From the NCBI RefSeq assembly GCF_030253575.1, contig NC_080569.1:11477001-11541000 (forward strand): a stretch of 64,000 nt of DNA. The letters run 5' to 3'. The notes under the pieces are model-generated. The model saw only the letters and a program-made list of their open reading frames with translations, ran no database searches and was not told the DNA's origin. Source of the DNA: Rhododendron vialii. Lineage: Eukaryota; Streptophyta; Magnoliopsida; Ericales; Ericaceae. Shown here piece after piece: positions 1-64,000 of the stretch; within the stretch, counting starts at the first letter, position 1; each line of letters begins with the position of its first letter. Both the position numbers and the translations under genes were made by a program.

Positions 1-1602
1 TATGTGCAAAAGCAACTGAAAAATTGGTGAATTTGACTGCTAGAAAACAACATATGCTGCAGGTCGTTTTGAGTTCTGGCCCATGTCTCAACCTAATTGT
101 ATATTTGGCAATAGACAAAATTAATGGATTCCCACCAACAGTTGTGGGATTTTGTACGTACGTGGACCTACATCAACCGGCCAGTAGGATGGATAGGTAG
201 ACCTAATATTAACTACTTGACTTTTTTGTTGCTATGGAATAATGGATGTGAGATTTTTGTTTTTTCAATAGTACTATATCATAGTTACGAGTTGGTGACT
301 GCAACGGGAGTCGAGCATCTCATATACTATTAACTGAAGTCAATTGTGGCCGGAGAGTTTGAAACGGAGAATCATGAGTAGATTCAATTGTAAAATATTC
401 AACCTAAATAGTTATGAAGCATTGTCTTTTATCAGAAACAAATATACGAACGCATCAATTTGTACGATATACCACACAGGCATTCTAATGTGACACTTTG
501 GATCTCCTTGGTGATGGGAAAATATTGACGGAGGGGAGCTTAGAGATTTATTATTATTTCTTTTTAATTTGAACAGCCAGCTGAGAGAATCATTCCTATT
601 ATGCGAGATTTTTTTTTATTTGCCATTCGTTAAACTTAATGTACTCTATTCTAGAAGACTTGGGGAGGGGATGGGTGCTTACGGAAATCGAACCATGCCC
701 ATGTACATGAGAGTATAAGAGATGTATCAATTCCACGCCACCTGCTCCTATTATGAGAGATTGAGAGTAAATAAAAGTAAACTTTCTCTAACGGGTACCT
801 TTTGCATAATGGCTAGTAGTAACTCATCCGGTTATTCATATTAACATACTGATACATTTACAACTACAATTTTGTTTTCGTGGACAAGGAATTCACTATT
901 TTTGACAATTGTAGTGCCTCGGCGTCCTTTACTAAGATCTCATCATCATGATCGGTACGTCATGTTCAGCATGTGGATTACGTCATCCAAAAAAAAACTT
1001 AAATCTATGAGACATATATGATTAGCCTCCTAAGGTTTTTTTTTTAAAATCAGCATTAGCCTCCAAGTTAGACAACATGTGTTTAATAGTATTTTTGATA
1101 GGCTAGACAACATGTACATGTTATAGAAACATGGATGGCCAATATAAATCCAAAATGAATTGTACGACAAATCTTTCACGATCATGCAGTTGTCAATGTC
1201 AGATTAACTTCATCTTTCATATGAATGAAAAATTCACTGAACGCTACTGAATAGTTCAGATCACGATAATGGAATCTCGATGAAGCCCATCGAAGTGCAC
1301 TGCCACCCTGTTGTGCAATAATGCACCACCGGAATCCTTTCTCCGTTAAACGTAACCCAGTATAAGCATAAACTCCCGAGTCCTGACTTCGCATTAACTG
1401 TTTGGTTTAGCTGATCAGTTTCTCTTTTTTCCACTTACTTATTAATTTCAATTGGGAGATTATTAGTGCGCTAACATTTTTTTTTTTGAATGCAAAATTT
1501 TCCTATTTATGGGCTCTCATTTATAGACGCGGAGGCATTGAATTTTCTCTTGTATAAATGACTGCCTATTTATAATATATATAAATACACACACTCAACT
1601 TC
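1..1602. other. AT-rich intergenic DNA, no gene seen
   Basis: No open frame here resembles a protein family and no exon chain can be built. The short frames lack codon bias and homology that I can recognise. A stretch near 640-760 has the look of an old dispersed repeat but its ends are unclear. Confidence 0.5.
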
Positions 1603-1900
1603 CTATGAGGGCGCCCTCAAATAAGCAAAAGTGGGGACGTTCATCCCTACTGTTGGATCATGATTTCAATGGTCCAGATCTGCTGATGGTCATAAACCGT
1701 TTATGACTGTTGGATCGTGATTTCAATGGTCTAGATCTTCTTATGGTCATAAACCATTTATGACCAGTTTGGACCATTGAAATCACGATCCACCAGTCAT
1801 AAACCATTTATGACCATTAGCAGATCTGGACCATTGAAATCACAATTCAACGGCATGGATGGACGTCCGCACTTTTGCTTATTTGAGGGTGCCCTCATAG
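1603..1900. mobile_element. Foldback MITE of about 300 bp
   Basis: The left end (CTATGAGGGCGCCCTCAAAT) and the right end are near-perfect reverse complements, and the symmetry continues inward through both arms. Each arm carries a motif of about 57 bp around TTTCAATGGTC(C/T)AGATCT: two direct copies on the left at about 1651-1764, then two inverted copies up to about 1855. The whole unit could fold into one long hairpin. It has no coding capacity. The superfamily is uncertain because I see no clear target-site duplication. Confidence 0.75.
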
Positions 1901-2233
1901 ATAGAAAGCTGTGTGTGTGTAATTCACGGACCGTAATAAACATAAATTTTCTTATTTGGGATAACAAAAAGCGATACTGTGGAATGAAGTTCTCGATCAT
2001 CAAATACTAGTCCCATATGTCTAATAAATGGGCAGAAACTAACTGCCCATGCAACCAAGTGGTCTTAGTCTAAAACTTAAGTGTTTGCTCTATTCTAAGG
2101 TTTAGGTTCAATTATTTTTACTAATAATTTTTAGAGCTATCTCACTCTCATACGTAAGCATGTAAAACAGCTGTGAGAGGGACTATAGGAATCAGTCTAA
2201 GGTGCGCGCAAACTGGCTCGAGACATCCTGCAT

Positions 2234-3320
2234 TACCCAGGGGTAGACCCAGGATTTACCCAGGGGTAGACCCAGGATTTAGTGTCACTGGATTCAAAGT
2301 ATCTACAACATAAACTGATATACAATGACTAGTATCAGCGCGTGTTGTGCACAACTATCAAGAAAAAAAAAGAGATAAGGAAGGGTTTTTTCAGGTGTAG
2401 GATTTTTCAAATTTGAAGTTATCTTAATGTTGGGGCCAATAAGATTTAAAATAGGTAAAACATATATAAGCTAGTATGTTTAGAGTCATTCTAAACTATG
2501 CCACATGTCAATGAAGTTTTTCACAGAAAACCCCCCTCTGCGACTATATAGTATAGATACTAAAAAAAGAGATCAATTCATAATAATAGATAAATAAAAG
2601 GTGGAAATGTCAATCCATAACATATCGTTTGATTTCCAACTGACCCCGACGATTTTTCATATTTTGAAATTGATTCCCAATAATATCATTTTTAACCTAT
2701 CAAAAATCTATTGCTCATTGTACACAAAATTCCAAGTCGGAAATTAGATTAAACCAATACAGGTACTAGGTAGTGATAAAGAAAACAGAAGCGAAAAAGA
2801 AATATTGCATAGTTAGTAGTATAATTCCAAAAACAAAAGGAAAAAAAAAAAACAAAATCACCTATTCCCAATCATTCATATAATTAATCAAATTTGTCTC
2901 AAATTGATCTAGGTTTTTATTTTAAATTATCAGGGGTTTAGAATTGTAAATGTTTAATACTTATAATTTAATGCATCTTACATTTTAAAAAACAAATAGG
3001 CAAGTTCACTTTGGAACTTCCTTTTTTTTTCTATTTACGAAGTACAAACTGTTCTAGCCTTTTTTTTCTGAGAGAGGGAGAGAGATATTGTGTGAGTGTT
3101 ACTGATTGAAAGAGATGGTAGGGAAAGGGATGGTGGGACCATAGTAGGTAAAAAGTTGGGCAATTTTGTAATTTTTGCAGAGTACTTAGGGCAAGATATA
3201 AAAGGGAGATCTAGATAGGATCTTGGGGCAAAATTACTAAAATGCCCAGAAATTTATATATATATATTATGGAGAAATTTTATCCGGTGAGGCCACTACA
3301 TGCATCCGCCCCTGGCGTTA
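2234..3320. mobile_element. Possible non-autonomous transposon remnant
   Basis: The left end has a doubled 24-bp motif (CCAGGGGTAGACCCAGGATT, about 2237-2281). Near 3290-3320 an inverted, diverged counterpart appears (CATCCGCCCCTGG). The interior is AT-rich with no coding frame. This resembles dispersed plant elements with CAGGGGCGGA-type ends, but I could not fix the boundaries or a target duplication. Confidence 0.35.
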
Positions 3321-3894
3321 GCAAAAAAAAAAAAAAACCTAACTGCCCAATTGCCCATGCAAGTACCCCAAGAAATTAACAACCGCTAACGCCCTTTATC
3401 ATCGCTTTTCAACTTCTCCTTTGCTTTCTCTAGCATGAAACCCTAACTAACAAGTTTCCCTCATGAAAGCAACTTTTTCTCACAACGCAACCAAAAATTA
3501 AATTAAATGAAATAGCAAAAAAAAATTAAATGAAATAATAAGCCTGCAAGGCTGGGATGGGATCTCTTTGTCTAAACGGACTAAACTAGCTGATAAAAAA
3601 TAAATAGAAGGACTAAACGTGTTAAAGTCTACAAAAACATAAATTACGAAACAGATCATTCTTTTCAAATACATCAATTGAAAATAAATTTAAAGGAAAT
3701 AACTAGTCAAAAGTTCTTAAGTTATAGGTAAATTTTTAATTTTTTTTGGAAAACCCACAGAATCAATTTATTTTTTATAAAAATTACGTGAGTACTTATA
3801 ACATATTCTTTCCTATTTTGTCTCTATGTATAACTCCTTCCCTCCCTTAACTTCCCTTATCACCTTACTTATACTGTGGGGCCCCTCCTCTGCT

Positions 3895-3904
3895 TATTTA
3901 TACC
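3895..3904 (+). promoter_or_regulatory. Probable TATA box of the XTH gene
   Basis: TTATTTATAC lies about 290 bp upstream of the XTH start codon and just before the pyrimidine-rich leader. A start of transcription near 3925-3935 would give a 5' leader of about 255 nt that includes the tandem CT-rich repeats. This is positional inference only. Confidence 0.35.
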
Positions 3905-3930
3905 AACTGTAAGATTTGCCACAACATTCA

Positions 3931-3970
3931 CTCCTCCATACAAAAGCCTACAACCTTTTATTTCCCCCCT

Positions 3971-4023
<53 letters not shown>

Positions 4024-4104
4024 CATACGAAAGCCTACAACCTTTTATTTCCCCCCTCCCCTCTCTCTCTCTCTCTCTCTCTCTCTTCATTACTTTCCGT
4101 AACT
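3931..4104 (+). repeat. 87-bp tandem duplication with (CT)n in XTH 5' leader
   Basis: The segment starting CTCCTCCATAC at 3931 is repeated at 4018 with a single early change, followed each time by ACAACCTTTTATTTCCCCCC and a CT run (about 3976-4019 and 4062-4085). The frames running through it on both strands are low-complexity Ser/Leu or Arg/Glu strings and are not genes. Confidence 0.9.
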
Positions 4105-4186
4105 TAAACCACATTCTTCAATACACCAACAGTTTCTTTTCCCTCTCTCTCTCTCTGTATCTCTCTCTCTCCTCAGACATTTATTC

Positions 4187-7100
4187 ATGGCTCTCTTTCT
4201 CTGTCTTCTTCTCATTTTCATATTCCCTTCAAGCAAAGCTCAGGGGCCACCTTCACCAGGCTACTGGCCTAGTTCGAGAGTTGGTTCGATAGGGTTTGAC
4301 CAAGGTTTCAAAAATCTTTGGGGTCCAGAGAACCAAAATGTTGACCAGGGCTCACTCACAATTTGGCTTGATAAAAACTCAGGTCTTATATATTCATCGA
4401 TGTGTTCATAGTTAGCATTTTCTTTCACCACTCTTTTTTGGAAAAATGATATTCTCATAGAATTGGGGAACTAATTTTCAACTTTGTACAGACACACTAA
4501 ACTAACAATTTTATCCAACGGGCTCTTGTCCCAGTTGGTAACTCTTGTCCCCATGTGGGAGGCCAGAGTTCGAACTCCGTTGTGAACATTTAGAATTCAG
4601 GATTATAGATAGTCAATGAAATCTCATGCAGACTAACCTACTAACAACCCGTTAGTTTATACAATATTGGCACACACAAAAAAGTAACAATTTTAACTAA
4701 GGTAGATTTGTATATGAAAGTATTCATTTCATTTGGTACTAAAGCATATTAGAATTTGCATAAACGACAAGTTAGTTTTGTAACTTTAGATAATAACAAC
4801 CAAGGAACAAAAAATAGTTTATCAAGAAATGGTAGGGCAAAAATTAACTTTTTGGTTTTTCACACAAAAATTCTTTGATAAAAAATGATGTGACAAAGAC
4901 ATTTCAGAAACTATAAACTTCTTTAATGGGCATTTTTGCTTTAAAATGACAAAATCAGACAATCAGAGCTTGCTAGCTAGTTGCCATATCATTCTACAGT
5001 GCTGCTAGATTTTTATTTTTGTACACAAGTTGGTACTCCTTTTTTTTTTTCATTCGGATGTACAAATTAATATAAATATATAACATTATTTTTCCGTACC
5101 TCTATTTTCAAATATAGGAAGTGGGTTCAAATCATATGATCCCTATCAATCTGGATATTTTGGTGCTGCTGTCAAGCTTCATCCTGGCTACACTGCTGGA
5201 GTGATCACATGCTTATATGTGAGTCTCTCTCTCTCTCCACTTATTTTACGTTATTAATAGTTGGTTTAAAATGCTGATAACAATGGCAGCTCTCAAACAA
5301 TGAAGCCCACCCGGGACACCACGACGAAGTTGATATCGAGTTTCTGGGAACGACGCCGGACAAGCCATACGTTTTGCAGACAAACGTGTATATTCAAGGA
5401 AGCGGAGACGGGCATCTCATAGGGAGAGAGATGAAGTTCCATCTCTGGTTCGATCCGACGCAAGACTTCCACAACTATGTCATTCTATGGAATCCCAGTG
5501 AGATCATGTTAGTACCGTTTTCATACATTATATCATTCTTCAAACAAATATACCGCTATTAATCAAAAGGTTTTCATACATTATATATAACTTTTAGCGT
5601 AATGCTAGCGATGGAAAATACATGCACGCGGACTTGGGGCGCAGATATATTTCGAACACACATTAGATTTGTCTGGTATCATATCCAATGCACGCACGCA
5701 GGCTCACCAAAATAGAATAAGGGCTCCGTGTGCATTGGACAATTACAGACTCGTGTGTATACGGATCTATATACACAAATTTGCGTTCGTAGCATTGCTC
5801 GATGTGAAAGCAACCTGAATTGACCAAAGCAACTTCCTTTTCGAGAAAAATACTGATCCCCACCCGTAAAACAAGAGCGTGATGTCAACTATTTCGACTG
5901 AAAATTTTCTTTTCAATTGCAATTTTGGTTGGCGTACTACATGACACTCGAGGGTAAATAAAGTATCTAAATTTGACCGACAGATTTAATCAATTTGTGT
6001 ATTTAATTATTTTCCATTGTGTCAATGCATGGGGTCATGCATATTAGTCCATCAATCAATTCTATTTGATTTATAAGTATCTTATAGGTGTATATTACTC
6101 AAAGGTTGGTGGGTCACGGACCCCATATTGTCCCATCCCTAGCCAGAGGCTAAAAAAAATCTGCAGCAAGCCATACTGAAGCTGGCCTGGATATTCAATT
6201 CTAGGAAAAAGAAGTTAAACTGAAATAGAAAGAGAAGAAGGATTGTTTTGGTCTTTTGTCTATATTTAATTTTTAGTTTTGCATTAAAAATTTTGGTTGA
6301 TTATCAATTCGTCTTCTCGAGGGGAATGGAAAAAGTGATAAATTATGATTGAAACTCAAAAAATTTAATAAAATAAAATAAAAAATTATAAGCCAAAAAG
6401 GAAGATTTTTTTTACTTTTTTTTTTCTTTATTCAAAAATTTTTTGAGTTAGAATCATAATTTTTACCTTTTTGAACGTCGAAACAAACCAATAATCTATA
6501 AACATTTGATTCAAAACTAACAAATTCGTATTTTTTTGGAATAAAAGACAAAAAAAGGAAAGCATTTTTGCCAAAACATCCCTGAATCTATTGCTTCTAC
6601 GACAACATTGGGAACACTTTCAAGAAAATAAGATTTTTGGTATAGTATTAATTATGCATGTTAGTTAATGATTGAGCATTACAAATCACGGGTGGCAACA
6701 TGTCAAAGTAAGTGGATTAGATATTGGTCACATGCATTCAGATAAATAAATAAATAAAAGATATTGGTCACATTAATTGTCATTGAAATGTTATGGTATT
6801 TATGGCATCCCATGTAATAACATGTACTCCCTCCATTCCATTTTGTTTTTTTACGTTTTTTTTTTGAGCTGTCCTAAATTCTTTGCAAATTTTCAAATTT
6901 AGAAACCATCAAAAGGCTAAAATTCCAATTCTACCCATTTTGTTTTGAGGTGAAGGAAATACTAAGTTCAACGCAAAACCAAGCAAAAGAGTATTTGAAC
7001 CCAAAAACTTTTTACTAGTCATTAAACCAATCGGGACGGAGTGAGTATAATTTTATTCAATAAAGTTGGTTTCAGGTACGTGACATGACCAGCTTGCCCT

Positions 7101-7530
7101 GGTTGTTTATTTTCCTCTTGTGGAAATTAATTGATGTGCCCTTTTGATGTGTTGTTGATTTTCCAGATTCTATGTGGATGATGTCCCAATTAGGAGGTAT
7201 CCAAGAAAAAGCGATGCCACATTTCCGTTAAGGCCCATGTGGGTCTATGGTTCGATATGGGATGCCTCGTCCTGGGCCACCGAGGGTGGAAAGTACAAGG
7301 CCGACTACGAATACCAACCGTTTATCGGTCGGTACAGGGACTTCAAACTCGGCGGATGCAAAGCGTCGTCCGGGCCAACCTCATGCGGCCCGCCGTGGAG
7401 TCAACCGTCAGGCCCCCGTGGGCTTAGCTCGCAGCAGTACGCGGCCATGGATTGGGTACAGAGGAACTACAAGGTGTACGATTATTGCAGCGATCCAAGC
7501 AGAGACCATACCCTCATTCCTGAGTGCTAG
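4187..7530 (+). CDS. XTH32-like: Xyloglucan endotransglucosylase/hydrolase, XTH31/32 type (group III-A)
   Basis: Secreted GH16 cell-wall enzyme that cuts xyloglucan and either rejoins it or hydrolyses it. Exons: 4187-4382, 5118-5218, 5290-5507 and 7167-7530, all joined in frame at GT-AG sites, giving 292 residues, the usual family length. The first about 18 residues form a signal peptide ending near SSKA-QG. The catalytic motif [10 protein letters not shown] (nucleophile E112, acid/base E116) starts exon 3's conserved core. The loop [11 protein letters not shown] and the Cys-containing tail ending DHTLIPEC are typical. The N-glycosylation site that follows the motif in groups I/II is absent, as in XTH31/32. 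Group III-A members are known mainly for hydrolase activity, so hydrolysis is the likelier role here, by inference. The leader carries CT repeats, intron 1 a SINE-like piece and intron 3 a Stowaway MITE. The reading frame looks intact. Confidence 0.95.
4517..4600 (+). mobile_element. tRNA-derived SINE-like fragment in XTH intron 1
   Basis: The sequence has an A-box-like block (CCCAGTTGGTAACTC) followed at tRNA-like spacing by a B-box-like block (AGAGTTCGAACTCC), the internal RNA polymerase III promoter pattern of plant SINEs. No cloverleaf can be formed over the whole length, so it is not a tRNA gene. The 3' end of the element is unclear. Confidence 0.55.
6827..7045. mobile_element. Stowaway-type MITE in XTH intron 3
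   Basis: The 219-bp unit begins CTCCCTCCATTCCATTTTG and ends GGGACGGAGTGAG, the terminal repeat typical of plant Tc1/mariner-related Stowaway elements. It is flanked by TA on both sides (6825-6826 and 7046-7047), the expected target duplication. There is no coding capacity. Confidence 0.8.
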
Positions 7531-7692
7531 GGTTTGGTCTCAAGAGACTGTCGCGAAATTCATGAGTGAAAAAATAATATTTGGATTGTCATTCAACGCG
7601 AATCTGGGTGAATTGTTACGAGCTACCAATTGGTTAATGTTGTAGGGGGTATTGAGATGGGGGACCCTCTTGTCGAAAAATAGATGCAAGAG

Positions 7693-7866
7693 TGGTTTAG
7701 AGTCCAAGCCTCCAAGATGTGGAAGATTTCTATAAATGTGTGTTTATTGTTTCTTAGTGTAATAGTTAGTAAAATGTATTGGTTTAGAGTCCAAGCCTCC
7801 AAGATGTGGAAGATTTATATAATTATGTTTTTATTTTTCTGAGAAATAGTTAGAAAATATGTATGG
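7693..7866 (+). repeat. 87-bp tandem duplication in XTH 3' region
   Basis: TGGTTTAGAGTCCAAGCCTC at 7693 recurs at 7780, and similarity continues through TAGTTAG near each unit's end. The copies differ by several substitutions and small gaps. They lie 160-340 bp after the stop codon, so probably in the 3' UTR or just beyond. Confidence 0.85.
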
Positions 7867-9507
7867 TGCCATGCACTATAAATATGGGAGATAGAGAAAG
7901 GGAGAAAAGGAAAATGGAAAGATGGGAAAGACATTAATGGGGTCTTGAGTGTTTGGTTAGAACACTGATAGATGAGACTGTTGTAAGTGTATCTCCTTTT
8001 CTTGGCTGTCAATATTTTTATTAAAGAATAAAAGGGAAATTAGCCACCCAAAAGTTTACTATATTATACTCTTGTCAGTCTTGTGAAAGTTATTGCACTT
8101 CTATTTGCTTTTGCTCATTAATTACCAGGATCATTGATTCTTATGCTATCAGAAGTTTACTGGACTTTCATTAAGTTAAACAAAATGACATAAGAATACA
8201 AATTTAATTTGATACATTTTTCTATACGCTTTTCAGTTTTTACACATTTTAATCTATTTTTTCAACCTTGACAAAAGCCAATCGGGATCTTTTAGCATTT
8301 TCCTAAAATATATTCGGTGATCTATGGCACTATCACATGGTGTCAACGCCCTTTACAATCACACGTTTATGTACAGACTACAACTAACTTTTTGTACTTT
8401 ATGCGATTGTGTAGTTATTGAGGGCGTTGGTGCATCACATGATTGTGCCACATTATTATGGAATTATTTGTTGTTACAGTGAATCGTGAATAAGCAGAAG
8501 TTCAAACTCAAACAAACCCTTCTCTTCCGAATTTATTGTGAAATTAAAACCCACATGCATTTCAATGTTTGCGAGCTACTAGTGATCAGAAGAACAGAGA
8601 ATTGTCCCATTCCTTCTTGTCTCGCCCATTACTGATCGATCATCTCAGATCTATTACTACTACCACCTTTTGTCATTTTGAGTTTTCTTCTTTTTCTATC
8701 TAATACTTATACGACCCCCACATTTAGTAGAGAAATAGGAGACAGAAAATCTTAATTCGCTGCAAAAAGCCATTCATTCGGAAATCTAATCTAAAAATCA
8801 TCAGTTTGGTTCCGATCGGTTCGGTTGTCCATCTGCGATAACTGATAGCAAGACCAGCCTTGGCTTACATAAGGTCCACTCTATTATAGAGCTTGACATT
8901 CATGCTGACCCTTCCAATTGGCGCCACATTTGAGAAGTACGTCATTCATATGGGCTTCTACATTTCAGCCCAATATTTTGCCCACAAATTCGGATCTATA
9001 AAAAAAAACTGGGCCGCATTGTTGAAAAAAGAGCCATCAACGGCCCAACACTAGCTATCTGGCATGCTTCTGTTCAAATTTTTTGTTCTTCTGATGACTG
9101 GCAAGAAAAAAAAATGGGACTCGTTCTTTTTCCAATATCGTTTTCCTTCTTCTTGACGGGGTCATAGGTTCCCCACTCACGTCTATTTCCAACCTTTCAA
9201 GAATTTTTTTTTCTAACGGTACCTTGTATGTACTAAGATTTAATCAGCGACGCTTACAGAACAACATGGTCACATGTGTCATAAGTTCTTGCACCACTAA
9301 TTTCGAACTCATACATTAATTCCTTAAAAATTCCACATCAATGTGTGAGACTGATGATGATGAACTTGAACTTGTTGCACTAAACAATTTGATAAGATCA
9401 CTAATCTTGTAATAACCGAAAAAAAGAAGATAAGAATCATAAGATTACTTCGGATAATAGCTCTGCATCTTCAACTGCTCTTCCCTTTCTTCAGTTCCAT
9501 TTCTTAT
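7867..9507. other. Intergenic DNA between XTH and MFS genes
   Basis: The two genes converge here. No coding exon is visible. One inverted repeat lies at about 8322-8453 (listed separately). The rest is AT-rich and probably includes both genes' 3' ends. Confidence 0.5.
8322..8453. repeat. Small foldback repeat
   Basis: The left arm (TGGCACTATCACATGGTGTC, then AACGCCCTT) pairs with a diverged inverse on the right (GAGGGCGTTGGTGCATCACA). The loop is about 75 bp. It could be a worn MITE; no target duplication was identified. Confidence 0.55.
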
Positions 9508-11631
9508 TCATTTCCCATGGTGCCCTTCCTCTTCCTCTTCAACTGCTTTTCCCTTCTTTTGTGTGTCATCCATCTCCCCACCAGTACCCTCTTCCCCTCT
9601 CTCTCTAAACTTCTTGTATATATCCCCCTTGTAAAATTCCCTGGTTCTCGCAACCAAGATCATTGAAGCAAGAGCCCCCAGAAAAGTAACCCCTGCCAGA
9701 ATCACAAAAGCAAGCCTGTAACAGTGAACACCGATGCAAATCAATTCCTTAACCGAAGATCGATTCATTCCTCTCTTGTCAAGATCCTTTAACGCCTCCA
9801 TATCGTAAAGAGGCCCTGTAACTTTCACATTTAGTATGTAGGAGCCGAGGGGACTAACCAGTTGGCCACAGTTGAACAACGTGGAGTAGTACTTTAGTCC
9901 AAAGAGCTCGGAGATGATGGCGAAAATCAGAGGCAATTGAGCGCCGAATGAGAATCCAATGATCACGGATGCGATGTAGACCGAACCGGGGATTGGGAAG
10001 GCGATGAAGAGGAGGCCGATGCAGGACAAGAAAAGGACCAGGGTCATCATAAGCGTCCGAGGAAACTTGTATTTAGAAAGGAGGGCTTCGGAAACGAATC
10101 CGGAGAAAATTCTCCCGAAATAATTCCATATGCTCAGTAGGGATACAAAGGTCTTGATAGTTTTTGTTGGGTATCCAAGGGATTCTCCGATTTGGCCCAA
10201 GTTGTCTACAGCAGTCAAGCTCGAGCCAAGCCCACAAAAGGTTGCGAAAAGCAGAATTAGCATGTCAGTGCTCAGAAGTGCTTGTAATATGGTGTAGTCC
10301 TCCCCCCTCTCAGGCTTATTGATGAAAATGTCTTGAAAACAAGTTGTTTTGGGCTTCTCTTCTAGCAGTGGTTTTGGTGTTGGTGTTGGCTCCAATATAT
10401 GTGAACTGGGACTCATGGGTTTTGCACCTTTTGGGTATTGGTTCCAGAGGACTAATTCTTCTCTAATGGCTATAAAAAGGGGAACAAAAAGCAAGGCACA
10501 GACCACGGTGACACTAAGAGCATAGCCTGCCTGTGGAAAAGTCACCAATTTCTGACATATCGTCATAACCATGAGAAACAAAGCCAGCACAATCGACACA
10601 TACAAGAACTGGTAAAATATTCTCAGCTCGTTCGGTTGCCGAACCACCTTCATCGGCCGGATTGTGTACACAAAAACCACCGATATCGCCGCGGGAAGCC
10701 ACCCGATCAGAAGAATCAAGGACTTGGAATCGTTTCCGTAGATAGCCAGATACACTTGGGTCATTATGGCTCCACTTAACCCCGTGAAACCCTTTAACAG
10801 GCCCAACATGATTCCCCTGCTTTCAGGGAAGTTTCTGACCGAAGTTACCAAAGCTCCGGTGTTGGCGAAGTTCTGGGAATTCGCTCCGATGCAGATGTAC
10901 ATACACATCTGCCAAACCTGTTGGAGGCAAAGATAATTTGACAAACTTATAAAATTAAACTAGAATTTCACATCCCTCATACTTCAAAACACTAATTACT
11001 TATAGGAATAACAAAATGTGACTCGTCGGTAATCCTGATTATAATTCAGGCATTACACCCATGTCAATGCCACATGATATTCCGGGAGTACTGGGCCAAT
11101 GCCACGAGCAATAAATAACTCACCACTGACTTATAATTCCCACTAACAATTATAAAAATGCATAACCAAATAATAAGAACTCTCCAAGTTTATTATTTCC
11201 AACAATACCTTCGGCTTGGCTATAAAATTTTACCTTACCCAAAAAAAAAAAACAAAAAACAATACCTTCGGCTTGGGGATTCTGCCGGTGACGGAGAGGA
11301 ATATCATGAAGTAGCCGAAGAAGTTCATGGCAGAGCCGATTAAGAGCACGACCCAGGTTGGTGTTACCTCGGCGATGAGGCCGGAGAGGACGCCGATGTT
11401 GGCGCCGAGGTCTTTGAAGAAACCGAGGAGGTTGAGGGTGGTTTGGTCGTATCCGAGGGAGTATTTTATCTCTTTGGAGTAAACTCCGAAGAGGTAGGTT
11501 GCCCCTGCTCCCGCCATGATTAGGAAGGATGCGAAGAGCGAGAACCACCGGCCGCGGACGACTTGGACAGCGAACTGGAACGACGGGTGGCCGCTGGCGG
11601 CGGCGGGGGTCAATGGTAATTCAGTAACCAT
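9508..11631 (-). CDS. Nodulin-like / NFD4-type major facilitator transporter
   Basis: Polytopic membrane protein with an N-terminal Nodulin-like domain and a C-terminal MFS half. Two exons on the minus strand, 11631-11266 and 10917-9508, join in phase 0 (KPK/VWQMC) to give 591 residues, normal for the family. Early residues [16 protein letters not shown] and [15 protein letters not shown], then [20 protein letters not shown], are family hallmarks. About twelve hydrophobic segments can be counted, split by a polar stretch after residue about 290. The tail is charged (EEEEEGHH). The substrate is not known from sequence. Intron 1 begins with a duplicated copy of the donor region, and a large foldback element lies about 80-130 bp upstream of the start codon. 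The closest remembered Arabidopsis relative by family and position is At2g28120. Confidence 0.92.
11203..11276. repeat. Duplicated splice-donor segment in MFS intron
   Basis: CAATACCTTCGGCTTGG occurs at 11260-11276, spanning the real exon 1/intron junction, and again at 11203-11219, 57 bp into the intron. The second copy carries the same minus-strand donor (AAG then GTATT). Between them are an A-rich run and an in-frame stop (11232-11230). Confidence 0.9.
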
Positions 11632-11710
11632 ATTTGGCGGTCCTAGTTTGCGAGGTGAAAGTTGAGAGAGAGAGAGTGTGTGTAATGATATGTTAAAGAC
11701 AAGAGCAGGA

Positions 11711-12480
11711 CCACGATTTCGCGGTGATCGTTTACCGCACGATTCTTGGGCTCATTCCAGGCTCCAAAAAATACAGAAAAATATTTATAAATTTTAAAAT
11801 AATATTTTATGGGTCTCCGTAAAAAATCAGTTATAACAGATATCGGTAGATATGTTTTTTGAATTTATAGGGACGAAACTGCAAAACTAAACAATTCCGT
11901 TCCTATGAATTCCAAAAAGAGTATTGCTATATGTACCGACCATGGGGAGGGAAAATGTACCGACGGCCGCCGGCGGGCCGTCTCCGGCCACCAGACGGCC
12001 GATCCGAACCGTCCAAAAATTCTAAAACAAAAAACCGATGGGGCACGCGCGGGAATAAACGGCATCCAAGGTGTGTAGGGTGCTTGATCCGAGCACCCAT
12101 TTTTCGTGTATATACACGTATATACATATATACACGAAAAATGGGTGCTCGGATCAAACACCCTACACACCTCAGATGCCATTGATTCTTGCGTAGGCCC
12201 CATCGGTTTTTTTTTTAGAAATTTTTGGACGGCTCGGATCGCCCGTCCGGTGGCCGGAGACGGCCCGCCGGTGGCCGTCGGTGCGTTTTCCCTCCCCCAT
12301 GGTCGGTACTCATAGGTTTTCTCTTCCGAAAAACATACCTACCAATATCCGTTGGAGCTGATTTTTTTACAGTGTCCCATAAAATATTATTTTAAAATTT
12401 ATGAATATTTTTCTGTATTTTTTCGAGGCCCACAATAGGCGCGCAATGGATGGTCACTGCATTTTCACGCGGGGTACCTA
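11711..12480. mobile_element. Large foldback transposon upstream of the MFS gene
   Basis: Two arms of about 370 bp are inverted copies. Outer arm blocks: the AAAATACAGAAAAATATT region at 11767-11860 against 12330-12421. Inner GC-rich blocks: 11931-12050 against 12195-12312. The centre, 12061-12180, is a nearly perfect palindrome around ACGTATATACAT. Short frames inside are mirror artefacts. The exact termini and target duplication are not resolved. With arms this similar, insertion or arm homogenisation should be fairly recent. Confidence 0.8.
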
Positions 12481-12960
12481 GACTTTCCATAAAGACAATA
12501 TCCAATTATTACTTGTAACCACGCTCACTTACACGCCAAAACACACATCCACACTTATATGAGTGATGGATCTCGCACACACTAGCCACCACACCCACTT
12601 ACACACTGAAACACACATCCATACTCACATTGTCACATGAGTGATGGGTCCCGCACAACTGCCAGATCCAATTAATACTCATAACTTTGGGTATTGTGTG
12701 TGTGTGTGTGTGTGTGTGTGTTTAAAGGGTCCATTATGCCTCTCCTTAATTAGCAATTATCTAGGTGAATTGGTATGTGAAATTACCCTCTTGCCCTCCT
12801 CCAAAACCGCGCCCACTTCCACACCGATACACACACCCACACTCACATGGGTGTTGGATTCCGCACATGCTGTCAGATCCAATTGTAGGTTCGTAAGACT
12901 CGTGGGAGAGTTGACATGTGAATTTACGTGAGCTAGAAGGGTGTAATTAGTTGATGATTA
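12481..12960. repeat. Diverged tandem repeats rich in CACACC/CTCACATGAG
   Basis: A unit of about 60-70 bp with CACCCACTTACACAC, ACTCACATGAGTG and (T/C)CCGCACA recurs near 12530, 12592 and 12810. Related copies appear at 13790-13980, beyond a GC-rich block. A (TG)n run lies at 12696-12721. No gene is visible. Confidence 0.6.
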
Positions 12961-13790
12961 GTGAAGGGAATGGAGGAGCAATTTTGTGGGGTGAGGGAAA
13001 AAGCTAGAGGTACAAAAGAGACGAAGGCAGCGTGACCGAATCTGATAGCTTTATCCAGATGGATCGGGTGAGGTCACGCTGAGAAGAATATTCTCCTACC
13101 TCAGAATCAGTGCTCACCACTTTCTCTCTCTAGAAAAAGCTGTCTTCGTCAAATCTGAGGGAATGTCAGGGGTATTTATAGTGCATCTGGGCCTTGGTCA
13201 GGTCTAGGACGGCGCTCCATAAAATCCCAACACATGTCCCTCTTGTACCTCCAGGTCACAGAGGAGACGTCGTCGCCCGCAAGTTGCCCCCGCGGGCGTG
13301 ACCCGTGACCCCTTTTTGCGACGAAACCTCCTTCCCAAGCCGCCAAGCCACAAAATCCTCCCCAATTTCTGCAGGAACAAGATCGCGACCCACGGCTATC
13401 ATTTCGTCCCGAAGTCTCCTTTCTGGTCCTACCTCACGTTCAGAGGGGGACTTTTGACACTCTTAAAGAAATCTTTCTCTCGACCTTGGAGTCTTTGGAT
13501 TAGCGCGGTCGCCACCATGACGGCTCTCGTGGGTTACTCTACTCACGGAGGCCTCCGTCTCTCCGCGAGACTCGCCGACTTCCGTGGGCCCCATCGGCAG
13601 TTACACGGGACCTTTTCCGCGGGACCCTCTACCACGCGTCGGTCCCTCGTTTCTTAATGTGTACGCTTCCCCATGATTGGGTACGTAGTCAGAGGTCTCG
13701 TTTTTTAGTCAAAGGTTTGACTATTGTCCTCCTGCCACGTGTCCGATGCTGGTTGGTTGGTTAGAAGGTCGTCTTTTGATTGATGGTCAA
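12961..13790. mobile_element. GC-rich block, possible LTR-type remnant
   Basis: This block differs in composition from its flanks, which carry related tandem repeats, so it looks inserted. It contains GTATTTATAG (about 13171-13180) and a CCACGTGTCC motif near 13735, features seen in some plant Gypsy LTRs. No protein domain, primer-binding site or clean terminal repeat was found, and the assignment is weak. Confidence 0.3.
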
Positions 13791-16670
13791 TAATTTGACC
13801 GACCCTACACCAATTAATCCTCATAACCACACCCACTTACAAACCGAAATATACACTCACACTCACATGAGTAGTGAATTCCGCACACACTGGCTACCAC
13901 ACCCACTTAGAGTGTGCGGGACTCACCACTCATTAAGCGTGGGTATATGTATAAGTGTGTAAGTAGATGTGGTACTAAAATTATTGAATAATGGGAAGAG
14001 AGTGACATGGTGGAGGGTTGGTAAGACCGTGAGAGGATGGGGCACTTTTAAATTATGGAAACGGCTCGTCTGCGGTTTGGGTGTGTACTGCACCCGTCCA
14101 GTCCAGCCAATTCCAATCATGTTCGTTCGCATTGTATAGCTCTTGTTGAGTACTATAACTACGTCAAAAATCAAGTCAATCGAATACCGGATAATATATA
14201 ATCGGAGCGCATTTGTATAAAAAAAATGCACCCTTCAAGTTATAATATAGTGCTCCCAACTGGTTTTGCTTCTATATAAATGTGTTCTGATCATATATCA
14301 TTCGAATGAATTGATTTTTAATGTGATTGTAGTAATAAACAAGTTTTATAATGTGAATGAATCTAATCGTCAAAATGAATGCAAAACAAGGTCGGAGTTG
14401 GTTGGATTGCACGGGGTGCAATCCACGCTCCAATGACAGACAAGCGTCTCGTGCAATCCACGCTCCAATGACAGACAAGCGTCTCCAAATCCGGAGGTTC
14501 CATCATGTGTTTTTCACACCAAGCATTTGTTGTGATTCCCATCACAATGTGTGAGGTGTGTACTAATACTTGGCAGTATACTATGATAGACGTATGTCAA
14601 ATTTATTTATTTTTATCATGTGAAATTTTTATTGAAGAATGAAATGCTACACTCACAAAATGATTTTACAGAAAATTTGGAATGATTTCTTTGTTTTTCA
14701 ATATTTGCTTATTAGAGGTAAAATACTTGATAGGTTCGACGTCTATCCATACAAATTTGGAAGGATTTCTTTGTTTTTCAATATTTCTTGTTACAGAGAA
14801 ATTTAGTAAATTAACACCATCAAAAGGGAATTCGATGTGTATGATTCCATAGAATCCAACCCTAGCCCTCTCTTTGGAAGCCCAAGATACAATCATGTGG
14901 TTGACGACAGCCATACCTTTGAAAGGAATTCAAATCACTATAAAATCGGGCCAACTCTGAAAAGCTCTACAGGCGTTCAAATGAGAGTTATGATTATCTC
15001 TTGTAGAATAAAAATCAATCCTTTTATCCAAGTGGAGTACGATATAGTGCTTGGGTAGGGCTGCTCATCCACTCAATGTACAGTTGCTACCATGGATAAC
15101 ATTGGTTTGGTCTCCCAGAACATCGGATTTGTTTGGTTTCAAACTCAGGATATGAGGGTTTATTTTTGACATTAGGACATTTGTTACATACGATCATCGT
15201 TTACATTCCTTAACTTCCAATTTGGACCAAACGCTTGGATAGGAACTTATCCTTTTTTTTCTTTATATATAACGTTCTCATGTGAACCAAACACTTCAAT
15301 AGGATTATCCATGTATCACATTACTGGGAATTCCCTTAAATTCTCATAAATAAGATACTCATTCTTGATCTTTAATTTCTGCCGTCCAAACCGAGCCTCA
15401 TTGTTATCCCGTACCTATTAAAATTGGGGATATCATGAAACTTAGATGTGTCCAGTCTTGAAAATCCTTATCCTTGTTCTCAATTTTGCAAATGATACAT
15501 TGTCACAGGCTCTCTTCATTACTCCTGGTACTGCTGCACCATGTGGTCCCCCAAACCAGTACTCCAGCGGCACGAGCATTGAATAATTACTTCCAATATA
15601 GCCATTGAAGAGTCACGAGCGTCAGCATCTTGATCTACCACTTAGATATGCCAATTATGTATTTGGTCTTTCTTTTTATTTTTTTTTTGGTCCAGTCCTG
15701 GAAGCAATAATTGCTAGCAGAGATCCTTCGCTCAGTTTACGCCAGGGGTGAGCACCTTTTCTTTATCACGTTGCGTGATATATTGTCGTGTAATTTCGGT
15801 TTCGTGTTATAACTCTCTCACCCCTAAACCGGCCTTTTTTTCTCCATGTTTATCGTGTTGATTTTGTAGATAGATATATCAATGTTTCTCCTTTTCTTCC
15901 TGTTTTTTTAGATAATGTATTTAATAAAGGTGTTTGGACTACCTAATGCACATCTCTGTCAATCCTTGAGGACTAATTTTGTTGTTCACTTAACGAGGGC
16001 TCAATTATACACATGAGGTTTGGACTCTCACGTACCCCTCCTGATCTTCTTGTTACTTTGTACAAATATGGCACCAAAAAGATAATTTGGTCCAAATAAT
16101 TAAGTGAAAACAACGTGAGTGACCATTTCAGAAGAACATAGCTAGGTTTCGGTTAAAGAATTAAAAACATCGTCCATTGATTCTTGAAGTGGTGGGTTCC
16201 CATTCTTATGGCTCCATAGAAAACTAGGGCAAGAGCACTTTTTTTTTTAATTCAGGTGTCTAGGGTTAGCTTATGCACATTTCGATTAATTCTGGTGCTC
16301 AATCTCTCTGTTCACTTGTGATGGTCCCAATTAATGCTGGAGCAACACTTGAAGCCATTTCTCACTTGAGGGATTATTTATTGCTTATACATCTGCAGTT
16401 TGGATGTCATTGTTTCAGACTCTATTTCATTAGCAAGTCATTTTAATTCTTGTTCTTTTTCTTTTGTTCCTTGTAGTTGCAATAGGGTGACTAATGCTTA
16501 GTGAAATATGCCATATCTCTTGCTCACCCTACAATCTGACAAGGGAATTGCCCGAGTTGGATTTCTAGGGAAGCACGCATCGTTGTGTTACTACTTTGAG
16601 TTGATGAATAAAAACTCTGCTATCTATTGACAAAAAATAAACTTTCAGCCATATATGTGGAAGCCAAAAT
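13791..16670. other. Intergenic repeats, no gene recognised
   Basis: The region opens with further CACACC-type repeats, one of them inverted (about 13872-13980). It contains a perfect 35-bp tandem (separate entry) and a direct repeat of about 37 bp around GATTTCTTTGTTTTTCAATA at about 14680 and 14763. A stretch near 15500-15660 is less AT-rich but gives no continuous family-like frame. Confidence 0.45.
14416..14485 (+). repeat. Perfect 35-bp tandem duplication
   Basis: The unit GTGCAATCCACGCTCCAATG plus 15 more bases is present twice without a mismatch (14416-14450 and 14451-14485). Perfect identity in noncoding DNA indicates a recent duplication. Confidence 0.95.
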
Positions 16671-16675
16671 GACTA

Positions 16676-16794
16676 TTGATTTTGCCACTTCATTTTTTTG
16701 TTAACGCCACTCCCCTGCAAGTATATTTTTGATGCAAAAATACATTTGCAGAGAAGTGACATTAACAAAAAAAATAGAGTGGCAAAATCATTTC
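16676..16794. mobile_element. Short hairpin MITE
   Basis: GATTTTGCCACTTCATTTTT on the left pairs with the inverse AGTGGCAAAATC on the right. Matching continues through CTGCAAGTATATTTTTG against CAAAAATACATTTGCAG. The loop is only a few bases, so the 115-bp unit is almost all stem. Confidence 0.7.
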
Positions 16795-16896
16795 CCTCAT
16801 AAATTTGGTAGTGGATCGCACATATTACAGATATGTGACTACACCTAGAAGAGGACTAGCAACACTATAATAATTGACTCTTGTGCCATCAATTCA

Positions 16897-16902
<6 letters not shown>

Positions 16903-16940
<38 letters not shown>
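16903..16940 (+). repeat. (AG)n microsatellite
   Basis: An uninterrupted AG dinucleotide run. Confidence 0.95.
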
Positions 16941-16941
<1 letters not shown>

Positions 16942-17189
16942 ACCATTTTTCAACATTTGGTAGGCTATATGGGTTGTGGTGGCGCACTTACTACAGTAGC
17001 ATTTATGATATGAAATTCAACAAACGTGAGAAACTGATAAATAAATAAAAATAAAGTGAGAAAGCATCTCCAACCTTAATCGGCTTTAAAATGGGGATGT
17101 CAAAATTTTTTGGAAGCTTATGTGGTAATTTAACATGTTAAAATTTGTCATCGTTACAATGTTCACTCCAACCAATATACCTAATTATT

Positions 17190-17345
17190 TATTCGGTCTT
17201 GCTATTGTCAGCCCACTGGGCTGACAATAAACACACTAGAAGATAAGAAAAACACGTATTTTTGTGTACCTTTTATACCCTTTAATACATATTTATACAC
17301 TCATTATTGTCAGCCCATTGGGCTGATTTTAGAATTTTCCATAAA
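17190..17345. repeat. Palindromic TTGTCAGCCC repeats
   Basis: ATTGTCAGCCCACTGGGCTGA is itself an almost perfect palindrome at about 17205-17228, and a near copy recurs at 17298-17320. The spacing suggests terminal motifs of a small element, but no target duplication is clear. Confidence 0.45.
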
Positions 17346-18500
17346 ACAAACCCGTGTTCATAATTTACAATCTTATTTGGTAAAATAGACTTATCCCATT
17401 GCCCACAAAGCGCAGACAAGTTTTTTCAATTCATCTTATTTACTCCAATTTTTTTGGCATCAAAGAATTAACATCACACACACACACTAAGTGAACTGCG
17501 CGTGCTAGCACGCGGAGTCTCATGCCTGTGAATTTTGTGCCTGTGACGTGTCGTGCCTGTGAATTTTGTGCCCGTGATGTGGCAGTATGTTTTATGAGGA
17601 AATTTTAGGTGTAAATTGAGGTAAAGTAATAATGAATTATTGGCTCGTGACAGCACGAGATTGTCGTGCCTGTTGTTTAGAACATTAATCTTGTGCAATG
17701 AAGCCTTCCAATGCCACTACTCACTGGTACATACATGAGTATTTCACAACCAGTTGAATAGTTACGCGAGAAAAAATTCAGTCTCAGAAGAGACAACTGA
17801 AAAATAATAATCATGAACCTAACTAAGAAATCCTATAAGAGCTTCCACACGGAAGGATTCTTTATATCTATCAACTGGGTACAATTAACAATAGCTGACC
17901 TTTTTCCATAACTGTTGGCAATTTAGTACTGACACAAATCATTCTAAACAATATACTAATTTGATGAATGCCGAAGTGTCTTGATCTCTCGAAACTCACT
18001 TTCTAGCCAAGTGCTAGCCTGTTCACCTGGGATGCAACCCCAAGCTTTGACACTAAATACAATAAAAAAACTAATAAATTAGTGATTCGAAGACCAGGCT
18101 TCATGAATCTGTAGCTGCAAGAAATAAGCATCCAAGTAAAGGAATTGGTCATCAATTTTTCAACTTATAGGTTAACAACATCAATGCTACCAACAAATAA
18201 CAAGTACTTGTCGAAATCTTCAAGAAACTCTTCTCTGTCCATAGCGCTACCAAAGCCCTAATCAATCAAATCGTAATCTAAAATTAGGGGTTTCAAAGAT
18301 TGGGGGATTTCAAAAACTACGGCATTCGATGAAATCCGAACCCAACCTACTTGAATATTGGGGGATTTCACATCCATTGGAACAAAATACCCAATGCCTT
18401 CACTTTTCAGATTTAGAGGAACCCTAAAATTAAGGAATATCAAAACTCAAAGAAACCCCAATCAGTAGGAGCATGGTATACAACAATAGTTTTGGTAATT
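17346..18500. other. Intergenic DNA with short tandem motif
   Basis: A 32-35 bp motif around GCCTGTGAATTTTGTGCC is repeated at about 17523-17575. On the minus strand near 18180-18245 a short frame starting MDREEFLEDFDKYLL looks protein-like, but it is not extended by neighbouring exons and I do not recognise it. Confidence 0.35.
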
Positions 18501-18711
18501 AATCAAAAAAAAAAAAAAACTTTTTCTACCTTGAACCTCAGCACTTCAACCCAAACTTTAAGATAATACGCCGGCCGACAGGGTTCAACATCAAGACCAC
18601 GCCAGTAAACCGATCGCCTAAAGGGCGGCATCAGTGAGGGCTCCGGTGGTGGTGAGACAGAGAGGTGGCGTCGATGGTGGTCAGTGGTGGATCTATCGTC
18701 TGCATCGGTGC

Positions 18712-18712
<1 letters not shown>

Positions 18713-18745
<33 letters not shown>

Positions 18746-18811
18746 CACACGATTTGTGAGGAGATCGTGAGGCAGCGGTGAGAGGCCCTAGGAGTCATGA
18801 AGAATAATGCC

Positions 18812-18888
<77 letters not shown>
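18713..18888 (+). repeat. Two (GA)n microsatellites
   Basis: GA runs at about 18713-18743 and 18814-18888, the second about 75 bp. The Ser/Leu frames on the minus strand here are repeat translations, not genes. Confidence 0.95.
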
Positions 18889-18889
<1 letters not shown>

Positions 18890-19193
18890 CCATGGGTGTT
18901 GTCATCTGCCAGAAGATTCAAGAGGGAGATAGTGATGGAGTAAATGACGGTAGAAGCTACAACGTGGCCTTATATTGTTCACCCTTTTGCTTATTCTAAG
19001 TAGTTGAAGAAATGTGTCCTTAAACCCCATAGAAGGCGATCAGACAAACAAATGTAGTGGAAAACAACATAGGGTCAAAAGGGGGAGAAGGTTGTGAAGG
19101 GTGGTGGCCTTGAATTCTGAGATTATGAACTACAATGGTAATGGTATCAATTCGATATAAGAATTTCATATGCCATGTTAAATGTGAGGATTG

Positions 19194-20757
19194 CATGATG
19201 ATAAGCACCCAATAATGCATATTCTTGGTGCTTAAGTTCTCTAGTATGTTGTGTTTGTATATATATGTTGTCGTTTTTAGGCGATATTACACGTAAGATA
19301 GATTTTTGTGTATTTTAGATAATTTGTATAAATAAGGCACATTTGGACCCCAAGGAATGCTCCGGGTGCAACCAAGTACTCAAGGCTAAGTGTCACCCCA
19401 TTGTGGTGCTCGAAGAGATGGTTTGGAGGTTGCTCAGGTCACCTAAGGGTCAAGGGAAATGAAGGAGAAGTGAGGATTTTACCAAAGCTACTCATCTTCT
19501 GGCTAGTTGAGGATAGAATTGTCATATCTTTTGATGTACAAATTACTTTTCATTCAAATCACTTGGGTTAGAAAGTAGACTCGACAAACTTTCCAACGGT
19601 CCAAAGAACACCCAAATCCGAGTTCGGGAGTGTCCGGAGTGAGCCCATGAAGTTGCCCAAAAAATCTGTCAAGCGGGTACTGATACTGGCCAATTCCCAA
19701 TACCGGTACCGGGTGTCCAGAGATCAGTTTTTCTATCCCGTTGAAACCTGATACAGGTACTGAGGGATTTCCTGTACTGGTACTGCCTGGAAAAATCTAC
19801 AGATTTTTATTAACTTGTTCAACATTCCATTTATGAAAAGTTTCCTCTCATGGAATGTTTTTGGGATATTTTGGAGGACTTTTTGATCCTTTGTAACTTA
19901 ACTTTAGATCCCTCTATAAATAGGCTTGTATGTCATTTATGGAAAGTATGGCCATTAGTTAGATTTAGGCCTAAGTCTTTCTTGCTTTCCTAGATAACTC
20001 CATTGTTGCCTTTCAAGCTTTCTTAGCTAATTTCTTTAAGAACTCTAGTAAGTCTTTGTCGTTTGTTAATTTCTCATTTTTTAAAGTTGCTTGTATAGAC
20101 TAGATTATCTTTAATATCAAGTTTATTTTCATTTGCGTCGGTTAAATATGTTTGTCGTTTCTAGCTTTATGCTTAATCTTTCTAGTATGGTTGAGTAGTT
20201 ATTTGGCTAAGTCTTGGGTTAATCTTTCCTAAAAACTTAGGTTGCTGTTGGTTCTTGAACCCTCAGGCTTAAAATCATGGTTTTCGGAATTAGATTTACT
20301 TAGCCATTTTTGGTCTAAACGAGGGATGTTAACTTCTTGATATGTCATTTAGTCAAGTGGTCTTGGCACGCGACATGCCTAGAGCTCATGGCCTCCTACA
20401 TACGTGTTCGATTCATTAGTAAAACAAGTTGGTTTAATTCCGATAAATCACATCTTTTGATAACCGAGTGTGGGAGCGCGGTCGTGACTCTCACTTGAGT
20501 TATAATCGAGAATCGATATCGGCCTAAGTCACGGGAAGAATGATCCTTAGACTTGCCTCTTTTAGTTTATTAAACACATTTCTAGTCTTTTTCTTTAGTA
20601 TTTTCACTTTCGCAAAATCAAGTTGGCCATCTTAAATGTCGAAATCTACCATATTAAACCTACAATCCGATTAAGCTATTTTCGATTCTCTGTGGGTAGA
20701 ATCCTGGACTTTCCGGTTATTATGCTATCTATGACTTAGCCCTACACTTGGGGTTTC
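19194..20757 (+). mobile_element. Probable solo LTR of a Gypsy-type retrotransposon
   Basis: The sequence starts TGATAAGCACCCAATAATGC. It has a good LTR promoter core (CTCTATAAATAGGC at about 19911-19924) and ends in a block TTAGCCCTACACTTGGGG, which resembles the 3' ends of several plant Gypsy LTRs. It holds no gag or pol frame, and no second copy or internal region follows, so a solo LTR of about 1.56 kb is the simplest reading. I could not find a matching 5-bp target duplication, so the ends are approximate. Confidence 0.5.
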
Positions 20758-21081
20758 CAACCTTATATTTGAAGGTGAGGTTGTGGTGTAAGCACATGAA
20801 TTTGTGCATGTATAGTTACATAGCACTATGGTCTAACCATTGGTACATAATGCTTAGATTGAATGCGGTTGCAAGAGTCACAGCGTCGAAACTAGAAAGC
20901 ACAGACATGGGATTCGTTCTTCCACCGATGAAGAAAGACTGCACAAATCAAAAGGGTACAAAACTAACATTAATGAATTCTCCAAACACTGGCATAAACA
21001 TGTTATGAAATAAAAATCGAGAAGACAATGTTAGCATTCAAAAAATCAACTGATTTTCTTACAACAGTCATGAAATGACTT
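20758..21081. other. Intergenic DNA, nothing recognised
   Basis: The stretch after the LTR holds short frames only, with no family similarity. Confidence 0.4.
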
Positions 21082-21240
21082 TTAAAGTAGGTGGAAGCTG
21101 CCCCATCCGAAGCCATCACACTTGTGAATACTGGAAATGATATGGAGCCTTTGGCTCTTTGTAGTATTCCTCAAGTAGAACACGTAACCAGCTCTGATTC
21201 TATACACATATCCACCCTTCATTCTCTTCTCAAAATCCTC
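21082..21240 (-). pseudogene. Unidentified terminal-exon-like fragment
   Basis: On the minus strand, an AG acceptor at 21242-21241 is followed by an open frame of about 52 codons to a TAA at 21084-21082. The product contains GGYVYRIRAGYVFYLR and ends KCDGFGWGSFHLL, aromatic and basic in a way that looks like real protein. I do not recognise the family. It lies downstream, on the same strand, of the ELMO-like fragment, so both may come from one broken gene. Confidence 0.35.
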
Positions 21241-21946
21241 TTTATTTGACAACAAAACCAAACAAAATCAAGCACAAATGAATTCAGGTAATGCTCCCCA
21301 ATATCAATAATTTGAACTTTAGAAGTATAAGTAAATTATCGAGTTCTGACATTAAAATTTGAGAAGAACACATAGAATAATGAAGGGAAAATAAATCAAG
21401 TAAGAAGCAATATGCACCGATGGGAAACAATAGAACCATAAGCAAGACAAGCACATAAACAAGAGGACAATATTGAAGCAGAAAATGGCATCTTCAAACA
21501 CTTTTTTCATGTTCTGCTGCAACAAATAAAGGGAGTAAGTTGATTCTCGAACCAATCTCACGCAATGTTTCAGGTTTTATTTCAATGTACAGTAGATAAA
21601 GAAGACTGCATCTGTGGATGTCCCAAGCCTAACACGATGAATAACAGTTCTCTTTATTCACTACTGTTGCATCTAAAAACGGAGTCGGTGCGGCAAAACT
21701 TAGGACTCTTATCAAAACAAAAAAGATGTGGAGCTGCAAGCACAAACTAGTTTAAAACTGCAAGTGTAAGATATTGTAGTTTAACTTCAAAATTGTTTAT
21801 TGAAACTCAAAGCCCAAGAGTAAAAATTTATTGCGATAATTGAAGCCATTTATTGTCGGGGTGGAAAACATGCACCGAGCTACAGCAGGATGAGTTTCGA
21901 AGCAGTGTGATTATATACAAGTTTTTGAGAGAGAGAGAGAGATTAA

Positions 21947-22041
21947 ATTAAATTCCATACATGAATCACGCATAACAAGCCACTCAACATCCATCATTTT
22001 GAAAGCTATACAATATAGAACATGAAACGCTTCTTCATCAT
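21947..22041 (-). pseudogene. ELMO-domain gene fragment
   Basis: After a plausible acceptor (TTACTATTGCAG) the minus strand encodes DEEAFHVLYCIAFKMMD followed by VEWLVMR and MEFN. This matches the conserved block of plant ELMO domains, where the pattern is AFD-LLYC-(I/V)-(T/A)F-(K/E)-(L/M)MD then QWL-MRASYMEFN. Arg-Asp-Ser-Cys replaces the usual Arg-Ala-Ser-Tyr. The frame then runs into a GA microsatellite and lacks the expected next helix, and no other ELMO exon is visible nearby. ELMO proteins act with GTPase pathways, but this copy is probably dead. Confidence 0.6.
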
Positions 22042-23168
22042 CTGCAATAGTAAAGATGCATCGTTTCATTTGTTAAGAATGGGAAAAAATGAACATCATC
22101 CTTCTAAATTCTGAATGCAAAGACACCTTAAGATTTAATTAGCATGGACACTTTACCTCCTAATAATCTAACAAAATTGATTCCTGAAAGACATCTTGGT
22201 TTTACTGCGAAAGAGAAGGGAAAAGAAGATACAAAGCAAAAACAACATTTTGTTTTTGTTTACCATTCAACATAGAATGGCATAAAATCTCTCAATGCCC
22301 CTTCTGACATTGAATCCCCAAATGTAAATTGAACATATAGCTTCAGACGAAAACATAGCAACTTAACAAATGTAAGTATAAATCCAACATTTGAATCAAC
22401 ATGAATGATACATTAATGTCGGCAACAGAAAACTTTAATGTCGCATACTCTTTACAATGTATATAGCAAACCAATCCTACTTTAAAAATTAAAAAAAAAG
22501 AGTGGTCAGCAAGCATTTTAAAGTTGCATTTCTATGACTTTTAATTTAACAAATATATGATACCTTATTATAATCCCTTAAAAGAAGACATAACAGATTG
22601 TTACATTTAACAGATTGTTATATAATCTCTTAACAAATCGAAGCAAATCAATCAAAGAAATAAAATGACAACAAAATAGGACATCTATGAAGCTGAAAGA
22701 CATAGAGAATGCCATGCCTAAAGGCGGATTCAAGCACAGGTGAATGTAATATTAATATAGCCTCAATCAACATCAATCACCAAATCCTACTCGACGAATC
22801 CATGAACTGGCTATAACAAAAGTAAGAAATAAGTTTTAAACCGTAAAGCAAATGGATTTTTGCTAACATCAATCCAGCCAAAAGAAGATTCCCAACACTA
22901 TTGGTTGGTCAAACACATAGATTACCATTCATTTGTATCTCATACATATTGTTGAACACATAGAATACAAAAAAAATAGGAGCACACTTTGAATGGATGT
23001 TCACAGACATGTTGTTATCCTACAACAAGTGTCCAGTTAGCTGATCGGGAATTCGTTTTGGCAGACGCGTTGGGCGTGGGACATATTCATACATAGTCTA
23101 GCGTTTTGGCATCGGTTTGCCTAGTACTCCTAAATGTTAGGATAATACTCTATCTCGACTGTAGCGTT
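22042..23168. other. AT-rich intergenic DNA
   Basis: No exon or recognised repeat. Short frames lack family features. Some of it could be remnant introns of the broken ELMO-type gene. Confidence 0.4.
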
Positions 23169-23386
23169 TGTAGAGACCCGTAAATTTCTTTAGTTAATTT
23201 TAATGTTGTAATTGAGGAAAAAGAGTAGAAAATGACGTAAATGTGAATGTAGAGGTTAAATGTGCAAGAGTTTGAAAAATATGGGTGTTAGTGTGATATA
23301 GTGCATGTGTGTATGTGTGTATGCCAGGGGAAATTATTTCTCATTTCCCCCATCTCATTCTCTTTATCTCTCCCATTCTCTCTCTG

Positions 23387-23436
<50 letters not shown>

Positions 23437-25030
23437 ACACCCAAAAACTCACCTCCAAACTCAAAACCCACAACAATCAACCTCAACTCCATCTTCTACT
23501 TGAGTATTCGGGCTCGTATCTCATTGAATAGAGCTCGGTTCGGTGTATTTAGCTCGGTTTGGATTCCGGAAGCTAAGGCTTGCTCAATCTCTTTGGTTTC
23601 AGCTTGGATACTCGATGTAGAAATTTTACCTCTCTTTATATGTTATTTGAGTGTTCTTGTGTCATCTTTGACTTTGTTTTGGTTGTTATTGAGATTGAAT
23701 TGAAATCTGAAAATCCTGTTAAAATTGCCTGAAAAACACTCTCCCTGCCGTTGGAACTTTTCACCTACCGGTAGGACAAGCGAGAAATTCTTCATAACCA
23801 GCTCAAACATACTGCAGTAGCTCAAATTCTTCATTTCCTACCGGTAGGAACTTTCCTTCTACTGATAGGCCAAGTACAAGATTCTTACGTTCAAAATGTT
23901 GGCCTTTCTGTTTCCAATTTCTTTCGGTAAGAACTTTCACCTACTGTAGGACAAGTGCAAAATTCTCCTCTTCTACTGGTAGGCACATTGTCTAGGAGCT
24001 GTTTTTTTTTCCTACGTCTTCCAAATCACTTTTTGGAGCTTCTGATCGACTCTAATGGGTTTGTTTATGTATTTTTTCAAGTGTTTTGGAGAGTATTATT
24101 TGTTTCACACAAGAGTGGTATCCGATAGACTTGAATGAATTCGTTGAGTTAAGAAATGAGAACTGTAAGTTATTGCACGTTGAAATACGAACGATACACA
24201 TGATCAGTATGTGAATGACGCGCGAACACTCGGGGCCCATCGATGGGTGGGTGCCTAGCAGGGGATATCGGGATCCCATAATTGGCCCGGTAGGAGCTAA
24301 TGTTTGTATTGAACACTCAAGGCTTAACCTACAAGGTGGGCGCTTGGCAGGGAATATCGGGATCCCATAATTGGCCCGGTAGGAGCTTCAGCTCAGACAC
24401 ATAAAGGATACGAGATGTTGCGACATGAATAAAATGAACAAAATTTAAGAGTATGTCAAGAAGAAGGATCGGTGATAGTTAGACACTTTGATTATGAAAA
24501 GTTGTGCTTGCATCCGTTGTCGTTTGGTTTCTATCATTTGTTCTTTTGTATTACTTACTTGCATATAGAGTTTGCGTAGACTTTTCTACTGGGCTAGTGT
24601 AACTCAAGCCTTATATCATTTTCAGGTGCTAACCCGGATCGGTAGCTTGCATGACTAGAATGCTTGGAGTGTGGACATACCTTTTTAAAAGCTAACCAAA
24701 GAAGTTACCTATTCATCTTTGTAAATTCCTTTTGAAAGATGTATTTGTAACTTAAGTTGTAATTCTTTTGACTAAAGAACATTTGTAAACTCTTAACTTT
24801 CTTGACACTTGATACTTATGTCAATTTGGGGCCGCTGAGCCAATGATGTAATATTTTGGAAACTATTGGACTTTGAAATGCAATTACGAAAATGGAAATG
24901 CTGAACTCTTTTGGGTATCATATGAATTAATGTGAGAATTCTTATTACGAAAATCATTGATATTTATGTTGAAAATCGAGGACATGATACCGTATTTGCC
25001 TAATCTATGTTATTTTCATTTGACCCAAAA
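23169..25030 (+). mobile_element. LTR-like region with internal short repeats
   Basis: TGTAGAGACCCGTAAATTT near 23169 resembles the 5' end of Tekay/Del-type Gypsy LTRs. Within it are a (TC)n run (23391-23434), several copies of CTACCGGTAGGA-type motifs (23760-23985) and a duplicated segment around CGGGATCCCATAATTGGCCC (24241-24300 and 24332-24392). No coding domain is found and the 3' end is unclear, so this may be a truncated LTR. Confidence 0.45.
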
Positions 25031-26390
25031 AAAAATAGCCGAAGAGAATGTCTTCCCAGTTGCATAGCCATGGACCGTGGTCTTTGGTGATTGCAAAAAA
25101 AACACCTACTCAAAACCCAATCATAAAACATGCAACCTAATCATACAAAAATCTGATCTAAATGTAAAATCAACCGAACAAAACAACCGCAGAACTTGAT
25201 CGAATGACGAAATTCGAGAAAACGTGGATGAAGACACTAAACCCACTCAAAACATCCCAGAATTTTGATTGGTTCAGGTAACCCAAAACATATTGAATGC
25301 ACACCCAACAAACTGAGAACGATAGTAAATTGAAAAGGGATTAAGGCCTGGGTTTGCAAATTCGCAACAAATCAAGACCAGAACTCGCAAGGAATCGAAA
25401 CCCTAATTTATAGATCCCAAACCCAAAAACCACAAACAACGGAACCCTAACCAAGAAATCATAGTAAACTCATCGAAACCCTAAGCCATAGATCCCAAAG
25501 CTCGCGAGGCTAGGCGGGTAAGATAAGGAAAACAAAGAAGATCGAAACCAACACCGCCTCGTATTTCTTAGAAAACTTTCGTATGGGAGAGGCCATGTTT
25601 TTGATGATTGTGAAACTTCAGACCATTGAACCGAAAAATAATCCTTGTTAGAAACACCATAACAAGAAACTCACACCTCCATATTCACTCCGGTCACATG
25701 CACACGAGAAATTGGATGACAAAATCACAATAATCGATCTACAAATCTGTTCACACCATCTACAAAATGTGATCAATCTACAAATCTATTCACACCATGT
25801 GCGCAAGACAAAAGGAGAAGACAAACTGGACAGGGGAAAAATGACGTTAACCCTAAAGGAAAAAAATCTAACCTGGTGCGACCACCCTGAACTGCCAACA
25901 CCACCGGAATATTGATCAGCTTGCTCCCGCAACAAACCCATAAACACTGTTCTCTCTGACTGTCCAGAAGCATCTGTTTCGGCCGAGAGTGAGAGACACG
26001 ATAGATATACAGGCACCAAGCTCCCACGACGTCAACAAGCTCCTAGGCCCAAAGACAAAATTGCCCCCAAGAGCAAAGCCAGCAGCACCTCAATTGAGGG
26101 GCACAATTGAAAAAATTGGCCAAAAAGTGGCAAGCGGTGCAATTGGCGATTACTTTCTTAGTTTTAAAGCTTTTTAGACACTCCGGTTCCCACAAGGGAT
26201 CCTAGATTTTATGCTAGGTGCGTACTTCTCATCACAGCCGTTGGATCTAATCGAACGGCGGGCATTTTAAAGACCATCCTGCGGATCCCAAGCTGTCGGG
26301 TCACGGGTAATGTCATTCTTGCAGGTCATGGGCACACACAAACGGATCTCCTTCCACTTTCTTTTCAAAAAAACCACGCTCAAACATAGA
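25031..26390. other. Intergenic DNA before the H2A fragment
   Basis: No convincing exon. AACCCTAA-type motifs recur between 25400 and 25490, and near-duplicate phrases (ATCTACAAATCT...TTCACACCAT) occur at 25735-25800. The stretch may be old promoter or leader DNA on the minus strand, but no start codon with a supported frame was found. Confidence 0.35.
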
Positions 26391-27144
26391 GAGAGAGAGA
26401 AGCGATGAAGGCGATTTCAATCGAAGAACCCTAGAACGAGAAGAAGAAGCTCGATCTAGAAGAAGAAGAAGAACGAAGCATATCTCTCTCTCGATTGTTC
26501 CGTATGAATACCAGAAACCCTAACCCTTGATTTTTTTCGGTATCCCGCACCAAACGAAAATCCGGACGAAGCGATAGTGACGAAACCAGATCGATCTAGA
26601 GAAGAAGAAGGAGATCGAAGCAGCGAGTTCAGGTTATCTCTCTTTCGAATCTCTCTGTCTCGTTCTCTCATCGAATCTCATTCCAAATATCTCTCAAAAT
26701 GCAGAAATCCTAACCCGCGAATTTGTACTGTAATAGCAAAAATACGAAGGAGAATTCGAAGAAGAAGAACGACGAAATCAATTTTGATTAGGGTTAGGGT
26801 TTGATTTTGATTTCAATTTTAGGGTTAAGGTTCGGTTTCCTATGTATGTCCTTTCTTTTCTCTGGAAAAAACCCTACAACCAATGAAGCTCATTTGGTTC
26901 ATAATAGTCTGGTTTCTATTGTAGTTGTAACTATGTTAATTATGTTCAAAAACTGTGCTCACAAAGTATTACAAATGGAGGTTGTTTTTTCAGTTTTATT
27001 AGTGGTATTCATAACGAGTTATTTTCTTCTGTGCTCACTAAATATGGTGTACTTTCTGTTTTTGTTGCAAATGGACAATGGTTAATGGGGACATGCATTT
27101 GCTACAAATTAAATGGCCTAATTAATGGGTGTGGGTTTTAACAG
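26391..27144 (+). promoter_or_regulatory. Leader/intron-like DNA with telo-box motifs
   Basis: GA-rich sequence, AAACCCTAA (about 26516-26525) and TTAGGGTTAGGGTTT (about 26787-26801) resemble telo-boxes common in promoters and first introns of histone and ribosomal-protein genes. No first H2A exon is encoded here on either strand. The 3' edge, TTTTAACAG at 27136-27144, is a good acceptor for the H2A exon that follows. Confidence 0.4.
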
Positions 27145-27312
27145 GTGCTGGGATTGGCAAAAAATGTGGCGAGGGACATCAAGAAGACTCGAATCGTGTC
27201 GCGACACATTCAGCTCACAGTGAGGAACGATGAAGAATTGAGCATGCTACTTGGAGATGTGATGATTGTGAATGGCGGTGGCTCGTCAAAGCCCTCTGCT
27301 GATGAGGATTAA
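27145..27312 (+). pseudogene. Orphan last exon of a divergent histone H2A
   Basis: After a good acceptor, 55 codons and a TAA encode the C-terminal part of H2[21 protein letters not shown], then [19 protein letters not shown]. The start coincides with the usual plant H2A intron position (between EYLAAE and VLELAGN). Family residues are changed (LELAGN to LGLAKN; PRHIQLA to SRHIQLT), and the tail [12 protein letters not shown] lacks both the normal docking-domain segment and an SQEF or SPKK ending. The N-terminal histone fold exon is absent upstream. Either a gene fragment or the last exon of a chimeric gene; it cannot encode a full H2A. Confidence 0.75.
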
Positions 27313-28533
27313 CACTTTTGAATTAGGGTGTTTTTTACTGGCACTATTGTTTTAGTTGGATTACTGGTGGGTTTAGTAATGTGAATATGAAGCAATTTAA
27401 TATTGGGTGTTTGAGCATTTGTGTCGTGTCGTGTCATATCTTTGTGTCGTATCTTTATCATGTTATAATGTCTGGTTGTCTGAGATAAAAGTTTGAATGA
27501 AAGCTTGCAACTTGATTGGCATTGACAATTAATGTGTTTCTTCTTGCACAATGATTTGTCATGAACTTGCAAATTAGAATGGATCCACAATTGGGCAGAT
27601 TCTTAGTTGATTATGCAGTATCCAAATTTGTGTCCTTGACTCTCAAAAGACCAGGGACATAAAATTGCAATAGAGAAAGGAATAGATTGTTGGAAAGATT
27701 AGGCTAATGCAGAATCTCCATGGAAAACCAAACCAAGTCCCGAACTAATTTTAATCTCATTATCCATTCCATTTATTGTACATAAACATCTACCCACGAC
27801 TGCGATTAATGTATCTCTCTCCGGTTTGAGCATTTAACATCGAATTGGTTTTTTTTTTTTGAAGTCCATTCAACGTCAGCTTTGTGGATGGTTTTGTTGC
27901 TGTTTTTTTGAGTTTGAAAAAGGTGTTGGTGGCTTACATTTTACAATTCTTCCCAAACATCTTATGATTTTTACAGCAGCAGAAATGGATTGCAAATTAC
28001 ACAAGGCCTGCAAATTACAGCAGCAAAATTGCTCTACTTAAAAAATTGCTCTACTTAAAACAAAAGTATAAGACTAGCAACCAAAAATATTGCAAATTGC
28101 AATCTAAGAGAGTAGCAACTGACCACCGGGTGAGATTCTCAAGTACTTTTATGTACTACAGCTCAAATTCCCATACAAGCAACGTAGCAAGCAGTTTTTT
28201 TTGGTAAATTATCTTTCATTGAAAGCAACAACCAATTACAAGGACCAACGAGGCATTCCCCTGAGAAACCCATCAAGAAACACAATTACTTAAGTCTGTA
28301 GAAACCAAAAGGCAATAACTTGGATGTATCAACAGATTCAATGTCTTACAACACAAGAAACCCATCAAGAAACACAATTTACTTAAGTCTATAGAAATTG
28401 TTCATCCCAGTCTACAGAATGTTTGGCCATTGCTATGAAACAACAAAAATTTGTACATTCCAGTCTACATATTGCCTCGCTATTTTCATCTCCATAACCG
28501 CAAACCCATGTAGTTCCTGAAACACAAAGAAAA
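27313..28533. other. Intergenic DNA between H2A and FAR1 fragments
   Basis: No exon was recognised. A poly-T run near 27849-27860, and the repeated phrase AGAAACCCATCAAGAAACAC at about 28265 and 28360, suggest retroelement-derived and locally duplicated DNA. Confidence 0.4.
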
Positions 28534-29037
28534 TTAGCATTCAAACCATGCATAGTCATAGGGAATCACGTATTTCAAGTGCATAGTCATAGGCATTGCT
28601 TTCAAGAATTCCTTCAAAAGCCACTCAAATGAATCACTTGATTCGCCGCTTAAGAATGCACACCCAAAAAGAATTGTTTGTCCCTGGTGATTAACCCTTA
28701 ATATAGGTGCAAAGATCAAAGAATATCGGTTTGTGTTGTATGTAATATCGAACACCACCACGTCCCCAAAATATTTGTATGACTTCCTAGAGGTTGCATC
28801 AGCCCAAAAACAATTAGTGATCCTATCTTGATCATCTCTCTCGAATGTAAACATAAAACCAGGATTCTTTTGTTGTTTCATTGCAAAATGCTCGTACAAC
28901 ATGGAGGCGTCATGTCCATCAAACGATTTCTTCCTATCCCTTTCATAGTTGTAAAGATCTCGTCTTAAAGATGGTGACAGTGAGAGTAGTTGTATATCAT
29001 CCAAAGACTGCATTCTAACCACCAAAAGACAAAACAA
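28534..29037 (-). pseudogene. Truncated FAR1-related / MULE transposase fragment
   Basis: FAR1/FRS proteins are transcription factors domesticated from Mutator-like transposases. This 167-codon minus-strand frame holds the segment before and within the start of the MULE domain: FERDDQDRITNCFWADATSR, then YKYFGDVVVFDITYNTNRY, whose FD(I/T)TY carries the first catalytic-site Asp. It continues to FGCAFLSGESSDSFEWLLKE and then stops where the family has the ITDQD block. Missing are the FAR1 DNA-binding domain, the rest of the transposase core and the SWIM finger. The end sits in a small local duplication (TGCATAGTCATAGG), which may have caused the break. Confidence 0.8.
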
Positions 29038-29804
29038 TAACTATTTTCGTAACTAAACTAAAAAAACAACATTCTATTTCCAATTCTTTGCTAACTACAC
29101 AATTTTTCTACACCAAAAAAAGAGAGATATACCTTGGTGGGGTGGTCGAAACAAGGGGGTTGGATTGACACTAACATTATCTTCTTGTTCTATTTCTGGC
29201 CACACAATAACAACAGCAAGCACCAATGGCTAGTCATCTACAGTAGCCCTTCGCATACGCACACACCAGGACATAAAAAAAAAATTACTTTTGATACAAA
29301 TTCAAAAGACATGTAAAGTTGGCATGTGTCCCTTTCATGCAAATATATACAATACACCACCACCCTTTTTTTTATTTATTTAAGTAGTACTAAAGAATTG
29401 GAAACCGATGAAGTACAAAATCTATTTTCTGCTATTGGAAACAGAACATCCAAATCAGTTTTTTGTATTTATTGCTATACAAAGTGATCAAATTTGACTT
29501 TGAACAGACAAGATGCATTACATTGAAAATGGACAAATTGGGTGATCTAACACTAGTCAAAGTGTTTAAATTTTACTAATTTCTGTATCAATTCAAAAAA
29601 GGGCAAAAAACCATATAATGCAAATATTTTTTGGGAAACTGTCAATGGATACTTGTGGAACTGCATATGAGGTAGTCCCTTCCACAGTTTTGGGGGGTTG
29701 AAATGTAGAATGTAGGGCAGAAAATAACCCTAGTCGAGGGTTTAACAAACATAACCATGACCACAATACACTCAAATAATCAGAAGGGAACATGTGCTAT
29801 TAAA
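29038..29804. other. Intergenic DNA, nothing recognised
   Basis: AT-rich sequence with short frames only. Confidence 0.4.
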
Positions 29805-30990
29805 TTTTTTTTTTTTGTGGTAAGTTAAAATTTTATTAAACCAACCCGGAATACAGGTGCTAAGGGGCATATACTCCAGAAAATCAAAAGCACGAAACAA
29901 CCCTATTACAAGGCAGACATACAAAGAAACTCTAAGGGCTTGTTTGGATGCCACGATAGAAGGGTGTATTGTAATATACACCCTTCTAATACGTGGGCCC
30001 TCTTCTATGGCGTGCTTTGGCAGGCCAAAAATAGGAGGGATATCTTAATACCCCCTCCTCCATAACCCCCCCTAATACGCCCTAAGGGGGGCTTACACAT
30101 GGCTAGGGTGAGAGCCGGCTATGTGGAATCCCCCCTTATAATACCCCCTCTTTCTTCCATTCAACTACAAAATAACTTTATCCCTCCATTTTATACTTCA
30201 TCCAAACCAAGTATTATTTAATCCCCCCGTCACATCAATGTGGACCCAATCTTCTTACATAATACCCCTTACTATCCAATCCCCCCTTCATACATAATAC
30301 CTCCAAACCTAATATCTCATCCAAACGAGCCCTAAGAGAGAAAACAAAATTAAGGAACCAAGCACTGGCACAGCTAAGTCCTAGGATCAAGGACTTTGTC
30401 ACTAAGAGACCAATTGCAGCAAATTAGCCTATTAGCATCCGTCTTCTTAATAGACCTGCAAGTACCAATCAAAGCTCGAATATCTCTTTCAATCTTAGAC
30501 ACAATTACAAAGCTGGCTAGCAATCAAGGTCCATACCACTGTGTCTTTACTCTGCACATTAAGAGGAGAAAGGCTAGCTTGCAGGAGTATGATCAATGAT
30601 TTCTTCCCTTACAATTGGGTTCCTGCCCCTGGCCCGGCCACTTCCATCGCATTAAGAGCTCTTTCCCATGTTAAACAGAACTCCATCCCCACATCTAAGG
30701 TTGAATGGGCGTAAGAGGTGCCAATTATCCACCCATAGAAAGGTCTTCGTCCCACTGCCAAGATTGCACCAAAGGCCTTAGCTTCATAATTTTCCAGATA
30801 GATCAAGAAACATTGGGAGGACACTTCATTGCCCAAAAGCTATGTTCTTTGATGACATACTTGTGAACCCAACGAACCCACAAAATATCTTGGAAATTGC
30901 CCAGCCCACGCTCATACTTAGGCAGGCATACATCTTCCCATTTTACAAATCTCCCAAAATGGATTTGAAAATATGTCCACGTCAGCATGT
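29805..30990 (-). mobile_element. 3' end of a LINE (non-LTR) retroelement
   Basis: On the minus strand the element ends in poly-A (T run at 29805-29816). Upstream of that is a degraded RNase H-like piece with GRRPFYGWIIGTS and LDVGMEFCL (30836-30609). Further up is a zf-RVT-like piece, FVKWEDVCLPKYERGLG with RWVHKYVIKEHSFW (30988-30803). The frames are interrupted, so it is dead. A Harbinger-type MITE sits inside it. Confidence 0.65.
29936..30332. mobile_element. Tourist/Harbinger-type MITE nested in the LINE
   Basis: 397 bp with terminal inverted repeats GGGCTTGTTTGGATG and CATCCAAACGAGCCC (one mismatch), flanked by TAA on both sides (29933-29935 and 30333-30335), the 3-bp duplication typical of PIF/Harbinger elements. 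No coding capacity. Joining the flanks restores continuous LINE-like sequence. Confidence 0.85.
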
Positions 30991-32635
30991 GTCAATGTCA
31001 ACAAGATGGTTAATATATTATCCACTCGCGGAGGGTCTATACAGAAATGGTGAGACAAAAAAGGATTGGAAAAAGACATGCCCCCAAAAGTGGGGGTGGT
31101 CAGTAATTTTTAGAACATTTTATGTTGCTTGATGGGCCTAGTTTAATTCCAAATATTGGGCCTTAGCCGTGTTATAATATGTGGCTCTACTTGAAATAAT
31201 CGTCTTTTTTTTTTTTTTTTTCAGAAATGACAAATTTATTACAACATTTGGATATGAAAAAATTCTTAATTTTTAACTATTTATTCCATTAATAATATAA
31301 GACTTTTTTCTAATTCTATAACATGTTTAGTCAAATAGTTGTTGATTGGGCGTCGTTGAAATCAACAATGAAACCATAGGGAAATTTATAGTCATTTCTC
31401 ACAGATGAAGATGGTATCTATCATTAAGACGAACCTTATGGAGTGTCAATGAAATTTACGCTATTATAGCTCTACTCTATTATGATATTATTCTTTTATC
31501 TTCTCTTTCTCTGAGTGTGTGTATGTGTCGATTGCGTGGGGCCGTGAAACATCTGAGGAAAGAGTTCTAGCTTGCATCATTGTGTGTGTTGTGGAAGGGC
31601 ATATTTGTCCTAATTGTTATCATTTCAAAGGGGAGATTCGTAAGAACGGTCAAGGTCAACGACCAAGAGAAATGAAATTGTGATACGCACCATTGCTCAT
31701 AGAATAACGCTTCAATCAATTAATTAAAAATGGAACACTCCATAGGTTAATTCCGAGTCCATATATCGTAGATGCTTAAAATGAACCTTGGAATATTAGG
31801 CAGATATATTCAAGCAATAACAAACAAACAAGAGAAAAGAAGAAGAAGAAAAAAACCCCAACTTGTCACCCCAGAAAAAGGAGTCTTGAAAAGTCCAATG
31901 GCATCCTTATTCTGTCTTTCTAGGAGGACTTTGTTGCTCAAAATGGTCCAATCGACTTTCCCTTTGCAAACTGTTGGTTGGAAAGTTTGTTCGGTTTCAC
32001 CGGCTCCCTTTCCTGACTAATCGTAATGACAAGAGAAAGAGAGAGAATTGAAAGGATGGCCAAGTCTACATGGAATTAATACCGTCTTTGTAACAAAATG
32101 CAAGCTAGGGACACTTGAGGTTTATATCAATTCTTACATTTCTCTCACATGGCGGTGAGTCCCATTTTCATTTGTGAGAGAAGATATAAAAATGTATATA
32201 AACTTGAATGTGTCCCGAGCATCACTGCATGGGTTTGCATATATATACATACATACATATATATACACACACTATACGGTTTCCACACCTTAGACTTTGA
32301 TGAAAATGAAGTGCACATGCAAGCGTGTTCTTTAGTCAACATAGTGCCATGACATGAGATTGTAGTGATGATTATAATGTTTCTTTTTCAGTTGAATTTT
32401 CTGCATTGGTAGAACACTAATAAGGAAAAGTACTGACATATGCACAGCTCACACGCTTTAAGACCCGATTTTAGGGATTCACATCATGTGAATAATGATT
32501 CTGATAATGCAAATTGAGGGGTTAATTATTATATATGTTTAAATTGAAGAAGAAAAAAAGAAGCCAAACAATCATTTTAGGAGGAGATGAAAGGAAAGTT
32601 GATTAAATAAGTTAGAGTTAGTTTGGCCAAAATTT
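30991..32635. other. Intergenic DNA
   Basis: A T run (about 31206-31223) could mark another retroelement tail. An AT dinucleotide-rich stretch lies at about 32238-32265. No exon was recognised. Confidence 0.4.
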
Positions 32636-32644
32636 GTGCCACTG

Positions 32645-32932
32645 ACAATTTCGTTGCCGTTATCCAACAACTTTTTAGCTGATATCCAGCGTTACCCGAC
32701 AGCTTGGTTGCCGATACCCAGTAACTTTTTAGCCAATACCCAGTTTTACCCGACAGCTTGGTTGCCGTTACCCAATAACTTTTTAGCCAATACCAAGCGT
32801 TACCCGACAGCCGATACCCAGCAACTTTTTAGCCGATACCCAGCATTACCCGACAGCTTGGTTGTCGTTACCCAGCAACTTTTTAGCCGATACCCAGCGT
32901 TACCCGACAGCTTCATTGCAGATGCAATTCGA
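32645..32932 (+). repeat. 54-bp minisatellite, about five copies
   Basis: The unit contains AACTTTTTAGCC(G/A)ATACCCAG followed by TTACCCGACAGCTTGGTTGC. One copy (near 32809) lacks 8 bp (CTTGGTTG), shifting the frame. The unit length, a multiple of three, creates an apparent 112-codon frame with an 18-residue repeat (NNFLADIQRYPTAWLPLP-like). The 8-bp loss breaks the pattern, there is no start context and no homolog is recalled, so I call it repeat, not gene. Confidence 0.85.
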
Positions 32933-32988
32933 AACAAAATTGCTCCCAAATTCGGAAGTGGAATGCACAAATAACCTACTCCCTCAAG

Positions 32989-33268
32989 TCCCTCCGTCCC
33001 ATAATGTTTGTTTGGTCTGCAAAACGAGAACGTAAAGATCATAGTACAATTTTTGCAAGAAATACATTATTTTTGGATAAATTACAGAGTAGTCCAAAAA
33101 CTACCCCTTAATTTCCGGTAAGGAGTATGGCCCATTCATGAAGTGTAGGCCTCTTCTTCTTGGTGGTGCATTTTTGGATTGGACTAAAGTTCTTGAGAAT
33201 ATGGGCCAATTATTTTTATTTTTAAGTTCTCGTTTTGCAGACCGGACAAAGATTATAGACGGTAGGAG
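32989..33268. mobile_element. Stowaway-type MITE
   Basis: 280 bp with a CTCCCT...CCCTCCGTCCCATAATG left end and GACGGTAGGAG right end, flanked by TA (32987-32988 and 33269-33270). Subterminal TCTGCAAAACGAGAAC is matched by its inverse near 33225. Confidence 0.75.
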
Positions 33269-34524
33269 TACCTAATTCCCCTTTAAAGTTATTTTACGTG
33301 CCTGCATACTGTATCTAACTTTAGACTAAAAACAATAATTCCCCTTTAAAATGGTCTAAAATAGGGCTAGCATTCCTCTTCGGCCAAAATGTGGAAAGAA
33401 GTGACAACAAATGCTATAATGGGAAGGAAGAAAAAAAAAATGCCAGTTCAGTACTTACGACTAAATGAGCAGCCCACGTGATAGATTTAAAATAAGTACA
33501 TACGTTTTTTCCCCACCAAATTGTAACGTTGTGTAGAAAATTGTTACCAGTATTTCCCAAAATTATATTATGTGCACCAGATGTTGTCTTGTCCACTTTA
33601 ATCTGAGTAAAGGGTTTAAGGGACCAATGATTTGGACTCGATGAGGCAGTTCAAGTATTAACCGTCTAATTGTATAATCAATGGTTCAAATTTGTTCAAA
33701 CACTATTCAATGAAAGAGTTAATTTTTCTATGAAAAAGTTTCAACAAATCTCAATAATTCATTGCAGAAATAGACAGTCGATACATGGACGGTCTCGTCC
33801 AATCCAAACCTGCAGAACATTTCCAGAGTTTAAACAGAAGACACTCGTTCTGAAACTAATTCCATCAACCAATTATAAAATACCAAAGAGTTCGTTAAGT
33901 GAGATTATGTTAGCGAAGAAAGGAATTTTATTTTGAAGCTCCCACGTTTGGTTTCCATCACCAATGAAAAACTCTTCGGCCACAATAGATATGTCCAATG
34001 AATTGCAGAACAAGTCGAGGTATGTGCAAATTGACCCCGACAACCGCTTAGGACAAAAAAGAAAGAAAGAAGCTACCACATTGCATATGTGGACAGATAT
34101 ATATCAGTGTACGTATACTCGTATAGTATATCGAAGTCTGCAGAGTTGTCTTTACTCCCGCGTTTGGCGCTGATTTTTGCAAACTGGTACCGCCAAGTAT
34201 GTGCATAGAGCCATCGACCGTCTACGAAAGGAAAAGGTCTGACCCACAAAATTTTACTCCTGCTACTGCCCTCAGAAAATACAAAGGGGCATAGGATTTC
34301 ATAGGGTCCGTGCCCAGTATAGGGTCTTGACCGTTTGTGCCTTTTTTTCCAACCCCGGTATGAGAAAAAAAGGGGGGAAAGCAAGAAAAAAACAGAAAAG
34401 GCTAAAGTGCTACTCTCCTACTGCTGGCAACTACTAATAAAAACAGTGATTAATTATAACTAGTACTAGTTGTCATTATAAGGGTGCTGAACCACCACAA
34501 TTAACTTAATAAGTAGCACCCACA
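33269..34524. other. Upstream region of the DUF1635 gene
   Basis: No exon was recognised. The last 200 bp before the CT-rich leader should contain the DUF1635 promoter, but I see no clear TATA box or named element. Confidence 0.4.

Positions 34525-34552
<28 letters not shown>
34525..34552 (+). repeat. (TC)n microsatellite in DUF1635 5' leader
   Basis: A CT run ends about 18 bp before the start codon, a common position in plant 5' UTRs. Confidence 0.9.
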
Positions 34553-34556
<4 letters not shown>

Positions 34557-34569
34557 CGTTGCTGAAGCA

Positions 34570-35649
34570 ATGGATAATCAACGCAGTCCTCTTCTCACTT
34601 GGGCTTACTACTGCCAGGGGAAGGTAAAGACCCTTCTTTTTATGGATATAACTCACATATAGTAGTAGCTGCTATTGAGTCCTCAACTCTGCATTCGACC
34701 CCAATGGGATTTACTTCCTTTTTTGACTTAGAATTACCGAATGGGTTCCATTTCTTTCCAAAATCGAGACCTAATCTTTCGTGGGTTTTGCTCAAAACGA
34801 GCCAAGGCAATCTCTGTTCCTATGGTCATTTCTTACATTGTTTTCCTATTGGAAATACAAATTTGTTTCATTTCTTTGCACTTTGGGTCCTTTGGGAGCT
34901 AATTCTCGTGATGTTTTCAGAGCATGGATGAGCTGAGGCAATCTCTTCTGTTCACCACTCTGGAGCTGGAAACAACAAGGCTGAAAGCGGAGGAGGAAAT
35001 CAAAATCCGAGATGCCCAATTCACCCATCTCAAAAACCTCCTCTCCGAAGCCATCAGAGAGAGAGACGAAGCGCAAGACAAGTGCCATAGGCTCCTCTTC
35101 GAAAAACTCTTCCTCCAACAACAACAGCAGCAGCAGCAGCAACCAGCTCCGCTCTCCGGTGTATCGAGCATAGAAGACTTGGACGAACCCAGACGAGGCC
35201 TCGACTCCAACAACGGATTCTCCTCCTCCGATTGCGAAGAAAGCATCGTTTCATCGCCACCCCAATTGCCGCCGCCACCACCGCAGCCACCGTCAGTTGA
35301 AGAGCCTCCTATCCTTCCACTGGTGAGCGACAAACCCTTGCCGGAAAAAGGGAAGCTTTTGCAAGCGGTGATGAAAGCAGGGCCACTGCTTCAGACCCTG
35401 CTCCTGGCTGGTCCACTGCCGCAGTGGCGCCACCCTCCGCCGCCAATTGACTCCTACCAGATCCCCCCGCCGCCGGTGGCCATTCCGCCTCCGCCGCAAC
35501 TCCTCCACCAAGACTCCTTACTCAGCATTGGTACTTCTTGCAACAACATGGACAATTCTGTTAGCGTTAATAATAGGAAGAGAGGTTTTTGTGTACAAGG
35601 GTCTGATTCTCCGACAGAGGCCAAGTACCAGAGACTTGTTCTGCAATGA
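34570..35649 (+). CDS. DUF1635 family protein
   Basis: Plant-specific protein of unknown biochemical role. Exon 1 (34570-34623) encodes MDNQRSPLLTWAYYCQGK; exon 2 (34921-35649) continues SMDELRQSLLFTTLELETTR without frame change, total 260 residues. Family features: the N-terminal ELRQSLLFTTLELE block leading into a coiled coil (residues about 20-80), a polyQ run (about 84-92), then SSIEDLDEPRRGLDSNNGFS, the acidic SSSDCEESIVSSPP, and the signature KGKLLQAVMKAGPLLQTLLL followed by AGPLPQWRHPPPP. Pro-rich regions suggest an intrinsically flexible protein; a nuclear role is only a guess (basic NNRKRG near the end). The exon 1 start is chosen because family members have the short WAYYCQGK leader. 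The last codons and stop are copied in tandem just downstream. Positional match recalled: At2g28140. Confidence 0.9.
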
Positions 35650-35691
35650 CGACTACCAAGTACCAGGGACTTGTTCTGCAATGACGACTAC
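35622..35691 (+). repeat. 35-bp tandem duplication across the DUF1635 stop codon
   Basis: CAAGTACCAGAGACTTGTTC plus 15 bases (35622-35656) is repeated at 35657-35691 with one A to G change. The first copy contains the last coding codons and the TGA; the second lies in the 3' UTR. Confidence 0.95.
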
Positions 35692-36470
35692 CACTATTGA
35701 AGGGTGATCTAGTAAATTTACATCGTTGGAGGGTAATTTCTTAGTATTTTTTGCAGTAGTTAAAGTCTAGTGAGCAAGATTTATTAACTGGGTTCAGATC
35801 CATTTTAGTTTTTAATGATTAGTTTGATCGAATTTTCGTGTGTGGTGAGTAGTTGTACAGAGGTTTATTTCAGATTTTTCGTCTCCTTTTTTTGCTTTCA
35901 CATTCTAGTTTTGCCTCTGTGTGATGTGAAGGGGGGGCTTAATTTCTAAGACAACTGTGGGAACGCTATAGTCATGTCTTAGTTATTTTTTTTTCAAAAG
36001 TGAAAAAATTGTATTGATTAATGCCCAAACGGCACTTACAAAACTAAGATCATTACAAAGAACTTGAATAAAATCAAACTAATCGACTAACAAATACAAA
36101 ACAAGTAAATCACAAGGCAATCGATGTCTTTCATCCTAATACAGGCATGGTCTGACGCAACAGCGACACTTTTAAACTGCCTAATATCTAATTAAAAGTT
36201 TCAAATGAGAAAAAGTGCAAAGTTAAGAACAAAAGACACCAAATACACAGACGATCAGATGCACTCCAACCAAGTATGAACGTACCAATGAACTCTCAAG
36301 AATTACAAATCTGTTAGGTCATCATGAGTTGCTTCGCCAAAGACATCGTCGTGTGTAGTGTGTAGTGTGTATATGTGTGTGAATGTGGAAAAGAGGAAAT
36401 TTTATTTGGTGGTTCTGGAATACCGCCACATGGTGCCCGACGAATTCGAGGACCCTCTCAAATGACTTAA
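35692..36470. other. 3' flank of DUF1635 and retroelement tail-like DNA
   Basis: The first part should be 3' UTR. A T run at about 35985-35994 followed by TTGTATTGATTAATGCCCAA looks like the end of a minus-strand LINE or SINE, with no domain visible. Confidence 0.4.
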
Positions 36471-36474
36471 GGGA

Positions 36475-36735
36475 TATGACCCCGTTTCGGAACGTAAAAA
36501 AAGCCCTTATTTTTTAATGAGGCAATTTCAAGCTAAAAAATTATAAATTTATTGAAATCTAAAAATATGCAATATGGATCTTGTTTGAAAGATCTCATCG
36601 AGATCTTTTATACGATGCTCTTTTATACGATGCAAACAAAATTAAAAAAATTATTTTTCATTTACATTATTTTTGAGTTTGAAAATGTAAAATAATTTGC
36701 TTATTTTTTAAGAAGGTTTCTGGAACGGAGCCATA
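36475..36735. mobile_element. MITE with GTT(T/C)CGGAACG-type ends
   Basis: The left end (CCCCGTTTCGGAACGTAAAA) matches the inverse of the right end (TTCTGGAACGGAGCC), with further pairing of the AT-rich subterminal parts. It resembles the Harbinger-type MITE in LIG1 intron 6 (47449), including GATCTC(A/G)(A/T)(C/T)GAGATC in the centre. The target duplication is not clear. Confidence 0.6.
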
Positions 36736-36856
36736 GTGCAATACCCCTCCTGTTGAAAAGCACTTAAGGGATGTAGTGAAATATCCCCGCCTGTCGAAAA
36801 GTGTTATCAATGGTTCGGATTTGGAAAAAAAAAACACTTTGCGGGGAAAAAAACTA

Positions 36857-37072
36857 CTCCCCCTGTTCCAAAATAAATGTCCGGTTAGCAAAACAAGAAC
36901 TTAAAAATGATGCAAAATTTTCAAGCAAAATTCAAACTTTTTTCAACAATTTACTAGATATTCATGAGTTTTTTTAATTTATCAAAAAAGTTATAAATTT
37001 TTTCTTGTAAAAAATGTTTTATTTTTAAGTTCTCGTTTTGTGAACTGAAAATTTATTTTGGTACAGAGGTAG
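36857..37072. mobile_element. Stowaway-type MITE
   Basis: 216 bp with CTCCCCCTGTTCCAAAATAA at the left and its inverse TTATTTTGGTACAGAGGTAG at the right, flanked by TA (36855-36856 and 37073-37074). Confidence 0.85.
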
Positions 37073-38335
37073 TATCTTTTTCAAATCTGAACCATTGATT
37101 ATTTAGCAGGACAACTGAGATATTACACTACGGAATCTCCGGATCCGGTGCCCAGCACCCCTTAACATACATAGAAATGGCGGAGCCCCAAGACTACTAA
37201 TCTCTCAAAGGGCTGTGAGAGAGAGAGAGCGCGCGCGAGCAAATTACTAGAGTAGTTTTCTAAGACGATGGGTGATAGGTGTGGACTGTGGAGTGGTTAA
37301 AGAAGATTGGAAAGTAGGGTATGGCCAACAACCAGAAGGTATTGGATCCTGCTTGTCGGTTTGAGTGGATCCCACGAATCCGTATCAGGATCCGCTCCAA
37401 TTGCGACGTCTAATTATTGATTAATTTGATCTATGATAGGTCGAACCCAGCAGCTCGCGAGCTTAGTTTGACTCGACTCGACTCGTTAACGCTTGGCTCG
37501 GCTTGTTCACTAAAAGAGCCTATCTCGATCTCGAGTTTTTGACTCGTTTAATAAACAAGCCTAGCTCCATTTGGCTCGTTCGACAAAAACTCAACAAGTT
37601 AAGGGAGGCTTGACTCAATTAAAGATACTCATTTAGTAAATAACTAAACTCGACTCGTCAAGTGTTTGACTTGTTAAGGCTCGAGGTGAGATCGACCTGA
37701 AGTTTTTGGCTCGTTTAATAGACGAGCCGTGCTCGAGATCAATAAAGTTTAGCTCGTTTACAATCCTAAATTTACAGGAGTACTATCTCTCAAAGGATTT
37801 CCCGCGTTTTTTTTTCAGAATTACGCATCTGCCCCCACTCATCATTTCTTTATTTGCAACTTTTCTTTCCGACCCGCAAAAACTAACAAAGATTGGTTGT
37901 CCGTAAATCGGATGAAGATTTTAAGCAAACACAAGTGGACCCGACCCGTGTTCATACAAATCAACTATATATGTGAAACCACAGTAGATATATGCTTGCT
38001 TTTGAGGCCATTAACACTAGTACGTACAGGGGATCTCAATTGGAAAAACCTTTATAAACTGATTTATATGCACAGATGCGAATACAGATGTGTCGCATAG
38101 ACCTCAAAGAAATAACGATTTGTCCATATCAAAATACCATTATCTTTTCAAATTTCGTCGGTAGTTGAAAATTTAATCTGCAGCGACAGACCGAAATACG
38201 TGATGTCTTGAGGAGTTTCTCATTTTCATCCAAAAATAAATAAAAGGTGACTTACTTCAAGTGTAACTAAGGCGGGGGAGTTTTGAGAAGTTAGTCAATT
38301 ATCACTCCGCAGTATATATTCATTCTATCACTTTT
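37073..38335. other. Intergenic DNA with a GCTCG-rich dispersed repeat
   Basis: From about 37440 to 37780 the sequence is rich in ACTCG/GCTCGTTTA motifs and ends TAGCTCGTTTACAATCCT, a dispersed plant repeat type that recurs near 54310-55015 in this window. No exon was recognised. Confidence 0.5.
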
Positions 38336-38808
38336 TTTAATTTTTCGGTAACGATCCTATCACTATTATCTCCATGAGATTACATATCCTATAAAATTAT
38401 ATAATTTTTCACTATTAGTAGAACGATAAGTTTGGTGCCATTTGAGAGGGAAAGGAATGGATTTGAGTAGGATTACAGTCAGTTATTTGTTTGTCGTATC
38501 CCCCTCGAGAAGTTCCATTTCCTTTTTCGAAAATGCCTGATGGGTCTGCTCATGATGGGTCTGCTCATCAAACGTACAAAGTGGAGCTGCCTGTTGTTTG
38601 CCAGACCCTCTTCTTACCATTCGGGTTTGGTTGACCCAGAAGTACTGTAAGAAAAGGAAAGGAACTACTGGAGAGTTGTCTCCGGTTCACATGCACTTGG
38701 GCAAAGACGACTGACTTTGGAAGTGGAACCAAACAAATGGACGCATAAAGCATGAAGAAGTTACAAGAAATCTAATTGGTTAAAGAATCATGATTGCAAT
38801 TAGTGTTA

Positions 38809-38935
38809 GAGAAATGACATTGACACTCGAAAAATTGATGCAGACACTCCAAAAAATAAAGGAAAATGGCTTTGATGTTATACTGATTTTGGAGTGTCAA
38901 CATCAATTTTTAGAGTGTCAATATCATTTCTCTGT
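38809..38935. mobile_element. Hairpin MITE inserted in duplication copy 1
   Basis: 127 bp whose ends GAGAAATGACATTGACACTC and GAGTGTCAATATCATTTCTC are inverse with one mismatch; pairing continues inward through AAAAATTGATG. GTGTTA flanks both sides (38803-38808 and 38936-38941), and copy 2 shows the empty site GTGTCA at 40494-40499. Confidence 0.85.
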
Positions 38936-39390
38936 GTGTTATTGGCGCGGAAGGATTTTGGCCTTGCTTGCCACTTTTCTTTTACTTGGTTGGGTCATCC
39001 ACTCTGTCTTTTGGTTTTGGGCGACTCTGAGTACAAGATTTATTGGGATCAAGGAACTCATCAAACAATCTATGGGATACTCAATTTTTGAGATGCTTAC
39101 TAATGATATTTTTTGATCATATGCTTAACTCTATTGATGATGACAGAAAAAGGGAAGGAAAAAAAGAAGGGGTTCTTTTTAAACATTATATACATTGACT
39201 ATGCCAACAAGTAAGATTATATCGATAAAAGCATAAGAACACTTACATAACAAAGTTCATTACAAATATCTTGGACAAAGCCAATCTAATCATTTAATTT
39301 ATGCATAACAAAGTTCATTACACATTGTTTATGCACGGATTTTTGTAAAACTTTCTTTCCTAATAATTGAGATTATGGTTACCTAGTTGG

Positions 39391-39612
39391 AATTGAAAAT
39401 TATGCAGGGCACTTCACCCTGCAGGGCAAATCTGGACCATCCATCTCGGCAGTCGATGGTTAAGATATGTTTGTTATCTTTTACCAAACAAAGTCAATTA
39501 TTACTGATAAAAGATATCAAACATATTTGAACCTTTGATTATCGAGATGAACAATCCGGATCTGTCCTGCAGGGTATACTACATGGAGTGCCATGCAGAA
39601 TCCCCGTATACG
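39391..39612. mobile_element. Foldback element inserted in duplication copy 1
   Basis: The arms pair from ATTATGCAGGGCAC on the left to GTGCCATGCAGAAT on the right and continue through CTGCAGG, ATCTGGA(C)C and AGATATGTTTG blocks. AGTTGG flanks both sides (39385-39390 and 39613-39618), and copy 2 has the single site at 40840-40845. Confidence 0.75.
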
Positions 39613-40139
39613 AGTTGGCTTCTTATGCGTCTCGCATTGATTGAAATGATTTGGGTTTTTGTTTAATCATACCTATGAAATCAAATCATGTTGAATTCAA
39701 TTGGAAAAGAAATTCTTAACCGAACCCACACGAGAATTCGTAATCAAGCTGGCTAAAGTTCCTTCATGAAAACGTCCAACCATGTTTTACCTGCTTGCTT
39801 GGCCACAGGTGAACGTCAAACTCAGCCTCTCTGGTTCAAACTAGGGGTATACCCTTTTTCACGTGAAATGGTTTTGAGACTTGGAAACTAGACACACTGA
39901 TGACTGACCCATCCTTTCAGCAAACCAGGCCACACGACTGGATGCCTGGATGTTTAGCCATTCATAGGATTCCAATGCCTGAATCACGTTCATTTGGAGT
40001 GAAGCCCACCCACCAAAAGTCAAAGATCAAATTTGGCATTATGTACCTTCCGATCGGCGCGGGGTTCTGAACTTAAGATCCAACTACCGATTAGGACCAT
40101 CCCAGCAAAATACTTCAAATTTTATCGTCCTGTACTTTT

Positions 40140-41440
40140 CTACCTCATTTCATAATTTTGAAAAATGAGATTCTATAATGTACTCCAACAGACTCTCCAA
40201 AGTTAGTATTATTACTTTTTTGAGTTTTGCGATCTTAATTGCTGCTGATCATCAATCGTCATTCATAAGAAGTTTGGACACCCTCCCAACCCTTCTTTTC
40301 TATCTATGTAAAGGTTTAAGTTTGAAAGTTTACATGCAAGATTACTCAAATAGCAATTTTATCTTCATGAGATTGCATATTCTATGAAATTATATAATTC
40401 TCACTATTAGTCCTATCAAAGAAACTAAATGACCCATGAAATATAAAGAAGTGACAGCAAATCTAAATGGCTGAAGAATCACGATTTCAATTAGTGTCAT
40501 TGGCACAGAAGGAATTGGCCTTGACAAAAATAAGAAGGAAAGAAAGCAATCAATGGGATACTAAAATTTTGGGATGCTCTTTCAATTGATGATGACAGAA
40601 AAAGGGAAGAAAAAAAGGTGGACATTTCTAAAAAAATTTAGACATTAGTCGAGGATAAAATTTGATGCATACTTGACTAAGCGTAAAAAGACCCCGGCAC
40701 CTAGTTATAAAATAACATTTTACACATTGACTAAGCATGAATTTTACTTCTACTACTATTCAAACCCAGGCTCGATCTGATAACCATTAAAGAGATATCA
40801 AAAACTTTGCTTTCATGATAATTAAGATTCTGATCACCTAGTTGGCATCATCTCTCATGCATTGAAACGATTTGACCGCTTAATCATGGCTATGAAATCA
40901 AATCATGTTTAATTCAATCAGAGAAATTTCCCTCCATCTTTCGTTCACCGAACCCACATGCGCATCAAATTCAAGCTAAATTTCATCAACGAAAACATCC
41001 AACGTCAACGTCCTTACTTGCTTGTCACAGCTTGACGTCGAAATCAGTCTCTGGCACGAAAGTTTCTCTTCCACTAAGCAGAGCGAAGATTGAAGCTAAA
41101 ATACTAGATGGATAAAATAGGGCTTTCAACCTTTTCAAGACCACTGATTGACAATTTCCAACTCAAAAAATAACAAGTGACATGTAATAAAAATTTCAAA
41201 ATCTGGGTAAACCCTTTTTCACGGGCAATGATTCAGCGACTTGAAAACTAGAGAAACTCAAGGGGTAAATGCCAGGGACAAAGCGGTAAGCCCATCCTAT
41301 CTACAAACCATCCCACACAGCTGGATATTAGTCCATTCACAGGAATTTCATTGCCTTTCTGAACAGCTACGAATTCCAATGCCTGAATCAGGTTCTTTTG
41401 AACTAAAGCCACCAATAGTCTAATATAATTTGCCATACAG
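40140..41440 (+). repeat. Segmental duplication, copy 2
   Basis: Diverged tandem partner of 38336-40020, in the same orientation and the same block order. It lacks the two foldback insertions seen in copy 1. The matching ends in the CCAATGCCTGAATCA(C/G)GTTC block and the following AAGCC(A/C)ACC. Confidence 0.75.
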
Positions 41441-41458
41441 GATATGATTACGAACACC

Positions 41459-41632
41459 TCATCATTGTGTGATCAAGTTCACTCTGGGAATTAAATGTTC
41501 AAGCCCATAGGCCATTTGCCCGATGTAGTGGTCCAACACCAGGCAGTCCTCTCTGAAGTCGAAGGGCGACACAATGGTCTTCCGCAAGTCCTCTTGGTTA
41601 TTCTCACTGTCTGGACCATGAGAAAATGATGA
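41459..41632 (-). other. Exon-like open frame downstream of LIG1
   Basis: On the minus strand an acceptor (CTCTTCAG) precedes 57 codons and a stop. The product has acidic-hydrophobic protein-like character (TIVSPFDFREDCLVLDHYIG, then QMAYGLEHLIPRVN). I do not recognise it. It lies about 450 bp beyond the LIG1 stop, same strand, so it could be an alternative LIG1 terminal exon or the relic of another gene. Confidence 0.3.
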
Positions 41633-42087
41633 TACCTGAAGAGGGGTAATTAGAGAAATACAGAGTATAATATAAACAAGCTGTATAAGTGAGATTGATT
41701 CAATCCCTGGTTGCCGAGAGCCTGAGCCCACTTCCTTGGAAACCAACCGAGGCAATCTTACCAAAGCACTAAAATCTCTCCAGTTAAAATACTAAACCAA
41801 TCCCATCCCAAAGTAACTACTCAACATCAGATAGTAATAATCTCAAGGATCAGCAATATTTTCAACCAGGTTCTTCAGAACAATCCATCTGGCTTAGGTT
41901 TAGAGCCTTCTTTTTCAAAATTTGAAAATGGCTGAAGATAAGGTTCTGATGCAAAGAATTTTGCAGACACCTATGCCGATAAATTTCAGACCCGTACCTG
42001 CTTGCATGCACCAGTAGAACTGCTGATCTGTACAAGAAATCACCACTTCATAAGAGAGAGAGAGAGAGACAAATAAGCTATGAGACC
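41633..42087. other. Probable LIG1 3' UTR and downstream DNA
   Basis: Follows the LIG1 stop on the minus strand. It contains a short (GA)n run at about 42054-42069. No polyadenylation signal was assigned with confidence. Confidence 0.4.
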
Positions 42088-45000
42088 TCAATCATCCTCA
42101 TTTTCCTCTTGATTATTCCTTTGGTTGTTTTTCTGGGCATTATACATCTCAGCAACCTGAATATAAGTGAGGATAAACAGTAAGGTAAAAGGAACTAGGG
42201 CCAACACAGAGTTAACAACTAGAACGGTGAAAAATCAATCGGATTCCAGAAAGAATGAACTGCTTCTAACCATATCAGATGATGAGGCCTGCTCTGGAGA
42301 CTTATCTTCCCGGACACGAAGCAAACGTGGAAATCGGAGAGAAATACCCTTTACCCAAAAAAGAAACTAAATAAGCTCGTGAAAAAAAAGATATTATGTC
42401 TATATGGAAATCAGCCTACATTGTGTTTTGGGCACAAAATGGGGAGTAGTAACAGTCTAGACTGTAGAGAAGCTTGATGGAACTAAAAGAAGATGACGAC
42501 TATAGCCACTAAGACTTGAGGCATTAGTGAGTTCAGCCATGTAAGAAAACATTAGGCCATCTCTGTGCTACGAATTACAAACACCTTCAAATATAAAATA
42601 AAATCTGTTGAACCTTATCAGAATCCACAATGCCAATCGCAGCACGATGAACGGGACTGATAGTCAAATCTGCAGCTTTCACCTCCCATACCTGGAAGAG
42701 AATAAAACCTAATATCTGTCACTCTAAAGGAATAAACAATCTTCCAGCACAATAAAACTGATACGGTCTCTCGTGTAGAAGAAAGAAATAAAAAGGCACA
42801 ATTTGGCAGTAACACGGTCAAAATAAGAGATCTATATAGCTTTTCTGGAGAACAGGATTTTAAATTGTGGTGCCAATTAAGTAGAAAATAAAGGTTTTCT
42901 AGACAAGAAAGAAAGTAGATACAACCAATTGGCAAAGAGCTTCAGTGAGGAAAAAAATCCCTCAAAAGGTCAATTTAGCAAGAAGACAAATGCCCCCAGA
43001 TTTTCCTTAATGCTTAAGGTATACTGAAAATTTTACGACTCCGTCGATGATTTTTCTAGTAACATGTTCCATGATAAAGAAATCATGGCTCTGGATTGAA
43101 ACAATATAACAATACACAAGCAGATTGATACACGAAAATAACATTGAAGAAGAAAGAAGTGAGACAATCATGGACTTAACAAGGTAATAAAAATCCAACC
43201 CTCCTTCGGCACTCCAAATCAAAAAATGAAAAATAAATAAAGAGTCACAAGATAACAAAAAGGAAGCATATTTAGATAAGATTCATGATTTTACCTCAGT
43301 GGGTTCAAACCAAACATCTGGATTTATTGAATCTCCGTAGCGATAGTATGCCTGAAAATGGCACGAATGGAAGAATTTTCATGCTAAATCACAAGTCTCA
43401 AAATATTCATCATCCCGCGATTTCCACCAGGATAAAAGAGAAAAGCAACGCAACCTTTGGTTTGGGAATAACTTTAGAACGAAGGCTGGCAGAACGCTCC
43501 TCAAGCACTGATTCAGAAAATCCAGTGCCTGCAAAAAAAAAAAAAATTTCCTGGCTGTCTAAGCATTTCGAATGATGGCATGTAGATTAAGTGACAGCAA
43601 TAAAAAATTCCCCCAGCATTTTTCATTCCCTTTGTTGTAGGTTTTTTTCCTCATTATCTTCTCAGGTTGTGTGCTCCCTTTTCTTTCGTCTGCGGGGAGG
43701 GGCAAGATGGAAGTGGTGTCAAGACATTACCATCTGACAAACTGAGCAGTCTTACCAATTTTGCATATGCTTTGAAATTCTTCATTGCTGCTGTCATAGC
43801 AAGCAAGCAGAAAGGCTCCATAAACACCTGTGGAAACCCATATAGCACATCAAAATAGTTCAGTTCCAATTGAGGCGAGAGTTGTGACTTGTGATAATCA
43901 GGTCACAAGGGATAATTGAAGCAGCTATAAAGTGAAGCCAATCTATGCAATCAATTGGTGAGAACCATCTATGTAGCACCTATGAGATGATTACCAGTAC
44001 GTTTCCCCCGGCCATGGAAAGCAGCAATAGGAACTAAATCTAGGGAGTCACCAATGCTGCAGAGCACAACTGATATTAGTACTCTTTAAAATAGTCAGAA
44101 AGAAAAAGAGAAGGGAGCATATGGTACCACTTACCTTTCCATATAGTCTTTCTTCAATTTTAGCCAGTTATGCGACCTTTTTGATGGCTCATATGTAGCA
44201 TCTTTACTCAATGTTTTGATAATCAAACCCTCAGAACTGAAAAATAAGATAAATCAATGGAAAAGATGACTACAGTATGATAAGACAAACATTAAAAAGC
44301 CACAGAAAACATGATCCCATGAGACCATTTCTATAACCTAGCAGAGTGGAATCTACAATTTTAATCAACTTAAACAAAATAAGTCATTTACGAGTTATCA
44401 AATTTAAAAGAACAACAGGGTACCAAGCTATCATAAACTCCGCTGATGCACTCAAACATTGACTTTCCATGTGATAGGTTGCATTCCTATACAATCTGCT
44501 ATGCCCAACTATGATGAATATGCCAACAAGGATCTACGATATATGTGCGATTCATGACTAATCAGTATTCAGTAACATGAATACTTGCCCTGCAGGTGGT
44601 GTCAGATAATTACCAAGTATCAACAGCAGCTTCAAGGAACTTCTGTATTTCTTCGAGATCATTTGATGTTATTGCAGTTGCAAACTGAAAATATCCAGGC
44701 TCTTCCTCGAATGACTTGTAAAGATGCTGCACAAACCAAGAGCCCAGAAGTATGAACATTATTGTCAACAACAAAATTCTGAACTTGCCAGAACATAGAT
44801 CTGAGAGAAGATGTTTCCATAATATCCAACACAAGTTAGAGACCCTATTCAAGAGAACTTCAGATGTGACACATTTAAGTTACGTTAAAATAAGACTTCT
44901 TTTGTATTCATACGACCCAATTACATAAGACAACCTAGTTAGCATCCTTTGTTCCAAGTTTTTGGAAATTTTCCAAGGTGTAGCCAGAGGAAAAGTTCTA

Positions 45001-48000
45001 CCCACATTAGAGTAAACAAGTTATTACAGAAAAGAAGGATGATAGATTTATTTCTAGAGCTTATCAACCACTTGTCACAGCAATACCAGGTGAGCACTTA
45101 AGATTGGCTGTCACAGTAAATTCTGATCTCATAGTCTAAAATCAGTACTTACAACGTAACACTTCAACAAAATTGTAAAGAAGAAGTTGCAAATTGTTTT
45201 CAGTGAAACATGACTTCAAAGCTATGGCAGGTGTCAGGGTAAGACCCTCAAGGGTTGGATGTGTTGGAACTTGGAAGCGATACTATTGCCTTTGGAATGA
45301 CAAGTCAAAGACAGTGAGAGGTGTCACGAGATGGAAATGACATGTTTACAATGTTCGTTAAAGGCTGCATCCAAGTTTGATTAGCTCTCTCCTATTGGGG
45401 CTAGCTCAGGGGGCCAAAGTCCTTGTTTGTCACCTAAGAAGCACGGTGGCTTGTCCGTGTCCAACAAACCTCGGATGCTCTCGGACACCTGTTTGATACT
45501 CTCTTTTTCGTGTCCATAATTAGAAAATGAAAATCTTAATTCGGACACTGCAACTTGCCCGACACTTGCTTGGCGTCTATGACTACAAAATAAATACATG
45601 ATCGACACTCCTTGGACACGTGCTAACATGTGACTCAAATAATCGAAATTTCACATATCACTATTATATAAAAAGTTTAAAAAATAGTATTCTTCAAATT
45701 TATCATATTCAATTAGAATCGAATTTGTTAAGGAATTCAATATTTTGAGTCTCATGTCAACTAGATTCTTCACAACTTGTATATTATCTATTATATAATT
45801 TGCAACGTGCACTTTAGGTGTATATACATAACAATATATTTTGATATTTACATACTTGAACATATCCTCAACATGTTTGTGTCCTACATTTTAGAAAAAT
45901 AACATATCTGTGTGTGCGCGTCTGTGTCATATGCTTGTCTCGTGTCCGCATCCATGCTTCTTAGTTCCTCACTAGGAGGTTGAGGGTTCTAAGCCACTGC
46001 CCCATGCTACAGCCTACAACGTACCAAAAAGGAAGTTCGACTCGCTCTCAACAGTGAGTAACGCGCAGAAGCCGAAGCAGAAGCAGAAGAAGGAGATGAA
46101 ATACAGATTTACCTCTCTACGAACATTAAGTTGCTCGTGCATAAGTGGTTGGCCATTAAGATACAAGATGTCAAAAGCAAAAATGCACACATCAACCTTT
46201 ATGTCGCTCAACACCACATTTTTCCGAGCCCGTGTACTGAGTATCTGCCATGCCAAAAAACAAAAATAAACAAAAACATCTTATGAAGACGTCTTCTCTA
46301 AAAGGGATCTATCCATGCACTCATAGAAGATATTACAGCACGTTCAGGGACTATGTTGTCCATAAAAAATGGAAATCAATGGATTGTGGACATTGCCCTA
46401 TAACAAGGAGATAAAACAAGCATGCAACAACTAAACTTGGAAACTCAACAAACAACAAAAGCTTAACAACTTTTAGTGACAGAATGATCAGTGATAATAT
46501 TGGTTGTGAAAGGAACAAATTTATAACCCCTAACATGTTGCACGACCTGTACACTTGACCATCTGAAAGGAATAACTATCCATTCCGGACGGTTATCGAA
46601 ATATATTCTTACATTGTGTGACTTGTGCAAAACTAACAAACACCATCATGATCTTAACCACAGTGAGGTCCTATACAATTGATTTGATCCTACATGCACT
46701 ATCAGGATGTTACATCCAAACATCAGTCTTAGCGTTCCTCTTGATCAACTTTTTGAGGATGCACTAACAATCTGCCAGAAATATGAATCCGTGCAAGTAT
46801 TACCAATTTAAAACATCAGAAGGAATAAATTTCTTCTTCTATCAGGCTTCAATAAGATACTTTCCATCGTCTTAATCTCCAACTAAGCTCGAGAGAAAAG
46901 GACTGCAAAAGGAAGAGTTAACAGGCCAAAGCCATTGAAAAGGAGTCCCAAAAGAGGAAACCCTTCGGATATCTTTTTTTTTTTTTTTTTGGGCACGGGG
47001 AAACTTGCTCCCAAGGAATACGTGTGACCAGGGATCAGGGTTCAATCTAAGTTCGATAAAAGAATTTCACGTTGCTTGCACCAGCACTACACCAATTCTA
47101 CACAAGCAATACAAAATAACTCACCAGCACTACATCAATTTTACACAAACACTAGAAAATAACTGTATTGGCAAACAAATCACCTGGAAGGGCATGATTC
47201 TCTTCTTCTCACGGTCATAAGCCACAATTTCACAATCCAGAACAAATGATGTTACAGATGACTTCTTTAATCTGCAACACAACCATAGACATTAGCTGAC
47301 TATCTTGACACTAAAATTCTGTAATCCTCAATATAGAGTCCAACTATAGTATTAGTGCATATTATGTTCTCACCTGCGTAAATAAAGCACTAAAAGGTTT
47401 TCTTCAATGCAGCCAACAATTTTATCACAGATTCAACTAAGAGACTAAGGCCCCGTTCCGCTTTCTCCCAAAACCTTCTTTTTCAAAAATAAGGTAATTT
47501 CAAATTCAAATATAACGAAAATGAAAAATAATCAATTTTTTTTGCACCGTTTAAAAGATCTCAATGAGATCTATCAAACAAGATCCATATTGATAGAAAA
47601 TTTATTTACGTAAACACATGATTTTTTTACCTTGAAATTACCTTCTTTTTCAAAAACTTCCTTTTTGGAAAAAGTGGAACGGCCTCTAACATAGCTGCCG
47701 CCAGCCATTCGATCCTCCCAAGGGGTAAGGGTTTTCCGAGCATGAAACGTATACTTGCATATTCGTCCATAGGTCAAATCGGATATGTAATTTTTGGCAC
47801 AATCATTGGAGACTTAAATGATGGATATGCAAGCATGATAATTTCGATGCTGTTCTATATCTCCATGAATTTAGGAACTTTTGCTTGCATTGTATTATTT
47901 GGTCTACGTACCGGAACTGACAAATTCGAGATTATGCAGGATTATAACGAAAGATCCTTTTTTGACTCTCTCCTGAAGTCATCCTCTTTTATTCTTTCAT

Positions 48001-51000
48001 CCGAGTTCCAAATTAGAAAATTCTAGTATAGAAATCAAACAGCATTTAGCAACTGGAACCAAAATATAAACAACTCTAATTAACAAGTCAGGTTATCAAT
48101 ACACACCACTCAATGGGGACCAATGAAAGACAAGATATGAAACAAATTGAAGCAAGTGCCAATGAAATGACAACTGCCATGACATGAAGAGTGTCCCTCT
48201 GTAGCTGCCCCACTGCTAACGTTTTGGGAATGATTGTAACTCGACAAAAATTGCAAATACGGCCTTTTTCATTCACCAACACAAAGCACCATCATAAAAA
48301 TCTAAATTAAAGGAGGGATGTTTGAATGGGCATAAACTACTACGTCTGTACGGGTTTTCAAGGAAAATGTTCTATCTTGGAATGAATATCCAATTCCATA
48401 AGATGCTACCCGGGGCTGCAATCTGAGAATTACCTCTAATGTGGTTTCAACTGTTTCATTGCCTGTCCAAAACAGGCAGCCATTGCAACCCCTCACTCCC
48501 AAGTAAATAAATAAATTCTTGTGGTACTACGCCACATTGAGCCAGCAACTGCCACCTCAACATAATAAACAACTCTTAGTCCCATCAAATAACAAATAAC
48601 TCCTCTCACATTCTCCCTTTTTGCTCACACAAGCAATATAATTCATAGCACACTGTTAGCAGCCAATACCCATAAAACGCTTCAAGACCTTTGATAAGTT
48701 GTAGATTGATGATGAAACAAATCCATGACTTAATAACACAAAGAACTCCAGAAACTATTGCAGATTCAGGTGGAAACAGCCAGGTAAAAATCAATCAGAT
48801 ATATTTAATCATTAAGTTCAAACACATCTAGACTACATTGTGCATATCAAAAAAATGTCAATGGACTCTCATACACCACCCTACAATCGAAAGAAGATAA
48901 ATCAACCATAAAAAAGCAGGACAACCTTGAAACTGCAACAACAACATCAGGAAACTTTCCAGTATTCCATTCAGCATTTCGACTGTATATCTCAACTGAA
49001 CCATTCTCTAGGTAATGTATCTGTGCATGATTAGAGTTAGCGACAAACAAACATACGACATTCAGCAAATAAGCAAAAGCACCTTTAACCAGATACAATT
49101 ACCTGAGCGCGTTCTCCATCATACTTGTATTCACATGTGAACTCCATATCCTGAAATTTATCCAAGATCTCAGACACCCCTTTAGTCGGTTTTGCCAACA
49201 TAGGTCCGATGGGGACGCCTGGTGTGAAACTACATGTCTTTGGAAGAGTCCATACGCCGCCAGTAAGAAGAGCAGGGACTATTTTATCATACACGGGTAT
49301 TACAGAATATACTTGCTTAACAATCTTCGCAGCCTGACAGATGCAATCGAAGGATTTACTACATCAGGATCCAAATGAAATCAACCAATAGCATCTATTC
49401 AGCATCCAAAAAATGAAAGTGTCAAGGCAGATAATGGTTAGAACGGTTGTGACAGGGAAGGTGACGGCTGGTGCGAGAACCATATTGGCAGGTAAAAGGA
49501 CTAGAGCCTGGAACCATTAACCAGGTGACACAACTTGCGTGTGGCACCACTGCCGTGTGTAATGACTTCCATTCTAAAACCATTTGCCAAGTGGAATGAA
49601 CTAAACCGAGATGGGCTGTGTTGTTTAGTGTCCTATTTTTCTCCAATTTAGGGATTGATCTTAGCAGATGAAATCAGATTTTGAGATCAGAAATCCAAAT
49701 TTGGATTGAATGAAATTGTGCAACCTAATTGCAAGCATCACCAAGACACCCCAGCAAGCATCCACTCCACAACCCAATGTCCTTGAATCTGAAGTCCAAT
49801 GATAAGAAATTGATTGAACCATTGCTACAAATTTGTGCATTCATACGGGATACATGTATATTTTCCAGTGACCTATAAGCATATAGTGACAAAGCCCAAT
49901 ATTGAAACTAAAGAGTGAACAAACCGTGGGAATTGCTGTAGACTATTCAAAGGACAGCATGACAAAGAATTTGGCGCCTGTCATAGACTATCTGACATCG
50001 CGCTGATGAGCAACATTAGACAAGTGTTATACAGGATGGCCGGCCAGTAAAGTGAAACAAAAAAAAGGGGGGGCTTCAATTTCATCAGGATGTATTACCA
50101 TTAATTCATACCACGGTGTTAAAGGAAATAAATAGATCTTCAAGTTTCAACCACGGGACAAAAAAAAACCCTGCTAACTCACTTCTTCAAGAGGGGAATC
50201 AATATGAGCAGGTGGTGAAGAATGTTTTTCAGCATACACAGCAGCTTGCCCCACTGCAGCTAAGAGGGTTTGCTCTGCCAAACCGATCCGCAATTTTGAC
50301 TGCACAAAGTATCTAAAGCAAGTTAATAACGGGAGAAAGGATCAAACACACAAAGATGATAGCGATACCACTACTAACCTGCAGTAGGCGAATAAGATAT
50401 TGAGGTTCACAATCAGTAGCTGCAACGACAAGACCCTTTATATGGTTTTTCTTCTTCTCTTGACTATCCTTACCCGATTCCTAAAAGGATTCGACAAAAA
50501 GGAATCAAATAAGTCACAGCATACGTACATAGTTGCTAAATTTTGTGATATTCTCAAAGGCCTTGTTTTATCCTCTCAAACATAGGCCCGACCAAAACAA
50601 TGCAATTAGAAGTAAGAATAGTCAAAATTTGATCTGTTAGTAGCTTTCTTATCATGAATTATATCAATATCAAATGCAACATAAGCTCAAGAAACAATAA
50701 TTTCAAAATGCAGATTTGAATGCAGTGGCACTTATTAGAAAAGCCATTTGAGCAATAGATGTAAATCAGATAGCAATAAGTAAATCTAGTCAACGGTTTT
50801 ATTTCCAACTTATAATCAAGTTTCAGACACTATCTGGACTAACATGATGTTAACATTATGCAAAGAGCATACCAGAAGAAAATTAGATCACCCATTTTGC
50901 ATTTCAGAGTAAGGATGAGGACAGAGTACCTTAGCAATAAGCCGAAATGTATCAAAAACCTTGGCAACTGTTAATGCTTCAGGTCTTCGCATCAACCCTT

Positions 51001-53636
51001 GAGACGAACGACTAGCTTTTGCAACGAGGCCCAAGTCTCCTAAGGCCTAATAGTCACAGAGGTTTAGATGCACATATAACTGTATAAGTATAATGTGCCA
51101 TTAGAATACTTGCGTAAGGAAAATGCTAACCATTACCCAATGGGTGGTGGTTAAGGTTCAAAAAATGTAATGAAATATGCAAAAAGAGAATAAGGAAACA
51201 TGAAATTATATTGGTAAATGTTAAAAGGGTATTAAAGTTGTAACTTTTTGCAATTATTAACATCTTAAAATAATAACCCAATCCATTAGGCAGTTGCTGC
51301 GGTTGTCAGCATAACCATTAAATTAAGACCCATAAGAGAGCAAAAAGCATGTCATATTCTTATTTAAATAACACAATGTCGGACACACACACACATGTTC
51401 TTCCTCATCCTTTTAAACTTCAAATCATAAATGGATCAATGTCCACCAATGCAGGCCGTACTTCTTCCTTAGGATGGAAACATGTAAGCACTTTGGGTGT
51501 AAAATATAGACAGCAATCAAGTTTGACAGTAAAAACCAAATGGTCCACCATGTAATGACTGCCACAGTAAGAAAGCAGCAGAAATTCCATTCCTGCCATA
51601 GGCTCGGAGCTAATAAGTAGCGGAATTCCAAGACAAACCTGTACTAGAATCCCCAAAGACATTTTCTAGCAGGACACTGGATTAACTTGACACAAACCCA
51701 TTGTTCATCACGAAGACCCCCCAATCGACCAAAAAGTACTATAATCTGAAGTGGTTAAAAAACCCTACACTTGAGTTCAAAATTAAGCATAAACTCCACA
51801 TCCATTCCATTGGGTGGACGGGATTTTTTCTGTGTTTTATGATCCTTCAAGCTCCTTGTGGAGTTGTGGTATTTAGGGATATGACACTAAAGAAAGAAAT
51901 TTGCAGTTTGAACAATTATGTAACCAAGTGTTTTGTCACTATCATATGGAAAAAACTCGTACATTTTGTCGCAAAGCCAAAGGAGAATATGAAGTCAGTT
52001 AAAGACCCAATCGGGGTATAAACGTCAAACAACAAACCAAATCTAGACTAACCCAAAGTCACATGTAGCATTTTCACAGAAATTCAAAACATCAAAAAAA
52101 CAGCCTATAATCTCATACTAAAAAACATCTAGATGTGAAGAACAGATGTAATGAACATCGAATCTTTACCTTACTTAAGCTTAGTCTCCGGCTGGATAGA
52201 TGTCGGTTACAAATGAAGGGATTTTCTGTTACCAATCAATGAAAGCGGTTCAGATCTAGATTTGAAAGTTCACCTCACATCGGGCATTGGGAAAATTATT
52301 CCATGTCCTTGAGGCACAACGTGGTGGTGCCCCAAGCCACACCACCACAACATACTTGTCCAAGACTAATAGCGGGAACCCCACATAACTGTGTGGTGTC
52401 GGAGGGGCCTAGGCACCACATGGCAATGCCTTAGGGGCACTATATAATCTCTAGGGCATTGGACATTGAGTCGAGCTATATCCTATTGGATTTGAAATAA
52501 CTATTAACTAGGAATGAGTTCAAATCCTTCATGTTAAGAATTGTATTTATTGACAGATTCGAATGAAATAATTCTATTCTACCTCTACTCAATCTTCCAC
52601 TCTAGTTTCACAAGTACCTTTATTATGGCTAAAGTTTTTGTTGAATTTGAACATCACATCCTTTCGTATCAAATCTACACATATCCAAAAGGAGCCATAT
52701 ATTGTTCCGAAGGGTTCATCAAACAATAAGTCTTGCTTTGATCTACAAACAAAATCTGCACAGCTCATGCAATGACATAAATGAGAAAACCCAAAGTAAA
52801 GCCATAGAACAATCAACTACAAAAACCTGATATTTGCTCTTAATTTGTGATTCTTTCGCCCCACAAGCTTCGGCAAGTGCCTTGATAATTGAAGCGTCTC
52901 CGATTCCAAGCTCCACTCCTTCATGTGCCGGCGCAACCTTATTCCCCAAAAGATAAACAACCGCAACCAAATCATCCGGAGTAGTCTCAATCACAGTCCT
53001 CAACAAATTACACACGATCTCTGTTATCGCAATCCGTCCCGACTCCTTGTCTATCGCGTCGAACGCCTTGGCGAGAAACAGGAATGGCACCCGCTCGCCG
53101 TCCTTCCAAAACGCAGCCGATTTCGGGTCGAAATCTTTCGGCTTCTTCTTCAGAAGAGCAACACTCTCATCAGCAGTAACCAAACCCAGCTTCGAATCAG
53201 GGTCTGATACACGCGGTTTCTTCACTTCCGATTTCTCCTCATTCGAATTAGGGTTTGGTTCGCCTGATGTGGGACCATTTGAGACCTGGGCCTCTTCTAA
53301 CGGTTTAGAAACATCGGAGCTTTTCTTGGGACTAATGCTTTGGGTGTTTTTAGGGTTTGAGTCTGGGGTTTTACGCTTCTTGGGGGAAGAAGATTGGGCT
53401 TGGGGTCTCTTCTTGGAGGCGGCGGCTCGTGCGCCGGACATGAGAGCGTCGAAGGCGGAGGGGCGAGAGGACATGGTTGTACTAGGTTTAGGGTTTGGAG
53501 AGAAAGGGGTTTTGAGGAGGGAGAAGGGTTTGGGCGGGAAGAGAGAGGAAATGAGAGGAGGGAGTACTCGTCGTGGAGAGAGGGTGAGGGTGAGACGAGG
53601 AGAGAGAAAGGTGTGGGCTACACATCCGAACATCAA
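42088..53636 (-). CDS. LIG1: DNA ligase 1 (ATP-dependent)
   Basis: ATP-dependent ligase that seals nicks in DNA replication and repair; plant LIG1 serves nucleus and mitochondria. Seventeen minus-strand exons join without frame error: 53636-52827, 51046-50930, 50480-50379, 50299-50183, 49333-49103, 49020-48926, 47271-47184, 46244-46113, 44726-44614, 44236-44135, 44056-43995, 43827-43756, 43528-43455, 43351-43295, 42691-42614, 42348-42271, 42156-42088. The product is 798 residues from the first Met, close to the about 790 of Arabidopsis LIG1. Order: presequence, nuclear N-terminus with KKRK, DNA-binding domain (about 170-400), adenylation motif [10 protein letters not shown] with nucleophile K452, [30 protein letters not shown] and KLKKDYM, then the OB fold and [17 protein letters not shown] replaces the usual R in NAERNTG; this position also varies elsewhere. 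A second in-frame Met (53474-53472, [11 protein letters not shown]) would give a 744-residue nuclear form. Confidence 0.96.
45434..45964. mobile_element. TIR element in LIG1 intron 8
   Basis: About 530 bp with ends CTAAGAAGCACGG and CCATGCTTCTTAG and further GTGTCC-rich subterminal inverted similarity. Flanks TTTGTCAC and TTCCTCAC match at 6 of 8 positions, consistent with an aged 8-bp target duplication (hAT or Mutator type). No transposase frame. Confidence 0.65.
47449..47686. mobile_element. Tourist/Harbinger-type MITE in LIG1 intron 6
   Basis: 238 bp with GGCCCCGTTCCGCTTT at the left and AAAGTGGAACGGCCTC at the right, flanked by TAA (47446-47448 and 47687-47689). Subterminal parts (CTTCTTTTTCAAAAA, GGTAATTTCAA) are also inverted. 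Related to the element at 36475-36735. Confidence 0.8.
47735..47985 (+). pseudogene. ndhB: Plastid ndhB fragment in LIG1 intron 6
   Basis: The plus strand encodes [19 protein letters not shown], then [20 protein letters not shown] and GLRTGTD, which is an internal part of the plastid NAD(P)H dehydrogenase subunit 2. It then drifts ([17 protein letters not shown]) where the plastid protein has NIRDYAGLYTKDPFLAL, indicating small indels. It is antisense to LIG1 and bordered by a MITE 50 bp upstream. It lacks a plastid gene's ends and cannot make a working subunit. Transfer may be direct from plastid DNA or through a plastid-derived piece in the mitochondrial genome. Confidence 0.9.
51047..52826 (-). 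other. LIG1 intron 1
   Basis: The 1.78-kb first intron has no recognised gene inside. Around 52270-52450 a less AT-rich stretch with repeated ACCACA/GGCAC motifs may be an old transposon, but no ends could be assigned. Confidence 0.5.
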
Positions 53637-53795
53637 TTGAAAGCGATTCCGTGCATGTGAATTTTTGGTGATTTGTAGTGGAGAAAATTGAAATGGCGGG
53701 AGAGGGATTACCAGTGATGTTTGTACCCGCTAGGGGAAATGGAGGGGGGTTGTGAATCGCAGAACAAACTCCAGTGCAGAGAAGGCAATTCAATC
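53637..53795 (-). promoter_or_regulatory. LIG1 promoter / 5' leader
   Basis: The DNA immediately upstream of the first LIG1 Met. I see no canonical TATA box. A CCCGCTAGGGG and GGCGGGAGA stretch (53694-53740) includes a GGCGGGA motif of E2F-site type, which would suit an S-phase gene; this is inference. Confidence 0.35.
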
Positions 53796-54310
53796 CGTCT
53801 CGCCCTAACCCGCTCCGCCCCGCCCCACTCCTAAGCGATCCGGCGGGGTTTTTATTGTATTTTTTGGAGGTCAGGTGGAGTCGGGAGAAAATTGATAAAA
53901 TTCAATTGGAGTCGGATTGGCGTTACTCCGTTCGGGTAACCAGCTCACCCCGAAATCATTTTAGGCGTAAAAAAATTATTTTTATTCTTATATTTTTATC
54001 CTTAAAACTAAAATACCATATAAAATATTAATTATTTCTTCCATTTTCCTTTTAGATAATAGATTTTGGTTAAATTATAATAGTTATTTCATAAATTTTT
54101 ATTGTTTGTGCTCACTTATTTTAAAATCTAGATCATATTTTCCCAATAAATAAATGAGCGGGGCCGAGGTAGATAAACCCGATACCCGATAGGGGCGGGG
54201 CGGGAGTACCCATAAATTACCCGATCTGGGTTTGGGGCGGGGGCAGGGCTAAATTTTCAGGTTAGGGTCGGGGTGTGGCAAAACCTACCCCCACCCCATT
54301 GCCATTTCTA
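53796..54310. mobile_element. GC-end dispersed element upstream of LIG1
   Basis: GC-rich ends with CCGCCCCGCCCC near 53815 and GGGGCGGGGCGGGAG near 54195 enclose an AT-rich centre. Outer GGCAAT-type motifs (53787, inverse at 54298) suggest a terminal inverted repeat. No coding frame. The superfamily was not determined. Confidence 0.4.
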
Positions 54311-55016
54311 TTTCAGTGCCTTTGGTAAGGCCTTAAACGAGCCGAGCTTTATCAAACACGAGTCGAACTTATAGCTCCTTTTGGCAATGGAGGTGAGAAA
54401 AGAAAAGAGAGGGGAGTGGTCTCCCTTATTAGTGAGAAAAGAGAAGAAAGAGTTGTGATTTCTCACCCACCCATCCAAAAACAATTCGTGAGAAATCAAA
54501 CTGTCTCCACATCTCCAGCGACTTCAACTCCATCTCTAGTGACTGGTCCCAAATCAAAGTGTTCAAAACTCAGTTTTGATCACAGAAGTAGCTTCTCCTT
54601 GACGAGACGAAAACAACAGTGCAAGTACAACGATTATCCGACGAGAGGGTGGACCACACGTGTTGCCGAAAGTTATGCGAGTGAGATCTACTCCCACCCA
54701 CGCGCTTCACTCGCCTCACTCTTGCCTTTTCTCACAGAATCTCGCCACTTTTGGCGAGAAACGGAACTACGGTGTGAGGGGGTTCCCGTCTCCCTCCTCT
54801 CACCTTCTAGGCTTTCCAAACGAGGGAGAGAATTACTTCTCCCTCTGTTTCCTTTCTTTTCTCTCGAAATCCCCTGCTCTAAATGAGTTGTTAGTTATTT
54901 ATTAAACGAGCCAAACCTCCCATAAACGAATTCGAGCTCAGCTTGTTTACAAAGCGAGCCAACCTAGTGTTAATGAGCCGAGCTCACGAGTGACTCGGTT
55001 CGTTTACGGCCCTACT
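54311..55016. repeat. GCTCG-type dispersed repeat with a nested insertion
   Basis: The ends (TTAAACGAGCCGAGCTTTAT and GAGCTCACGAGTGACTCGGT, then TCGTTTACGGCCCTA) belong to the same repeat type as 37440-37780. From about 54375 to 54885 it is interrupted by purine/pyrimidine-skewed DNA (GAGAAAAGAAAAGAG on the left, TTTCTTTTCTCTC on the right) that looks like a separate inverted-repeat element. Confidence 0.5.
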
Positions 55017-55576
55017 TTTGGGTAAACTAGGGTTGCACTTTTGTTTGATGCATGGGAAAAAAAATTCACATTGATGTTTTTTTGGCCTCGTGCATCGAAT
55101 TGCTTGATAAAAACATATCATTTAATTTTTTTTCCATCTCATTCAATGCACACTAGCATTGTTCTTGTTCTATGTACTGAAAAACATATGTGGTGAAGAA
55201 TGAGTTTGGAACACTATGGAGCTTAGAATAATTTTTCCTCTATATTCACACCCCCTCCTTACGTCTCTCTCTATCTCTCTTTATTTTTATTAGAAGCGAC
55301 AAACGGACAAATTTGGACGAATCAAATATAGGTCAAGTCATACTCATAAGCCCAACCCAACTCGTTTTTCTCATCTCTCAGTCTCTCTCCCTTTTTTTTT
55401 TCCTCCTCCTTTTCTAATATGGGTTAAATATGGGTCGACTTTGTTGGGCCACACCATAGCCACAGGCCAACAGGTACCTAAGAATGTCTCACGCGGCCAA
55501 AACCGAGATACATTTTGTCGCTCCACAGCAGAGCAAAAGAACAGAATCACCACTATCGAAAGAGAAGAAAAAAAAT

Positions 55577-55704
55577 CAGGAAAATGACAATGACGTATTT
55601 TGATAAATAATATACGCCAATGACATTTTCAGTATTAACAAATGTTCTCAGCATATTCTTGGCGGGTATCAATTATCAAAACACATCATCGGCAGTCATT
55701 TTCC
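55577..55704. mobile_element. Foldback MITE
   Basis: AGGAAAATGACAATGACGTA at the left is matched, with some gaps, by the inverse of CATCGGCAGTCATTTTCCC at the right, and by TTTTGATAA(A)T(A)AT(A)(T)AC in the stem. 128 bp, no coding capacity. Confidence 0.6.
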
Positions 55705-56827
55705 CAAAAATCTCAAACCGAAAGAAGTCAAAGCTAATACAGCTACAAAAGCTTTAAGATCTTGGAAGAGATACTTAGCAGCCTATTAACAGCATTCCCC
55801 TCAATTAGAGGCGACAATTTGGACCCAGCTTTATGGATCCACCTCAACTGATCCATTTATAATTAGCCCAAATCCATCCATTTTTAAATATGATTTTTAA
55901 TTGGGCCAACTTAATAAATCCACAGAAAAAAAAAATGCAACTTAAACCAAACCACGACAATGTTAAAAGGAATAAATCTTTGAATCCCTGTTTCCTTGAA
56001 AGAAATTCTTTTGCAAGATAGAAAAAGGAATGACCTCCCAAGTTATATTTTCCCTTTTTTCAAACCTCCAGCTTTGCCACCAAGCAAGAGCGGAGCCACC
56101 ATATGTAGTTAGTAGGGTAAAAAATACAAAGGTATACACCTTATTTTGTTTTCTTTGGGTAAAATTTTAATATAAGCGGTTCAAATATGAAAAATATCAG
56201 CACAGATTAAGCCTGTATATATCTTGATTACTTTCAATTTTGGGGTCGTGTGACCACACTTCTTTCTATGTCCCTACGCCCGCCCCCAAGCCCGGAGGTC
56301 CATAAACTTCGACCTTGGACACAGTATGCAATTTCCCACCAATTCATACACTCTGACAACATCCTCCATAACATGACAAGCTTCCAATCCACAAATTTGA
56401 CGAAGTTCTGCATTTTGTTCCTTTAGAACCCCCATCCTGACTAAGGAATCTATAGTTTTTACTCGTGGTTCATAGCTGCCAACAAGCCAGACGAATTGGA
56501 CTTTTGGAGGTCGTATCAAACACCTACGTCTATGGATATTTTGTGCTCATCTGTTCCTGATAATGGTGGATATCTGAAAAATCAAACTCATATGTATTCA
56601 ATAAAATAACTTCTAGCTCCCTCGTATATTGTCAAATACTATTATTTTCTTGCCAACAACATTGAAAAGGAACAATTAGTCTTCCTCTTCTTTAGTAACT
56701 CTCAAGGCCTTAGTCAACTTATCATGTCCCAGTAGTGCACAAAGCACACATTTAGCCCGTGGAAGGACGTTGCCATGTCTTATTTCAAGAGTTTGAACTG
56801 ATTTAAAATTTAGTGCACGGGTTGAGG

Positions 56828-56833
56828 CACGTG
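56828..56833. promoter_or_regulatory. G-box (CACGTG) upstream of FIT
   Basis: A palindromic CACGTG lies about 1.08 kb before the FIT start codon. bHLH regulators of the iron response bind such sites in general, but a single hexamer is weak evidence. Confidence 0.3.
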
Positions 56834-57115
56834 TCATCGTTGTTTAAGCTTTTGTGACACACACCTCCATCACGCGTTGCATGTTTGAGCAAATACTAAT
56901 ACTTAACAACCAATTATCACCTTTGGTTTACTTGTACACTACTACCTCCAATTTAAAAACTCAAGCATAGAATGTTTACAGGTGCATTATTGTGGACATG
57001 GATAACTACAGATTGAGATGCTCAATTACAACCAACATAAAAAATTTGACCTTTTTTTCAATAATTTTTTTTTTTTGTAAGTCAAAACTTGAAATCGATT
57101 GGTGGCCTGCTCTTA

Positions 57116-57120
<5 letters not shown>

Positions 57121-57187
<67 letters not shown>
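57121..57187 (+). repeat. (AG)n microsatellite
   Basis: An unbroken AG run of about 67 bp about 730 bp upstream of FIT. Charged or Ser/Leu frames crossing it are artefacts. Confidence 0.95.
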
Positions 57188-57189
<2 letters not shown>

Positions 57190-57312
57190 ACCAATCATAA
57201 CATTCGAAAATCACTGGTAATATATTTTATTCTCATAGAGTTAGATGAGGTGATAATGTTAAAATGAACGTTCTGATTCACAATGCCAATAAGCCTTATA
57301 ATATATAGGAAA

Positions 57313-57472
57313 TTTATAGGGGAGTGAGATTTTCACATTCTCCTACTTTAGAACCGCACTCTCATTTTTGTCTTTATTCATGCGAATTTACAACATTGCC
57401 CTTTAATGTTCTCACTTTTTGACATATTTAAGAGGGAGTGCGGTTATAAAGAAATGGAATGCGAAAATCACC
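57313..57472. mobile_element. Foldback MITE in the FIT promoter
   Basis: The left arm (GAGTGAGATTTTCACATTCT ... AGAACCGCACTCTC) pairs with the inverse right arm (GAGGGAGTGCGGTTATAAAG ... GCGAAAATCACCC). About 160 bp, centred roughly 520 bp upstream of the FIT start codon. Confidence 0.7.
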
Positions 57473-57860
57473 CATATCGAGTATTTATATGTCTTTTACT
57501 TAACCAATCTGTTTAATCACAAACTCATAAAAAACTCTCATCTAACATGTTTCAATTAGAGTTACACGTCCAAGTGATCTTGTGCACTGCTGTAATTTCT
57601 CCAAAAAAATTTCCCATTGTGACCATGAAGATAAAAAGTTTGAAATATAATCACGGAAGTCTCTATCTTAAGGAAAAGCCAAATTTATTAATCATCCCCT
57701 GCCAACGTATCCGTATATGATTGGTCCTCTATTCACGGCCAGTTATCTCGAGCTTAATATTCAATTCACGACCCATCAAAGTCAACTTCTTCCTAGTTCA
57801 ATGCGAACCTTTTAATGTGATTCCTTTCACATGGAGAATGATGTACGTTTTTACTACTAG

Positions 57861-57868
57861 TATATATA
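57861..57868 (+). promoter_or_regulatory. Probable TATA box of FIT
   Basis: TATATATA lies 53 bp before the FIT ATG, allowing a short 5' UTR. Position and sequence fit, but there is no direct evidence of the start site. Confidence 0.45.
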
Positions 57869-57913
57869 CGTGTTATATGTACTAGAATACGGTACAATAT
57901 TCGCGTATGTACA

Positions 57914-59442
57914 ATGGAGAGGGATACAAGTGGAAACCAACTTGGGCATATCATGGGTGACTTCAACCCTCTACTGGGACTGATGGATGAAACAAATTTC
58001 CTGCAGTTCATTGATATCATTAGAGGAGAAAGTAGCGATCCCGTTGCCAAGTTTTGTGCCAACTTTGACTGCGAGCACATTGGTGGCTGTTTGGTGGACA
58101 ACCAATTTGAGTCGTCAACCCAACTAAATCCATTTGATCATTTCCATACTGATCAATCCGTGTCCAACCATGATTCTGATCTGATCATCAACACAGTACT
58201 GCAGCTAGCCACGGATGCTGATGAAGAAGAGAACGACAACCACGAGGAATCTTCGACAACCACGACCACAATACCATCAACAAAGAGAAAAGGAGGTGAT
58301 AGGTCGAGAACTCTGGTCTCAGAGAGGCGGAGGAGAGGCCGGATGAAGGAAAAACTCTACGCGTTGCGTGCATTGGTTCCTAACATAACCAAGGTATACA
58401 TGCTTTATATATAAGACACTTTGTTTTTCTTTTACAATATAGGTGTCTCTTCCAGCACAAACATTCTTTTATGATATGACAGGGTATCATGTGCTATCTG
58501 TGCCATAATGTCGATGGTTGTCTTGTTACATTACTGATTGTGCTATAGACTCGAAATTTTTTGACAAAAATGTATTTCATCTGGATAGCACGTGGCAGCG
58601 CAACATTCATTTAGGTGGAGTTTGGGCTCCATTCAACATGAATTTGCACAGTGCCAACCATTGAATATGTTGGAATTTTTTTTGTTAGTCGACACTATTT
58701 TCAGAGAAATTAAGTTGATTTGTTAAACTGTGTCTCCAGATGGATAAAGCATCGATTGTTGGAGATGCCTTATTGTACTTGCAAGATTTGCAGACGCAGG
58801 CTAAGAAGCTAAGATCTGAGATAGCAGGACTCGAATCATCGTTGGGAGGAAGGGAGAAAAACCAACGAGGCATAGCTGGAAACCAGAAGAACACCCAATA
58901 TACGAATACCGACCATCCAATTTGCAAGAACATATTCCAGGTTAATAACTGATAGCTAGCTACTGTAATCATTTCTAGTCGATATGTGTGAATAACTTGT
59001 GCAATGCTTTCAAAAGTTAGAAATTCGAAATGCTAACCATAACGTTTTCCAATTTAGCTGGACATGTTTCAAGTAGAAGAAAGAGGATTTTACGCGAGAG
59101 TGGAATGCAATAGAGGCCGAGGAGTGGCACCATCACTCTACAGGGCTGTTGAGTCCCTCACCAGATTGAATGTTCCGAGCTCCAACTTGGGCACTCGAGC
59201 TGAGAGATTCATATTGACCTTTAATTTGAAGGTGAGCTCTCAACTTTTTTTTCCCTTCGTTTTCGGTTACTTATAATTTGAAACTTATGGTAATGTATTA
59301 TCAGTACTGATTTATTTCATGCCTGAAAATTAAACAGGTTAAAGAATGCGAGCCTGACACGAACTTGCAAAAGTTGAAGCTGGGGTTAACTGAGGCCTTG
59401 TTGAAACAAGGATTTGTATTTCAGACACAGGCATCTGCCTAA
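57914..59442 (+). CDS. FIT: FIT/FER-type bHLH transcription factor (iron-deficiency response)
   Basis: Nuclear bHLH factor that in Arabidopsis (FIT, bHLH29) and tomato (FER) drives root iron-uptake genes as heterodimers with Ib bHLH proteins. Exons 57914-58393, 58740-58940, 59058-59231 and 59338-59442 give 319 residues; FIT has 318. Family marks: N-terminal TNFLQFIDIIRGE and NFDCEHIGGCLVDNQF, an acidic/Thr-rich linker, then DRSRTLVSERRRRGRMKEKL (residues 129-148, with E137 and R141 for E-box contact). Helix-loop-helix continues as YALRALVPNITKMDKASIVG and DALLYLQDLQTQAKKL. The C-terminal domain has FQVEERGFYARVECNRGRGV. The intron positions, one inside the HLH before MDKAS, fit the family. 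The frame is intact. The upstream 800 bp contain a foldback MITE and a long AG run that may influence expression. CSD2 follows 1.9 kb downstream on the same strand. Confidence 0.94.
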
Positions 59443-61371
59443 TATCTTCTCATCAACCATATATATGTGTTTCACAGTATCTCCTTTACTCGCTCCGAAA
59501 TGGAAAAATGATCTACCGTATGTAACAGTCATATATATATGTAAATAGTTTTTTTTTTGTAAAATCATTAGAAACTCTCAAGTCTCTCACAGTGTCATGT
59601 AGCCACAAATTGGATGTATATGCAAGAAGATGCATACAAGTAAAGTCTCTCACAGTGTGCACGGGCAGATTCAAATGTAACTCGACTAATGAAGGACCGA
59701 TCTCACCGTCCGCTAAGAGGCTAAATTAAAAGCCTGAGTTTGTCTCGTGTGAACTGAAGTACAAGAGTGGATAACACCTCTTACTCTGTCTATAGTTAGG
59801 GATGGATTAGTAACTGACACAGAATATTTCACAAGAAATAAAATAACCCCAAGATTTAATATGTGATTGCAGATCAGAACAAATTAATCATTTCTTGATC
59901 AGATAATTTAAGCAACAAGTTTTTGCGGATGCTATAATCACAAACGAACCAAGGATTTTGTTATTCTTTTAGATGTTCCAAATAATGTGATGTCTCGATT
60001 AGTGGGAGATGTTGTATTTGCTCATGTTTTTCCACTTCAGTTATAAAAATAAAAAATAAAAAAATAAAAAAACAGAGGTAAAAATTGCGAATCGAACATA
60101 AGGAGAGACAATGATGAGACTGTACATCCTAAATTGGAATGGAAGATGGCCAACCGGTAGAGAAATATTTTGTTTTTTTTGTATCATCCACTCTTTTTTT
60201 CCCCTTCTTATACGTATTTTTTAAACTTCTTTTAGCTTTGGATAAAAATTTCATAGGCCGATTCTTTTGAACAAGAGAAATTCACAGAAGTAAAATTAAT
60301 TAAAAAACTAACAAACCACTAAAGATGAAAATAAGTCAAAACTTTGTTTTTTTGAAACTTATTTATGCATTTGTTAAACCTATTGAAGAGTTCAAACATT
60401 TTATCTTTTCTGCCCCATCTTATCCAATCATAAGGTTCTTTTTTCCTCCTAACACTGAAAAAAGTCATTAAAACTAGAAACAACTACGAAAAATATTCCA
60501 AGTTCATTATGGAATTATTCATGTTCTGTCTTACGCTTTGTTTGGAACCTATGAAAAAAAGGGAGAGAAAATAGAAAATAATTACAACAAAGTAAAATGC
60601 AAGAAAAAGATTTGTTATTATTAATAAAATATTACTTTCTTTGCTGTTAAAAAAATACTGACAATTTTCCTATTTTTTCTTAACCAAACGATGGATCTTC
60701 TCTTCCCTTTTTATCACGAGTTTCAAACAAACTCTTACACCCTTTTAGAAATAGAAAAATAAAATAAAAATTACACCATTTTTGAATTAAGTTTTTTTTT
60801 TTTGTCAATATAATATAGTAGAATTAGTTGTTAGTGATTACCACAAAGGGCGACCTCCTCTTCATAGGACTTAAACCCACAATCTCTCACTCTCAAAGAA
60901 GAGCTACATGACCGCTTAATCTAAGTTTAAATTAAGTTTTTTTTTGGTTGCCAAAATGGTACAAATTTTATTGAGGAATAATACTCCATTTCAAAGAAAT
61001 CAATGACATTTATCCAACCGCAAAGGATCTAATGATTATTTAGGAGATTTAGTTTTCCAAGTATGAATACCGGAACCTCTCAATCCACCGGCGGATGTGT
61101 GAGCCACACCATTTGCCGATCTCCGAATAAGCATAAATAATGAAAGAAAAAAGTTTCTAATTTTCCACATCTTTCTCTTCTTTTTCCTGCTACCAAACAA
61201 ACCCTCCAGTTCTTTTCTGGTCTCCCCGAGTTCAAACAAACTGGGCCAGATCGAAGCAGCCAAGAACTATACTATACCAGTAACATAAACTGTGGAATAG
61301 CCGAGAAGCTATCCCTCAAACATTATCCCATCCAAGCAGGTCAAATCCAAGCCGCAATTCCATTTCCAGCC
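59443..61371. other. FIT-CSD2 intergenic region
   Basis: Contains the FIT 3' UTR and the CSD2 promoter. Around 60535-60740 a GTTTGGAACC start and GAGTTTCAAACAAAC end, with AAAGGGAGAGAAAA and TCTTCCCTTTTT inside, look like a worn MITE. At about 60800-60930 there is a SINE-like or other dispersed block. No gene is seen. Confidence 0.4.
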
Positions 61372-62953
61372 ATGGCCCCTCCCACACTCCTCCTCTCTTC
61401 CACCTCATCTCACCTTCTCCTCTCAAACCCTAACAACACCAACCCATCTCTCCGCTCTAATTCCTTCTCCAGCCTCTCTCTCAAACTCACTCGCAAATCC
61501 CCCAAGTCCCTCACCGTCGCCGCCGCCGCCAAGAAGGCCGTCGCCGTCCTCAAGGGCACCTCCTCCGTCGAAGGGGTCGTCACCCTCACCCAGGGAGACG
61601 ATGGTCTGCTCTCTTTTTCGACCTTCACATAGAATTGTATACAGAATTTTCTTGGTTTGTGTTTGATTGATTAGAAATTGAGAATTGTGGAATGGGTTTT
61701 TATTTTTTGGTTGATAGGTCCAACGACTGTGAATGTTCGCATTACCGGACTCACTCCGGGGCCTCATGGGTTCCATCTTGTGAGTATTTCTTGATAGAGA
61801 ACTACTTTCGTTTTATTGCATATAGTTTCATTTGTGATTTTTTTTTTTTTGTGAGTGGCGAAATTTTTTTTATTCATCTCGAGGATAAAAAGAACGAAAT
61901 TAGTACAATAGGAAAAGATAAGCATTGAGGGAGCCTCAGAGAGTGCACAACACTCTCCTATCGCTGCTACTCGCAAAATCATCTAGTTGCATTTGTAGAT
62001 AACTAGTGAAGTTTTATTGCCCTTAGTACTGCTTACCCAATAGAGTAGTACTACTTCAGGTTAATGGAATCTATTTGCATTTTCAGATAATTAGTGTGAA
62101 GTTATATTGTGCTTACTTGTGTTTCTTCTTTTAATGTTTTGTAGCATGAGTACGGAGATACCACAAATGGGTGTATTTCGACAGGTTAGATTTGATTTTA
62201 TTTGAGGCCTAAACCAGTAGAAGTGTTGGTGATTACTGTATTGGATTAATTGTAACTTTTAATTTTGTAGTTGTTTGGTTTGTAATTTCATTTTTTCCTC
62301 CATTGGTTATGTGATAGGAGCACACTTCAATCCTAATAACATGACACATGGTGCTCCTGCGGATGAAATCCGTCATGCGGGTGACCTGGGAAACATAGTT
62401 GCCAATGCCGATGGTAATTACAATTCACAGGTTTTCCTACAAGTTTTGTATGATTTGTGAGACCCAGCAATATTTGTTTGACTGTTTTTGGTTACATGGT
62501 CTAATTCAGGGGTGGCAGAGGCAACAATCGTCGATAGCCAGGTATGGATTGTAAATGATTTTGTGTGCCTGCACTCAACATACTTTTTAAGGCTCAACTT
62601 CTTCCTTGGCTATTGGTCCATTTTTTACTTTTATCTATTGGGCTGATTTGTGCAGATACCACTTAGTGGACCTAATGCAGTCATCGGCAGAGCCTTGGTA
62701 GTTCATGAGCTTGAGGATGACCTTGGAAAAGGTAAATCATAATTCGTTAAACTGATTTCAGTATGTAGTTTTACTTGAACTTCCTTTTGTTAGCAAAGAA
62801 GTTTATACTCACTACAATGCACATAAATGTTTGATTTTTCTTCCGATTATGATTTCTATTGTGTGCAATCTTTAATCTCCTTTGGTTTTTGATTTCCAGG
62901 TGGTCACGAGCTAAGCCTTACCACTGGCAATGCAGGTGGACGACTGGCATGTG
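61372..62953 (+). CDS. CSD2: Chloroplast Cu/Zn superoxide dismutase, last exon outside window
   Basis: Converts superoxide to oxygen and hydrogen peroxide in the plastid stroma. Seven exons are visible: 61372-61603, 61718-61779, 62145-62184, 62318-62413, 62510-62541, 62656-62731 and 62900-62953, encoding 197 complete codons plus one base. The first about 52 residues, Ser/Leu-rich and ending near TVAAAAKK, are a plastid transit peptide; the mature enzyme begins at about [12 protein letters not shown]. All metal ligands are present: H97, H99, H114, H122, H131, D134 and H171. So are the disulfide pair C108/C197 and catalytic R194. Unusual but tolerable: HEYGD for HEFGD, AHF for PHF, HELED for HELKD. 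The final exon (family ending close to VIGLTPL) is not found after 62953 and should lie past the right edge, after an intron of more than 1 kb. Recalled family regulation by copper through miR398 cannot be tested here. Confidence 0.93.
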
Positions 62954-64000
62954 GTATGGAAATATACTAACTTCACCTTTCAGATAATATGAGCTTCTTT
63001 TTATTTTAACATCATAGCAAGCAAGTTCCAAGTGTTAAAAGTAAGGGCGATTGTCTGACACATCCCACGCCCTTACTCAAGCACCTATTTTTGGATGCGC
63101 GTACTGTGATACATCTAGATAAGTGTATGTAAGATAGGTCTTCTATCATTCCGTTTAGATTCTTGTATAACTTATTATGTCAGTTTGGTGAGTCTTGCCA
63201 ATTTTAGTTCCTAAGAACACTGACCCTATTCGGTTTGAAGTTCCATGTAAGCTGAGAAATTAGCTATTCTGGGATGTCCCAATTTCTCCCTGTCACTTGC
63301 ATTTACTTGGCTGATATCAAAAGATTATGGGTGCATTAGGCATAGGTTTAAAGTTCTATAATTTTCAGCTCACGCAATGCCTGAAAATTGTTGGTCCTCT
63401 CACCTATGTCATCTTTTTTATCCCAAGAGAAGTTTTGAAGGGTATCTTAGATTGCATAGGCAATGCATTTTCTGGAGTGCTGACTTCCAAAGCCCTAATT
63501 CACTTATTGTTTCTCAAAATTTTGTAAAGCCAACCTAATACTTCTTCACTGGTGGTCTATAATTTGTAAAGCACTTCTTAATTCACCTTTGAGATTCTGG
63601 GAAGCTATCCAGGTTGCAATCTTGACATTCATATGTTGTTTGAGCCTTGAGGAGTTAATGAAGTATTTTCTTTCAGCGTGTTAATGTTTCCAGTGAGTGC
63701 TTAGCCAATGATAATTCCAACAAGTCTCAGATGCATATTGTTAGCTTGAATGAGAAGGCTGATTGGGAATGGCTAACCTCCATGTATTGCCTGCAAAAAG
63801 ACCAAAGAAAGAAAAGGAACTGGCTATAGTTTTCCCTCTTCTAATCTCAAACTTATCTTACTGGACTACAAATACGAACTCTCCCTACAGGGGAAACTTG
63901 TTTCAGGAAAAGAGATGAAACTTTAGCAAACTGAAAGGGGAACTTCTGGAAAAACTTCCAATATGTTCCTAAAATCACTTCAGTGAAACCGTATCTATGC
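62954..64000 (+). other. CSD2 last intron (continues beyond window)
   Basis: Begins with a GT donor at 62954-62955. No acceptor followed by the expected last few residues was found up to the window edge. The open frame at 63327-63527 shows no family similarity. Confidence 0.6.

Follow-up and report, generated by a model that had tools for sequence, protein, structure and literature searches.

We analysed a window of 64,000 nt from the Rhododendron vialii genome (C13:11477001-11541000; assembly of 532,647,506 bases in 13 contigs). Gene models were assembled from splice sites, and families were assigned by a Pfam scan of ten window ORFs and one further ORF. The analysis was extended by 100 kb on either side, where 19 ORFs were picked by eye and Pfam-scanned (10 + 9). 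The window carries six host genes with open frames, which encode an XTH, a nodulin-like MFS transporter, a DUF1635 protein, DNA ligase 1 (LIG1), a FIT-type bHLH protein and a CSD2-like superoxide dismutase (Table 1).

Table 1. Genes and other features of the window (window coordinates)
Feature	Position	Strand	Structure and matches
XTH, putatively XTH31/32-like (group III-A)	4187..7530	+	exons 4187-4382, 5118-5218, 5290-5507, 7167-7530; 292 aa; open frame
Nodulin-like MFS transporter	9508..11631	-	exons 11631-11266, 10917-9508; 591 aa; open frame; PF06813, PF23262
Inverted repeat	11944..12297		171-base arms, 88% complementary
MULE transposase-like fragment	28534..29040		
DUF1635	34570..35649	+	exons 34570-34623, 34921-35649; open frame; PF07795, E 7.2e-88
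DNA ligase 1 (LIG1)	42088..53633	-	17 exons; 805 aa from first ATG, 752 aa from second; PF04675, PF01068
Plastid ndhB fragment	47622..48026	+	ORF residues 39-103 match chloroplast NDH subunit 2 chains
FIT-type bHLH	57914..59442	+	four exons; 319 aa; open frame
Plastid-type Cu/Zn-SOD (CSD2-like)	61372..64000	+	seven exons up to 62953; last exon past window end

The XTH gene, which lies outside the interval 9508-62953 covered by the sequence-only reading of this DNA, matched PF00722 and PF06955, and its closest PDB chain was 2uwa, with 483 bits vs 208 bits for 1umz. We take 2uwa to be the nasturtium NXG and 1umz the poplar XET, and XTH group III-A to contain XTH31/32. By these scores the product is far nearer the nasturtium chain than the poplar one, and is putatively XTH31/32-like. 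Direct repeats of at least 120 bases were absent from the window, and two inverted pairs were present. The inverted repeat listed in Table 1 lies 5′ of the MFS gene; similar translated stretches were seen by eye in both flanks, and the element is perhaps a short mobile one. The MULE transposase-like fragment, recognised by Pfam, is located between the MFS and DUF1635 genes.

The 752-aa form of LIG1 aligned over residues 28-748 with residues 23-751 of human LIG1 (E 7.2e-204), thus covering the full catalytic length; the junction between donor 42614 and acceptor 42366 is approximate and leaves a few extra residues that are absent from human LIG1. An intron of LIG1 (48926 to 47271) contains the ndhB fragment, which runs antisense to the gene and represents a nuclear insertion of plastid DNA. 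With regard to the bHLH gene, the exon 1 ORF scored under the Pfam HLH cut-off (19.5 vs 20.7 bits), and we take the gene to be a putative FIT (bHLH29) from its likeness to the Arabidopsis protein. PMC7071715 tabulates no fewer than eight closely numbered FIT-like bHLH29 genes on chromosome 8 of Citrus grandis (Cg8g018990-Cg8g019240), apparently a tandem expansion, compared with one FIT gene in the R. vialii window. Within the CSD2 gene, the fourth exon carries a PF00080 match at C13:11539314-11539439 (window 62314-62439), while the first-exon ORF gave no Pfam match. A candidate last exon lies 1.1 kb past the window end, at about position 65105 by window numbering.

The window and its flanks (264 kb) contain 15 named units, a count that leaves out retroelement pieces and unnamed ORFs; 5 of the 19 flank ORFs had no Pfam family, or only one far under cut-off. 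Upstream, we found a GH29 alpha-fucosidase (PF01120), a methyltransferase-like gene whose Pfam score was under cut-off, and pieces of a serine carboxypeptidase (S10). The carboxypeptidase is represented by three matching ORFs, within a stretch of C13 that extends from some 60 kb to some 29 kb before the window. The same stretch holds a pair of nearly identical ORFs, near -57 and -37 kb, the first of them without a Pfam match; by eye they look like the carboxypeptidase first exon, and the copies are probably a local tandem expansion. The downstream flank contains a ZAT-type C2H2 gene with two C2H2_6 fingers, a 2OG-Fe(II) oxygenase, a STOP-type C2H2 gene, a MYB-repeat gene, a second MFS gene that is PHT4-like by eye, and a gene with Rieske and PaO pieces, which we take to be PAO. 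About 68 kb separate the DUF1635 gene from the STOP-type gene, whose Pfam match fits STOP2 and STOP1 alike.

Three of the window genes have paralogues elsewhere in the R. vialii genome. The nearest XTH paralogue lies on the minus strand of C3 (70% identity, 179 bits), and the other 35 of the 37 XTH matches (self aside) reached 92 bits at most. The nearest DUF1635 paralogue is also on the minus strand of C3 (51% identity), 3.3 Mb away from the XTH paralogue. Another copy of CSD2, whose exons are laid out in the same way, was located at C1:39804000-39806200; when 40 protein pieces of the segment were used as queries against the 60 kb around it, CSD2 was the sole match. The own-genome paralogues form only a loose duplicate and no tidy block. 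About 20 kb from the C1 copy of CSD2 there is, by eye, a TIP1-type aquaporin; in Arabidopsis, TIP1;1 is near XTH32. The presence of XTH, DUF1635 and CSD2 paralogues fits the Rhododendron genome for which PMC6907397 describes Ad-beta and At-gamma duplications, and which is alike in its 13 chromosomes and about 532 Mb. The two CSD2 genes differ by a dS of 0.98, calculated over only 65 codons (of seven matching pieces five were entered, two were dropped for unequal length and three were used). This value falls between the mean dS published for two Rhododendron species for Ad-beta (0.61-0.67) and gamma (1.65-1.71; PMC6907397) and decides nothing on the origin of the pair.

We then compared the gene order with that of Arabidopsis. 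While gene content and order in R. vialii come from the sequence itself, the Arabidopsis side consists of locus numbers, most of them printed in passages of published papers, and these numbers were taken as chromosome order by convention. Putative counterparts were assigned by family and locus number. The sequence-only reading had claimed that nodulin-like MFS, DUF1635, FIT and CSD2 occur in this order, with the MFS gene on the minus strand, and that At2g28120, At2g28140, At2g28160 and At2g28190 belong to the same families, in the same order. Order and strand are borne out: all four genes are found so between 9508 and 62953, with the last CSD2 exon beyond. As for the families, we take At2g28120 to belong to the nodulin-like MFS family PF06813 and At2g28140 to be DUF1635; no mention of At2g28140 was found in the literature searched. 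Published names fit the claim for the other three loci, since FIT is At2g28160 (PMC7071715), CSD2 is At2g28190, a Cu-Zn SOD, and At2g28120 is a 'nodulin family protein' (PMC3519560). For At2g28120, however, the literature is ambiguous as to family, as the running text of PMC3519560 assigns it to MtN21.

The chromosome 2-type order reaches past these four genes. The upstream alpha-fucosidase corresponds to FUC1 (At2g28100), the only GH29 gene of Arabidopsis according to PMC4052742, and the downstream ZAT-type finger to ZAT5 (At2g28200; PMC12702618). Where a collinear block calls for four or more homologous genes in one order, the comparison gives six families, all in the same order and within eleven locus steps. 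This extent, the counterpart of the sole Arabidopsis GH29 gene on the expected side, and the scarcity of DUF1635, with matches at four places in the whole R. vialii genome (self included), make it extremely improbable that the match is a gene-family coincidence, even though MFS, bHLH and SOD are all multi-member families and the comparison is based on families instead of best matches. In our judgement, four families (six with the flanks) in one order are not due to chance.

XTH and LIG1 had been placed outside the chromosome 2 block, as marks of rearrangement or differential loss. If only the four-gene block were shared with chromosome 2, the two genes would have been brought in by rearrangement or transposition, a reading that agrees with their lack of At2g281xx numbers and with the distance between the XTH and DUF1635 paralogues on C3, which indicates that rearrangement occurs around such genes. 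Against it stands the neighbourhood of LIG1 in Arabidopsis. LIG1 is At1g08130 (PMC9916837), one locus number from CHX6A (At1g08140). In a published tree, CHX6A is paired as a close relative with CHX7 (At2g28170; PMC12346106), and the number of CHX7 falls between those of FIT and CSD2. The segment on which LIG1 lies in Arabidopsis thus seems to be a sister of the one with FIT and CSD2, so that the position of LIG1 between DUF1635 and FIT in R. vialii needs no rearrangement. DNA polymerase epsilon (At1g08260 and At2g27120) also pairs chromosome 1 with the chromosome 2 region, and LBD1 (At1g07900) with LBD11 (At2g28500) forms a further pair.

Chromosomes 3 and 5 provide the remaining counterparts. 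The tree also pairs At5g22900 and At3g44900 as close relatives, and antiporter genes are present in all four Arabidopsis segments (At1g08140/08150, At2g28170/28180, At3g44900-44930 and At5g22900/22910; PMC12346106). On chromosome 5, STOP2 is At5g22890 (PMC10321353) and At5g22930 is a DUF1635 gene (PMC6812778); on chromosome 3, PAO is At3g44880 (PMC4517869), XTH31 is At3g44990 (PMC3969325), SCPL48 is At3g45010 (PMC5594490), and At3g44940 is given without a name in PMC3832635. The DUF1635-STOP order of R. vialii parallels At5g22930-22890. We take At3g44940 to be DUF1635, and on that footing the SCPL-XTH-DUF1635-PAO order of R. vialii parallels At3g45010-44990-44940-44880. Although XTH32 (At2g36870) had been named as the counterpart of the XTH gene, its relative XTH31 is the more informative locus, as it stands by number between PAO and SCPL48, the same arrangement of families as in R. 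vialii. On the CHX6A-CHX7 pairing and the PAO-XTH31-SCPL48 order, we rejected XTH and LIG1 as insertions, which we regard as unlikely. The better reading is that both genes belong to the same ancestral block and were retained on other Arabidopsis copies; the earlier suggestion of differential loss fits, whereas rearrangement is unneeded.

At the level of family and locus number, the remaining genes lie on the other Arabidopsis segments in kept order. Counterparts in the four segments exist for 12 of the 15 named units, if the methyltransferase is matched with At1g08125, presumably its counterpart; we know of none for the 2OG-Fe(II) oxygenase, the MYB-repeat gene and the second MFS gene. A CHX gene, the common marker of the four Arabidopsis segments, was not seen by eye in the R. 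vialii ORF lists, Pfam having been applied to chosen ORFs. Neither FRA8 nor SOSEKI3, which we take to be further Arabidopsis neighbours of the block, was seen by eye in these lists.

Taken together, we consider it probable (about 0.8) that the window belongs to an ancestral eudicot gene neighbourhood that has been conserved, and that is present here as one segment interleaving about four Arabidopsis segments after duplications and loss. The neighbourhood would still be a single segment in an Ericales-type genome. On the way to Arabidopsis, two more rounds of whole-genome duplication (beta and alpha, both of which belong to the Brassicales) would have copied this segment, and the copies would then have lost different genes. 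The chromosome 2 copy (At2g28100-28200) would have kept FUC1, MFS, DUF1635, FIT, CSD2 and ZAT5; the chromosome 1 copy, LIG1 beside CHX6A; the chromosome 3 copy (At3g44880-45010), PAO, a putative DUF1635, XTH31 and SCPL48; and the chromosome 5 copy (At5g22890-22930), STOP2 and DUF1635. Two Brassicales duplications followed by gene loss would account for one segment here interleaving about four there. From this arrangement we infer that the genes are orthologous, that the two duplications gave rise to the four segments, and that genes were lost instead of moved. As a counterweight, the XTH, ZAT, STOP, SCPL, MFS and Rieske/PaO families are multi-member, which makes single assignments uncertain; the CHX gene missing from the ORF lists read by eye and the loose own-genome duplicate also speak against the reading.

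A different cause for the conserved neighbourhood would be selection on joint action, FIT in the iron response and CSD2 as a copper/zinc SOD, and not descent alone. FIT and CSD2 are indeed close: about 1.9 kb separate them in R. vialii, and three locus steps do so in Arabidopsis. Nevertheless, the ligase, fucosidase, XTH and carboxypeptidase have no known common function, and the block members appear freely separated in Arabidopsis, which makes this cause very unlikely. Equally doubtful, as judged from gene positions, is the idea that selection for coordinated regulation of iron and copper/zinc might have kept FIT and CSD2 tightly linked, within some 264 kb where the gene order would still be close to that of the eudicot ancestor.

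An ancestral segment shared out among Arabidopsis copies resembles the fractionated homoeologous segments of Arabidopsis, when these are set beside a relative that lacks the alpha and beta duplications, in that one segment interleaves several, each in kept order, with no difference in kind. No title on this particular segment was among the literature matches listed, and a search on fractionation vs grape gave no match. The finding is fairly well supported and of a well-known kind, ordinary conserved gene order, of which this instance is a tidy one. It cautions that calling a gene 'out of place' is unsafe from one Arabidopsis segment alone. It also supports the naming of FIT, CSD2, LIG1 and XTH31/32 in R. 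vialii by position plus sequence, and offers a clean worked example of an ancestral segment divided among Arabidopsis copies following whole-genome duplication.
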